Assembly: GCF_025602895.1 (NCBI RefSeq)
Contig: NW_026516224.1
Span: 1-64,000 of the forward strand
Direction: 5' to 3'
Source of the DNA: Polychytrium aggregatum
Taxonomy: Eukaryota > Chytridiomycota > Chytridiomycetes > Polychytriales
DNA: 64,000 nucleotides
Shown piece after piece: positions 1-64,000 of this stretch. The notes beneath the pieces are model-generated. The model was not told where the DNA came from. It ran no database searches and was given only the letters and a program-made list of their open reading frames with translations. Made by a program: the position numbers and the translations under genes. Positions within the stretch are counted from its first letter, which is position 1. Every line of letters starts with the position of its first letter.

Positions 1-225
1 TAGGCGCATCTGCAATCTGGGCAATATCGATGTGGGTCCGTGGGGGCACTCCTGAGTACCGGGAACACACATGCCACACAGATCTTGCGTTCCTCGAGGC
101 GTTTCAGTACAATCGAGTGACGGCACCTGTCCGTTGCCCAGGGACGCCCCTCCTCCCCGTTGCAGGGTAGGGCGTATGCGGGCCGTGGGCAGTGGAGGAA
201 GGCGGATACGTTTGGCAGCAAAAGT

Positions 226-1815
226 CTACATGAAGGAGGATGCTCGGCGGGAGGCTTCGTCCCAGTCCTGGGAAGCTTTCCGCAGCTGTTCGTCCTCGAG
301 TTTCAGTCGCAGAATGTGGCTCATGACGGCCTCGGCCTCCTCGTCGGCAAAGGAGGGAGTGACGCGCCGATGCTCCCAGTCGGTGCCTGAGGATCGGCTG
401 AGACGGCGAGACGACTCTGGCAGGTCTCCCGAGGCCGGCGTTGACTTGTCGTTCTCCTTGCCCTTTCGCACCAGCGGAAGGCCCTTCTCGCTGGCCAGGA
501 TCTCGACGTGGGCCAGCAGCTTTGTTCGGATGCCGTATCCTCGAGCGCGGTCGTCGATGCGGAGGTGCTCGACGTAAAAGTGCTCGATGGGGGTGTACTG
601 CTTGCTGAGCAGAACGACGCCTGCACAAAAATCAATGGCAGAGAGGGGCAGCTGGCTCAGGTGAGCGGCAGCGGCAGCCGGCGGGCTGGTGGCGCTGGCG
701 AGGATGTCCGAGCCCACGCTAAACGAGCGACGTGGCGAGCGAGGAGGACTTGCGAATGGGCTGAGGGCCGGAGTAGGCGGCAGTGCCGGTGTGCTGTTCC
801 AGAGGAAGGAAAGAGGATGAGAGAGAGGTGAGCTGGTGCAAACAGATCAAGGAGGGGGACGGAAATGCCAAGAGATGCTGGGAAACGCCAAGGAGCAAGC
901 AAAGGGTGGGGGACGCGGTATGCAAAAGGAGCATTGGGATGGGCAAGGCAGGCAATGTGGGTCTGGCGGTGTGGATGGGTGGCCACACACCGACACAGGG
1001 GATGGAGGAGAAAGAACGGCTGGATCCGCCATGTGTCGAAGAGCCAACGAGCACAGCCAGAGCTGCTGCTGGGGCTGGCCGGAACATCGATACACACGGA
1101 CCGGCCGACTCGGTGCACACGGACCGGCCGACTCGGCGCACATGGGACTGGAAACCCGCAGATGCACCGCGGAGAGGCAAAAAACCTATGCATACCTGAT
1201 GGAGAGGAAGCAGCCATAGAACAGAATGCCTTGGTGCTGCTGAGAGTTTGCGACAAGGTCGAGGAACTCTTCTGGCGACAGGAGGTTGCCGGGAAAGTAG
1301 TGGCGCAGAAGGTGGCGAGCAGCCAGGATGTCCGAGGTTGTCGAGAGCTCGCGAATGGAAACGGGGTTGTCCTGCTGGGAGGCCCGGCCGAGAGCCGAGG
1401 GCGAGCGGGACCGGACCGAGCTGTGATCGCCGCTGTCCCGACCGCGCGACAGGCGGTTTGGCGACGCCGAGCGGAACCAGGAAATGTCGTTGATGGCCGA
1501 GGTGGAGTAGGGCCGGTGCTGGTCTCCGGACGACTGGGGCAGCAGCCTGGGCTTGGGCTTGACGGCAGGTCGTGGAGGCAGCTCGGGCTTGGTCGATAAG
1601 GAGCGCATGGGCTTGGGCGGAGGGACCGAGACGGGCGGACCGGCCAGCGGAACAGGATCGGAAGCATTGTGGGTCTCGAGAAGGGCCAGCGACGACCTGG
1701 AGGCACGCGGGGGCTTTTTTGGAGGCAGCGAGGCGGGAACAGGAGCGGGCGGGCCGCGCTGTGGGGGCGACTGCGAGGAGGAGCCAGCACCGAAGACGGG
1801 GGTGAAGGTCGACAT
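226..1815 (-). CDS. Unrecognised proline-rich protein (395 aa, two exons)
   Basis: Two exons read as complement(226..793, 1196..1815). The donor is GTATG just below 1196 and the acceptor is CAG at 794-796, with a codon split AG|C, giving 395 aa. The start at 1815 is the first ATG of the open segment and lies about 125 bp below a TATA box. The first ~200 residues are rich in Pro, Ser and Arg, with several PxxPxK-like stretches that could bind SH3 domains. A more ordered, hydrophobic stretch follows (HYFPGNLLSPEEFLDLV, then LLSKQYTPIEHFYVEHLRI). A segment reading RARGYGIRTKLL faintly resembles motif A of GNAT acetyltransferases, but the rest of that fold is not evident. I do not recognise the family and assign no function. 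The exon join is well supported; the start could lie further upstream. Confidence 0.55.
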
Positions 1816-1939
1816 GGCCGATCGGATGGGGGAAGGGAGGGAGGGCGGAGAGCGACGAAAAAGGGCGAAGAGGGACGGCGAAGAGGGACAGCCAAGAGGG
1901 ACGGCGAAGCGACGAAGGGACTCGGCAGGGTGCAGAGGG

Positions 1940-1945
1940 TTTATA
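1940..1945 (-). promoter_or_regulatory. TATA box of the proline-rich gene
   Basis: On the minus strand the sequence reads TATTTATAAA about 125 bp upstream of the ATG at 1815, a plausible core promoter position. Confidence 0.4.
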
Positions 1946-1979
1946 AATAGAAAGGACGGGCTGAGAGGGACGGCGGTCC

Positions 1980-2235
1980 AAAGCACAAGTAAGCGACAAG
2001 CCAAGGACAAGCCAAGGGACAAGTAAGCGACAAGCCAAGGGCCAGGAGATAAATCCAAGGGCAACTCGGAGAGCAAAAGCCAAAGGACAAGTCGAACGAC
2101 AAGTCAAAGGACAAGTATCCAAAGGACAAATCCAAAGAGCAAATCCAAGCGAATCCAAGCGAGTCCAAGCGAGTCCAAGTCGCAAATCCAAACGGCAAAT
2201 CCAAAGCCAATCCAAAGCCAATTCAAACGAAACCC
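1980..2235. repeat. Degenerate short direct repeats in the 1816-2624 intergenic region
   Basis: This stretch is built from imperfect copies of GACAAGCCAAGG-, AATCCAAG- and GAGTCCAAGC-like units, decaying from one variant to the next. It fills most of the region between the divergently transcribed proline-rich gene (-) and COQ3 (+). No gene is seen in 1816-2624. Confidence 0.6.
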
Positions 2236-2624
2236 CAAGGCCGAGCCGAGGGCGGCAGAGGGCGGCTCTCGGCGCGCTCTCGCCCGCCCTGTGCTTCTCG
2301 GCCACAAGTGCGACATGTGTGCAACCACATCCCTTTTCGGGGGCCGTGCCAGGCCGCGGCTCTGTTGGCGTTACCGCCACTGTGGCTGTCTGGTGCCAAG
2401 GGGGGAAAGGGCCAGGCAGGCGCGAGAAGATTGTGCTGGGGCCTTGTCGTTGATGAAGGCCGCACACCGCCCCGAGAACCCCGAGCGAGAGCGACCGACA
2501 GCAACAGCGAGAGGCCTGTCGCACAAGGCCGATACCAAGCTCGCAGCAAGAACCGGTCCTCTGTCCTGATCTTGCCGGCCCAAGCGATCAACGGGCATCC
2601 TGCACGCCGTCGGTTCGTCGCATC

Positions 2625-4200
2625 ATGTACCGCAACTTTGGAGCCCTGTCGCGGCGAGCCCGCATCCCCTCCTCGGCGCTGGGAGCGCTTCTGCGCCAGC
2701 GCCCGGCTGGCATGGGTGCCCGCTATTCCACTGCCCCTGCCAGCACCACCACAGACACCTCGGGCACCGCAACCAACACCGTCAACCAAGACGAGATTCG
2801 CAAGTTTGTCCAAGCGTCGGAGGAGTGGTGGCAGCCGCATGGCCAGTTCGAAATGCTGCACAAGATGAACCCGACCCGCATGAAGTACATCCGCGAACAG
2901 GTCCACAAGATCGCCGCCGAGTCGCCCGAGGCGATCCATTTGGCCAGCCACGATCTCGCCCGGCCATTCGCCGGCCTGCGCATCTTGGATATCGGATGCG
3001 GAGGCGGCCTTCTCTCCGAGGTGCGTGGCCATGCGCGAGGCCGAAGTCTGAGAATCAACGCACTGCGGTCGATCGGGCGCCGGTATCGAGTTTCGCAAGC
3101 GTAAAGTGGAGTTGACTGATGCGAGCACGGTTTCTGAGCCCTTGCTTCGTTTTACCTGGCCCTTGCTATTGGATACTTGGCCCTGGCTATTGGATTCTTG
3201 GGTCTGGCTATCGGATTCTTGGGTCTGGCCCCCTCATCCGCAATCGTGTGCATGGAATTCCCATTTCATGCTGCAATGGCGTCTCGGCCGATCGCCGCTG
3301 CTGAACCCGCGACTCGACGATTCCGCTGGCACCGCTGGCACCGCAGGCTCTGGCCCGGCTCGGAGGTGTCGTCGTGGGTGCCGATGCTGGGTATGAGAAC
3401 ATTCAGATCGCCAAGCTGCATTCGCAGAAGGATCCCTGGATCGCCTCGCAGCCTGTGGGCGAGCCCGGCAGCATCGACTTTCGACACACGACAGCAGGTC
3501 TGTACTGCATCCAGCGAGCATATCGTCTGCTCGATCGCCTTTCGAGCAGTCAACATAACAGACCCGGGGCTGGCCATTCCTGCCAGTGCCAACCACCCCA
3601 TTCCCCAGTCGCAGCCCCCAGGACCTGTCTGACCGTTATTTGGCTTCGTCTCCAACGAACAGAGAAGCTGGCTGAGCAGGGAGAGCAGTTCGATATGGTC
3701 TGCGGCCTGGAGATCATCGAGCATGTCGAAAACCCTTCAGCATTCGTCAAGCTGTGTTCGCAACTGACCAAGGTCCGTGGTTTGCAGCCTTGTCCTGGGG
3801 GCGGAGAGATGCAATCGAGGATGCTTGGGCGTCTCGGGATCCGGATTCGATTCGATCCCCATGGCTGCTGCTCCAATTGCTCGCTGGTCTGACCCATCGC
3901 CCGAACCCACAGCCCCACGGCCTGCTGTTCTTTTCCACCATCAACCGGACGCCGACGTCGTATCTCTTCACCATCTTGCTGGCCGAGCATCTCCTGCGGT
4001 GGGTCCCGCCGGGCACCCACCATCACCACAAGTACATCACCCCGACCGAGATCAGCGATGCCCTTGTTCAGAGCGGCTGTGTGGTCAAGGACATGACTGG
4101 CATCAGCTACGACATTGTGTCGGGCAAATGGAACCTCCTCGACAACAGCTTTGGCGACCTCGAGATGAACTACATCGTTGCGGCGCAGAAGCAGGGGTGA
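2625..4200 (+). CDS. COQ3: Ubiquinone biosynthesis O-methyltransferase, mitochondrial
   Basis: Four exons, join(2625..3020, 3347..3497, 3663..3772, 3913..4200), with consistent phases and 314 aa, the usual length for Coq3. The N-terminus is rich in Arg, Ser and Ala without acidic residues, as in a mitochondrial presequence. The class I SAM-methyltransferase motifs are in order: motif I DIGCGGGLLSE at the end of exon 1, the acidic post-I strand GADAGYENIQIAK at the start of exon 2, motif II FDMVCGLEIIEHV in exon 3, and motif III GLLFFSTINRT in exon 4. Coq3 performs both O-methylations of the quinone ring in coenzyme Q synthesis on the matrix face of the inner membrane. Intron 1 (3021-3346) holds about four imperfect 20-bp repeats. 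Confidence 0.93.
3155..3235. repeat. Imperfect ~20-bp tandem repeat in COQ3 intron 1
   Basis: About four copies of a GGCTATTGGATTCTTGG-like unit lie inside intron 1. Splice sites on either side are intact. Confidence 0.6.
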
Positions 4201-4842
4201 AAAGCCAGACGCAGTGCATCACCGGGGTGCACCAATATAAAGGGGCCATACCGTGTGCCCTGCAGATGTATCCGTGGCATATCGATTGGGGCTTTTGGGC
4301 CGGGGTGGTGTCTGTCCGAGAGGCAGGTGTCGCTGGGCCGAGTGTCCGAGCTTTGGTCGTCGTGTCGATCCAGCGAAAGAGCCCTGCCACTTCATGGACG
4401 GCGATGAAGCACATATCGTTTGGTGACCACGGCCATCGAGACACCTGGCTCACTCGGCACACCGTTGGTTGATACTGTCGGTCGATACCGTCGGCGGCCC
4501 GCTCTGTGCTGGTTGTCGTCCTGCTGGGGTCCGGGCGGTCGGCGGCATCGGGGGGCGGCACCCTCGGTCTTGGGTCCTGGTCGGCCTGGTCTTCCGGGCA
4601 CTCTTGCTCGATCTCTGCTCTGCTTCGCCCCCTTCCTCCCTGCACATCCTCCTTCGTCGCCGCGGCGCCTGTCGTCTATTCTGCTGCTGTCCTCTCCGTT
4701 CTTGTCTCTCATCCCCGTCCATCCACCCACCCACCCATCCATCCAGCCATCAGCGCCGGGGTGCCATCGTCTCCGCTTCTGGCTTCTCCACAACCCTCGC
4801 CTGTCCGTCTCTCCCTTTCCCTTCCACTGCGGTCTGCCCACC
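4201..4842. other. Intergenic, COQ3 to ATG18
   Basis: No gene seen. The last ~240 bp before the ATG18 start are strongly pyrimidine-rich on the plus strand and include a short run of CCAC/CATC repeats near 4725-4750, as expected for a fungal promoter or 5' UTR. Confidence 0.5.
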
Positions 4843-6396
4843 ATGAACACCGGCGGCAAGGCACACAACGACATCCTGTTCATCAACTTCAACCAGGACT
4901 TTTCGTACAGTATCGCTTGGATCGCTCATTTATGAGGCCGCACAATGCTCGTCCATATCCGAGTCTGTGGCCTCATTACCCTCTCGCTCAGTTGCCTTGG
5001 TTGCATGGTGCTCTTCGCCCCCCTTCTCCCACCAGGCCCGACCCTGCCCTCGCTGGTTCGCATTTTGCTCCGGCCTCTGCTCACCCGGGCTTCATCATTG
5101 TGTCCTCGCTACTCCCTCGGTCCCGCGATATAGCTGCATTTCGGTCGGCACCCGGCATGGCCACAAGATCTACAACTGCGACCCCTTTGGAAAGGTGTAT
5201 GGAAAATGTAATCTATCTCCCACCACCACACCACCACCGCCACGACTGCTGCTACTGCTGCTCATGTCGCTGCTTGCGCTGATACGAGCTGCTTTTGGGT
5301 CCTTGACCCTGCATCGACAATGTGCCACTGAAACCAATCCCCCTGCCGCCGAGAGACAGCGACAGATGGAGATGGAGGAGCCAAGAGGGAAGCGCCGTCC
5401 GTTTGCCTCATTTGATCCACTTACCCGCTCTTGTCTGTTCGAACAAACCAAATCCAATTGCGTCGGGGCGGGCAATCCTCTCCCGCAGCCGACGGCGGCA
5501 TCGGAATCATCGAGATGATGTTCTGCACGAGTCTGGTGGCCCTGGTCGGTGCAGGCGAACAACCCGCATTCTCGCCCCGGAGGCTGCAGATTACCAACAC
5601 AAAGGTGAGGCGCCGTGGCTCCATCGCATTGTCGAATGGATAGTTCTTCCTGGCGGACGTCCTCGGTGCGGATTCGATGGATGTCAAAGCCGGTGGGAAC
5701 ATGGACGTCGATCCTTGTGTGGCTCAGGCAGCCATTGAAAGCGGCCGTTGCAAGCGGCCATTCGGCAATCAGGATGCGGTTTACGGCGCTGGAATGGTGT
5801 GCCCTCGATATGCTGACGCTGGTGTGCCTCTGCTTCTACTGATTTGTTCTTCAGCGAGAGTCGACGATCTGCGAGCTGACCTACGTCAGCGCGATTGTCG
5901 CTGTCAAGCTCAACCGCAAGCGGCTGGTCGTCCGGCTCGAGGAGCACATCTACATATACGATATCAGCAACATGAAGCTACTGCATTCGATCGACACCAG
6001 TCCGAGCCCAAACCGTACGTCGTTGGAGTGCATGGATGTGCCGAATGGCCAGGGACGGTGACGTTGTGGAGTATATCGTACTAACGCTCAACCGATGGGA
6101 GGGGTTTTCCTCCACCCCCCCCCCGGTTACGATCCCTCTTATGCAGCTCTCTGCGCCCTATCTCCATCCTCGGAAAACTGCTTCATGGCGTACCCAACCA
6201 ACACTTCTGGATCCACCGGCGAGCTGCTGATCTTCGACACCATCACCCTCCAAGCTGTGAACATTATTCAGGCGCACAAGAGCCCGATCGGGTGCATTGC
6301 CTTCAGCTTTGACGGGACCATGGTGGCGACTTCGAGCGATAAGGCAAGGATCGCGTTGATGAGAGTTGATTGCAGGCGTAGCGTCTGTTATGATTG

Positions 6397-6464
<68 letters not shown>

Positions 6465-7534
6465 GTGATTGTGATGATGATAGCGCCAATCGGCGGATCG
6501 AGCGGGTCGGCTTGGATTCTCCGTCGCAATTCCACAACGGACTCACCGCGATCCATCTCCCGCACAACCCATGTCGCTGTGGGAATCGATCACTCGGATC
6601 ACACGACTGTAACTCAACAGGGCACCGTCATCCGAGTCTATTCCGTCCCGGATGGCCAGAAGCTATTCCAGTTCCGCCGCGGCACTTACCCGGCTCGCAT
6701 CTACTCGATCACCTTCAACCTTCCTGGAACGCTCCTCTCTGTCTCGAGCGATACCGACACCGTGCACATCTTCAAGCTCGAGAAGGACGGCTCTGGAAAT
6801 GGCGCTGGAAGCGGTAGCGGTGCAGAAGGCGAGCCGTTGGCTACGGCTCCCACGCCCAAGAAAAGTGACCGGTCCCTCGAGCGCAAGTCCAGCGGCAGCG
6901 ACAAAAAGTTCAGCGTCTATGATTCATTGTAAGTGCTGGGGACTGCGTGAGCAGCGTGGGTGGGTGGCGGCCTGGACGATGTTGGCGTTGAGGATGCTGT
7001 CATCTAGTATCAACTGCGTGTATATGCACACCTGATTCAGCTTGGGCTCTGTGGGCACAATCGTTGCCCCCAGCAGTGACATTCTGCTCCGTCGCCCGCC
7101 TCACCTGTCTCAATTCGGCACGCTTGCCTGTCGGGGCTTGCCGTGCCCTCGCGCGATGGATGATTAACAGTCTTCGATGCTTTCCTTTTGCCATTTTGGC
7201 TCACAGGAGATCGCCGCTGGCCAACGCCACCGCTGTCGCCAGCGCCGCCGTAGGCTCCTATCTCCCCGACGTCATCACCGAAATGTGGGAGCCGACGCGC
7301 GACTTTGCCTTTTGCAAGATACCCACCCATCCGGGCTCCAGCGGCAGCGGCAGCAGTCAGAAGGGCACCCCGAACCTGTGTGCAATCAGCAGCGGAATCC
7401 CACACGTCATGGTCGTGACAGCGGCCGGCTACTTTTACCAGTTCAGTCTCGACCAGGAACGCGGCGGCGAATGCCAGCTGCTCAAGCAGTACAGCCTGTT
7501 GGATCCCGAAGAAAGCGCCGGTGCTACTCGATGA
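4843..7534 (+). CDS. ATG18: Atg18/WIPI-family PROPPIN (phosphoinositide-binding beta-propeller)
   Basis: Seven exons: join(4843..4904, 5134..5207, 5489..5604, 5855..6014, 6147..6343, 6621..6928, 7207..7534), 414 aa, all phases consistent. The protein follows the Atg18 pattern: NQDFSCISVGT near the start, [16 protein letters not shown] (blade 2), [30 protein letters not shown], and the diagnostic lipid-binding FRRG motif ([19 protein letters not shown]) about residue 220. It ends with [16 protein letters not shown] and a final blade. Atg18 binds PI3P and PI(3,5)P2, acts with Atg2 in autophagosome growth and controls vacuole shape. The insertion of Gly/Ser/Lys-rich sequence after FRRG matches the membrane-contact loop of the family. 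The intron after exon 5 uses a GC donor and carries a GAT microsatellite. Confidence 0.93.
6398..6463. repeat. (GAT)22 microsatellite in ATG18 intron 5
   Basis: Twenty-two perfect GAT triplets lie within intron 6344-6620. The intron begins AAG|GCAAGG and ends AACAG|GGC. Confidence 0.9.
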
Positions 7535-7922
7535 AGGCACCCATCCCCTGTTCTCCATTCGGGGGCGTTGGGACTGTCTCAAGCGCCTGTCCTTCTCTTT
7601 CTTTCTCTCTCTCTCTTCTTTATCGCTCTCTGGGCACATTGTCGCAGTTTCACGGTGGTTGCGCCGGTGTTTAGCGGACAAGTCCCCTACCTTTGAGGGG
7701 TCCCCCTTGGATCCTTGGGCCATGTATTTTCTTTGGAGCAACAACAACACCAACAACAGCAGCAGCAGCAACAGCGCCAAAAACAAAAGTACTGTCGCCA
7801 GTTTTGCTACGCCTTGGGGCACAGCACCGGGCGATAGCGGTATCTTGCAATCCACTCTCCAACCTAGCTTCCGATCTTGGTCTGCCATCTCTGCATTCCG
7901 GTCCCTTTATTGGTTATGCACC

Positions 7923-8133
7923 CACAATTGCAACAAATCGCCTTATTTGCTTTGTTTTTATGTAGTTGACTGGATAAGGGTAAGGGTGATGGGAATGCAC
8001 GCACATCCATCATCATCCACCCTACGGAGACAGGGGAGGGGAGTGTGCTCTGGTCTCTGCCACCTGGGGGGTTCTTGGGGAACGCTTGAGCAGCTCCTCG
8101 TCCATCAACAGAGGCTCACGATCCACTGCAGAA
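7923..8133 (+). repeat. 211-bp inverted repeat, left copy (flanks VTC1)
   Basis: This block matches the reverse complement of 10217-10427 at roughly 96-97% by eye, with only a few substitutions and single-base indels. It runs from CACAATTGCAAC to CACTGCAGAA. Sequence outside the two copies diverges abruptly. It contains no recognisable coding sequence. Confidence 0.9.
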
Positions 8134-8574
8134 TGCGCAATGGCGGTGTGGAAACGATAGGATGAGTCTCGCTCGGGATGTGGCGGAATCCAGCACCTCA
8201 TCTGCTCCCTCGATCTCGCGCCCGTCTCGCATCCGTCTCGCACCCGTCTCGCTTCTCGCCAGCAATCCACAAAGTGCTCTGCAAAGTACTGCGTGAATGC
8301 TCCCGAACAACTTTCGCCCTTGCCGTGCAGCCAATCCGCTGAGCACGCGCCGCTGCACAAGGCCGCCATTCGACTTGCTGGCCCCCCACACAGACTGTGC
8401 CTCGGGTGCACGCGCCCTGGTTCGAATGCGCCTGCTTGTTGGCCCTTTTTTTGCCGCTTCTTGCCGTCTCGATCCCCTCCAGCAAGCCCAAATCGTCCTT
8501 CTGCGACTCTTGCCCTCCTCTGCCATCATCTTCGTCTCGCCAGCCGCTATCTGCTCTGCAGCTATCCGCTCACC

Positions 8575-8619
8575 CACCACCACCACCACCACCACCATCA
8601 CCACCACCACCACCACCAC
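8575..8619. repeat. CAC microsatellite upstream of VTC1
   Basis: Fifteen CAC triplets with one CAT interruption, ending 7 bp before the VTC1 start codon, so they probably lie in its 5' UTR. Confidence 0.9.
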
Positions 8620-8626
8620 TCTCCCA

Positions 8627-9526
8627 ATGCCCGAACAAATCGCCCAGTCGTCCTGGTGGAACCCTTTCCGCCGCAGCGGATACTCTCGCATCGGCGAGGA
8701 GCCACGAACCTCCGTCACCGCTCCTTCCGTTCTCAACCCCAAGGTCTTCCTGGCCAACGAGCGCACTTTTGTTGCCTGGCTGCATTGTACGTGGCTGCAT
8801 CTTCATCGAGCTGTCGAGTGACCTGTGAATCAACCGGGATGGTCGACCGCATCCTCTTCCTCATCTCATCAAAGCCGCCACTGTCTGCTTGATGGCGCCG
8901 CACTCCATCGATGAGCTGGAGGATCTTGCAGCCACTCCGCTGCCTGCACCACTCGCTATCCACCAACGCCCTCGATGCTCACCCATACTTTCCTCTTCGT
9001 CGTTTCCCGTCGACCTCTACGTTCGTGTCGTTGCCATCTGGCCCGACACCAAACCTCCAGTCGCCCTCGTCATCGGCGCGGTCGCCATCTCGATGCTCCA
9101 GTTCAGCGACGCCGAGGGCGGCTCTCCCACAAAGTTCATGGGCCTGGGCTTCACCGTTCTGTCGGTCATCATCATCGGATATTCGCTGTGGATGTATCTG
9201 CAACGCCTGAATCGGCTCCAGAGAAAAGGTATCCGCGCTTCTCTCGGCGATTCCCCCACCCTAGCTCTCTATACCACAACCATCGCTTCCCTCTTCAGCT
9301 TCTCTAGGAGTCTGTATCCCTGCTTTGGGTGGGCTCTCGAACGCCAATCTCCTCTCCGCCGAGCCCACCGACCAACGCCCTTCAGTACGCTAAGCCCCAT
9401 CTGCCTTTGCCTTTCGCAGATTTTGGTACCTACGATGATCTGTTCGGAACGGGCGCCATGGTCCTGATCGTCTTTGCCATCATTGCATGCAACATCGGCA
9501 TCCGGATCATCCAGATCGAAGTCTAA
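8627..9526 (+). CDS. VTC1: Vacuolar transporter chaperone subunit 1
   Basis: Three exons, join(8627..8786, 9061..9228, 9420..9526), giving 144 aa, close to yeast Vtc1 (129 aa). The conserved DUF202-type start PKVFLANERTFVAWLHF spans the first splice junction (codon T|TC). Three transmembrane segments follow: LVIGAVAISML, GLGFTVLSVIIIGYSLWMYL and GAMVLIVFAIIACNIGIRII. The Vtc1-like linker FGTYDDLFG precedes the third. Vtc1 is the small membrane subunit of the VTC complex, which makes polyphosphate from ATP at the vacuole while translocating it. There is no SPX or catalytic tunnel domain, as expected for Vtc1. The gene sits between the two copies of a 211-bp inverted repeat. Confidence 0.9.
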
Positions 9527-10556
9527 GAGTCCCGGATCATCGGTCCTCTGTGAATCGTAGCCATTGCTCCCTCCGCTGTTCCTCCTCCCCCCCCCCGCTC
9601 CAGAATCGGATCGAGCCTCACGGATGCCGCACGACTCTAGCGGACGGATCATGGCGATAGCGAGCACTACAACGTTTCCTTCCATTAACGATCGGCCACC
9701 AGCATACAATCCCATCGACGGAGTGTTTTTATCGACACTCTTCACGATGGCACATCCTCCAAGCCCTTTGTCAGCTCCATTCGATTCGTTTTCATCTCTC
9801 AACTCCCCCCCCCTTCTCCTTCGGTTGTTTCCCTTGCATCCCAAAGCTTTTGCTCGTGCATGCCTTGTCATCTTGTGTGTACACTATGGATCGTGTCTGC
9901 TCTCTGAGTTGCCCCCCCCTCCAACTCCCTGTCGACTCCCTTTCGCTCCTCCGCTCCGTTGATTTAATTCTTTATTCATATTCTTCTCCTTTATACTTCA
10001 CTCACCCATCAACGCTGGCCACGATCGCCTTTTCTTGGTTCCAGTCCGTGCATAAAGCGAACGAGTCATGTTGCTTCTTTTTTTTTCATGGCTGGTGGCA
10101 ACTGTTTGTTCCTGGAGCCCAAATACACCATCGCTTCACATCCGATCGCACCGAGTCACTTCCACACCGTCGTTGCTCTCATTGTCGAGTCCGTTGTGGT
10201 TGGAGTTATCCGCACGTTCTGCAGTGGATCGTGGGCCTCTGTTGATGGACGAGGAGCTGCTCAAGTGCTCCCCAAGAACCCCCAGGTGGCAGAGACCAGA
10301 AGCACACTCCCCCCCCCTGTCTCCGTAGGGTGGATGATGATGGATGTGCGTGCATTCCCATCACCCTTACCCTTATCCAGTCAACTACATAAAAACAAAG
10401 CAAATAAGGCGATTTGTTGCAATTGTGTATATTAACAAGTATGTACGCAGTCAAGCAGCATATATGCAAAGCCGCCGTGGATGGCGGCAAGGTCTGCGCA
10501 ACCCTCAAGCGACCTCAAAGCGACTCTGATGACGCGACAGATCATTGCAGGTTCCC
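9527..10556. other. Intergenic, VTC1 to arrestin-fold gene (convergent)
   Basis: No gene seen. It has several C-tracts (9588-9597, 9808-9816, 9914-9922), AT-rich sequence typical of a 3' region around 9960-10090, and the right copy of the 211-bp inverted repeat (10217-10427). Confidence 0.5.
10217..10427 (-). repeat. 211-bp inverted repeat, right copy
   Basis: Reverse-complement partner of 7923-8133, with 2.1 kb containing VTC1 between them. The outer ends start CACAATTGCAAC in both copies. Confidence 0.9.
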
Positions 10557-11414
10557 TTAGTTGGGCACGACAGCAACGTGAGCAGCGGCATCGATGTTGC
10601 CAAGGATGGCGCGAGGAGCACGCTCGATGATGGCGCGGATGCGGTAGGTGATCAGCTTGACCTCCTTGTCGTCGGCAGCGGCGGCGGTGACGGGCAGGGT
10701 GGAGGGAACGTTGATGGTGAAGGGGAAGGTGTGGTGGCCGGGCTTGATGATGCCTCCGTCCTCGGCGGGGATGGTCCAGACCTTGGTCACGGAGGACGAG
10801 ACAATCTCGTGGGGGAAAGAGGGGTGGTGGTTGAGGTTCGAGGGGTCGTCGTCGTGGGCGTGGTTCTTGATGCCGAAAAGGCCAATCTTGCGCTGGTGGC
10901 TGCCCTTGGAGCCGGTCTGGGCGGCATTGGGGGGCTGGATGTGGTACTGGAGTGGACAGAGAGGGCAGGGAGAATGTGAGCCGGCAAACTCCCGACATGG
11001 CGCCTGACTATACCCCTGTCGACCTTCGTAGCCCTAACTGCTATGATGGGCCTACCTGAACACCCTCGAAGGCGATAACAATGTCGTTGACGGCGTTGAG
11101 ATCGTGGTGCGAGTCGATGATGATGTTGCCTGAAATCAGCAAGTGCAGTTCATGGGACCAGTGGCAGGTTAGTCAGTCAGCAACTGGACCAAACTGTGCG
11201 AAGGGAGCGCCGGCAGAAGAGCCGATACCCATCCGGCGCCAGGACAGAGGCAAGAACGCCGTTCTCGCGGCAGAAGCAAGTAGAACACCTTGCACGAAGG
11301 CAGCAGCGATGGGGACATACCAGTGATGACATCGCCGGGAACAACCTCGTGCTTCTCGAACTCAAGCTCGAAGTGGTAGATGGGGTTCTTGGGGGCGGTG
11401 ATATCGAGACTCAT
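10557..11414 (-). CDS. Arrestin N-domain-like protein, single domain (185 aa)
   Basis: Three exons, complement(10557..10946, 11056..11129, 11321..11414), phases consistent, 185 aa. The pattern is that of an arrestin N-terminal beta-sandwich: ELEFEKHEVVPGDVITGNIII (strand and Gly turn), VNDIVIAFEGVQYH, then IKPGHHTFPFTINVPSTLPVT, which matches the conserved FxFxxxxPxxLP element, and ITYRIRAII. Alpha-arrestins of fungi normally continue into a C-terminal sandwich and PY motifs that recruit Rsp5. Here the reading frame stops directly after the N domain and no PY motif is seen. It may be a stand-alone adaptor, or more exons may be missed, though the stop lies 3 kb from the nearest minus-strand gene. 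Function is inferred only from the fold. Confidence 0.75.
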
Positions 11415-12176
11415 GGTGGCGGAATGCGGGAGCAGAGACGAGAGACGGGAGGATGGATTGCTGGAACAGATGCAGGATGGGGGGGATGCTGGGGCAGGAG
11501 GCGGCGGCGGCGGCCTAGATATAGGCCGTGGCTGGTGGCGTGGACAGCCCAGCCCAGGGCTGGGAATTCGACGCGGCCAGGGCGTGCGTTCTGGGCTGCC
11601 GTCGGCGGGCGCTGATTGGCTGCGGCAATGGCCAGCAGCCGCAGCATGGCTGGTCGCAGCCCGGTGGCTCAGAGTGACTGCGTGCGCCTGGCTATTGGTG
11701 GTGCCAGCCCGTGGCTGGGGGGCCTTGTCTGACGCTATGTCGCTCGTGTGTCACTCTTGTCTGACGTCATGCTGCCCGCCACTGAGTCACGCCTTCGCTG
11801 GACCGCGAACGACCCGCACCATCGCTGTCCGTGGCTGGAGGCGGATGTGCTCCCATCGATCCGGCGGGCAAGTGCAAGCCACCAGTCGGGCCCCCAGCCA
11901 GGCCGATCGCCGAGATGAGGTCACCAACCAAACCCATCGCATCAACCGCACGGCCCCGACGCACGCCATGGAGACATTCGATCATGAGCAGGCGCAGCAT
12001 CCCCGGAATCGCTGTTCTTCGCATGTGCGTTCCGGGACCGTGGCTCGGATCTGTCTGCATCCGAAAGCCCCTCTGAGTCATTCAGACGCACAGGCACCCG
12101 CTTCCTTGGGCTCGGATATTCACGGAAAAAAGCGATCAGCAACATGCGCAGCTGATCGCAAGACATACACAAGGCC
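11415..12176. other. Intergenic, promoter side of the arrestin-fold gene
   Basis: No gene supported. A perfect TGACGTCA palindrome (CRE/ATF-type bZIP site) lies at 11762-11769, about 350 bp upstream of the arrestin-fold start. Confidence 0.4.
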
Positions 12177-14980
12177 TCAGCGATAGCGACGGCGCCTGTT
12201 CTCCCGCTCCCAACGCGGGCCCCTTCGCTTCCGGCGAAGTTTCAGACGTTTCATCTCTGCTGCGGACGGCTCGACGAGCTGGACCCATTTGTTGTAGTAA
12301 TCGCGCTCGGATTGCTGCTGGGCATTCAGTGGCTGTGGGTTGGTCGACGGCGGTGTGTTGGTGCGGTAGTTGCGCCCGAACTTGGCAAAGCCGATTGAAT
12401 CCGTGGTGCTATTTGCAACCCGAGCGTATCCTTCGGTTTCGGGGTCTGCTGGAATCGCCTTTTTCAGCCATTCAGGGGAGCGAGTCTGCAACAGGCTCTT
12501 TGCCCTTATCCACGACGCAACCAATGAGTCGACCTGGCCGCGCACTCGGCCGAGGTTGGCCTGCACTCGCAAGGGAAGGCCGGGCTTCTTCATTTCATCG
12601 AGGGTCGATATGAGCCGTTCGAGGGCTTCGAATATATGCTCGAGAACGGGCCTCAAAGGCTCGCGAGATATTGGCTCGTGCAGTCGGCAGAAATGGTTGA
12701 TCTTTGAAAACACGATTGTACCCATCTGTGGAAGCCTTGCATGGATTTCGGCTAGAGCCGTGACTGGGTCACCGTAAGCGCACAGAACCTCGACGTATTC
12801 GCAATACACTGGGATACCGAGATACTCGACAAGGTTGGTCGCAGAATCTGTGGCACACGCCGATTCTGAGGCTTGGATCGCGGAGACTGCGAGCCGAAGC
12901 CATCGTCGATCCAGGGGAGAATCAGGCGATGTTTGTTGGGCATGCTTGGCCGCCGATAAGGATATCTTGATGGCGTTTTGGGCCTGATCCCGAGTCGGAA
13001 GCGCTTCGTTGAGCCGAATCGCCCGCTCGAATTCGCGATGCCTCAAGTAGTATGGAATCACAAGATTGACGGCATCGCTGCATATCTGGAGCTGGCGCTG
13101 CTCAAATATCTCAAACCAGACACGACCGAGAGGGCCGCTGATGCAACTGGAGGCAAATCGCAAGAGCGAGAGCATCAATTCAGGCGAGAGCGGTACTTTG
13201 CTTGGGACGGGCTTGATCCAGAGGCTGACCGTTTCTTGGATGGATGCACCTGCCTGGACCTCGGTTGGCAGATCGCAGAATCTGGACAAAAGTGCCAAGG
13301 CTTCTCGGCGGGACTCTTTCTTCATCGTAGCAGCACAGAGGTCGAAGAATGCGGATAAAATGGCCGAGTCCACTTTGAAAGGCTGACCATGAACACCAGA
13401 ATCGGGCCGGGACTGGTACGACGGGTTCGTGGCTATCTTGATGAACTGACTCATGACGGTGGAGCCAACGTCGAAGCCAACAACTTGCGGGCGATAGAGG
13501 GCGCACATTTTGAGAATGATGATGAAAGTATAAGGATCCGGTGGCGGAAAATCAGCCGACTTGCTCTGCGAAGGCTGGATTTTGAGATACATTCCGTCTG
13601 GCCGGACCCAGAACATCATGGACTGGAACAGTTCCAGTCCACGGCTCCATCCGCTTTCATAGACGCAAGAGCGGCAGAGATCGAGAAACAGATTTGCCTG
13701 GACGACGGTTCGCGGGACAAGTCGGTTCCACATAGAGTTGGCCAAGCCGACAAGGTCATTCCGCTCCTTTCCGAAGGTATCGCTTGACTGGCAGTAGAGC
13801 ACAATGGACTCCAAGCCCAACGTGATGAGCTCTGGGGAGGCACGCGACTTGCGTTTGTAATACTGCATGAAGTCGATGGAGGCGATAGACGTCGACGAAA
13901 TAGGAGGAAGGATCCGAGAGAGAATGCGAGCCGAGACAATGTCAGCGCCAGCCAGGACGGGGCCATATCCTCTCGCCCACCGCCGACCATGAACCTGCAT
14001 CCATGAGCCAGACCACTGCCAGCGAGCCCGCATGACCAACAACGTCGAGATCCGTTTGCCTGAGTTGGGGTGTGCAGCGCTGTCGTCGACCGATGCCGAT
14101 CGATGCCGAGACATTCCAATCGATGCCGAGAAATGCCTCACAGCTCACGCCGTTCCCGCCCTGGATCATCATGCTGGATCATCCTCGCTCGACTCTGCCG
14201 CCACACAAGACTCACCAGCTTGAAGGCCTCGATCGCATCTCCGTAGTGGCCGTGGTCCTTGAACGCCTGGATCGCCTCGGCAAACACAACGTCGTTGGTC
14301 GCCCCCGTGTGTCGATCGATCAGGTCCCAGGCTTCGTCGATCTGGCCCGACCGGATCAGTGCCTTCAGCCGGGTACCGAGGTTCTTTGGGTCCGAGTGCC
14401 ACTCGAGTCGCCCTGCTGGCCGGCCGGCCTGATGCGGATCGAGCGGTGTCTGCAACGCTTGCGACGCTTGCACTGATGGTCTCGAGAGAGACGGCGAGAG
14501 GGTCTTTGGCGAGTGCTTCGAGTGTGTCTCGGCTGTTCTTGGCTCCTTGGACCACGGTCGCTGTGTCGAGTGAGTCCCATGGCTCTGTTTGGTGTTCTTT
14601 TCACCAGAGCTGGGTCTGGAGCTGGAGCCGAAGCGGGATGTGGGGCGGGTGCTGGGACCAGATGCCGATGGAGAGCGTGAGGATCGGAAGCTGCGATCGC
14701 GGTCGTTGCTGGGGTGGTCGCTGTTGCGGCGGTCGCTGTTGCGGTCATTGCTTGGACCACGATCGTTGTTGCGGGAGCCTGGTCGGCCAGAGGACATCCA
14801 TCGCCGTGGAATCGCTGGCGGCCACGAGGAGGGAGGCATGAGTGTGTCTGCGGGGTCGGCAGCAACCATGCGAGTGGAGAGCATCTGGGACGCAGGAAGG
14901 GCCCTGAAGATCGTGGGTGCCTGGCGACGGAGGATTGTGGATGGGCGGCCCGCGGCCCGGATCAGACAGGGCGGCAGCAT
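12177..14980 (-). CDS. Mitochondrial-type PPR protein A (816 aa); 5' half inside the left inverted arm
   Basis: Two exons, complement(12177..13862, 14216..14980), joined in phase 0 (255 + 561 aa). The N-terminus is Arg/Ser/Pro-rich and free of acids for the first ~38 residues, a good mitochondrial presequence. A low-complexity Arg/Ser/Asn/Asp stretch follows. Helical repeats begin at GTRLKALIRSGQIDEAWDLIDRHTG, a PPR-like hairpin, and continue across the splice junction (AIEAFKL|YYKRKSR). Exon 2 holds further degenerate helical repeats and ends in a basic tail. PPR proteins bind organellar RNA; which RNA cannot be read here. Exon 1 and most of the intron are identical to PPR protein B (44786-47327), whereas exon 2 is only about 30% similar to B's exon 2. 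Confidence 0.75.
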
Positions 14981-16018
14981 GGTGCTGGTGGATTGTGGTG
15001 GATTGTGATGGGTGTTGGATTGTGGTGGGTGTTGGATTGTGGTGGGTGTTGGATTGTGGTGGGTGTTGGATTGTGGTGGGTGTTGGATTGTGGTGGGTGT
15101 TGGATTGTGGTGGGTGTTGGATTGTGTTGGATTGTGGTGGGTGTTGGATTGTGGTGGGTGTTGGATTGTGGTGGGTGTTGGATTGTGGTGGGTGTTGGAT
15201 TGTGGTGGGTGTTGGATTGTGGTGGGTGTTGGATTGTGGTGGGTGTTGGATTGATGGTGGGTTGGTGTCGATGAGCCCAGACAGGCGCAATGCCAATGCA
15301 GCTCGACTCGGCGGCCAACTGAGGGAATTGAAGACTTGGAGACGAACCGGGCACTCGGAGACTCGCTGGACACTCGGAAACCAACCGGGCCAAGCAGATC
15401 GATCGAGCAGGCAGATCGGTCAAGCAGGCAGATCAATCGAGCAGGCGGATCTGGGACATTGATGGCGATTTGATCTGGCTGGTCCGCTGCCACGCCACGT
15501 GACGGCACAGCCACAGAACAGGATCCAAGGCCATGTCCATGAAGTCGATGGCCATGTCGATGGACGGGGTGGTGTGCAAGGCAGTGCGAAAGGCGGTGGG
15601 CAAGGCGGTGGGCAAGGCAGTGGGCAAGGCGATGGACGGGCGAGTGGGCGATTCCACTGCACAGCACATGAGCCAAATCGCCGTCGCTCGGTCGGTGTGA
15701 TTGGATGGCCATCGACAGCATCCGCATCCACCAGCCTCGTCGACTTCCGCCTCATCGACATTGCCGATCTCACTTGGCCTCTTGCACGCTGTCAGGCCGA
15801 GTTGCCGCATCGTGGCCCATCCACTTGGAACCCACTTGGAACCCACTTGGAACCCACTTGGAACCCACTTGGAACCCACTGGGAGATCTCACCTGGATAT
15901 CCGCGCGTCGCAGCCACCAACCGAGCAGGCCACCAGCACCGGGCCAACAGCCAGCACCACCAACCAGCAAGTATCCCTCAGCATCGCCCACACCAGACAA
16001 GCCAACAACGCGGGAAAT
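14981..16018. promoter_or_regulatory. Shared bidirectional promoter region, PPR protein A / TTLL9-L
   Basis: The two start codons are 1,038 bp apart and point away from each other. The region contains the 17-bp minisatellite, a CACGTG E-box at 15496-15501 within GCCACGTGAC, runs of GGGCAAGGC/GGTG repeats at 15585-15640, and five 11-bp ACTTGGAACCC units at 15823-15877. No further gene is supported inside it. Confidence 0.5.
14998..15257. repeat. 17-bp minisatellite upstream of PPR protein A
   Basis: About fifteen units of TGGGTGTTGGATTGTGG, one of them shortened to 10 bp, begin some 20 bp upstream of the PPR start codon. They must form much of its 5' UTR or core promoter. The same array with the same unit number occurs at about 44508-44768. 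Confidence 0.9.
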
Positions 16019-19000
16019 ATGAGCAACATGAACAACACGAACAACACGAACAATGCAAGCAGCACGAGCAACTCATCCGCCGCCGCGTCGGGCTCGAGCA
16101 AGTGAGCATGAGTGATGGGATGTGGATGATGGGGCAGGACTGGTGGGGTTGGAGTGATGGGACGTGGGCGATACGATGGAGTGATGCGATGTGCACCACG
16201 GAATATGGCTCGCCCTCATGGCTCTCGATGGTCGATGGTCGATGGTCGATGGTCGATGGTCGATGGTCGATGGTCGATGGTCGATGGTCGATGGTCGATG
16301 GTCGATGCTCAATGCTGATCTCTCGGTCCTCGACATTGCTGCCGCGATTCCGATCCATGCCGATTCCCACCAAACGCCATCAGTATCGAGTCTGGATCCA
16401 AGCCCTCTCCGAGACCGTCACAGCCACCACAGCAGCCAGCTCCGTCCATCCCAATGCTTCCGGCTTTCCAGCCACATCCTCCCATCCTCCCATCGCTCTC
16501 CCGTCCACACTCCCGCTCGCTGTCGCAGTCCCGGTCCCTGTCTCGCTCGCACTCCCGCTCCCAGTCGCTGTCTCAGTCGCTGTCCCAGTCGCTGTCTCAG
16601 TCGCCTCCTTCGGCCAGGCCCTTCGGTCGCCCGACCCCGGCCGCCACCATGTCGGCAAAGCCGATTCCGCCTCTGATTCCGTCGTCTGTGGTTGGCATCA
16701 GGACAGCCTCGTCCCCGATCTCGGTGGCTGGATCGCCAGTGAATCCAACGACCATCGAGGATGGAGGCGAGAATGCCACCCAAGGCACCGCAGGAGCAGA
16801 CAGTGCAGGAGCAGACAGTGCAGGAGCAGACAGTGCAGGAGCAGACAGTGCAGGAGCAGACAGCGCAATCTCCACCAGGATCACTCCCAACACCAACACC
16901 AACACCAACACCAACACCAACACCAACACCAACACCAACACCAACACCAACACCAACACCAACACCAACACCAACACCAACACCAACACCAACACCAACA
17001 CCAACACCAACACCAACTCATCGGTGTCACTTCCCACGGCATCCACCTTCGCCGAAGCAGCAGCCTCCATTTCCTCTCCAGCTGTGGTTGCTTCCCTCAT
17101 CACAACTCTCCCCATCACAACTCTCCCCATCACAACTCTCCCCATCACAACTCTCCCCATCACAACTCCCCCCATCACAACTCCCCTCACCACAACTCCC
17201 CTCGCCGCTGCCAGTGACCCGCACCAGCCCAACCTCATGTCGCTCTCGAGTCTCAGTCTCGGCTCGCCATCGTCGTCGCTGTTGCTGGAGGGTCCGTCGA
17301 CACTCTTGTCGTCATCGCTGATCTCGTCGTCGCTGCTGCCGCTGTCGCTGCTTCCGTCATCGCTGTCATCGCTGTCATCGTTGTCGTCAAGCACTGGGTC
17401 GCCTTCGTCCATGGCCGGATCGCCTCGACCAGTCACTCGCTCCGGACCAGTCCCTCCCACCTCGTCGTCTGTGGCCGGGACGACAATGCGGACATCACTC
17501 TCTGTCGCCGACCCGCCGTCTGTTGCAGGCGAGGCATCCACCAACGGGACACCATCGCCCAACGGCCAGGCATCGATCACCGGCTCGACATTGGCAACGA
17601 CATTAGCAACGACGGCGACAGCGACAATGGGTGCTGCATCCACCAACGGTGTGCCGACCACAGGCGGCCCTGCAGCGACACCGGTGCCTCCCCCCACGGC
17701 CACGGGGACGGCCCCGGCCTCGGCCACACCAGCGGCAGCCATCCAGATCAAGTTCCGGACGTCGCTCCGCAACACAGTGTACGATGTGATGCGGGATCGG
17801 TCGTGGCGCGAAGGCGACTCTGAGATGGACTGGGACTTTTTCTGGGCAGATGTGCACTGGGTACACGAGACCTTTGACCATGTGTATCTGCAAGAGCACC
17901 AGAAGATCAACCACTACCGCAACCACTACGAGGTGAGTGAGTGTGAGTGTGAGTGTGAGTGTGAGCGGAGGTGAGTGTGGGAGTGTCTGAGTGAGTGATC
18001 AGTTGTGGGAGCCATGATCCAATCCATCCAGTCTCACCACTCTGGCAAGCCGTCGACAACCACCACATGTTGGTCCACACTGGCCGCCCACAGTCGACTG
18101 TGTCTCCATCGTCCACTGACCACCCGCCTCGCTGACTACCCGCCTCGCTGACCACCTCGCCTCAGCTCACCCGGAAGGACCTCCTGGTCAAAAACGTCAA
18201 GCGGATGATCAAGACCATGGAGAAAGAGTACGGAAAGACCGAGGCTGCAAAGTTCGAGTTCATCACCACGTCCTATGTGCTTCCCCAGGAGCACGCCCTG
18301 TTCCAGGAAGAGTTCAAGCGCAACCCCGGATCGGTGTGGATCATGAAACCCGTCGGCAAGGCACAGGGCAAGGGAATCTTCCTCATCAACAAGATGTCGC
18401 AGATCAGCCAGTGGCGCAAGGACCCGAGGGTGCGGGGTGGATCGGACGGCGATGCACCCGAGGCTTACATTGTGCAGAAGTACATTGAGAACCCGTATCT
18501 GATCGGAGGTGAGGCCGAGGGGTGGTGCTGGTGCTGGTGGTGCTGGTGCTGGTGGTGCTGGTGCTGATGTTGTGGGGTATTGTGGTGTTGATGTGGTGTT
18601 GATACTCCTGCTGCTGCTACTCATTTGTCGTCGGATGGCCCGGTCCATCCGAATCGACCACTGCACGGCGGTCGTGCTCGACTGACTGAGGCGTCGCTGT
18701 CCACAGGGAAAAAGTTTGACATCCGAGTGTATGTGCTGGTGACATCGTACTATCCCTTGGTGGTGTACATCCACCGCAACGGCTTTTGTCGCTTCTCCAA
18801 CTACCAGTTCTCGATGAACTCAAAGGACATTTCGAACCTCTGTGAGTGGCGCTGTGGCTCTGACTCTGGGCTGCTCGGCTGCCCGGCTGTGACCTGATGC
18901 ATGGCGTGTGTTGATGTGTGCTGTATATCTCGATGTGTGTCGTCCGTCTCGATCTGTTTCATGGCTTTTGTGTGCAACAGCTTGCACAATGTCGCCCACG

Positions 19001-20878
19001 ATTGACTCGCCTCCATCACTCCACTCTCACACTCTCACACTCTCACACTCTCACACTCTCACACTCTCACACTCTCACACTCTCACACTCTCACACTCTC
19101 ACACTCTCACACTCTCACACTCTCACACTCTCACACTCCCACACTCTCACACTCTCACCCCAGACATCCACGCCACAAACGTCGCCATCCAAAAGACCTC
19201 GCCGCACTACGATGGCGACAAGGGTTGCAAGTGGCTCCTGCGCAACCTCAAGACCTATCTCACCAGCAAGCACGGCACCGCCGCCATCAACGAGCTCTTC
19301 ACCGAGATGGAGGCGCTGATTGTGCGCAGTCTGATGAGTGTCCAGAAGGTCATGATCAACGACAAGCACTGCTTTGAGCTGTGAGTAGCGGCCGGCGGTG
19401 CTGGTGCTGGTGGTTGTGGTGGTTGTGGTGGTGCTGGTGGCTGTGGTGGTGGTGGTGGTGCGGGCATGAGGACTGACTGGGCTGCTTGAAGATCGTCTGG
19501 AAATTGGCGCAGATGTGGATGTCGGTGTGATGATCACCACCAACTGCAACCTGCACCATTCCATCACCACCTGCACCACCACCTGCACCACCACCTGCAC
19601 CACCACCTGCACCACCACCTGCACCACCACCTGCACCACCACCTGCACCATCCCATCACCACGCGCAACACCACCCCATCTGTCTCCAACCCAACATCCG
19701 CTCACCGCTCACCACGCATCACCCACCGCATCCACAGATACGGATATGACATCCTCATCGACGACGCCCTCAGACCGTATGTGTTGGGCCTGATCCTGGG
19801 TCGACTTTGACTGCACGCACGGACCCGCCACTCGCCGACCACCTGCTGACCATCATCCATCACCGACACGATCACTAACATACCGACACCATCACTAACA
19901 TACCGACATCACCGACACTATCACTAACATCACCAACGCCATCGACACCATCCGCCGATACCATGTCCGCCTCAACCCACTCGCCTGTGCAACGCACATC
20001 CTCCCACCCTCTGCAGATGGCTGCTCGAGGTGAATGCGTCGCCGTCGCTCACGGCCGAGACCCAGTTCGACTACGACCTCAAGTATGCAATGCTCAACGA
20101 CGCCTTTGATGTCATTGACTTTGAGAAAAGGTCAGCGACGACAGGCGGCACATGGCGCCTGTGCCGGAGGTGTCTGTTGACCCAGCCGCCAATGTCGAGC
20201 AGCGGTGGCGGCTGGGCCAGGCAGAGGCATGATGAGCTGGGGCCGAGTGCGGTTCCCACCGCCACCACCACCACGGCTGATCATCCCGCACCACCACGAC
20301 TGATCATCCCGCACCATCCGCACCATCCGCACCATCCGCACCATCCGCACCATCCGCACCACAGATACACCAATGACAAGAAGCTCAGGACCCGTGTTGG
20401 CGGCTTTGATCTGGTTTACAACGACGGACCTGTCAAGCACGAGCGCACCAGCAGCTATGCCTCCTATCTCGGTGCGTGCGTGTGGTGGTTGTGGTGGTTG
20501 TGGTGGTTGTGGTGGTTGTGGTGGTTGTGGTGGTTGTGGTGTTGCAGAGCGAGCTGCGATGGCAGCGGCCATGACGAGGCAGACCGATCCAGTGACGGAC
20601 GGTCGATGATGTGACATGCATCCGCGACGGGCCCCATGGGTATCCATGAACACATCCACATTCATGGTCACGACTCTCTCCACGGAATCGCTCTCCCACT
20701 CCCACTCTCACATCCACTCCCACTCTCACTCCCACTCCCACTCCCACTCCTACTCCCACTCCCACTCTCTCACCGGCTTGCTCTCGCTCCAGGATGCTAT
20801 CACCCAATCAAGCGTGCTCCGCGCATCAAGAAGCGGCTCGGTGGTGGGGCGGGATCGGGTCCCACCGTCCCGAATTGA
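16019..20878 (+). CDS. TTLL9: TTLL9-type tubulin polyglutamylase, copy L (890 aa)
   Basis: Nine exons: join(16019..16101, 16384..17932, 18166..18508, 18707..18841, 19164..19380, 19738..19776, 20017..20130, 20365..20471, 20793..20878), all phases agree. The TTL core starts about residue 483 ([52 protein letters not shown]). ATP-grasp elements follow: [62 protein letters not shown] and [13 protein letters not shown]. The tail [14 protein letters not shown] then [10 protein letters not shown] matches animal TTLL9. TTLL9 glutamylates axonemal tubulin. The first ~480 residues are low complexity (Asn-rich start, Ser/Arg repeats, five AGADS, (NT)21, five TLPIT) and unlike animal TTLL9. An alternative start at 16649 has a strong GCCGCCACC context. 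Introns carry minisatellites. Confidence 0.9.
16226..16302. repeat. 7-bp tandem repeat in TTLL9-L intron 1 (11 units)
   Basis: Eleven CGATGGT units. The right arm has twelve (43457-43540). Because the repeat is intronic in the chosen model, the one-unit change does not alter the protein. Confidence 0.9.
16790..17160 (+). repeat. Coding minisatellites in TTLL9-L exon 2
   Basis: Three in-frame arrays: five 15-bp units encoding AGADS (about 16790-16864), twenty-one 6-bp CAACAC units encoding Asn-Thr (16888-17013), and five 15-bp units encoding TLPIT (about 17104-17178). Unit numbers are the same in the right arm, in contrast to the intronic arrays. Confidence 0.85.
19025..19136. repeat. 8-bp tandem repeat in TTLL9-L intron (14 units)
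   Basis: Fourteen TCTCACAC units end 27 bp before the acceptor of the exon starting at 19164. The right arm has twenty-two units (40559-40734). Confidence 0.9.
19560..19660. repeat. 12-bp tandem repeat in TTLL9-L intron
   Basis: About seven CACCACCACCTG-type units lie in intron 19381-19737. The counterpart at about 40040-40140 looks the same. Confidence 0.8.
20311..20535. repeat. Two 9-bp tandem repeats around TTLL9-L penultimate exon
   Basis: Five GCACCATCC units (20311-20355) end at the acceptor of exon 20365-20471, and six GTGGTGGTT units (20482-20535) follow its donor. The right arm has only two of each. Confidence 0.85.
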
Positions 20879-21198
20879 GTCACATCGATCTATGAGTCTT
20901 CAGCCACCTCACCACCGAGTCATCCATTCGTTGCATGTACATCTGACAGCCCCAGGGATCTCTGTCAATAACCTAGAGTACAGACATCAAAACTAACTTG
21001 CCCTTCGGGCACTTCTATTCAATCAAACAATCCAGGCAGCTTTCACATAGAGTCATTGACCGAGATTATGGCGGAGTTGGCTGGGTTCCAGTTTTTATAA
21101 AACCATAGAGGATACTCTTCAATATAGATTCCTTTCACTAGCGATATAATGTTCGTTGCGGTAAGTTTGCGCTTCTGAGCTTGTCTGGATGCTCATTC
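20879..21198. other. Convergent intergenic region, TTLL9-L to GH16
   Basis: The first base still belongs to the left arm; the rest is single-copy, AT-richer sequence containing the 3' regions of both genes. No gene seen. Confidence 0.5.
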
Positions 21199-22692
21199 CT
21201 AAATGAAGACCATGGCCAGTGCACCCAAGAGTGTACCCAGCCCAAGGGTGGCACTCGTCACGCTGGTCCTCAGGGCTCCCGAGGAAGACTTCTTTGTCGG
21301 GACGGCCGTGGGAGCTGAAAGGGGACTGGCCGAAGCAGCCAAGACGCCGGGCGGGCAGGTGATCGAAGAGTTTGTGAACGGATCGGCGGGGGCTGGGTTC
21401 AGGAAAGGGCTGAGTCAGACGATGCACTTGGTTCTGGACCATGAAGTGTCCACCCGAAAGTCCATAGACACTGCTTCCTTCCCTCTCCCTCGCTCTCGTC
21501 ATATCTTGTATTGGATGATTGTGAGTCGCTGTCTCCGGCCACTCTACTTACCATTGTTCTTGTATTCCTTGATGGAATGAATGGCCCAGTAGGCATCGTT
21601 AAAACCCCCTGGCGTGGAGAGGACATACTGCTCACAGGTCAAGTCGGAAGGGCATCCTGAGTCGCCCCAGTTGCTGATGGGCCACTTGCCACAGAGCGCG
21701 GTGTTGATGATCAGGCGCAGGTCTTGGAAGTGGTTCGAGGGACAGCAGCCAAAGTCAAAGCGCATCAGGGGAAGGCCCCAGGTATCGGGGTTGGGGTTCT
21801 CGGACAGAATGTCAGCGGGAATGTTGGGGCGGCTGAAGAAGTGGATGGCAAAGCCGTTGGTGTCCCAGTTGATGGTGTAGGCGCCGCCGCCGACGGCGTT
21901 GAACTGAGGACCAAAGGTCGAGGAATCGTTCACTTTGGTTGCACAGCCGTTGGAGAGCGCGGGGCTGGGAACGGGCGGGTCGTTGATGCCACAGGTCTGA
22001 GAGAGCGCCTGGCCGAGCTGGCTCGATCTGTCGGGCTCTCCGTAGCATCCTTGGGTGGTGGTATGGGGAGGCGAGTGACATGATGTGTTGATAATGTGAG
22101 CGTTATGTGGATGGGTGAGTGAAATAGCACCGTCTGGGTTGGATGGACCCACCCCGGCTGCCTATCGGACCCACGCCGGACTGTGCTTCTCCGTGCAAGT
22201 CAGCAACCTACCCGAGGAGGTGTGGATGACCATGTTGTTGTAGCTCATGGTGTTGACGCCTTCCATAAAGTCCAGCTCGCCCTGGTTGAGACCCTTGAAC
22301 CACATGGCGGGCCAGGTTCCGCAGCCCGTCGGGGCGTGGCCAATGTCGGCGACGAGCAAGGTTCCAGAGTTGTAAACTTTGTTGGACTGAATGCGAACCG
22401 AGCTGCGCTTGCCGCCGCTGGGGACGACGGTGGAAGAGTCGACGGCCATGAAGGCACTGCCAGCGCCCTGGTTGAAGTAGATCAAGTTCGCCTTGGTAGC
22501 GTTGGCGCGCGAGATATACTGGTTGGTGGTGTTTGGGGTTGGATCCTTGGCGGTCATGAAGCTGAAGTTGTCGAAGAAGGTGAGGCCGGAGAACTCGGCG
22601 ACCTTGGTGAAGCTGGCGGCGGCGACGAGCGAGGCAGCATGGGCATCGAGCAGCATCACGAGTGCAACGGCGAGGGCAGTCTTGGGCGCCAT
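21199..22692 (-). CDS. GH16-family beta-glucanase-like enzyme, secreted, GPI-anchored (390 aa)
   Basis: Three exons, complement(21199..21392, 21552..22049, 22212..22692). The start gives a signal peptide (ALAVALVMLLDAHAASLVAAA). About residue 137-146 lies NQGELDFMEGVN, matching the GH16 active-site pattern ExDxxE with its two catalytic Glu. The context is right: GTWPAMWF before it and NNMVIHTSSGCYG after it. The second exon holds further GH16 strands (INWDTNGFAIHFF, CGKWPISNWG, TCEQYV). In the chosen last exon the protein ends in a Ser/Thr/Pro-rich linker and a hydrophobic tail (LGLGTLLGALAMVFI), typical of GPI attachment. An alternative acceptor (exon from 21433) would end in a short soluble tail. 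The family cleaves or remodels wall beta-1,3(4)-glucans; exact substrate unknown. Confidence 0.82.
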
Positions 22693-24410
22693 GGCGAATG
22701 AATAGCTGGGGCAGCAGATGCAGGGGCGGCAGATGCAGGACGAAGAGGACCCGCAGCCGGGGGCGACGGGCAGGGCAAACCAAGACCGACGGGGCGGACG
22801 CGCTGGGGTGCCGAGTGGGACAAGACGAAGCCGTTGTACAGGCGCGCGCCACGGCCACTGTTGTGTGGAGGCAATGTGCTGCTCTGTCAGCAAAGACATT
22901 ATACAGCGCCGCATGGGGCTGTGCAGCCAGCAGAATGGGACTGCTGTGGGGTGTTGCCTCGCCACCAAACAGCAGCATGTGTGGGTGGAACTGCAGGGCA
23001 CACAACCATGTCACCAGACGCGACGGTGCGACGGGCGAGCCAAACTGCAAGCCCAAAACCGGGTGGGACCGGTGTCTGTGGCGGCGGATGCTGTTCGCCA
23101 GCAGCATGTGTGGGTTGTGATGCTCCTGGCATCTGTCCAACGGCACAGATTGGCCGAGATGGGCGACGGATGCTGGTGCAGGGTGGGCCCGCACGACCGG
23201 ATCAACCAGCGCGACTGTTGGATGGGAGCGTGTGCTGGTGTCGCCCGTGGTTGATTGCGACTGCTGAATGCGGGCACTATCCGCGAAGCAGCAGAGGCAC
23301 TCTGCATCGCGAGCAGCATCATTCGCACGGATGGAACCGGTGCCGACAGGATCGCGCAGTCCTCACGGGCAATGACGCCAAGCAGCGCATCGACACTCAG
23401 CATCAATCCAACGACACTCAGCATCAATCCAACGACACTTAGCACCAACGCAACATCTGCGCAGCATCGCTATCGGCGGCGCCCCCACCCCGCAGGCACG
23501 CGCATCCGCTCACAGGCATACACTCGTGCGCCCACTCCATGGGCGGCTCTCGTGGCACAGAACACAGCCGATCACGGCGACACACGGCACTGCGATGAGC
23601 ACACAGCCGGGCGCCGCGCAGCCGCGTCTGTGCCTCCTCTGGACGCGCACTCACGCCTGGAAGCGCCCGAAATGGCAGCTGGCTGCGCCGCGCCAGAGTG
23701 CTGCCAGCTGCTGTGTCTGTAAGGGTGCTTGTGCGCGGCCGACGCGTCGGCGGCGTCGTGCGTGCAACGCCTTCCTTTTTCGTTGCACGGGCAACCGCGA
23801 CGGGGGAGGAACGCGCAGGGCGGCTGAAGGCGCTTCTGCAGAAGCGCTTGTTGGGCGCCGATCGCCGGGACGGGCCCGGACCGACCAGGACTGACGCCGT
23901 CGAATCGCCGTCGAGAATAAGACTGGTGGCGATTGTGTCCTGCTCACTGGCTGGCTGGCTGGCTCGGTCTGTTTTCTGCCCTGTTCCTGCAGGTCTGTGC
24001 TCCATCGTGTGTCCTGCGTTTGTCGTCCATCTCGTGTTCCTGCGACTATTTCCTGTATTTGCCCTCTGTCCCTGGGTGTTGCCTCTCTGGGTGCTGCCTC
24101 TGCTCCGGTCGTCCGTTGCTCTTTTCTTTTCATCTCGCCTCTCCTTCGTCTTCGCTTCGGCCTTTCGTCGCCGTCCCATTATAAGCAACGCCCCTTCCTG
24201 GAGCCCCAGTTGCATTCCAAGTTACTCGCGCCTCGGCTCGGCATCCTCCCTGCGAGTTCCCCTCCCTCCTTGGCCCACCCGCCGTGGCTGGACGCTATTG
24301 CCTGCCGCTGACTCTCGATCGGCCCCGCGACGCTTGTTCCTCTACCTGCAGGCTACCTCGTCCTCCGCCTCCTGATCTGCATATTCCCTGCGTGTGATAT
24401 CACAAGCCTC
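22693..24410. other. Divergent intergenic region, GH16 to cyclin
   Basis: 1.7 kb without a supported gene. A TATA-like element (TATAAT on the minus strand) occurs near 22898, about 200 bp above the GH16 start. A stretch of 16-bp ACACTCAGCATCAATC-type repeats lies near 23390-23450. The part before the cyclin is pyrimidine-rich. Confidence 0.5.
24179..24185 (+). promoter_or_regulatory. TATA-like element of the cyclin gene
   Basis: CATTATAAGC lies about 226 bp upstream of the cyclin ATG at 24411, downstream of a long CT-rich tract. Confidence 0.35.
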
Positions 24411-26562
24411 ATGAGTACTCCCAGCCGACCTTCCTACGAGGCCCTTCCTGGAGAAGGCGCTCCTCCCTCGACCTCCACGATGCAACGGCAGCCGCCTTCG
24501 AGCTCGGGGATTCCCAAACGAACTCTCTCGGTCATTCCCCAGTCCCGGTCGTCGTCGCTGGACTGCCTGGCCAAAGAAGGCGTCCTCTCGATTGCCATCG
24601 TTCCACCCCTCAGCTCTAACGCTGGCTCCAAAAAGACAGCCTCGCCGACCTCATCGAAACCTATTGGAATACCCATTGCCAGTCTTTCTCTTTCCGACCT
24701 GCAAATCACGACTTTCTCCACGGAAGGTAGGCAGCCTCCTGGATACAGTGGCGGCTCGATGTTGAGACAGTCGGAATCGCTGGTTGTCGTGGTTGTTGGA
24801 TTTGTGGTTGTTAGATTTGTGGTTGTTAGATTTGTGGTTGTTAGATTTGTGGTTGTTGGATGTCTAGGGACGTTATTGCATCGCGATCAAAGTTGGGCAA
24901 TCCCTCTGCCCCCCTCGGGCCTTCTTCTGTAGTGTTACCTCGGTGCATTCCGGCATCCGATTCTTACTCTGCACGCTCGATATCCACCTCCACTCACACC
25001 CACTCCTTCGTAATTCATCACCATTCCCGCTCTCACCAGCAACCACCCCGACAAACTCCCTCCCACTCCGGCCAAAGGATTCCTCCAGCACCATGGCGAC
25101 CACCCCCACGGCCTCCACCCGCATCAAAGAGGCTGCCTCGACAACTCTCCATAACAAGTTCACTCCTGCCCTGACCAGCGCCCCCACGCTCAACCTGCCC
25201 CCGCTCACTCTTCCCACTCCCCATCCGACCACATACCTCTCGGCCACCACCCCGGCGGTGGTCACGCCTGGATCCGTCAAGACCAGCCATGCCGCCTTTG
25301 GCACCACCCCGACTGCCCCCATGCCCACCCGGCCCACCACTCCTTTGCATACTCTGGCTCGATCAAAGACTCCCGCTCTCGTCTCCTCGCCCGAGCATGC
25401 CGCCGCCGTCGCCCAGGCCACGCTCAGTCGCCCTGTTGCTGCCCCTCCCTCGCCCGTGTCATCGAGACCCACGACTCCCACGGCCCCGCCTCCCGCGGCT
25501 CCTGCTCCTGAAATCACCCCCGATCTGCCCGAGCTGATGGTGTACATGACCTATCGTCGTCTCCACCCCAACGCTGTCATCGCCAACGAGCAGTCCCTGC
25601 CTCAGCATTACATGATGACCCAGGAGTCCATCCGATCCGTTCTCAAGATCACCCAGGTCTCCTTTCCCATCAGCGTCCTCTCGCTGCTCTATCTCTTCCG
25701 TCTCAAGGAGCCGTCGCAGACGGCCACAGAGTACGAGATCTTGACCAACTGTCTGATCCTGTCGCAAAAGTTCCTCGACGACAACCGATATACCAATCGC
25801 ACGTGGGCCAAGGTCATCAGTCGCTCGCTCGAGGAGATCAACAGCGCCGAGATGGTCATCCTCAAGGATCTCAACTGGGACATCAACGTCTCCAAGTCCG
25901 AATACACCTCCTTCTTGCGCACCATCCAAACCTTCAAGAAGGAACTCTCTGAGAAGCTCCCCGAGCTGCGCCCTGCGTTCAAGTCCTACCGAATGTCCAT
26001 GTCCTCGACCCGACCCCGCAACCCTGCCTCGCAGCCACCTCCACCGCCGCTGCCGTCGCCCACTAGCTCCACGCCCGTCTCGGCGACGACTCCACAGGGT
26101 ACCAATTTCCCAGCCCCACCCAACAACGCCGTCGTCCTGCCTTCGAGTATGTCGGCGCTTTCGCACCAGCACAACACCCAGCACGCGCTGGAGCGATTCA
26201 GCCATGCCACCAGCGCCCCTTCTCTGAAGCGCTCCACCTCCGTCGACCGGGCCACGCGCAACCCCATCAGCGTCCCGAGCCTGAAGCGTTCGTTGTCTCG
26301 AGGCCACGCCATCATCCCGAACTTCCTGAAAAGCAACAGCACCTCCGACGCAGTCGGCGCCCCCAACTCTGGAAACAGCTTTTGGACCCTCACTCGCAAG
26401 AAGAAAGAGTCCAAGGAGGAGCTGCATGCCGCGGCCGCCGCTCAGCCACCGATGCCCCATCCGTCGATTTTGCAGCAGCAACAGCAGCAGCAACAGCAAC
26501 AGCAGCGTGCAATGACGCGAAACGCCGCCCCCGGAGTCATCGTCATTGGTGCTGACAACTAG
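24411..26562 (+). CDS. Pho80/Pcl-type cyclin (612 aa)
   Basis: Two exons, join(24411..24726, 25040..26562), joined G|CA in phase 1. The cyclin box spans about residues 265-420: LPELMVYMTYRRLHPN, SVLKITQVSFPISVLSLLYLFRL, then ILTNCLILSQKFLDDNRYTNRTWAKVISRSLEEINSAEMVILKDLNWDINVS. The KFLDDNRYTN..W and EIN..E..xLxxLxW pattern is that of the Pho80/Pcl family, which activates Pho85-type kinases. The N-terminal 260 residues are Ser/Thr/Pro-rich. The C-terminal part contains KRSTSVDR/KRSLSRGH-like phosphosite motifs and a polyglutamine run (about 26475-26505). A start at the ATG at 25093 in exon 2 is an alternative. The specific Pcl subclass cannot be told by eye. Confidence 0.82.
24786..24860. repeat. 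15-bp tandem repeat in cyclin intron
   Basis: About five units of TTGTGGTTGTTAGAT occur within intron 24727-25039. Confidence 0.8.
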
Positions 26563-27619
26563 TCCACGATTCTGCGCCGTCGCTGTCATGCCCATCCCCA
26601 TGCTTCCCTCCCAAGGGTGATGGATGTGGCTCCTGCTGTCGTCCCTGTCACTTTTGCCGTTTGATTCCACTTTCCACCCTCGGCTCGGTGGCCTCGGCCC
26701 CGCCTCTCCATGTACTTTCTGTCCCCACTCCTTCTACGCTGCATTTTGTCGACGCTGTCAGTCCCGAGGATCGACGACCAAGTCTCGTCTCGTCTCGCCT
26801 CCGTGTTGACTCGATGCAACATCTCACTGTCCCTCACTCCGTTCACCTCCCGCGTCTCCCTTCCGTTTGCTTGATCGCCTTTCCTCCTAGAGTATGCGTC
26901 GTCTGAGTTCACGCCTGTCTCTCCGTAGCTCATATGATCTCATCCTGTACTATTATTTATCAAGATTACTATTCAGTGCCAGCTCGCCCTTTTCCCCGAT
27001 TCGTGACCCTCGTTTTCTTCTTACCTTGCCATTCCCTCGTTGCCTTTCCGCCCCTTCTACACGACTAATTTCTTATTGTTGTTTGTTGCTGGAATCTCTG
27101 CAGTGCCGAGTGCCCGCTCCCCTCCGCTCCCTTTCCGTATTCCTCTTCTCGCCCGCTGCCCACCCTCCCCTTCTACCTTTTGACTTCCCCCCCCCTTTCT
27201 TTTTCTTCTTCCAGCGTGTTGTGGTTTTTGTACACACATATACACGCAGCTTGGCTCCAGAACCAGTGATGTTTGTCGCCGGATCCAGCAGGGCCACTAG
27301 ACCCAGGATGTGATTTTGATATGATTTGATGTACAAATGAAAGAGGAAGAACCGATTTTTATTGGTACGGAGCAATGCCTTGTGTTCCTTGGTCTTTCCT
27401 CCCTGTCGGTAGGGCGGACAGGGCGACAGGCTCCAAGCGGAGGGTATGATATCGAAGCACTTCGATTGGGTGATTGGTCGGTTGATTGGCTGATTGGCTG
27501 GTTGATTGGCTGATTGGCTGGTTGATTGGCTGATTGGCTGGCTGCAATCCATCCGGTCATAGCACATCTCGCGGACTGCCCAGACAGCGATGACCTCCTC
27601 GAAGCCAACGCAGCCTCCT
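26563..27619. other. Convergent intergenic region, cyclin to FHA gene
   Basis: No gene supported. It is pyrimidine-rich on the plus strand, with a C-run at 27188-27196. Near the far end (27475-27545) there are imperfect repeats of GGTTGATTGGCTGATTGGCT. Confidence 0.5.
27475..27545. repeat. Tandem repeat downstream of FHA gene
   Basis: About three 20-bp units, each made of TGATTGGCTGATTGGCTGGT-like subrepeats. Confidence 0.75.
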
Positions 27620-30600
27620 TCAGTTGAAGGACGAGGTCACTGCGGCAATGAAGCACACCGCCGAGAGCACCAACTGCGAATTCTCACAGTCTTCGGTCTC
27701 GAGGTAGTAGGTGACCTTGGAGTCCATCATGCTCTTCTTGAGCAAGTGTCGACCGCCACACTCCCCAAAGAAGCGCTGTTCGCGCGAGTTTGGGTGTTTG
27801 ATGATGATGATGTACTTGCCGAGCGAAAAGTCGCCTGTGCAGCAGTAGATGGGTGCCCCCGGGTAGTTCGGGCTGATCTGGATCTTGAGTTGGTTCACGT
27901 ATTCGAGGTGGGCGATCGTCACGCCCGCGGTTTGGATGACGTACCTTGCGGGATAGAGGCTGTGTGTTTTCGGGTTGTTGATGTCAAAGTCGCTGTTATA
28001 GAGCTCGAGGTATTCGGTGGCCGAGAATTGGGGTCGGGTGTCGCGGATGGTCAAGAGCCTTTCCGCCGGGAAACGAGTCAGCGATGATGCCGTCGTGCCC
28101 TGGGCCCTGTTGCTTCTGCCTCCTCCCCTCGCTCGTCCGCACTTGCAAGTCCTCTATCGACACCGGCAGCTTCTACTCGGCGCCTACCTCTTTGTCTCCC
28201 ACTTTTTCAGGTTCACCACAACCGCTGAAGCACCTGTCCGTGTCGATATCTGGACTTTCTTAACCTTGCCGCTCGTACCAGACGAGATGACGCCGATGAC
28301 AAACTGCTGCTTCTGCGTGACCTTCATGAACGACACATGCTTGCGGGTCACCGGTCGCGGGGGCTCTGATGCAGCCTCGGACTTTGCTGGCGAGCCCTGA
28401 AGAGTCGATTCGTTGCTTGCGGCGCGCTTGCGCATTTCCTCTTCCTTTTTCTTGGTTTCGTTGGCGAGTCGTTTGAGGAGAGCACTGCAGCCCGAAACAA
28501 CGATGCCGTCAATCAACGGAACAGAGCATGCTCGGGTCGAATGGCTTGCTAGATCGTTCACAGGTGCCTTGGACCAACACGGACTCAACAATCGCAAGGA
28601 CCGCTTCACTTACGTCGCAGCTAACCCAGAGTCCTCGCTGTGTGTGTACCATCCAGGATGAGTCGCATCAGTCACATATTCACGAATAAACCGGCCTCGC
28701 TTCGATGGGACTTACAGCTTATTCTCCTCTGCCTTGGACCGGAGGAGTTCCAGCGCCTCCATCTGTCGGCGGTTCGGAACAATAATCACCTGCATCTTGA
28801 TGCACTGGTGTCTGGCTGTGTCGCAAAGAAACCCACCATACAAGCAGCCTTGGTCAGTTCCATATTCGCGGTGCTGCCTAAAACTGTGGCTTCTAGCAGT
28901 TTCTATCGCATCCATCTCGATCTGCTTCAATGATGCGCCCATCCGTCGCCCTTTGAGCAGCGCGATCAGCCGGGGAGGGGCAATCTGCACTTACGCTCGA
29001 TAAATGGCACGCCCTTGCTGGTGTCCCACTCTTTGCAGTAGTCCTTGCCGAGTTGGATGTAGTCGCCGGACTTGATCTCAACGTCGCCGCTCTTTTGGCC
29101 GACATCGCTGATGCGAGTTCCGTTGTGGAAAGTGCCGGCGTTGCTGCCCATGTCGCGAATAAAGACCTATCGATATTGCAGATATCATATCAACAGCACA
29201 CGCCAATGCCCCCCGTATTTGGGTTTTGTTTGGTTGTTTTTACCGGGGAGATAGAGTGAGGAAGTTGTGTTTCCGATGCGATGTCCGGTTGGTTGTGTTT
29301 CGCGATGTATTATCCGGGATCGGTTGTTTCGGTGCACGTTGGCGGTTCGTTGCGAGCGGGTTGTTGTCCAGATAGGGCGATTGGGAGAGTTGATTCCGCG
29401 CATCGTGATTGCGATAAAAGATACACAGCTCTGTCAGGATCCAGGCACTCCTACACGCCTGCACATGTGTGGTTTGAATAGTCAACACTCGCCCGCATAT
29501 GCCCTCCCCCAGCCAACCATACATGAGAGCGCCGCAGGCAAGGGTTCGACAGAAACTCGACTTTACCCTTCCGTCCTTTTCCCAGATCTGCAAATGGACC
29601 CGGGACACGACCTGCGACTTGAACACTTTGAAGTATTGCGAGTTGTTGGCGTTGTGTCGGCCGAGGGTGAAGCAAGTCGTAAGAACCAGATGGCAGAGCT
29701 CAAATGTGTTGTTGAGGGGCAGCAGGATGATCTGCGGGGAATCTGCGACCAGGTCGTCGTTCGAGCTGAAGATCGACAAGAGCGAGGAGCTGGAGTGCAG
29801 CTTTCCAATGGGGTCGTTGGTAACCTTGCTGGTGAACGGGTTGGGTCTCATTATTGTGCTCGCAATCGAAGATTCGTGGGCGTGGCGGTGTGGAAGTGTT
29901 GCCGAGTTGGGTTCGTCAGGGGACTCGGAGTCGCTGTCTTTGTCGCCCTGGTTGCGCTCGGACATGTATATACCCGCAGATGCATCCCCGCGATCAGGCA
30001 TGAAGAAATCTCTGGGCTTTATCGCGGCTCCGAGGCCTACTGTTTCGACGCCGGGTGGGTGCGATGCTTCATTGCCTGGTCGAGCTCCCGGGATTTGTTT
30101 CAGAGAGAGCTGCTGTTGCTCCGACCGGTCACTCGTGCCAACACCTGGGTCGTCCTTTGCGTTGCTAGACACATCTCCAAGCGTCGCTACCGTGGACCGG
30201 ATTCCAAACTCCAGAGTGCCTGACTCAATACGGACGTCGGCTAGTCTTGCATCGGCAGGTTTCGAAGGGATCTCTTGGTTCGGTAGTAGCACGACGGTCT
30301 CCTTCAAAGCTGATTTGGCCTGATTTTTGATTTCAGCTATGTCGGTAATCGGTCCAAGCGCCACAGCGACTTTTGGTTCAATTGGACGCATACAGCCGTC
30401 ACGACGCCGAAAGTGAGTTGGCTACATACCGATGCCGATCCAGCCCCTGATCCAGCCCCCGAACCAGCCCCCTGATCCAGCCCCATACTCCCACGACTGG
30501 CTGCGATTTACATAGCGAGACACTCGCCAGCACATACCTTCGCTGCCACTGCGGGCTTTGCGAGTCACATGGGATTGCTCTAGGTCCTCGGTTGACTTTT

Positions 30601-33398
30601 GATCTTCATTTGAATCGGCGCCGTGTATCCCTTGGCTTGCTGCCGATGCACTCTTCATGATGCCCTGCGCTTTAAATCCAGCGGATGACTGGCTTTCCTT
30701 GTCTCTGGCACGAGCACTAGCACTAGCACTGGTGCTGCCTTCGGATGGCTCTCGGCTCTCGGCCCGTCGCTTTGGCGTCACCGGCCGAGGAATCGTGGCG
30801 CTTATCTTGGCACTCTTCATTTCAAACATCTGGGCTGCATTCTTGACCGATAACTGCCCACCAAGCCCGATTGCTACATTCTCTCCGTCAGATGTGAGAG
30901 CCTCTGAGGCGTTGGGGCTGGTGTTTTTGTCTTGGTCTTCCGTCGGTCCGTGCGACTCGACTGAGCGGATGGCCTTGTTTGATGTGGCCTCCCGCTCCTT
31001 GGCCATGTACAAATGTATTTGCTCATCAGGTAGCTGCCGAAGCTTGGAGGGCTTGATGTTGCCTTCGGTGGTGGTATTCGGTAAGACATTGGATGATGCT
31101 TTGCCCGCTGGCTTGGTTGCACTAGTGGGATTGAATGGACTTCGGAGCCCGCTGGTTTCGGCTGGCGCATCCTTGTGCTGAGCGATCGTGCCCTTGGGTG
31201 GACTCTCGCCACTTGTCTCGACTTTGCCAGGCTCGATATGCGAAAGCAAGTGATGTGCCAACGCAACGTACTCGTTGAGGACATCGTCTCTGCCCAGCGA
31301 CTCCTGTTGGCTTTGTGAGCCGGAATTCAGTCGTGACCGCATTGCGACATCGTGCTTGGATGCGTCGGAATGGGAATCCGTCGGAGGTGTTTCCAGACCG
31401 GCGAGACGATACAAACTGCTCATCGATCCAACCCCATGCACCACTGGCATATCGCTGATCTGAGCCGGAACGATCGACTCTTGGCTTGGCCGCTCGGTTC
31501 CAACTGAATGACCGCTGGACGCTGGCGCTGGCGCTGCCGACCGGCGCGGAGAACCGACCTGGCGCCTGAGACCATCGGCGACAGCTCGGTTGTCTTCAGC
31601 TCGAGACGCCGCGCTGCTATCCAAGTTGAGCGACGTCTCGCTGTGGGCCTCCTGCGAAACAGCCAAAAGCAATTGGCAATTAGGGAGGGCCTGATCTGTC
31701 ATTTCCGAAATGCCGCTGGGTTTCTTGGGAAATCATTGCAAGGATAAGCAAGGGAGGCCTGCGGGCGATCCGGAAAGTCACTCGATGGGCGGTGGACTCG
31801 GCAGGCACCCAACGTACCTTGGACGGTGAAAGTCGCTCAAAGTCACCTGTGACATTTGTTGCGGACCGCGGCATAGCGACCTTTTGCTTGAGCTCGTGAT
31901 GAAAGAGTTGCTGGATATGCTGCAGCTGTTCGTGAAAGTCGTGATGGGTGTGTTCGTGCCTTGTCGGGTCCGGGGTGACCGGGCTAGGTGTCGACGGTGG
32001 AACGAGCCGGTTGCCGTGGGAGCCAACGACGTCCGTCGAGTCTGCAGCAAGATGCGGAGTCGATTCAAAGTGTGCCTCGATGCTAATGTTGTGCGTGGGC
32101 GAGGAAGCCTTGGATTCGGAAAGTAGACTCTCGATGCTCTTGGCCTTGCCCAGCTCTCCCTCCCCTTTGGCCGGCGGGTTCTTGGAGAGCTTGCGCTGTG
32201 CCTGCTCCGAGTCCTCCACCTTGGAAGTGCGCGAATAGAACGACGAGAACAGCGCCCGGGCCATGTCGACCGAGTCGAGCTTCTCCTTGGATCCCCTGCT
32301 ACTGTCGAGCTTTTCCTTGGAGCCCTTGCTGTTGTCGAGCTTTTCCTTGGAGCCTTTACTACTTTCGCGCTTCTCCTTGAGCTTACTACTGGAGCCTTCG
32401 ACTTTGTCCCTGGGCTTGGGCTCGTCTTTGCTCCGGATGCTCCTGGGTGAAGACTTTTCCGACCCCGAGGCAGAGTGGCCCTTCTTATCCCAGAACCACG
32501 GGAGATGGTGCGACTTGGACTCGGTCTCGCTGGCAGAGGACTTGAGGACGTGCTCTTGCACGAGCTGGGCGGCCTTGCTGTCCTTTTGCTTCATCTGTTC
32601 TTGGAACTGCTTGATCGGAACCAGCTCAACGCCGCTGGCGAGGAACTTTGGCGAGGCCTGCGCCAGCGGTGGATGGGGCTTCACTGGCTGTTCTGGGGGA
32701 GCTGGAAGATTGACGCTCCTGAGAAACACCGACCCAGGACTCTGCAGTATGGGCGACTCGACCACGGGCCCGTCGGGGTCTGTGGGCTCCCACCACTCGT
32801 TTTGCGGCCACCGCTGGTCGAGATCGGCGGCGCTGCCGACAAGGCTCTCGGAATCCATATCGATGTCGACGCCGTCGTCGTCGTCGTCGTCGGGCACCGG
32901 GACCCCGCTCAAGATGCGCGAAATAGACTCCATCGTGACGGTGCCGTCGTCCTCCATGACCGAGGACATGGCCTCGACCTTTCTCGCCTTGTCGAGGTAG
33001 TTGGTGACCGAGACTCGCACAACCGTGAGGATTTTGAGGGTGTTGAAAGGGAAGTTGACCTCATGGCTCCGGAGGTCGGTGCAGCCCGTGACGACGTCGG
33101 CAATGATGTCGCTGAGAGTCTCGACAAAAGGGTTGATGTCGGTCTGGAAACCGCCTATCTGCTCCTCGAGCTGAAAGCACTCTTCTTGGATAGTGGCCCA
33201 TTGCTCCGCCAGGGTGGTGCCGGCGTGTGGATGCCGATAGGCCGTTCCCACGTTCACCAGCCGTGTCGAGCCCGCCGACTGGCCCGCGTGGATGCGGCAA
33301 ATGTCCTGAAAAATCTGAACCAGAACCTGAGCGTCCTGGGCGATCCTGTCGGGCAGCGAGCCCGCAGGGCCGGCCAGAGGCGGCGGCGGACGGAACAT
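27620..33398 (-). CDS. Large FHA-domain protein (1,490 aa), unassigned family
   Basis: Seven exons: complement(27620..28058, 28188..28484, 28716..28815, 28995..29166, 29567..30336, 30538..31651, 31818..33398), every phase consistent. The N-terminal ~190 residues are helical (DRIAQDAQVLVQIFQDICRI, FVETLSDIIADVVTGCTDL). A long disordered part follows, with repeated SSKGSKEKLD units near residues 360-400. The FHA domain is about residues 1100-1200: TLGRHN, SQVVSRVHLQIW, then across the splice IRDMGSNAGTFHNGTRIS and SGDYIQLG, including the canonical GR, SRVH and NGT positions that bind phosphothreonine. A coiled coil (MEALELLRSKAEENKLALLKR) and a C-terminal beta-rich region of ~200 residues follow. 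Splitting into two genes at the intron 31652-31817 is possible, but the donor/acceptor pair and phase support one gene. Confidence 0.65.
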
Positions 33399-34196
33399 GC
33401 TCGGCAGCGAAAAGCAGCAAGCTTGGGCCTTGGAGATGTGAATCGATGCTTGCGCGGTACTGGAAGAGACGGCCTTCTTGGCAAAGTCAAGGTTGCGGGC
33501 GGCTCAGCCATAGTGTTAAGCGAGTACCCAATCACCGCTGCTGACGACATTCATTGTTTTGTTTGGCAAAGATGCCGGCCAGGCCACCGCACCCAACGAA
33601 CGACCATCGGAAGCTGATTGCATCGGTTGCAACAACAGCGGCAACAACAGCGGCAACAACAGCGGCAACGCAGTCAGCCCTGCTCACATCGTGCCCCAGC
33701 TTGCGCGACTGAGATGGCCAATGAACGACCGCTGGTTGGCCGGATCAAGGCTATCAAGTGTCAAGCACATCCGTCTGGTGAGGGAGGCATATTGGGACAT
33801 CCCAGCAGGGCCCTGAACGCATTCGGATGAATAGTGGCCCAGGCCAGACATGCCAGTCGGCATCAGACAGACACTAGCGAGGCGAGCCCGTCGCATGCAG
33901 TTGACTGTTTGTCGACTGTTTGTCGACTGTTTGTCGGCGGTGGAAGGTGGCCCAAGAAGGTTTTGGAGCGACACCGGGCTTGTAGTGTGTTTGGACATGA
34001 ACCCAGACCAAGGCAAATATTTCCGCTGGCATGGTCGAAGCGACCGAGTCGACTTTTCGCTGGAGATGGCGCAGAATATTCCGGCAGACAGCACAGGGGG
34101 TCTTTAAGGACCGGGAGTCGCCCATCGAGGAGCCCCATCATCAGCACCTCCAACCAGGCATCCTCGCTTCGTGAACCACTCGATCCTCAAGAAACC
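33399..34196. other. Divergent intergenic region, FHA gene to CDA1
   Basis: No gene supported. It contains about four CAACAACAGCGG units (33629-33670) and three 11-bp GACTGTTTGTC units (33903-33935). Confidence 0.5.
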
Positions 34197-36150
34197 ATGC
34201 TCCTTCTGGCACCCGCTGTCCTCACCCTCCTCGGTGCTGCCACGGCGACAAGACTCCCGCATCAAGCCAGCAACTCCCATGGCTTGGCCAAGCGTGCCAC
34301 CCTCCAGATTCCTCCTCCGATGCCTGCTCGTGAGTTGTGCGGGAGATGTCGCTGTTCCTCGGGATGTCTCACCATCGCATCTGATCCACCTCGCTGTTGT
34401 CTCATCGCATCCGATCTGCATCCAATCGACCAGAGTGGCCCTCGATCGACCAGACCAACTTCATCACCGGCAATCTGCTGACCGATCCTCTTGTGCAAGA
34501 GTGAGTCGCTGTCGCTGTGCTGTCTCGCAGCAGTGTGCCAATGCGGTGTGGTGCGGTGCGGTGTGGTGCGGTGCGGTGTGGTGTGAGTGCGGGTGATCTG
34601 GTGTGGGAAACATGACATGATGTGATCTGGTAGTGATGCGGTGACTTGCATGCCGTCACCCTGTATCCCACACCCATCTCTGTTCTCCTGTTCCGTCATT
34701 TGGTTCTCTCTCCATCGGGCCGATTCGAGTTGCTAACCGGACTGTGATCGATGCGATTGCGATTGCGATCGGGCCTGGCTGTGGTCGGTCAGTGCCCTTG
34801 CCTATGTTCAGTCGGTGGTTCCAGCCTCGCTGTTGAACATCCCTCCGTCAACCTTCGTCAGCGGAGCCACAGTGAAGTACAACTCAGATGGTACGGAGTG
34901 AGACTGTGGCGAGTGGGCTGTGGGTTGATCGCTTCCAGCAGGCAGCAACGGACTGGGCCTGGGTCGGCCATGGCCGGCCAGGCTTCCCGGCACGCTCTCG
35001 ATGTCGGCTCTGACTGGTATCAGCCATGATCGACCATGATTGACTTTGCCCGAGTGTGCCCGAGTGTGTTTGATCATGATGTTGCCACACCGCGATGCTC
35101 ACACCACCATTCCCACACTATTGCTCCATCGCACCGACACCACCACACCGACACTCTCGCACAGTCAATGCCAACTGCTACTGGCCATACAACCTCTGTG
35201 TCCGCACTGCCGCTGGAAACGGCTATCAGGCCGATGTCTACACCTGCCCTCAACCCGGCACCTGGGGAATCTCCTTTGACGACGGACCCACTGTCGATCC
35301 CGTCACCCACGACGACTCGGCCGCCATCCGTGCCCAGCTCGACAAGATGAACATCAAGGGAACCTTCTTTGTGGTTGGATCGAACGTCATCCAGAACCCC
35401 CAGATTGTCCTGGACGAGTACAACGACGGCCACCAGATCGGCGTCCACACCTGGACACATCATCCGCTCACAGCTTGCACCAACGAGCAGATCGTTGCCG
35501 AGATCAAGTACGCCGAAGCAGCCATCTACAACGCCACCGGACAGGTTCCGAACTTTTTCCGTCCTCCCTATGGCGACATTGACGACCGAGTGCGTGCCAT
35601 TGCAAACGCTCTTGGATATACCGTCACTATTTGGAGTCAAGACGATCTTGCGGCCGACCAAGACACCACCAGTGCTGCGATCGGCCAGAGTTTGATCAAC
35701 AGCGCCACTTCAACCTGGTTCTCCAACTCGTCTGCCAGCTTTGTGTCGCTCAGCCACGACATCACACCGTTCACCAGCAGCGTCATCCTCGGGATTCTTC
35801 AGTATGTCGACGCCAACCGTGCAAGCATCAAGCTGGACATTGAGCCCGTTGGCACCTGCGTGAACAAACCTTGGTTTCGCTCCGGGGCCGGAGGGAGTCC
35901 AGGCGGCACCAACACCGGCCGCACCAGCAGCCCAACCACCGCGGGGCTGCCGTATTTCGCTTCGACACAGGCCGCTCCGGTCGTAACGACAACAGGCAGC
36001 AGCCCGGCGGCTCCGCCGACGTATCCAACCGCACTGGCGCTCGCTCCTAAATCGGCCTCCCATGCACCGACACGGCTTCTCGAACCTGGGCATGCGTCGT
36101 CGATTCTTCTGCTCGGTCTTTCGCTGGGGCTTGTGATCTGCTGGCTGTGA
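34197..36150 (+). CDS. Chitin/polysaccharide deacetylase CDA1 (CE4), GPI-anchored (427 aa)
   Basis: Four exons, join(34197..34329, 34434..34500, 34793..34890, 35165..36150). The protein begins with a signal peptide (LLLAPAVLTLLGAATA). After a short N-terminal region (PPPMP..WPSIDQTNFITGNLL) the NodB domain carries all CE4 motifs: ISFDDGPT (motif 1, catalytic base and metal Asp, about residue 135), HTWTHH (motif 2, metal His pair), RPPYGDIDDRVR (motif 3), TIWSQDDLAAD (motif 4) and SLSHDI (motif 5). The tail is Ser/Thr/Pro-rich and ends in ILLLGLSLGLVICWL, fitting GPI attachment. CE4 enzymes of this type deacetylate chitin to chitosan at the wall. It is the first of three same-strand paralogs with identical intron positions. 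Confidence 0.92.
34540..34590. repeat. GTGCGGTGTG repeats in CDA1 intron 2
   Basis: Several GTGCGGTGTGGTGCG-type units inside intron 34501-34792. Confidence 0.7.
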
Positions 36151-36694
36151 GTACCTCGTTCCCGTGGCAAGGCCGGCGTGGGGCTGTGTTTACCCATCCA
36201 GCCGAACAGACAGGGCCGCCGTTGTCTCCACTCGGTGGCGGGCCCTTTGTCGAATGACTGAGGATGTGCAGCGGACAAGCGGACACAAACCTTGCCGCGA
36301 CTGGGCTCCAAACGGAGGCCGGCGGATGATGGCGCCTTGTGCGGCGATGGCCATCTTAAGGGTGTCCGCGGGACGCAAACTCGACGCCGCCACTGTCCCA
36401 GGCGCGTTGCGGGCTTCGGGGGGCTGTGTCGTTGTCTCTTTGTGCTCCTGCCATCCAATAAAACCCTCTGGGCATCAACAAACAGCAAATCGCCGTCCAC
36501 GGCCGCGGACAGGCGCAGACAACGGTCATACGCGCCTCCACCACGTATAAAGCCGACGGCTTTGGCGCAGGTCCTTTCCCACCATCGCTCGCTCGTTCGT
36601 TCGCTCCATCGTCCTTTGGGCCCCAAGTCGCCTCATCCGTTGTTTCCCAAGCCCCGTCTTTAGCTGCTCCCCGTTCACAGGTTCATCAACAAAA
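36151..36694. promoter_or_regulatory. CDA1-CDA2 intergenic region with TATA box
   Basis: TATAAA at 36546-36551 (context CACGTATAAAG) lies about 145 bp upstream of the CDA2 ATG, followed by a CT-rich segment. No gene in between. Confidence 0.5.
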
Positions 36695-38284
36695 ATGCGT
36701 TCCCTCACCATCCTCTGCCTCCTCGGCGCCACCCAGACTGCCTACGGCATCGGTATCGATCTCAGCCAGATCTACAAGAACGGCTTCAGGGTGTTTGCTG
36801 CCGATGCCAACCCCACAAGCAGCGCCGTGTCCCCTGTTACCACCTCGGCTGCCCCCGCTCCTGCGTCCACTGGCCGCCCTGCTCTGCAGCTCCCTCCCCC
36901 GATGCCCAAGAGTAAGCCAGCACCCGCTGTCCTGCTCTGCTGCCCATCCTGTAGTTGTGGGCCTGGTGTGGCATCTGTTTGGCCTGCTGACTCGAGCTGA
37001 CCCTCGTTTGTTACTGCAGAGTGGCCCTCGGTTGACCAGACCAACTTCATCACCGGTGATCTCCTCAAGGATCCCCTCGTGCAAGAGTGAGTCACTCGCT
37101 TGTCGCGTTTACACACGTCTACTAGTCCACGTTGCCAATCGAGATGGTCACAATCAGATTTCTAACCCCTGTGCTGTGATCTACCAGTGCCCTCGCCTAT
37201 GTCCAATCTGTCGTTCCCGCCTCGCTGTTGAGCATTGCACCTTCGACCTACGTCAGTGGATCGACTGTCAAGTACACTGCTGATGGTAAGCAGGGCCACT
37301 GTCCACTGAATCGGCCTTGGCTGCTAAGAATCGGCATCCCGAACTAACTTGCTCGTCCTTCTGCTCACAGCCAACGCCAATTGCTACTGGCCCAGCAACC
37401 TCTGCGTTCGCGCTGCCGCTGGAAACGGCTATCAGGCCGATGTCTACACCTGCCCTCAGCCCGGCACCTGGGGAATCTCCTTTGACGACGGACCCACTGT
37501 CGATCCCGTCACCCACGACGACTCGGCCGCCATCCGTGCCCAGCTCGACAAGATGAACATCAAGGGAACCTTCTTTGTGGTTGGATCGAACGTCATCCAG
37601 AACCCCCAGATTGTCCTGGACGAGTACAACGACGGCCACCAGATCGGCGTCCACACCTGGACACACCATCCCCTTACCTCGTGCACCAACGAGCAGATCG
37701 TCGCCGAGCTCAAGTATGCCGAGGCCATCGTCTACAACGCCACCGGACAGATCCCTTACTTCTTCCGTCCTCCCTATGGCGACATTGACGACCGAGTGCG
37801 TGCCATTGCAAACGCTCTTGGCTACAGCGTCACCATCTGGGACAAGGATGATCTTGCCGCCGATCAAACCACTACCTCTGTCTCCGTCGCCAACAAGCTC
37901 ATCAACACTGCCACCTCGACCTGGTTCACCAACTACACGGCCGGTTTCATTTCCCTCAGCCACGACATCGACCCCTTCACCAGCGGCGTCATCCTCAGTA
38001 TTCTCCAGTATGTCGACGCCAACCGTGCCACCATCAAGCTGAACATTGAACCCGTTGGCACCTGCGTGAACAAGCCTTGGTTCCGCCCTCTCAAGAACGC
38101 TACCGCGACTACGACTACCTCTGCTTCGGCTTCGTCGACCGCCGCTGCCTCCGCTTCTTCCTCTCCCTCTCCCACTAATGGCTCCAACCTTGTCTCTGGC
38201 TCCGCCTCGACCTTCAAGGGTCTTGGTCTCCAGCTCGTCTCGGCTGCCGCTGCTCTGGCTTTTGGTGTCGCTATGAACTTCTAG
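36695..38284 (+). CDS. Chitin/polysaccharide deacetylase CDA2 (CE4), GPI-anchored (431 aa)
   Basis: Four exons, join(36695..36911, 37020..37086, 37188..37285, 37371..38284), the same architecture and phases as CDA1. The signal peptide is RSLTILCLLGATQTAYG. The N-terminal spacer is longer and Ser/Thr/Ala/Pro-rich. CE4 motifs are present: FDDGPT, HTWTHH, RPPYGDIDDRVR, TIWDKDDLAAD, SLSHDI. The C-terminus has a Thr/Ser/Ala-rich linker and hydrophobic tail (LVSAAAALAFGVAMNF). A 253-bp block (37413-37665) is identical to CDA1 35207-35459 except for one silent change, far closer than the flanking exon sequence. This suggests gene conversion between the two. Predicted role: chitin to chitosan conversion at the cell wall. 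Confidence 0.93.
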
Positions 38285-38873
38285 ACTCATTACCCCGACA
38301 AATCCCCCCTACCTTCTAATGTGCACTCATCGTTCATCCATCGTATTTATTCCTACCCAGCTATAAAACAAGTTGTGGTACTCCGCTTTTTATTTTTCTC
38401 GTCCCCTCACCCCAATTTTCTTCACACCGACCTAACTTGATTTGTGCATGACAAATAAGACTCTATTCTGGACAATGAATAAACGCAGCTTTGACTGCAG
38501 CAATGCTTCACGACACTTGATTGCGCACGGATGTTATCGACCTCGGTGATGGGTGCTGGCCCAGAAACCTGACGGGGGGCGGCGGCGCTTGGTGGGTGGG
38601 CGAGAGTGGGGAGATGAGCAATTTTTTGGAGCGAAGAGGCAAGGCGTTTGTGCGATCCCGATGGCGTTTCAAGAACCCCCACCCCAACGCCCCTCTCGCC
38701 TCCATGCGAGGGATACTTGGCCAACGCCGAGCTCAGGCCAGCGGATCGTCCTCCCACAACGAGTCTCAAGGAAGCCAGCGGCGCGGTTGAAACAATTGAA
38801 AATTGGTGTCGAGACGGATCACACCATCGTGCCCAACGATCCACCACCACCAGGATGGCGACGACGGGTGGGG
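38285..38873. other. Intergenic, CDA2 to right arm
   Basis: AT-rich 3' region with AATAAA near 38478; no gene supported. The right arm starts at 38874. Confidence 0.5.
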
Positions 38874-38874
38874 C

Positions 38875-41800
38875 TCAATTCGGGACGGTGGGACCCGATC
38901 CCGCCCCACCACCGAGCCGCTTCTTGATGCGCGGAGCACGCTTGATTGGGTGATAGCATCCTGGAGCGAGAGCAAGCCGGTGAGAGAGTGGGAGTGAGAG
39001 TGGGAGTGAGAGTGGGAGTGGATGTGAGAGTGGGAGTGGGAGAGCGATTCCGTGGAGAGAGTCGTGGCCATGAATGTGGATGTGTTCATGGATACCCATG
39101 GGGCCCGTCGCGGATGCATGTCACATCATCGACCGTCCGTCACTGGATCGGTCTGCCTCGTCATGGCCGCTGCCATCGCAGCTCGCTCTGCAACACCACA
39201 ACCACCACAACCACCACACGCACGCACCGAGATAGGAGGCATAGCTGCTGGTGCGCTCGTGCTTGACAGGTCCGTCGTTGTAAACCAGATCAAAGCCGCC
39301 AACACGGGTCCTGAGCTTCTTGTCATTGGTGTATCTGTGGTGCGGATGGTGCGGATGGTGCGGGATGATCAGTCGTGGTGGTGCGGGATGATCAGCCGTG
39401 GTGGTGCGGGATGATCAGCCGTGGTGGTGGTGGCGGTGGGAACCGCACTCGGCCCCAGCTCATCATGCCTCTGCCTGGCCCAGCCGCCACCGCTGCTCGA
39501 CATTGGCGGCTGGGTCAACAGACACCTCCGGCACAGGCGCCATGTGCCGCCTGTCGTCGCTGACCTTTTCTCAAAGTCAATGACATCAAAGGCGTCGTTG
39601 AGCATTGCATACTTGAGGTCGTAGTCGAACTGGGTCTCGGCCGTGAGCGACGGCGACGCATTCACCTCGAGCAGCCATCTGCAGAGGGTGGGAGGATGTG
39701 CGTTGCACAGGCGAGTGGGTTGAGGCGGACATGGTATCGGCGGATGGTGTCGATGGTGTTGGTGATGTTAGTGATAGTGTCGGTGGTGTCGGTATGTTAG
39801 TGATGGTGTCGGTATGTTAGTGATCGTGTCGGTGATGGATGATGGTCAGCAGGTGGTCGGCGAGTGGCGGGTCCGTGCGTGCAGTCAAAGTCGACCCAGG
39901 ATCAGGCCCAACACATACGGTCTGAGGGCGTCGTCGATGAGGATGTCATATCCGTATCTGTGGATGCGGTGGGTGATGCGTGGTGAGCGGTGAGCGGATG
40001 TTGGGTTGGAGACAGATGGGGTGGTGTTGCGCGTGGTGATGGGATGGTGCAGGTGGTGGTGCAGGTGGTGGTGCAGGTGGTGGTGCAGGTGGTGGTGCAG
40101 GTGGTGGTGCAGGTGGTGGTGCAGGTGGTGATGGAATGGTGCAGGTTGCAGTTGGTGGTGATCATCACACCGACATGCACATCTGCGCCAATTTCCAGAC
40201 GATCTTCAAGCAGCCCAGTCAGTCCTCATGCCCGCACCACCACCACCACCACAGCCACCAGCACCACCACAACCACCACAACCACCAGCACCAGCACCGC
40301 CGGCCGCTACTCACAGCTCAAAGCAGTGCTTGTCGTTGATCATGACCTTCTGGACACTCATCAGACTGCGCACAATCAGCGCCTCCATCTCGGTGAAGAG
40401 CTCGTTGATGGCGGCGGTGCCGTGCTTGCTGGTGAGATAGGTCTTGAGGTTGCGCAGGAGCCACTTGCAACCCTTGTCGCCATCGTAGTGCGGCGAGGTC
40501 TTTTGGATGGCGACGTTTGTGGCGTGGATGTCTGGGGTGAGAGTGTGAGAGTGTGGGAGTGTGAGAGTGTGAGAGTGTGAGAGTGTGAGAGTGTGAGAGT
40601 GTGAGAGTGTGAGAGTGTGAGAGTGTGAGAGTGTGAGAGTGTGAGAGTGTGAGAGTGTGAGAGTGTGAGAGTGTGAGAGTGTGAGAGTGTGAGAGTGTGA
40701 GAGTGTGAGAGTGTGAGAGTGTGAGAGTGTGAGAGTGGAGTGATGGAGGCGAGTCAATCGTGGGCGACATTGTGCAAGCTGTTGCACACAAAAGCCATGA
40801 AACAGATCGAGACGGACGACACACATCGAGATATACAGCACACATCAACACACGCCATGCATCAGGTCACAGCCGGGCAGCCGAGCAGCCCAGAGTCAGA
40901 GCCACAGCGCCACTCACAGAGGTTCGAAATGTCCTTTGAGTTCATCGAGAACTGGTAGTTGGAGAAGCGACAAAAGCCGTTGCGGTGGATGTACACCACC
41001 AAGGGATAGTACGATGTCACCAGCACATACACTCGGATGTCAAACTTTTTCCCTGTGGACAGCGACGCCTCAGTCAGTCGAGCACGACCGCCGTGCAGTG
41101 GTCGATTCGGATGGACCGGGCCATCCGACGACAAATGAGTAGCAGCAGCAGGAGTATCAACACCACATCAACACCACAATACCCCACAACATCAGCACCA
41201 GCACCACCAGCACCAGCACCACCAGCACCAGCACCACCCCTCGGCCTCACCTCCGATCAGATACGGGTTCTCAATGTACTTCTGCACAATGTAAGCCTCG
41301 GGTGCATCGCCGTCCGATCCACCCCGCACCCTCGGGTCCTTGCGCCACTGGCTGATCTGCGACATCTTGTTGATGAGGAAGATTCCCTTGCCCTGTGCCT
41401 TGCCGACGGGTTTCATGATCCACACCGATCCGGGGTTGCGCTTGAACTCTTCCTGGAACAGGGCGTGCTCCTGGGGAAGCACATAGGACGTGGTGATGAA
41501 CTCGAACTTTGCAGCCTCGGTCTTTCCGTACTCTTTCTCCATGGTCTTGATCATCCGCTTGACGTTTTTGACCAGGAGGTCCTTCCGGGTGAGCTGAGGC
41601 GAGGTGGTCAGCGAGGCGGGTAGTCAGCGAGGCGGGTGGTCAGTGGACGATGGAGACACAGTCGACTGTGGGCGGCCAGTGTGGACCAACATGTGGTGGT
41701 TGTCGACGGCTTGCCAGAGTGGTGAGACTGGATGGATTGGATCATGGCTCCCACAACTGATCACTCACTCAGACACTCCCACACTCACCTCCGCTCACAC

Positions 41801-43747
41801 TCACACTCACACTCACACTCACTCACCTCGTAGTGGTTGCGGTAGTGGTTGATCTTCTGGTGCTCTTGCAGATACACATGGTCAAAGGTCTCGTGTACCC
41901 AGTGCACATCTGCCCAGAAAAAGTCCCAGTCCATCTCAGAGTCGCCTTCGCGCCACGACCGATCCCGCATCACATCGTACACTGTGTTGCGGAGCGACGT
42001 CCGGAACTTGATCTGGATGGCTGCCGCTGGTGTGGCCGAGGCCGGGGCCGTCCCCGTGGCCGTGGGGGGAGGCACCGGTGTCGCTGCAGGGCCGCCTGTG
42101 GTCGGCACACCGTTGGTGGATGCAGCACCCATTGTCGCTGTCGCCGTCGTTGCTAATGTCGTTGCCAATGTCGAGCCGGTGATCGATGCCTGGCCGTTGG
42201 GCGATGGTGTCCCGTTGGTGGATGCCTCGCCTGCAACAGACGGCGGGTCGGCGACAGAGAGTGATGTCCGCATTGTCGTCCCGGCCACAGACGACGAGGT
42301 GGGAGGGACTGGTCCGGAGCGAGTGACTGGTCGAGGCGATCCGGCCATGGACGAAGGCGACCCAGTGCTTGACGACAACGATGACAGCGATGACAGCGAT
42401 GACGGAAGCAGCGACAGCGGCAGCAGCGACGACGAGATCAGCGATGACGACAAGAGTGTCGACGGACCCTCCAGCAACAGCGACGACGATGGCGAGCCGA
42501 GACTGAGACTCGAGAGCGACATGAGGTTGGGCTGGTGCGGGTCACTGGCAGCGGCGAGGGGAGTTGTGGTGAGGGGAGTTGTGATGGGGGGAGTTGTGAT
42601 GGGGAGAGTTGTGATGGGGAGAGTTGTGATGGGGAGAGTTGTGATGGGGAGAGTTGTGATGAGGGAAGCAACCACAGCTGGAGAGGAAATGGAGGCTGCT
42701 GCTTCGGCGAAGGTGGATGCCGTGGGAAGTGACACCGATGAGTTGGTGTTGGTGTTGGTGTTGGTGTTGGTGTTGGTGTTGGTGTTGGTGTTGGTGTTGG
42801 TGTTGGTGTTGGTGTTGGTGTTGGTGTTGGTGTTGGTGTTGGTGTTGGTGTTGGTGTTGGTGTTGGTGTTGGGAGTGATCCTGGTGGAGATTGCGCTGTC
42901 TGCTCCTGCACTGTCTGCTCCTGCACTGTCTGCTCCTGCACTGTCTGCTCCTGCACTGTCTGCTCCTGCGGTGCCTTGGGTGGCATTCTCGCCTCCATCC
43001 TCGATGGTCGTTGGATTCACTGGCGATCCAGCCACCGAGATCGGGGACGAGGCTGTCCTGATGCCAACCACAGACGACGGAATCAGAGGCGGAATCGGCT
43101 TTGCCGACATGGTGGCGGCCGGGGTCGGGCGACCGAAGGGCCTGGCCGAAGGAGGCGACTGAGACAGCGACTGGGACAGCGACTGAGACAGCGACTGGGA
43201 GCGGGAGTGCGAGCGAGACAGGGACCGGGACTGCGACAGCGAGCGGGAGTGTGGACGGGAGAGCGATGGGAGGATGGGAGGATGTGGCTGGAAAGCCGGA
43301 AGCATTGGGATGGACGGAGCTGGCTGCTGTGGTGGCTGTGACGGTCTCGGAGAGGGCTTGGATCCAGACTCGATACTGATGGCGTTTGGTGGGAATCGGC
43401 ATGGATCGGAATCGCGGCAGCAATGTCGAGGACCGAGAGATCAGCATTGAGCATCGACCATCGACCATCGACCATCGACCATCGACCATCGACCATCGAC
43501 CATCGACCATCGACCATCGACCATCGACCATCGACCATCGAGAGCCATGAGGGCGAGCCATATTCCGTGGTGCACATCGCATCACTCCATCGTATCGCCC
43601 ACGTCCCATCACTCCAACCCCACCAGTCCTGCCCCATCATCCACATCCCATCACTCATGCTCACTTGCTCGAGCCCGACGCGGCGGCGGATGAGTTGCTC
43701 GTGCTGCTTGCATTGTTCGTGTTGTTCGTGTTGTTCATGTTGCTCAT
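38875..43747 (-). CDS. TTLL9: TTLL9-type tubulin polyglutamylase, copy R (890 aa)
   Basis: Nine exons, complement(38875..38960, 39228..39334, 39565..39678, 39919..39957, 40315..40531, 40918..41052, 41251..41593, 41827..43375, 43665..43747), each the same length as in copy L. All splice sites and catalytic elements ([35 protein letters not shown]) are intact, so both copies should encode the same 890-aa enzyme. The two genes differ only in intronic repeat number. Its 3' flank beyond the stop is unrelated to that of copy L, so the two transcripts should have different 3' UTRs. See copy L for domain positions and expected role in axonemal tubulin glutamylation. Confidence 0.9.
40559..40734. repeat. 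8-bp tandem repeat in TTLL9-R intron (22 units)
   Basis: Twenty-two GTGTGAGA units, against fourteen in the left arm. Confidence 0.9.
43457..43540. repeat. 7-bp tandem repeat in TTLL9-R intron 1 (12 units)
   Basis: Twelve ACCATCG units, against eleven in the left arm. Confidence 0.9.
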
Positions 43748-44785
43748 ATTTCCCGCGTTGTTGGCTTGTCTGGTGTGGGCGATGCTGAGGGATACTTGCT
43801 GGTTGGTGGTGCTGGCTGTTGGCCCGGTGCTGGTGGCCTGCTCGGTTGGTGGCTGCGACGCGCGGATATCCAGGTGAGATCTCCCAGTGGGTTCCAAGTG
43901 GGTTCCAAGTGGGTTCCAAGTGGGTTCCAAGTGGGTTCCAAGTGGATGGGCCACGATGCGGCAACTCGGCCTGACAGCGTGCAAGAGGCCAAGTGAGATC
44001 GGCAATGTCGATGAGGCGGAAGTCGACGAGGCTGGTGGATGCGGATGCTGTCGATGGCCATCCAATCACACCGACCGAGCGACGGCGATTTGGCTCATGT
44101 GCTGTGCAGTGGAATCGCCCACTCGCCCGTCCATCGCCTTGCCCACTGCCTTGCCCACCGCCTTGCCCACCGCCTTTCGCACTGCCTTGCACACCACCCC
44201 GTCCATCGACATGGCCATCGACTTCATGGACATGGCCTTGGATCCTGTTCTGTGGCTGTGCCGTCACGTGGCGTGGCAGCGGACCAGCCAGATCAAATCG
44301 CCATCAATGTCCCAGATCCGCCTGCTCGATTGATCTGCCTGCTTGACCGATCTGCCTGCTCGATCGATCTGCTTGGCCCGGTTGGTTTCCGAGTGTCCAG
44401 CGAGTCTCCGAGTGCCCGGTTCGTCTCCAAGTCTTCAATTCCCTCAGTTGGCCGCCGAGTCGAGCTGCATTGGCATTGCGCCTGTCTGGGCTCATCGACA
44501 CCAACCCACCATCAATCCAACACCCACCACAATCCAACACCCACCACAATCCAACACCCACCACAATCCAACACCCACCACAATCCAACACCCACCACAA
44601 TCCAACACCCACCACAATCCAACACCCACCACAATCCAACACAATCCAACACCCACCACAATCCAACACCCACCACAATCCAACACCCACCACAATCCAA
44701 CACCCACCACAATCCAACACCCACCACAATCCAACACCCACCACAATCCAACACCCATCACAATCCACCACAATCCACCAGCACC
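43748..44785. promoter_or_regulatory. Shared bidirectional promoter region, TTLL9-R / PPR protein B
   Basis: Same length (1,038 bp) and content as 14981-16018, inverted. The E-box CACGTG is at 44265-44270, and the 17-bp minisatellite (about 44508-44768) lies just before the PPR start codon. Confidence 0.5.
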
Positions 44786-47327
44786 ATGCTGCCGCCCTGT
44801 CTGATCCGGGCCGCGGGCCGCCCATCCACAATCCTCCGTCGCCAGGCACCCACGATCTTCAGGGCCCTTCCTGCGTCCCAGATGCTCTCCACTCGCATGG
44901 TTGCTGCCGACCCCGCAGACACACTCATGCCTCCCTCCTCGTGGCCGCCAGCGATTCCACGGCGATGGATGTCCTCTGGCCGACCAGGCTCCCGCAACAA
45001 CGATCGTGGTCCAAGCAATGACCGCAACAGCGACCGCCGCAACAGCGACCACCCCAGCAACGACCGCGATCGCAGCTTCCGATCCTCACGCTCTCCATCG
45101 GCATCTGGTCCCAGCACCCGCCCCACATCCCGCTTCGGCTCCAGCTCCAGACCCAGCTCTGGTGAAAAGAACACCAAACAGAGCCATGGGACTCACTCGA
45201 CACAGCGACCGTGGTCCAAGGAGCCAAGAACAGCCGAGACACACTCGAAGCACTCGCCAAAGACCCTCTCGCCGTCTCTCTCGAGACCATCAGTGCAAGC
45301 GTCGCAAGCGTTGCAGACACCGCTCGATCCGCATCAGGCCGGCCGGCCAGCAGGGCGACTCGAGTGGCACTCGGACCCAAAGAACCTCGGTACCCGGCTG
45401 AAGGCACTGATCCGGTCGGGCCAGATCGACGAAGCCTGGGACCTGATCGATCGACACACGGGGGCGACCAACGACGTTGTGTTTGCCGAGGCGATCCAGG
45501 CGTTCAAGGACCACGGCCACTACGGAGATGCGATCGAGGCCTTCAAGCTGGTGAGTCTTGTGTGGCGGCAGAGTCGAGCGAGGATGATCCAGCATGATGA
45601 TCCAGGGCGGGAACGGCGTGAGCTGTGAGGCATTTCTCGGCATCGATTGGAATGTCTCGGCATCGATCGGCATCGGTCGACGACAGCGCTGCACACCCCA
45701 ACTCAGGCAAACGGATCTCGACGTTGTTGGTCATGCGGGCTCGCTGGCAGTGGTCTGGCTCATGGATGCAGGTTCATGGTCGGCGGTGGGCGAGAGGATA
45801 TGGCCCCGTCCTGGCTGGCGCTGACATTGTCTCGGCTCGCATTCTCTCTCGGATCCTTCCTCCTATTTCGTCGACTCCACTTTGGTGCACTTTCAGATGA
45901 AACGCCGCAAGATCGTCCCCACGCCCAGTGCATACACTGGCTTGATCAACGGAGCATTCAAAGCGGTCACCCGTCCCGATGTGCTCCCAAGTGATCGCAG
46001 CCGCATTTTGCAGCAAATCAACGCCGTCTGGGAGGACCTGCCCAATCCCTCGACTATCCATGCCAACGCAATGCTCAAGCTCTGCGTCCCCTGTGCTTAC
46101 GAGGGTGGCTGGAAAGTCGCCATCGACATCTTTGACGGCATGATGCTCTGGACTCGCGATGAGCTTCAAGACATTGACTCAGGTGCCTACAACAGCCAAG
46201 AGCCCACGTTCTCCTACCCTCCTCCCGACTCCATCTCGTTCTCGACTATGCTGCAACTGTGTGGTGCGTTCTTTCCCTCGTCAAAAGGGTACTCCATGGG
46301 ACTCCGCATCATGAACGACCTTGAAAACATCCTCGACGAGCCACCGCAAGGCATTCGCAAGCTCGAGATCACAAATATCTACCACGGCATCCAAATGGAC
46401 TCCCACATCGCGGCTTCCTTTCTGCTCCTCTGTGCCAAGTCCGGACATCCCGAAGCATATCGCAATGCGCAAGTCGTGATCCAAAAGTACCTCGATCTTC
46501 CCTCGCAACTCGACCCCGACGCGGCGAACAAGACGATCCTGGACGAATGGAGTGAGCCTCATCGCGAAAAGCTCCTGCTCACTCCAACTCTGATGTTTGC
46601 CCTCCTTCGTTTGGCCTCGGCGACGGGGAATGGGTGCCTCGGGCTCGTCTGGTTCGATATCTTCCAGCGACGCAAGCTCGAGTGCGATGACGGTATCCTG
46701 AACCTCGCGATCATGCTCTGTGCTGAGCAAGGACGCTTCGATCGAGCGGCCGAGCTCAATCAACATACGCAGTCCAGGAGCCACGCCCAAAACTCCATCC
46801 GAATTGCGTCCCTGGCTGTGGCCCTCGCCAAACAGGAAACGCCGACCGCACCGCTGAGCCGCAAGTGGCTGCAGTCAGCCAGCGACGCAGTTAAGAGCGC
46901 ACAGAAAACCGAGGACAAGTCGGGCAGCACCCGAGCTGTTCCCTATCTCACCACAGCGGTGTTTCGTCAGTACATCGAGCTGCTGATGGCTTACAACGAA
47001 CGTGCGGCCGCAGCCGCAGTCGTTGAGCGGTACGGACAGCACATTCTGATGATCTCACGACGCAGCCTGGACAACTACAAGGCCGAGCCAGGCCGAGCGC
47101 AGAGGATGGCGATGCAAAGCGGTCTCGAGCAGACCATGGAATGCCTCCAATTGTGCAAAGTGGTGCTTCAAGGATGTCTTGCGGACGCCGATGTGCGCCC
47201 TGACCGGCGGCAGGAAGCCGAGGCCATGATCGACAACATCAACAGCGTCCTCCTTGGCTGGAAGAGCTGCATGCATGCCGAGAACTCCCGTCGAGCAGCG
47301 CAGACAAATACACATCGCCCGGAGTGA
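44786..47327 (+). CDS. Mitochondrial-type PPR protein B (731 aa); 5' half inside the right inverted arm
   Basis: Two exons, join(44786..45550, 45897..47327), phase 0, 255 + 476 aa. Exon 1 is the same as in PPR protein A: a mitochondrial presequence, low-complexity Arg/Ser/Asn region and first PPR hairpins. Exon 2 completes a textbook PPR repeat across the junction (AIEAFKL|MKRRKIVPTPSAYTGLINGAF) and continues with degenerate helical repeats. It aligns colinearly with exon 2 of protein A (for example LGLVWFDIFQRRKLE with LGRVWFEIFEQRQLQ, and SHAQNSIRIASLAVA with DQAQNAIKISLSAAK) but at only about 30% identity, and it lacks A's basic C-terminal tail. Probably binds a different mitochondrial RNA from protein A; the target is unknown. 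Confidence 0.8.
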
Positions 47328-48298
47328 GCTGCGATCTGTGTGTGAAGATGTCCCTATCGAAATAAGTTTGCCGCATCCACCCAAAACCCTGCCTCCGGGA
47401 TGGGCCGACATTGCCCCACCATCCAGATCGGGTCGGCCAGATCGGGTCGGCCAGACCGTGCTGCGCCCGTGGCCAGATCGGCGCGGGTCGTGCGCACCCG
47501 CTTGTTGCCTCCCCCCACCATCCACACCTGCACCAAAACGAGCCTGTTGGCGGCGTTGCTGTGATTCTGCCGATTGATGCCTCTGTCTGGATGGCATCGG
47601 CAACAGTCCTTGCCTGGTGCGATTCGGGCATCGCTCATGGACGCACGAGCAGCCGCGATCTTCCCCGAATACCCGTCGCTGTCTTGCTGTCTCTATCTCC
47701 GACGTTTCAAATCCGCGCTTGCGCCTTTCTAATCGGATCATGTCGGCTTTGCCTGTGGACGTCGCGCAGATCGCATTCGCAGACGAAGCGCGGCCCATCG
47801 GTGCTTGTCCAGCCCACCGCCCCTCGCTGTCCGCCTCCACCACGTTCGTTGTCCATCCAACCGAGATTGTCTGTGGCCGCGGAGACAGCGCCCAGACTCG
47901 CCGCTGTCTCTTCGCATCCCCTTGCATTAATGCGATTGCCATGGGCTTCCTTGGCTTCCTTGGCTTCTCACGGCTACGGGCTTGTCCGTTGACGCCACAC
48001 CCGCAAACAGGACCACCCATTGTCTGGGTGGTCCTGTTTGCGCCTGTCCGTTGGGCGATACAGCACTGTCTATGCGTCGTTTGCCTTGCCTCCCACCGAC
48101 GAGGCCTTGTTGCCGGAGGAACCGGCTCTCGTATCGGCAAGTGCGGCACGGCCACCTTCCGGCTGGTTGTCTGGGCGCCCAGATGCCCGATGAGGAAGAC
48201 GGCCACGGGCATATATGAGCACCATCTCCCCGCAGGCGAGCGTTGGTCGGGGTCAATCCGCCTGCTTCTGTGCTCGCTTCTGCCGAACGGCTCCAGAA
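47328..48298. other. Intergenic, PPR protein B to CDA3
   Basis: No gene supported. A GGTCGGCCAGATC repeat lies near 47425-47455. A perfect 18-bp hairpin occurs at 48002-48042, and a TATA-like CATATATG lies at about 48209, some 90 bp before the CDA3 start. Confidence 0.5.
48002..48042. repeat. Perfect 18-bp inverted repeat (hairpin) upstream of CDA3
   Basis: Stem 48002-48019 pairs with 48025-48042 around the 5-base loop TTGTC; the stem begins CGCAAACAGGACCACCCA. No mismatches. Confidence 0.9.
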
Positions 48299-50030
48299 AT
48301 GATGTCCTCGTTCTCTGTCTGGCGCGCTGCTGCCTTCGTCCTCGCCGTGGGATCGCTCGCCGAGGGGCGTCCTCTCCAGGGCTTTGACATTGCCCGAGTG
48401 CCGATCGGAGGCTTCCATCTCGCCGCCGCGCCGTCGACCCTCCAGCTGCCACCGCCGATGCCCGCACGTAAGTTGCATGGTAGATCTGTCAGCACATCGG
48501 CCTGTGAGTTCGCGAGTACTCGGGACACGAAATACCAAGCATCGCCCTCCAGCAGTGCCCGCTGGCAACGAGCGACATGTACTGCGCTTGCCAGCGGGCA
48601 CTGCTCTCGGAGCAACGCCAATCTCGCTCCTACGCCGTGCGGCCGTTTGCCGGACAAGATATCTCCCAGAACTACCGGTTATCACGTGTGCCTAATGTTC
48701 TGCCGTCTTGCCGCGCGCCTTGTCTCGCAGAATGGCCATCGACCGATCGAACCGTGCTCATCACTGGGGCGCTGCTGGCCGATCCCCTCGTGCAAGAGTA
48801 AGTCCCGGCGTAATTTCCGCCCCTCTGCTCGCCCGTGAGTCACTGACATTTGCTGCCCCGAGCTGTTGTCTCATCCTTTCTCACCCCCACCCAGTGCGCT
48901 GAAGTATGTCAACCAAGTTGTGCCCGCTGAGCTGCTGAATGTGCCGCCCTCGACCTACATCATGGACTCGACCGTGACCTACAATGCCGATGGTAGGCGC
49001 CTGAATTCGGTTGCTCACAGCATGGCTATTCAGCGCCCCTAGTCGCTGTTGCATCGCTCCACCCATATTCCTGCGCTCTTGGCTAGTATCGTCTATCTGA
49101 CCAACTCCGGCATCCCTTCTCCCCTTCCCAGCGGTAAAATATTGCTACTACCCTGCAGATCAGTGTTTGAGAACCACAAACACCACCAACTACTTCAGCG
49201 ACATCTCCTCGTGTCCGGCCGATTACACCTGGGGCCTCACATTCGATGATGGCCCTTCCGTCGACAACGTCACCCACAAAGACACGACTGCCATCATGGG
49301 GATGCTCGATGCCATGCAGGCCAAGGCCACCTTCTTTGTCCTTGGCTTTGAAATGATCCAGAACCCCCAGGTTGTCCTGGACGAGTACAACCGTGGCCAC
49401 CAGATCGGCGTCCACACCTGGACCCACCACCCCCTCACGGCGCTCTCCAACGAGCAGATCGTCGCCGAGATCAAGTACACCGAGGCCCTGATCTACAAGA
49501 CCATCGGCAAAGTTTCGCTCTTCATGAGACCTCCCTATGGCGATATGGACGACCGAGTGCGTGCCATTGTCAGCGCCCTCGGCTACACCGCTACCGTCTG
49601 GAACCAAGACGACACCGCTGCCGACCAGGTCACGACGACCGAGAGCATTGCCACCAAGCTTGTCGGTCTGGCCACCGGCTCCTGGTTCTCGGGCAAGAAC
49701 GGCTTTATCTCCCTCAGCCACGATCGCCTTCCCTTCACGAGCGATGTCGTCATGCAGATCATGAAGTACTACCAGCAGAACAAGGCCACGATCAAGTACA
49801 AGATCGCTCCCGTGGGCGACTGCGTCGGCATGCAGTGGTACCGCAACCTCCCTGCTGCTGCGGTGACCACGACCACCACGACTAGCAGCGCCCCGTCGTC
49901 GACTGCTGCGGCTGTTCCTACGGCTCCAGTCCAGGGCAGCTTCAGTAGCGACGCCAGCACCCTGATGCGAGCCCCGTGGACAACTCTCGTCACTTTGGCC
50001 GTCTTTATGATGGTCTCCATCCGCAACTAA
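48299..50030 (+). CDS. Chitin/polysaccharide deacetylase CDA3 (CE4), GPI-anchored (410 aa)
   Basis: Four exons, join(48299..48467, 48731..48797, 48895..48992, 49132..50030). Exons 2 and 3 have exactly the lengths of those in CDA1 and CDA2 (67 and 98 nt), and all phases agree. Signal peptide AAAFVLAVGSLAEG. CE4 motifs: LTFDDGPS, HTWTHH, RPPYGDMDDRVR, TVWNQDDTAAD, SLSHDR. The C-terminal Thr/Ser-rich linker is followed by the tail TTLVTLAVFMMVSIRN, a possible GPI signal. It is clearly more diverged than CDA1 and CDA2 are from each other. It is separated from CDA2 by the right arm and PPR exon 2, as though an ancestral CDA tandem array had been interrupted. A second ATG directly follows the first. 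Confidence 0.92.
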
Positions 50031-50816
50031 GGCAGCAAGCAAGCGGGCAGTGCCCGTTGTCACTGCGGCAACCACGGCTCTCAGTTCCGATGATCTGCAG
50101 GCCGCATGGTCTCAGCTGTGCAACTGCTTCCCGTCTTGGCTGGCAATCAACGTTTTCTAGTGGGTTTTGGGTATGCTCTTGAGCAGATCCAGCCGTTGTC
50201 CTGCGACAAAGATCGACTGGTGCACCGGCTTCACATTTCGCGAAGCTTTGGTATCCCTATACTGGAGCACGGCGCGAGTATTCGAGCATTCGGACAGCTC
50301 AGTCGCCCTCGACACAGGCACGGCTCCATCTTGCCTAGAAGCTATGAGACCGCTGCGACACCAACCTTTTCAAGAACCTCGTTTCTTTGATGGCACAACC
50401 CTTTGCTGGCCATCATCACCATTAGCGTGAGGCATCAAAACTATGCACCCAATTATGATTTGCCGTTCGTTTCTTTCGATCGTAGAGATACACAGACACA
50501 CAAGCACACAAACACCACAAACCCATATACGCACACAATATTTTTCATAGAATCGCCACTTTTTATTCAAGAAACGTAACGGAGACATCTTGCTTCTATC
50601 GTTAATGGCTGCTGTTTTCCGGATCCCGAATACACATCCATATATAATCGTCGAGCTACTGTTTGGGGAGAATCGCCTCGTATTCCTGGATCGAATCAGA
50701 GACAGTTGGTAGGTTTCACTCTGTGAGCCCTTGCACTCCTCCAGTTCCGTCGAGCAAATCAAGGCATATCAGGGCAAACCAAGGCGTATCAGGGCAAACC
50801 AAGACAGCAAAGCGCT
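50031..50816. other. Convergent intergenic region, CDA3 to LRRC57-like gene
   Basis: AT-rich, with an ACAC-rich stretch near 50490-50530 and four GGCAAACCAAGGCGTATCA-like repeats at 50757-50810. No gene supported. Confidence 0.5.
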
Positions 50817-52586
50817 CTACACATCTGCCGATTCACTCACCAAAGTCTTCATGAAAGTCCACAGTTCCTTGACACCGCCTGCCTTCAGTTTGTCCACAAT
50901 GGTTTGGTGAAGAGGGTTTGCGGCCAGACGCAATACGGAGCCATCCAAAGAGAGGGGCACATTTGCTAAGGACACGATCACAATGTACCACGAAGGCAAG
51001 CGTCAGTGAGAGAGGGTGTGAATGAATACCGACCCTGATAATCGGAAGTGACACTGACAATCGGGAGCGACGCTGACAATCAGTGGCGAGGCGACGGACT
51101 CGGTCTCATCTCCATGGAGCCAACGACGCACCAAGCTCCTTTGGCAGTGTCTTGATTCTGTTTCCCTGGGCCAACAGTGACTTGAGCTGTGAGAGCTTGC
51201 CCATCTCCGGCGGGAGCTGCTCGATTTCATTATCACGGACAACCAACTATGTTGAGGCCATATCGAAAAGCGATGATCGTCAATGCGTCAGCATGAAATT
51301 GATCGGGGATAAAGCGAGCCCTCGTCGGTGATAACCAAGATGAGCGGCAAGGACAGGCAGAGGTGATGGTGGCAGGCTTGTTTGCCCATTTGGCAAAGTG
51401 AATGTTCTTTGCCATGTTGGATGGCAAAGAACATTCTCGGATAACACACCGTTTGGAGAGAGTGCAGATTGCCGATTTCTTTGGGCAAAGTCTTGAGTTG
51501 ATTATCGGCAAGATGAAGCTCCTTGAGGGTGGCTGGAGGACGCAGCATGGTTAACCACAATGAAGCGGTTAAGGAAGGCACGAATGGTGGAGGCCCGACT
51601 TCAGCACCATAGCGAATGCGAATTGCTGGATGTGCGTCAATGGGCCCAGTCAATTACGGATCCTGAATATGCCTCTTTGTCCGGTATGCACATACTCAGA
51701 AACCCAAAGTTGGACGAAATCTCTTTGATAAAGTTGCACGAAACATCGAGGTACTGTAAGGCAGGACAGCATCCAAACCCCGACGGCAGCTCCTCGAGCG
51801 AGTTGTTGCTGTTGATGATGGAGGGTTTTCGTTTCATTGCCATTGTTTGGGTTGCGACCGCGTGTGTCATTTTGTTATTGAAACAGCCGATCCCCGTTGC
51901 ATTCGTATTGCAATCGGCGTAAATCCAGATCGTGGTGATATCGGTTGGCGATACCATCGGGGTAGTGCTTCATCCCACGTACCATCCTCAAGCACTTGAC
52001 ATGAACGCGGAGATCCCCTCCGCGCACTCACCTCACACACAGCCGCTTCAGATTTGGAAGGGTGCTGATCTTTTGTGGGAGATACGAGATTTGGTTTGCG
52101 TAGAGAGTGAAGCTGGTCAGCTTGGAAAGTCTTGTGATCTCGGTGGTGAGAACTGGTTATGTGCGATAGCGGTGAATATCGATTCGTTCGCAGGACGATG
52201 AATCGACGAGTAGCGTGAGTTTGAGATGGAGAGGAGTGTCGCGTCGGCGGTGATTTGGTTGCATGCGAGCCTGCCCAGTTGGCAAAGGTTTAGTCAGGGG
52301 CGTACCATTCAGCCTGTTGTGCGATAGGTTCAGCCGTGTGAGCCATGTCAAGTTCCCTGGATGCACAATTCCAACGACAGCGAGAGCCAAGTCAGCGTTA
52401 GTTTGAGCGGTACATCAACGATGTGGCCCAGTCGTCCGTTCTCGACACCAGCATCCGCGGCTCGGACATGAGGCATCGCATACAAAGCTCTGGCGGAATC
52501 TCCTTCAGCCCTCGGTCGTCGAGATCCAGAAAATCATCATGCGCCTCTTGGGTGTCGGTGATGGTGGCCTTGACGGACTTTCCCAT
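50817..52586 (-). CDS. Leucine-rich repeat protein, LRRC57-like (244 aa)
   Basis: Seven exons: complement(50817..50965, 51132..51246, 51450..51532, 51696..51808, 52032..52152, 52306..52356, 52484..52586), phases consistent. The start MGKSVKATITDTQEAHDDFLDLDDRGLKEIPPEL matches the N-terminus of animal LRRC57, including a Gly at position 2 that could be myristoylated. Seven or eight LRRs of the plant-like/SDS22 LxxLxLxxNxLxxLP type follow (LTRLNLSHNRL, LKRLCVRSNNSLEELP, LQYLDVSCNFI, LKELHLADNQLKTLP, LLAQGNRIKTLP). A C-terminal cap ends in VKELWTFMKTL. Total length is close to animal LRRC57 (239 aa). The biochemical role of this family is not established; the LRR surface implies a protein-binding scaffold. 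Introns sit at nearly every repeat boundary. Confidence 0.85.
51400..51436. repeat. 15-bp inverted repeat in LRRC57-like intron
   Basis: GAATGTTCTTTGCCA at 51400-51414 pairs perfectly with 51422-51436 around a 7-base loop, inside intron 51247..51449 reversed strand (between exons 5 and 6). Confidence 0.85.
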
Positions 52587-53298
52587 CGCAGCGCTTATCA
52601 GCTGGAATTCTAACAAATGTCCGGGACGACGGATGCGCAAGAGAGCAGTTTGAGGATTCACCGCATGCCAGACGAAGGGCAGAGAAAGTCGCGGCAGAGG
52701 AAAGGGGTGTTCAAATGGCGAAGGTGGAACTCGCGCTGGCGCCAATCAGATGCTGAACCGAGCACATAGATCCATCCTCTCAATGTTGACTGGCATCGCC
52801 CTGAGCCGCTACATTGTCCTGACGCCGGCAGCAATAGTGACCAGAGCGAATGAGCCTGAGATGCACAGTGATCAGCAAACCGAAGCTCAGTTCGCGCAGA
52901 TGGCTAAGCAGCCTGGGAGCTTTGGCTTGCGGAAGTACACTCACACCCTCTGACTTTCGAGCAGCATGTATCGACTGGACGGAGTGCTTTAGGGGGACGA
53001 TAGTGGTATGCTACTGTATACAGCAGATGCAACTGCGAGAAGGGTCCATGGTACGGGCTCTGATGCCAAGATGCGACGGGAAGAGGTCGGCGTCTGGAAT
53101 CTGCAGTATAGCGATATATCCAGACAGCGGCGAAGGAGGGAGGAGGGGGAAGCTAGGGAGGGACAAAGCGAAATGAAAGCTGAAAGGCGAATGGTGCAAA
53201 AATGGAACAAGGTGGATAGGCATGCTATGAGACAATTACAGTATCGATGCAGGGAGGAAGGTGTAATACACTCAAGACATATCGAGGAGGAGAGGCAC
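52587..53298. other. Intergenic, upstream of LRRC57-like gene and downstream of SFC1
   Basis: No gene supported; purine-rich on the plus strand around 53120-53200. Confidence 0.45.
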
Positions 53299-54867
53299 TC
53301 AGTGCTTGGAGGCAGCGAGGGCAGTAACGTTCTCGGTCGACCACAGAGCACCGGCTTCAGTAAGCCACCGGTAAGCGCTTTCGTAAACCTGGAAGGACGG
53401 TATTGATGAAAGCGTATCAGTGGCTGCAGTGGGCAAAGAAAGATGGCAGCCGCCTGAGAGAAGTTCTGGAAACCGGATCACTCACCATGAAGCTGATTCC
53501 TTGGCCGGGAGCAACCCGCAGGACCCGCGGAATAACACCCTTGTAAAACGCTCGCCAGCCCTCGTTTCGATAGATTCCCGCTGTCACGTTTACGAAGCGC
53601 TGCCAGCCCTTCTCGTTGGATGGGTTCTTCTGGATGCGTGTCTTGATGGTATCGATGGGGTTGTTGAAGAGCGGGCCACAGGCACCAGAGACGATGCCGG
53701 CAAGCAGGGTCTGGTACTGGGGGAGGTTGCCGTTGCGGTCGGGCTGCATCTCGGTGAGGTTCTTCTTGATGAACTGATACACAGTGAAGTTGACGCCCTG
53801 GTTGGTGGCTGGAGGAAGGGAGTTCAGAGGAGTCAGGGGCGGCGTCAATGGGCTTCGACAAGCATCAGGGCACAGACAGTCGCTGCACAACCAGAGGAAC
53901 ATTCAAGTGCATATGCTCAGAAGCACGACGTACCTTGGCGGAGAGCAGTCAAGCCGAGGCCCTTGTATAACGAGCCGACGCCCTCTTCCCGGATCATCAC
54001 CAGTGCACAGTGGAGGGCATTCTTGTACTTGGGAACGTCGAGCGGGTCCATCATGGAGTTGCGCTGCGCCTGGAGGCGGATCTTGATGACATCCATTGGA
54101 GTGACGACCAGCACAGATTCGGTGATTCCAGCGCCCAATCCAGCTGTGGATCCAAGAGGAATGCAGACCGAGAGTCAGCCATCAAGAGCCGCACCGCAAC
54201 AAGGACTGGTCCAGGGGGAGCCCAAAATCAAGCTGCAGGACGGCGAGAAGAATGCATACCAAGGAAGATGCCGCCAGTGTTGGTCTTGCCGTTCTTGTCA
54301 GCCAGGAGCTGCTTGTACTGCTCAAAGGAAGTGAAGCGGATGCCAATCTTGGGGATGATGCCGGTCATCACAGCACCAAGGCCCTTGTAGAGTGCAAAGA
54401 ACCCCTCGTTCTGGACGATCCGGGCCCCGACACCGATAAACGAGTTGGGGCCAAACTGAAAGCGACGGGCACGCATTGGACGGAGGGGAGGACGGGCGAA
54501 CACCGAACGAGTGAACGAGTGAACGTGGGAAGCGGGTCGTTAGGACGGACACCATGAGAGGAGATGGCAGAAGTTCCAGGGCCGCAGCGGATGGGTACCG
54601 CATCGCCACGAAGAAGGAACGGCGGGAGAGAGACTGACTTACGCTGGAGAGAAATCCGGCAGGCCGCAGGGGTACTTGGGCCGAAGCAGCGCTGCCGGGG
54701 AACTTGGATGCTCGCTCGCCTCTCAGCTGCAGCCGGACCTTGATGGTGTCGAGGGGATGGCAAATGAGCGCCTCGGCCGAACCAGCGATACCGCCAGCCA
54801 GCAGGTGGGTGGCGACGCTCTTCTGCTTCGGCTTTGGGGCGGCGACCTCGGGCTTTGCAGAGGACAT
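53299..54867 (-). CDS. SFC1: Mitochondrial succinate-fumarate carrier
   Basis: Five exons, complement(53299..53388, 53486..53808, 53934..54143, 54260..54455, 54643..54867), phases consistent, 347 aa. It has the three-fold mitochondrial carrier structure with signature motifs PLDTIKVR, PMDVIKIR and PIDTIKTR. Sequence around them is Sfc1/Acr1-like: GFFALYKGLGAVMTGIIPKIGIRF, AGLGAGITESVLVVTPMDVIKIRLQAQ, ALRQATNQGVNFTVY, and YKGVIPRVLRVAPGQGISFMVYE. Sfc1 exchanges succinate for fumarate across the inner mitochondrial membrane, linking the glyoxylate cycle to gluconeogenesis. An insertion of about 15 residues after the first motif is longer than in yeast. Its TATA box is at 55024-55029. Confidence 0.92.
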
Positions 54868-56497
54868 GGTGCGGTGCAGCGCAGTGCGGTGTGTGGGAGG
54901 GGGTTATGAGCGCGTGGCAGGGGATGCTTCGATGGCAGAGCGAGAGAGCGGCCGGGCTCAGCAGCAGAGAGGAGCGAGAATGGGATGGAATGGAACTAGC
55001 GGTGATCCAGGCGAGAGGACTGCTTTATACGCCGCAAGACCGGCGGGTCGCAGCACGGGGATTTACGGAACCGCCAGGGTGAATCATATGAGCGCATGGG
55101 CCGGCAGCAGCGACGCTGAAGGATTACCCGGGAGGCAGCAAATGGTCACTCGGCAGCCTTGCCACAAGTCACTATAGCGGGCAAGGGCCTTGGGGAGGTG
55201 GCGAGGAGCGTTGTCGCCCGGGCCTGAGGAGGGTATTCCTTTCCCGCGGACCTTGTCGCCGAACCAACAGTGACCTGCAGACCAGGCCAGGAGAACCCAA
55301 TGTGACCCGCGGACGCATACACAACAGGGCGAGGCGACAGCAACAGCACATGGCAGCGCCCCGTGCTGGGCGATCGCAGTGAGGATGAGGCAGACTGCGT
55401 CGACACCGACGCCGCCGCCTGGAAGTGCACCCGTCGCTCTGCAAATGTAATCATCGAGATGGAAATGTAAGCGCTGCCTCGAAAATGTAATCGTTGCTTG
55501 CAAATGCCGCCGCTGCCCAGAGCCTTGGCGGCCGTCAACGTTCTCACGGCCCAAGGCCCTGACAAAAGCATAACCGTTTCAATCGGCCACACCAGACAGC
55601 ATCCACAACAACGACGCAGCAACGCTGCGAGCACCCCACGCGCCATGCCGCCCGGCCTTGTCCTGTGGCGTATCGGCCTTGCATATGTCCGCCAACAGCG
55701 CGCGTGATCCGGACCTTGGGCTGTCCCACGGCCCGCCAATCGCATGCCGCCGCCGCCGTCCGCCGCCGCGGATTGGACGGCCATCATCCATGTCACATCA
55801 CGCGACGGCGGAGCTTGTCCTTGTCGCGGCGGCCGGTGACACCGTATGGCTGGAGTGTGGCTGGCAGACAGGTGGCTGGCCGCAGCGTGGCTGGGGTGCG
55901 AGCCAAATGCACGGCTGTTCCAGAGCCATCGCAAAGGCCCCATCCTGCTGGGCAGAGGGGGGTGGGTCGCTGGTGCACCCACCCTCGATAAGCTCAGCAA
56001 CCAGATGCTGTCCTGGCTGCCCTGGCTGTCCTGGCTGTCCTTCCCTTGCTTCTCACCGTCTCCGCCTGGCTTCCTCGCCGCCTCCGACCGCCTCGGTCTT
56101 CCGTTGACATGCCTGCTTTTCACATGGCCGGCAGCGATCCTCCCGGCCATGTCCTGGACTCATGAGGGCGCGGCATGTCTGCCACCCGCCAGAGACACAG
56201 CTCCGCCACGAGTTTCACATGCAACGATAGGCACATGTCCCCCGCCCGCATCGGATGCATTTGGAGCCGGCGGCGACTCCGTTCCGACATGGCCGGCGAC
56301 GAACCCAGGGTCCCTGGCAAAGCCATCTGCAGCAACGATGCCCATCCTCCCTCCAACAACAACAATCCCATCCCACACCGAGTGGTCGTTGATACACTGT
56401 GTTTGTTCAGGACATGCATAAGCGAACGCATAGGTCCTATCAGATTTAGCCCCCGCCCCGCTCTACTCCCCCAGTCACCACACCCAATCGCCAAGAC
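54868..56497. other. Intergenic, SFC1 promoter to BUB1 3' end
   Basis: 1.6 kb, GC-rich, without a supported gene. A minus-strand TATAAA (rc of 55024-55029) lies about 160 bp above the SFC1 start. Repeated AAATGTAA words occur at 55443-55500, and CTGGCTGTC repeats at 56008-56042. Confidence 0.5.
55024..55029 (-). promoter_or_regulatory. SFC1: TATA box of SFC1
   Basis: CGTATAAAG on the minus strand, about 160 bp upstream of the ATG; same core context as the CDA2 TATA box. Confidence 0.45.
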
Positions 56498-59400
56498 TCA
56501 GTTCTTCTTCTTGAGATCGTCCCGGAGCGCCTTGAGCATCGATCGGATGCGCTTGCCGCTCTTGGACGAGTTCTCTTGCAGCCACGTCTCCATGTCCTTG
56601 CGCAGGCCGCGGATCTTGCGCACAACCGGAAAGATCCGCTCGTACTCTGGGTAGTCCAGTGTCTCGCACTGGAGATTGCTGTCGCTCACATCCGGTCCGA
56701 TGCTCGGTAGGCTTGCCCGTCGATCTTGGATTTGGCGCAGCAGCCACTCGTTGTGAGCCCCCGAGTTCAGCAGCAGGTCAAACAGCGGCTTCCAATGCGG
56801 AGCCCAGTACCGCCGGAAGTGCGATCCGGCGACCTTGATCGTAGGCCGGTCGTAGCTGCGGCCCTGTTCCTCGGCCACCTCCATGTACTTGCCAAAGAGG
56901 AGCACGTGAATGCATCCGCCCGCACCGTACCAGTCGGCATCGTACTTCCAGGGCATGCCGTTGCGCACCTCCCAGCTCTCGATGCTTGGGTCTGCTTTGG
57001 CGTTCCGGTTGCCTGTGCCGATGATTGCCGACTCGTAGCTGTCCATCGGGTCAAAGGCAAATGCTTGGTCTTCTGGGAACAGCCCCAGGTCGATGCCGGT
57101 TCCCCAGTCGATGAGCTTGATGCCCATGCGGCTCCACTCGTGCGAGCCATCCGGCCGGTAGACCGGATCCCACTCGTCCATGTTGCGCACCGATTGCAGC
57201 CGCAGCAGGATGTTGTCGGGCTTGATGTCGCCATGGACCATACCGGCTGCATGAACTACTTCGATCGTCCGCAGGATCTCGATCGCAAAGAACGTTGCCA
57301 GGTGCTCCTCGAGCCCCTGGCCGCCCTGGCGGTTGACGCAGTCCAGGATGCTCCCCTGGTTGATGTACTCCATCCGGAAGACCGACTCGTCCTGAAAGGC
57401 ATGCAGCGAGATTGGCGCCACAACCGAGCTCAGGATTCGCTCTGGCAGTCGTTGGCGGAGCGTCTTGAGGTTGTAAAACTCCATTGGTGATGGAGGCGAC
57501 TGGATTTTAATCGCAGAGAACGGTGTCGGCTGCTCGAAGCTGTGGTCGGCATCGCTTGGCGAGCTGCCCCGAGGCGCGGAGGCGCTGGAAACCAGGTAAA
57601 CCACGCCGTAGCCTCCCTCGCCCAGCTTCTTGACACATTGCAACTCCTCGGCGTTTGGCAGCTCCAGGGCCCTCTTGGAGTGCACAAGACCGTCGAGCGA
57701 GCGGCGCAGCTGCTGCGACTCTGCTCTCCGGCAATCGTGCAGGTCGTCCCAGGTGACCAGGGTTTCTTGGAGAAAGTTCAACATCAGCAGCTGAACGCGG
57801 GCCGTGCGTGGATCGCAGGGATTCTCGACCGAGACATAATCGTAAGCATCCGCGTCGTCGGGATGGGCACCTCGAGCACCAAACCGTTCGGATGCAGACA
57901 GACTAACTCTTGTGCCGAGCGATTGTCGAGGAATGGAGCTGTGCGTTTGCTCGAGCTCGTTCAGCAACGATAGCTTGGTCATGTCCTGATCGAGCGAAGG
58001 TGCGATCGAGCAGCGTTCGCTCCTGGAAGCTTCGTCCTGCTGTTGCTGTCGTTGTTGCTGTCGTTGTTGCTGTCGTTGTTGCTGCTGCTGGAGCACAATC
58101 GTGTCAAGGACTTTGTTGGAGCCCAAGGAATCTTGCCAAAGCCCATCGTCCTCGTCATCTCCATCGCTCTTGCGCACAGCGTCGTCGTCGTCACCCCCAG
58201 TATTGAAGGTAATTTCGTCGTGACTATGACTGTGTGTGCGTGTGATGGTGCTCATCGTCAGGTTGAAGGGCGCTGTGCCCTCTTCCGGACCAAAGATTCG
58301 GCTGCTGCGGACAGTGCTGGAGTTGGCTCCGAGGATACTGACTTCGGCAATCGGGGTCATTGTGCCCACATATGCAGATTCCCGAGGGCGACGGCGGAGC
58401 GACTGGAGCGGGGTCTTGGCAGTCTCATGGAGCGGCGATGCACCGTCGTCATCCAGGTTTTGGTAGAGCATTGGTTGCTGCTGCAACATGGGTTCCTGAG
58501 ACCCGCCGCGTTGCTGGAGTGGAGAGCCGCTCGAATCAGCACTAGTGTGTCTGGCCTGGAGCACGGTGCCAAAGGCTCGTCTGAAACCAGCGGGTTTGGA
58601 TGTGGAGGCCACATTGTTTTCGTCAAAGGGATGGTCGTGCGGCTGAAGGTGTTGCTGGGGCGAGGAGTACACTTCAGGAAAGACCTTTCGATCCGAGCGA
58701 TACTCGGGGCTTGCGCAGCTTTCGTTCGCCGACTGAGGGTCCGAGTATGCCACGAAGGGCAGCGAAGATCGCGACGAGCCGCCGCTGTCTCTCTTCGCCT
58801 GGCCCGAGAAGGACGATCGTCCAGTCTCTGGCGGCGAGGGGCGATCGGTCGCAGGCACGAGTGATCTTCGGCCTGCGCCAAACTGGCGAGCCGCCATCGG
58901 AATAACCTCGGTGTCGTCCTTGCAAATCTGAAACTGGCTTGCGGCAGGGCGGTAGACCTGTGCCGAGATGGTCTCGTCTTCGGAATCATGCAAGTACTCG
59001 CGCTCGGATTCGTTATCGGCCTGATCGAATGTAGTGGACATGCCGTGGCCCGCGTGCTCGCTGGCTGCGCTAGCGTGTGGCAATCCCAGCTCGACCGGTG
59101 GGCCGTTGAACATCTCCATGACATCGTCCAGGGCCGCGCGGGTGTTGATTGTGGGTGAGGAAATGACCGAGGACTTGAGCTTGGGCCGGGTCCGCGCAAT
59201 CGTGTCATCGATGGTGCCGTATGTCTGGAACGAAATCTGGACCACAGGCGAGTCCAGAAGCGGAGCCTCAAAGCTCTTCATCTCCGCGAATGGCGACTCG
59301 TGTCGCTGGTCCAGAGGTGTTCGCGGAGTCGCTGCCATGCGAGCCGATGCCTTCTTGGGGGTGAAAAGCTGCTGGATTGGATCGGGCTTGGGCGGCTCCA

Positions 59401-61386
59401 CCGTGTATTGTGTGGCGCGAAGCTCCTCCATACTGATCCAGTTCTGGCTCGCTTCGTCGCAAAAGAGCTCCAGGTTGGTTGTCATGACCTCTGGGGGCTT
59501 TTCGGAACGGCCCGCTGGTTTGCTGGGCTCGCCGGACTTGTCTGCAGCTCCATTCGCGGCTGGCCTACTGCCGCCGGACAACGCTGATGCCGCTGGCTTG
59601 TTGGCTTTAGGCAGTCGAATGTAGGAAACAGAGATCGAACACAACAAGTGCGGTCAAGTATCAGGTTAGAATCGCTGGATCGCATGAGAGGACTATAGTG
59701 CGCCACCTGACACCCAGGAGCGCATAATGAAACCAAATGGAGTATCCGAGGACGGGGTTTGCGTCTAGGCCGCTGATGTCTCAATTGTGTGTGGGAGGGA
59801 GTTCCAGTGACCAGCAAACTCTATCCGCGAGCACGATCGCAACAACCCTGGAACTTCATCACTTACGAGCTGCTTTGGCAGGGACGCTGCTGTCGGCTTC
59901 GGAGCTCATGGACTCGTCGATGCAATCGATCAGTGCATCTGCAAGATGGGGGAGTCGGTTCGTAGGCGGTGAGTTTCGTGGCGCACCTCAACATCGCTGC
60001 CTGCAAGATAGTGACGGCGGTTTGTCATGCAGCACCGCATCGACAGGGGGGTGTAACGACATGGCACAACCGACTACTTGCCTTTGGGTGCAGTGGCAGC
60101 AACCGGAGCCAGGGGCTTACGCATAAAGCCAGCAGCTGCTGGTTTGGGTGCACTTTCGTTCTGTTCGTCCTGCTAGATGCCAAAATCGAACAGCATAACG
60201 CCGCACGTTCAGGATGTGGCTCGAAACTGACTCTGCGGACCACGCCGTACGAAATATACCGATGATCCTACCTCCTCGTCATCCTGGAAGACCTCGATCT
60301 TGGCGCTGGACGGGGCGGGCTTTAGCTTCTGTGGGAGGGTGGATCCTTTCCATTTGCTTGACTCTCGGTAGTTTTCCTTTGTGATCGAGCGCTTGGCGCC
60401 GTAGTCGTCCCATGCATTGGATGACTCGGCCGAGGGCAACAAGACGCGGTCTCGTCCGTGGTCGTCATCATCGGGTTGATCTTCATAGACCTGTAGTCTC
60501 TGATTCGACGCCCCTGTGCGATCGGCAGCAGACTGGGCTGATCTACTTGGACCAAGGGCAGCCCGGTTGCCCTGGGAGCCAAGAGTCGGGCGGTGCTGAG
60601 TGTTGCGAGGCTGAACGACTTCTGCATCCTCGTGGAGGACAGTAAGCGACGGGCGGGCGATGGAGTCGTCAGCGATGCCCTGGGACTTTTCAAACTCTGC
60701 CTGGGCGGCGTGCTCATTCTTGCGATGAACAAACTCGGCATAAAGCCGCTTCAGCCGGTCCAGGGGCTGGGCGCTGCGCCGGATGCCGGTGGTGTAAATG
60801 GCGTCGGCATCGTCCCATCTGAGGCGACAAGGATGTTGCGGCATTCGTCAGCACTGTGGATTGAGCTCGCGGGACGACGTTCTCGAGACAGGTTGCGGCA
60901 TGGACGGAGAACTCACCTCTTCTCGCTCTCGAGGAGCAGAGCGTACTTTTCGTAAAACAGAGTAAAGACCAGACCAATCTTGTTGACACTGAGGTACTTG
61001 AACATGCCGTGCGGGTCAGAGGAGTGCTCAACAGCCATCATCCAGATGTTGAGGTACCGGATGTCGTTCTGGTAGCGTGGGTCCTTGCGAAAGAGCCGCA
61101 CAGCATTCTCGATCGCAGCCATGAGGTGTGTGGTGCCCGAGGCATAGTTCTCGTTGAGCCACTGGATGTACTTGAGATGCGGCTCAAAGGGGTCGTCCAG
61201 GTCGGCAGGCGCGGCAGCGAGCTCTTGCTCCATCTGAGCCCGACGGGCCTCGAGCTTGATTTTGGTTGCGGTTGGGTCTTCACCGAATCCGCCAAGCGCG
61301 GCGGCTCTTCGGCCCTGCCTGAGCGGACGGATGTTTTCTTTCTGTCCCTGGAAGGACTCCATCGACACGGCCTCTGCAGGCTCCAT
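56498..61386 (-). CDS. BUB1: Mad3/Bub1-type spindle checkpoint kinase (1,415 aa)
   Basis: Five exons: complement(56498..59604, 59867..59938, 60121..60172, 60272..60818, 60917..61386), consistent phases. A KEN box (QKENIRP, residues 16-18) precedes the Mad3/Bub1 TPR domain (PHLKYIQWLNENYASG, YLNIWMMAVEHSSDP, FTLFYEKYALLLE). A second KEN (SITKENYRESSKW) and a Mad3-like IEVFQDDEE lie in exon 2. After a long disordered region with a Gln/Arg run (58040-58092), the kinase domain begins about residue 1040: GEGGYGVVYLV, AIKIQ, MVHGDIKPDNILLR, then DWG in place of DFG, and DWYGAGGCIHVLLFGKYMEV as in Bub1. Bub1 phosphorylates H2A at centromeres and scaffolds checkpoint proteins. The two KEN boxes plus an apparently active kinase suggest one protein doing both Bub1 and Mad3/BubR1 jobs. 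Confidence 0.9.
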
Positions 61387-61701
61387 CGCTGTCGCAAGGG
61401 CGGGTGTCGGCGGTGTGTTGGTGGCAACGGGTCTGTGGAAACCGGCGATGCCGATCGGGTGATGGGAGGAGAGGGTTCATGCCGAATCAATGATTGCCTT
61501 TCTGGGCAGTGATTGCTGGCTGGATCAATCCAACTGGAGCCGTCCTCGAGCCGGACCGAGCCGGACCGAGTCGGATCGAGCCGGATCGTTATCGCCGCTG
61601 ATGCCACAAACCTGCAGCCATGGGCCAGCGCCTCACCAGCGCCTCACCAGCCATCATCGGCCTTTGCGCTTCCGCTCTCGCTTGCGTATGTACCCGTCGC
61701 C
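61387..61701. promoter_or_regulatory. Divergent promoter, BUB1 / RVS167-like
   Basis: 315 bp between the two start codons, with four GAGCCGGACC-type repeats at 61549-61587. No gene within. Confidence 0.45.
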
Positions 61702-63167
61702 ATGAGTCTGAAGGGCATACAGAAGGCGTTCGCACGCCTGCCGCAGATGATCAGCTCCCAGATGGGCCACTCCGAGGCCACGCAGGACGCCGAGTATCAC
61801 GAGCTCGAAGAGCGCTTCAAGCAGCTCGACGCGCTGATCCGCAAGATCAACGACGATACCCGCAAGTTCAAGGACTCGCTCACCTCCGCGCTGGGCTTCG
61901 AGGAGAATGTAGCAAAGACCATGGTAGAGCTCTACGAGCCCATCACAGGACGTCGCTCGTCGGCCACCGAGCACGAAGCCGCCCAGTCTGTCGGCGACAG
62001 CAAATCCGGCCTGGTAAGCGAATGCAGCACGACGACGGACTATTAGGAAAATGGCGCACACACGGCTCACAGCACCACATTCGACCTTTGGTGCTGTCGC
62101 CATGACTTGCAGCCCTGGCTTCTGCAGCCCTGGCTTCTGCGGCCCTGGCTTCGTGTTTGCTGATGGTGCCTTGTGCGTCCTTGCAGATCGCGCATTCCCC
62201 TGAATCCGCCGAGTCTCTCCAGCGGGTGCAGGACCTGGCTGCTGCCCTGGCCCAGGTGCGACAGGAGATCACACCCGAGCTCGATCGACTGGAGCGGCTC
62301 ATCATCGGCCCTGCAGCTGACTACGTCCAGATGTTTGACGAGGTGAAAAAGTTCATGAAGAAGCGGGACCACAAGATGCTCGATTACGACCGCCATCGCG
62401 ACGCCGTCAAGCGCCTGACGGCCTCGGAGCGGGATGTGAGCGCCGAGAAGAAGCTGGCCCGGGCCGAAGCCGACCTGGAGGAGGCCACCAGGCTCTACAA
62501 CAACCTCCACACCACGCTTATGCAGGAGCTGCCGCACTTTTTCGCGCTGGCCATCCACTTTATCAACCCTTCCTTCAAGGCGCTCTACTGGTGCCAGTAC
62601 AGGTACTACCACATTGTCACGAGCGCCTTCGAGGGACTGAATGTTCCCCACCATCTCAAGAGCTCGCTGACCGTCCTGGAGGCTTTTGAGCCGATGGAGC
62701 AGCAGCAGATCGAGCTGCTGGGCACCCTCAGTATCCCACGTCTGCGCAAGGTCAAGAGCGCAACCTCCGCTGAGCTTGTACCGCCCGCATCCGCCGCCGC
62801 TGGAGCCGCAGGGGATGCCCGCGCGCCCTCGACAGCCTCGGCGGGATTGGCGAGATATGCCACGGCCCCGAAATCGACGTTCCCGGGCTCGCCCTCCGAA
62901 TCCAACCCATGGAGCCAGCCGAACAGCGGCCACTACACGGCCTCTCCTTCCGCCGCCGTTCCGCCGCCTCGTCCTCCCCGCGGGCCTGCGGCGAATTATG
63001 TGACTGCCCTGTATGACTACCAGGCCCAGGCAAACGGCGACCTGTCTTTCAGCAAAGGCGACCGCATCGAGCTGATTGAGCGGACCGAGTTTGCCAACGA
63101 CTGGTGGAAAGGACGCCTGAACGGCAACACGGGAGTGTTCCCCGGCAACTACGTCCAGGAGTTGTAA
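61702..63167 (+). CDS. RVS167: Amphiphysin-like N-BAR plus SH3 protein (Rvs167/Hob1 type, 430 aa)
   Basis: Two exons, join(61702..62013, 62187..63167), phase 0. The N-terminus MSLKGIQKAFARLPQ can form the amphipathic helix 0 of an N-BAR domain. The BAR domain runs to about residue 245 (ELEERFKQLDALIRKINDDTRKF, IGPAADYVQMFDEVKKFMKKRDHKMLDYDRHRDAVKRL, FFALAIHFINPSFKALYWCQYRYY). An Ala/Ser/Pro linker follows. The last 60 residues are an SH3 domain (VTALYDYQAQANGDLSFSKGDRIELIE, DWWKGRLNGNTGVFPGNYVQEL) with all ligand-binding aromatics present. These proteins bend membrane at endocytic sites and bind proline-rich actin regulators. The intron carries three copies of a 15-bp CTGCAGCCCTGGCTT-like repeat. 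Confidence 0.93.
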
Positions 63168-63507
63168 AGCGCTTTGAATACACTTGGACCAGCACCATAG
63201 ATGGGTCCCAGAGACAGGCGGCCGATGTGGGGCAGGGCCTCGGCTACAACCCCGTCCGTGCTTCTGCATCCTCAGATGCATTCGTTTGGCCGCTCATTTG
63301 GCCGTTCATTTGGTCACCCATCCGTCCGACGGGGTGAGAATCCAGCCACTTTGCCCAGAAAGGAAGGTGGGATGCTGCGCAGCGCCAGGCTTCTCGGCGA
63401 GACCCCTGGTGCCGAGGACCGATCTCGGCGAGAAGGGTCTCGTCATGTCTGGCTGTTTCTGGGCCAATGCCCTCGTCCACCATCCATCTCACCGCACCGC
63501 TCCGCTC
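63168..63507. other. Intergenic, RVS167-like to edge gene
   Basis: No gene supported; short TCATTTGGCCGT repeats at 63285-63315. Confidence 0.45.
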
Positions 63508-64000
63508 ATGACTGCCGCAGAAACAGAGTTCCGAAAGTTTGCCGTCGGCCGGATCAACAGCCTCGTCTCAAGGGGCTTCATTGTCCGTCAAGACTATCCG
63601 ATTTCGTTCTCAGGAATCGCTGACGATCTTGCCATCCCCGACCGGGCACACATCGACGAGTCCTATGCTGCAACCCCGTTCTCCAACGAATACACCACAG
63701 TTGTGATCTCGGTACTGGAGGAGAGAGATGGTAAGAGGATAGCCATTGGTCGATACCGCCAGCGTGAACTTGGGCCATCCAACCTGATCGCCGCATGGGC
63801 ATTCGGATCCAGACTGGCTCACAAATCCGGTTCACTTTGCTCGCCGATCCTGCTTCAGTGCGCTCAACGATCGACATCTGCAGGAGCTTGCTGTGTGACA
63901 GGCTATACCCTTCCAGGTACGTTCGTATCGGCTCGTATAATATGGGCTTCGTAGGATCGGCCATCAGCGAAGGTCCAGATCATTGATGCATCAGCTCCCC
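63508..64000 (+). CDS. Unrecognised protein, 5' part only (runs off the window)
   Basis: An open exon from the ATG at 63508 (MTAAETEFRKFAVGRINSLVSR) continues to a good GTAAGA donor after 63730, ending in the partial codon after EERD. The first ~74 residues form a compact mixed sequence (FIVRQDYPISFSGIADDLAIP, TTVVISVLEERD) without low complexity. The next exon is not certain: a later open stretch from about 63795 (GSQIRFTLLADPASVRSTID) could be part of it, but I could not join it in phase. An in-frame upstream ATG at 63445 is possible. Family unknown. Confidence 0.4.

Follow-up and report, generated by a model that had tools for sequence, protein, structure and literature searches.

Mammalian sex chromosomes and one locus in Saccharomyces provide well-described examples of homogenised inverted repeats, and here we describe a probable further case in a diploid with two comparable haplotypes. 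The flip/flop (FF) region of Saccharomyces chromosome XIV is reported to consist of 4.2 kb inverted repeats that flank a 24 kb gene-bearing centre (Salzberg et al. 2022, PMC9731477). Each FF arm is described as holding two protein-coding genes (YNL018C/YNL034W and YNL019C/YNL033W) plus intergenic DNA, and the arms are homogenised within species and, to a lesser degree, within strains; why this likeness is maintained is a question that the authors could not answer (PMC9731477). The near-identical inverted arms of human Y palindromes (for example P6, PMC3723533) have been attributed to gene conversion, and mammalian X-linked inverted repeats with recurrent inversion have been reported (Caceres et al., as cited in PMC9731477). 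The inverted-repeat gene pairs of C. elegans are described as old, with the identity of the inverted repeats better conserved than the sequences and gene conversion suggested; the spacer at the F44E5.4 locus is 126 bp, whereas here it is 18 kb (PMC1803023).

The window analysed here is the whole 64,000-nucleotide stretch at positions 1 to 64,000 of contig NW_026516224.1 of the chytrid Polychytrium aggregatum, and it contains two 7 kb inverted arms around a unique centre (Table 1). By analogy, the closest known system is the Saccharomyces FF region, which, as described, shares with this locus few-kb gene-bearing inverted repeats, a gene-bearing centre, homogenised arms and constant boundaries. 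The arms here differ from the FF arms in being 7 kb long and rich in tandem repeats, and in holding a tubulin-tyrosine-ligase-like (TTLL-like) gene together with exon 1 alone of a PPR-like gene, the rest of which has diverged. Human Y palindromes resemble the locus in their near-identical inverted arms; their arms are longer, whereas the present repeat is carried by both haplotypes of a diploid assembly and has no known sex-chromosome link. The mammalian X-linked repeats likewise place homogenised inverted repeats around an invertible segment. The genes of that recurrent inversion are FLNA and EMD, to which the genes here are unrelated, and no second orientation was found in our two haplotypes, that is, in two chromosomes.

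Table 1 Features of the inverted-repeat locus (window coordinates).
Feature	Position	Strand	Remarks
Arm A	13891..20879	+	6,989 bp; self-BLAST and global alignment; haplotype 2, C194:13897-20856, same boundaries
Arm B	38874..45875	-	7,002 bp; self-BLAST and global alignment; haplotype 2, C373:27708-34872, same boundaries
Unique centre	20880..38873		17,994 bp; orientation alike in both haplotypes
PPR-like gene L, exon 2	12177..13862	-	561 aa; beyond arm
PPR-like gene L, intron 1	13863..14215	-	Predicted, GT-AG, phase 0; contains the arm end, 28 nt short of exon 2
PPR-like gene L, exon 1	14216..14980	-	255 aa; within arm A; translation identical to gene R exon 1
15-mer repeat in PPR-like exon 1	14699..14744	-	46 bp in both haplotype 1 arms, 106 bp in both haplotype 2 arms
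17-mer minisatellite	14995..15262		Directly upstream of PPR-like exon 1 start codon; mirror copy 44504-44771
TTLL-like gene, copy A	16649..20878	+	Hand-built model, 8 exons, 7 GT-AG introns; Pfam TTL
8-mer minisatellite in TTLL-like intron	19022..19158		Mirror copy 40537-40737; largest arm-to-arm length difference (64 bp)
Polysaccharide (chitin) deacetylase domain ORF, copy 1	35080..36150	+	In centre; stop-to-stop ORF, Pfam
Polysaccharide (chitin) deacetylase domain ORF, copy 2	37328..38284	+	In centre, adjoining arm B; stop-to-stop ORF, Pfam
TTLL-like gene, copy B	38875..43110	-	Translation identical to copy A
PPR-like gene R, exon 1	44786..45550	+	Within arm B; coordinates mirrored from arm A
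PPR-like gene R, intron 1	45551..45896	+	Predicted; contains the arm end, 21 nt short of exon 2
PPR-like gene R, exon 2	45897..47327	+	476 aa; beyond arm

The coordinates and inverted orientation that a first-pass annotation had assigned to the arms are reproduced exactly by self-BLAST and global alignment, and identity breaks off sharply past both arm ends in the global alignment. On sequence grounds, the length of the match excludes a chance origin; the longest other inverted match among the 80 self-BLAST rows listed spans 212 columns. Outside tandem repeats, substitutions separate the arms at just two of the 4,950 columns aligned, 19518 and 20668, in agreement with the two or so substitutions counted earlier. 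All length differences fall at tandem-repeat loci as proposed, and global alignment places them at five such loci rather than the six claimed: 16225 (+7), 19022 (+64), 20266-20361 (net -4), 20481 (-36) and 20734 (-18), which sum to the net +13 that separates 7,002 from 6,989 bp. The differences cluster in the inner ~1.9 kb: a single 7-base repeat unit is all that distinguishes the arms over 13891-19021, and the outer 5,275 columns of the self-BLAST match (13891-19158 against 45875-40601) contain 1 mismatch and one 7-base gap. The raw global alignment holds 17 substitutions, 11 of them inside a rearranged 23-mer/9-mer array at 20317-20335. Tandem repeats make up about 28% of arm sequence, against 2-4% of the surroundings. 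A search with 3 kb of central arm A sequence gave 67 matches, 62 short and 5 long (one clipped by the start of C373); among the best candidates scored, the long ones are confined to the present locus, where they fall on C135, C194 and C373, and no dispersed full copy of the arm was found. A transposon with long terminal inverted repeats is therefore not supported. No transposase, in the arms or between them, was found among the 15 ORFs scanned against Pfam, out of 90 ORFs listed.

Each arm holds a whole TTLL-like gene, with a predicted start codon, and exon 1 of a PPR-like gene, and the models of these genes are open. The stop codon of TTLL-like copy A occupies 20876-20878 and the arm ends 1 nt later; past this inner boundary there is no clear similarity between the two sides. 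The outer boundary falls within PPR-like intron 1, so that the two PPR-like genes are split by it. Inside the arm, the exon 1 translations of genes L and R are identical at 255/255 residues in haplotype 1 and 275/275 in haplotype 2, the 15-mer expansion in haplotype 2 adding 20 aa to both paralogues. Just outside, the exon 2 translations share 31% amino acid identity over 381 positions (BLASTP, E 8e-63, the aligned stretch starting a few codons within the intron), or 29% when exons only are aligned. Their nucleotides are 46% identical in global alignment and 58% over the best 236 columns, and at E <= 0.001 these exons find no further paralogue in the genome. The roughly 30% amino acid identity of the second exons indicates a duplication older than the identity of the arms suggests.

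Haplotype 2 is assembled on two separate contigs, C194 and C373, which carry both arms, bounded as in haplotype 1 (C135) and with the centre oriented alike. Its centre (C373:3074-27707) is longer and contains two additional deacetylase-type copies. Pfam supports the two chitin deacetylase labels (CDA1 and CDA2) that had been given to genes of the centre, as well as a cyclin domain (22.8 bits, cut-off 21), and gave no match to GH16 or FHA domains in scans of single ORFs, which neither confirms nor refutes those two labels. Several parts of haplotype 2 are noisy, namely contig C343, the start of C373 and C194 near 28.5-29.3 kb. We considered C343, a third contig covering the left flank, as a third or arm-less haplotype; it breaks off 341 bp into the arm and combines haplotype 2 alleles with numerous differences of its own (35 substitution and 91 gap columns), so that it is treated as a noisy duplicate of haplotype 2. 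At 7 substitutions in the centre C194 sides with C373 against C135, and at 6 others, from 31.4 to 34.4 kb, with C135 against C373; the last part of C194 may be mixed in phase. Proximity to a telomere was also considered: C135 and C194 begin at the same base, but exact TTAGGG x4 was not found in the genome, and the first 600 bases look non-repetitive by eye.

We then compared the four arms, A1 and B1 of haplotype 1 and A2 and B2 of haplotype 2. The samples are two haplotypes of one individual, and every count excludes A3 (C373:1-3073), an arm that is incomplete and noisy. Fourteen of 24 tandem-repeat loci examined vary in length. The two arms of a haplotype agree in length in 17 of 28 comparisons, alleles in 4 of 28 and crossed pairs in 3 of 28; label shuffles gave a mean of 8 and reached 17 at a frequency of 0.00016, with loci treated as independent. 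Among events of the four-way alignment, some of which are pieces of one repeat locus, 13 group A1 with B1 against A2 with B2, 1 groups A1 with A2 against B1 with B2 (6 bases at 20746, near the inner arm end), and 1 is crossed. Outside repeats, A1 and B1 differ at the 2 of 4,950 columns given above, compared with 9 for A1-A2 and 5 for B1-B2, whereas A2 and B2 differ at 6, more than B1-B2 and more than A1-B2 (3). Greater likeness within a chromosome than between alleles is thus clear for haplotype 1 and unclear for haplotype 2 at these sites; only three such substitutions (17628, 18048 and 19165) group the arms by haplotype, and one (19518) is crossed.

The reading we favour, at a probability of about 0.8, is that an old inverted duplication has been homogenised by non-allelic gene conversion from arm to arm, in at least one episode after the haplotypes had parted. 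It is favoured because exon 1 of the PPR-like pair is identical inside the arm and exon 2 about 30% identical just outside, because haplotype-specific repeat lengths are mostly common to both arms of each haplotype, and because the inner boundary falls 1 nt after the TTLL stop codon. The starting state would be an inverted duplication of a divergent gene pair, PPR-like and TTLL-like. Transfer from arm to arm within one chromosome, probably repeated and perhaps initiated by the repeat-rich arms themselves, would reach from PPR-like intron 1 across exon 1 and the promoter region common to both genes to the TTLL stop codon, taking in all of the TTLL-like gene. The tract would end where homology ends, that is, at PPR-like exons 2 that are too diverged and at sequence past the TTLL stop that is no longer related. 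Each PPR-like gene would then be a mosaic, in which a copied exon 1 is presumably spliced to an old, diverged exon 2 of its own. A single whole-arm transfer after haplotype separation would suffice for the data. The earlier proposal of recent duplication or continuing conversion is accordingly partly supported, the evidence favouring its second half, as conversion of an old duplication, although 'continuing' is not proven; recent duplication is the weaker half.

A crossover between the arms would now and then flip the centre, and the anatomy bears out that this would break no gene. The suggestion that both orientations exist in the population is not supported, both assembled haplotypes being alike, though a sample of two chromosomes is too small to rule it out.

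The arms might instead stem from one recent event with no exchange afterwards. A distant PPR paralogue would already have been in place, and a 7-kb segment would have been copied onto it as an inverted duplicate, through break-induced replication for instance, so that a second TTLL copy arose. Near-identical introns and intergenic DNA, an outer edge inside an intron of a pre-existing paralogue, and an A2-B2 distance close to the allelic distances would all fit. Yet the arms are present in both haplotypes with the same boundaries while repeat lengths group mostly by haplotype, and exchange is therefore needed after the haplotypes separated. The position of the inner edge at the TTLL stop codon is moreover what is expected if a TTLL copy was already present, and the event would itself still be a non-allelic copying event. 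We regard this origin as unlikely.

Less likely again is an assembly artefact in which one arm was used twice or polishing mixed reads of both arms. The noise and redundancy of the haplotype 2 contigs and the possible phase mix in C194 speak for it, and part of the arm identity could come from consensus mixing. A one-off artefact is unlikely because separate haplotype 2 contigs carry both arms, with the same boundaries and the same centre orientation. When haplotype contigs were compared (matches of 300 columns or more), the left outer junction was present in three contigs (C135, C194 and C343), the right outer in two (C135 and C373), one inner junction in three (C135, C194 and C373) and the other in two (C135 and C373). 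A1 and B1 also retain differences in their inner 1.9 kb, and read mixing is no obvious source for a grouping of alleles by haplotype that spans the separate C194 and C373. The cores of homogenised-inverted-repeat centromeres are not known to bear genes, whereas the 18 kb centre here has at least three ORFs with recognised domains and an ordinary G+C content (58.1%), and the arms bear genes too. A centromere of this type, for which the association of Candida tropicalis centromeres with homogenised inverted repeats would be the precedent (PMC7292649, PMC4741521), is thus very improbable.

The gene that crosses the arm edge, identical inside the arm and about 30% identical just outside, is an internal age marker, with which conversion can more easily be told apart from a recent duplication even where related species are lacking. 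Fast markers for measuring conversion in culture are offered by the dense tandem repeats of the arms. We also propose, tentatively, that the inverted repeat may act as an exon- and promoter-sharing device, in which recurrent copying keeps the N-terminal region and the regulatory DNA the same for a pair of PPR-like proteins that are ancient and functionally diverged, and that the centre may occasionally flip. Under such sharing, any new variant of the N-terminus, the 20 aa by which the haplotypes differ being an example, would appear in both proteins of a chromosome together.

Self-BLAST and global alignment recover the two arms of the inverted repeat on contig C135 (698,648 bases, the first 64,000 of which make up the window, within an assembly of 64.7 Mb and 418 contigs) as reverse complements, at the same coordinates proposed in the first-pass annotation. 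Over their outer 5.3 kb, self-BLAST finds a single mismatch and a single gap of 7 bases. With tandem repeats set aside, 2 of 4,950 aligned columns differ between the arms, in agreement with the roughly two substitutions noted earlier, while the length differences all lie at tandem-repeat loci as claimed, at five loci rather than six. Tandem repeats make up 28.6% and 27.6% of the two arms, 4.4% of the left flank, 3.4% of the centre and 2.0% of the right flank (taken over C135 45876-84000). Some of the arm arrays may be members of dispersed repeat families.

Coordinates of features at the inverted-repeat locus (window positions unless a contig is named)
Feature	Position	Remark
Arm A	13891-20879	
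Arm B	38874-45875	
Centre	20880-38873	between the arms
PPR-like exon 1, arm A	14980 to 14216	strand opposite the TTLL-like gene; GT donor at exon end
TTLL-like ORF	19928-20614	Pfam TTL match, E 3.4e-5
TTLL-like stop codon, arm A	20876-20878	arm end at 20879
Arm stretches	16225-16307, 16887-17017	mirrored in arm B; short matches elsewhere, e.g. C101, C190, C62
Two-base difference	12302	near 3′ end of PPR-like gene L; C194 and C343 without two bases
Small left-flank inverted repeat	7923-8133 / 10217-10427	212 aligned columns, 97%, ~2.1 kb apart
Chitin-deacetylase-type copy-number difference	34227-38284; C373:16421-27118	
Deacetylase-type relative, right flank	49116-49850	57% aa; across arm B from the two centre copies

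On one strand, each arm has a tubulin-tyrosine-ligase-like (TTLL-like) gene, modelled by hand with an inferred start codon, eight exons and seven GT-AG introns; exon 2 weakly matches the tubulin polyglutamylase TTLL6 (E 0.00097). The translation is identical in both arms of C135 (774 codons plus stop). A second gene pair, L and R, straddles the outer arm ends, with exon 1 inside the arm and exon 2 outside. Each arm ends inside the predicted intron; from there to an AG acceptor in the same phase is 28 nt on the left side and 21 nt on the right. The two second exons are homologues, with 31% identity over 381 aa (E 8e-63) or 29% when only the exons are aligned, and at E <= 0.001 a genome search with them returns only each other, besides haplotype copies. 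We tentatively call this pair PPR-like from sequence: PPR_2 scores 17.9 bits against one protein, below the cut-off of 30, Pfam matched no family in the other, and NCBIfam has no match to either.

A 3-kb arm A query has long matches twice on C135, once on C194 and twice on C373, where one match is cut by the contig start. C194 (34,736 bases) begins at the first base of C135 and spans the left flank, arm A and part of the centre, while C373 (294,483 bases) begins within arm A and spans the centre, arm B and the right flank. Relative to C135, the left flank (13.9 kb) has 11 substitutions and the right flank (25.1 kb) has 21 (~0.08%). Against C135, left-flank alleles are common to C194 and C343, a third contig over this flank, and seven centre substitutions are common to C194 and C373. 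The cut arm of C373 carries two substitutions (18100, 18513) otherwise found only in the C194 arm. All this is most simply read as a single diploid locus in which C135 represents haplotype 1 and the remaining contigs are redundant fragments of haplotype 2. Two features speak against entirely clean phasing: C194 follows C135 and not C373 at six substitutions (31.4-34.4 kb), and it is noisy near 28.5-29.3 kb. Two other TTLL relatives in the genome also lie on paired contigs and one is present a single time, as might be expected if the assembly holds most of two haplotypes.

Both haplotypes have identical arm ends and the same orientation of the centre, and the two TTLL-like frames of haplotype 2 are likewise intact (755 and 786 codons with the stop counted). 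Within the centre, haplotype 1 has two related deacetylase-type ORFs as a direct repeat, compared with four copies in haplotype 2, among which a 1.6-kb segment is repeated at 99%. The two-base difference in gene L, which shifts the frame of approximately the last 40 codons, may be a true allele or a mistake in the assembly. The small left-flank inverted repeat, with ORFs between its copies, is present in C194 and C343 too. The start shared exactly by C135 and C194 (window 1), though they seemingly belong to different haplotypes, shows no visible telomere-like repeat.

Without exchange between the arms, arm A should be alike in the two haplotypes. Instead, when A1 and B1 (haplotype 1) are aligned four ways with A2 and B2 (haplotype 2), 13 events group by haplotype, one by arm and one is crossed, the rest being single-arm; several of these events belong to one repeat locus. 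Tandem-repeat lengths, measured between flanking anchors, were invariant at 10 of 24 loci. At the 14 variable loci, lengths are equal within haplotypes at nine (A1=B1) and eight (A2=B2), between alleles at three (A1=A2) and one (B1=B2), and in crossed pairs at zero (A1=B2) and three (B1=A2). When labels were shuffled within loci, within-haplotype matches averaged 8, compared with 17 observed (frequency 0.00016); treating loci as independent overstates this significance, since many could travel in a single long tract. The length of PPR-like exon 1 also follows haplotype, at 255 aa twice and 275 aa twice, a 20-residue difference. Substitutions outside repeats give weaker support, with three grouping by haplotype and one crossed (column differences: A1-B1 2, A2-B2 6, A1-A2 9, B1-B2 5, A1-B2 3, B1-A2 9). 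At least one arm-to-arm transfer since the haplotypes separated is thus well supported, and, with the A1-B1 differences clustering toward the centre, it seems to be the outer part of the arms that recent transfer reached.

The locus is best explained as a real, old inverted duplication homogenised by conversion. The first-pass annotation had offered recent duplication or continuing conversion, and the former fares poorly at the outer ends, where exon 2 paralogues lie just outside the arms: a recent duplication ending by chance in an intron would hardly be expected to meet, 21-28 nt on and correctly phased and oriented, a distant paralogue of the exon that it had failed to copy. The paralogous pair must therefore be older than the arms' present identity. 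The inner arm end lies one base past the TTLL stop, and no clear similarity continues beyond it, in keeping with exchange that would extend only as far as the copies remain similar. The most economical mechanism is non-allelic gene conversion between the inverted arms. The tandem repeats could be break sites that start exchange or a product of repair. Resolution by crossover would flip the centre with no gene broken; a flipped centre is seen in neither of the two haplotypes. The right-flank deacetylase-type gene does at least fit a scenario in which the present orientation came first.

The C135 inverted repeat would belong to an already known kind of homogenised inverted repeat. In Saccharomyces, a 24-kb region that occurs in two orientations is flanked by 4.2-kb inverted repeats, each holding two genes. 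Homogenisation of these repeats is seen within species and, to a lesser degree, within strains; that study names gene conversion as the mechanism, leaves the source of the homogenising pressure unidentified, and tested for assembly artefact using independent assemblies (PMC9731477). Two further studies describe nematode inverted gene pairs that stay alike, beside one direct-repeat pair alike at its start only (PMC1803023), and signs of recurrence in 11 of 16 analysable human inversions between inverted repeats (PMC3961182). Among the papers listed by searches for a fungal counterpart, titles and abstract openings yielded no further gene-bearing flip/flop repeat of this type. Together, TTLL, chitin deacetylase and introns would point to a zoosporic fungus. 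At the C135 locus, the mosaic PPR-like gene pair provides an unusually clear internal age marker.
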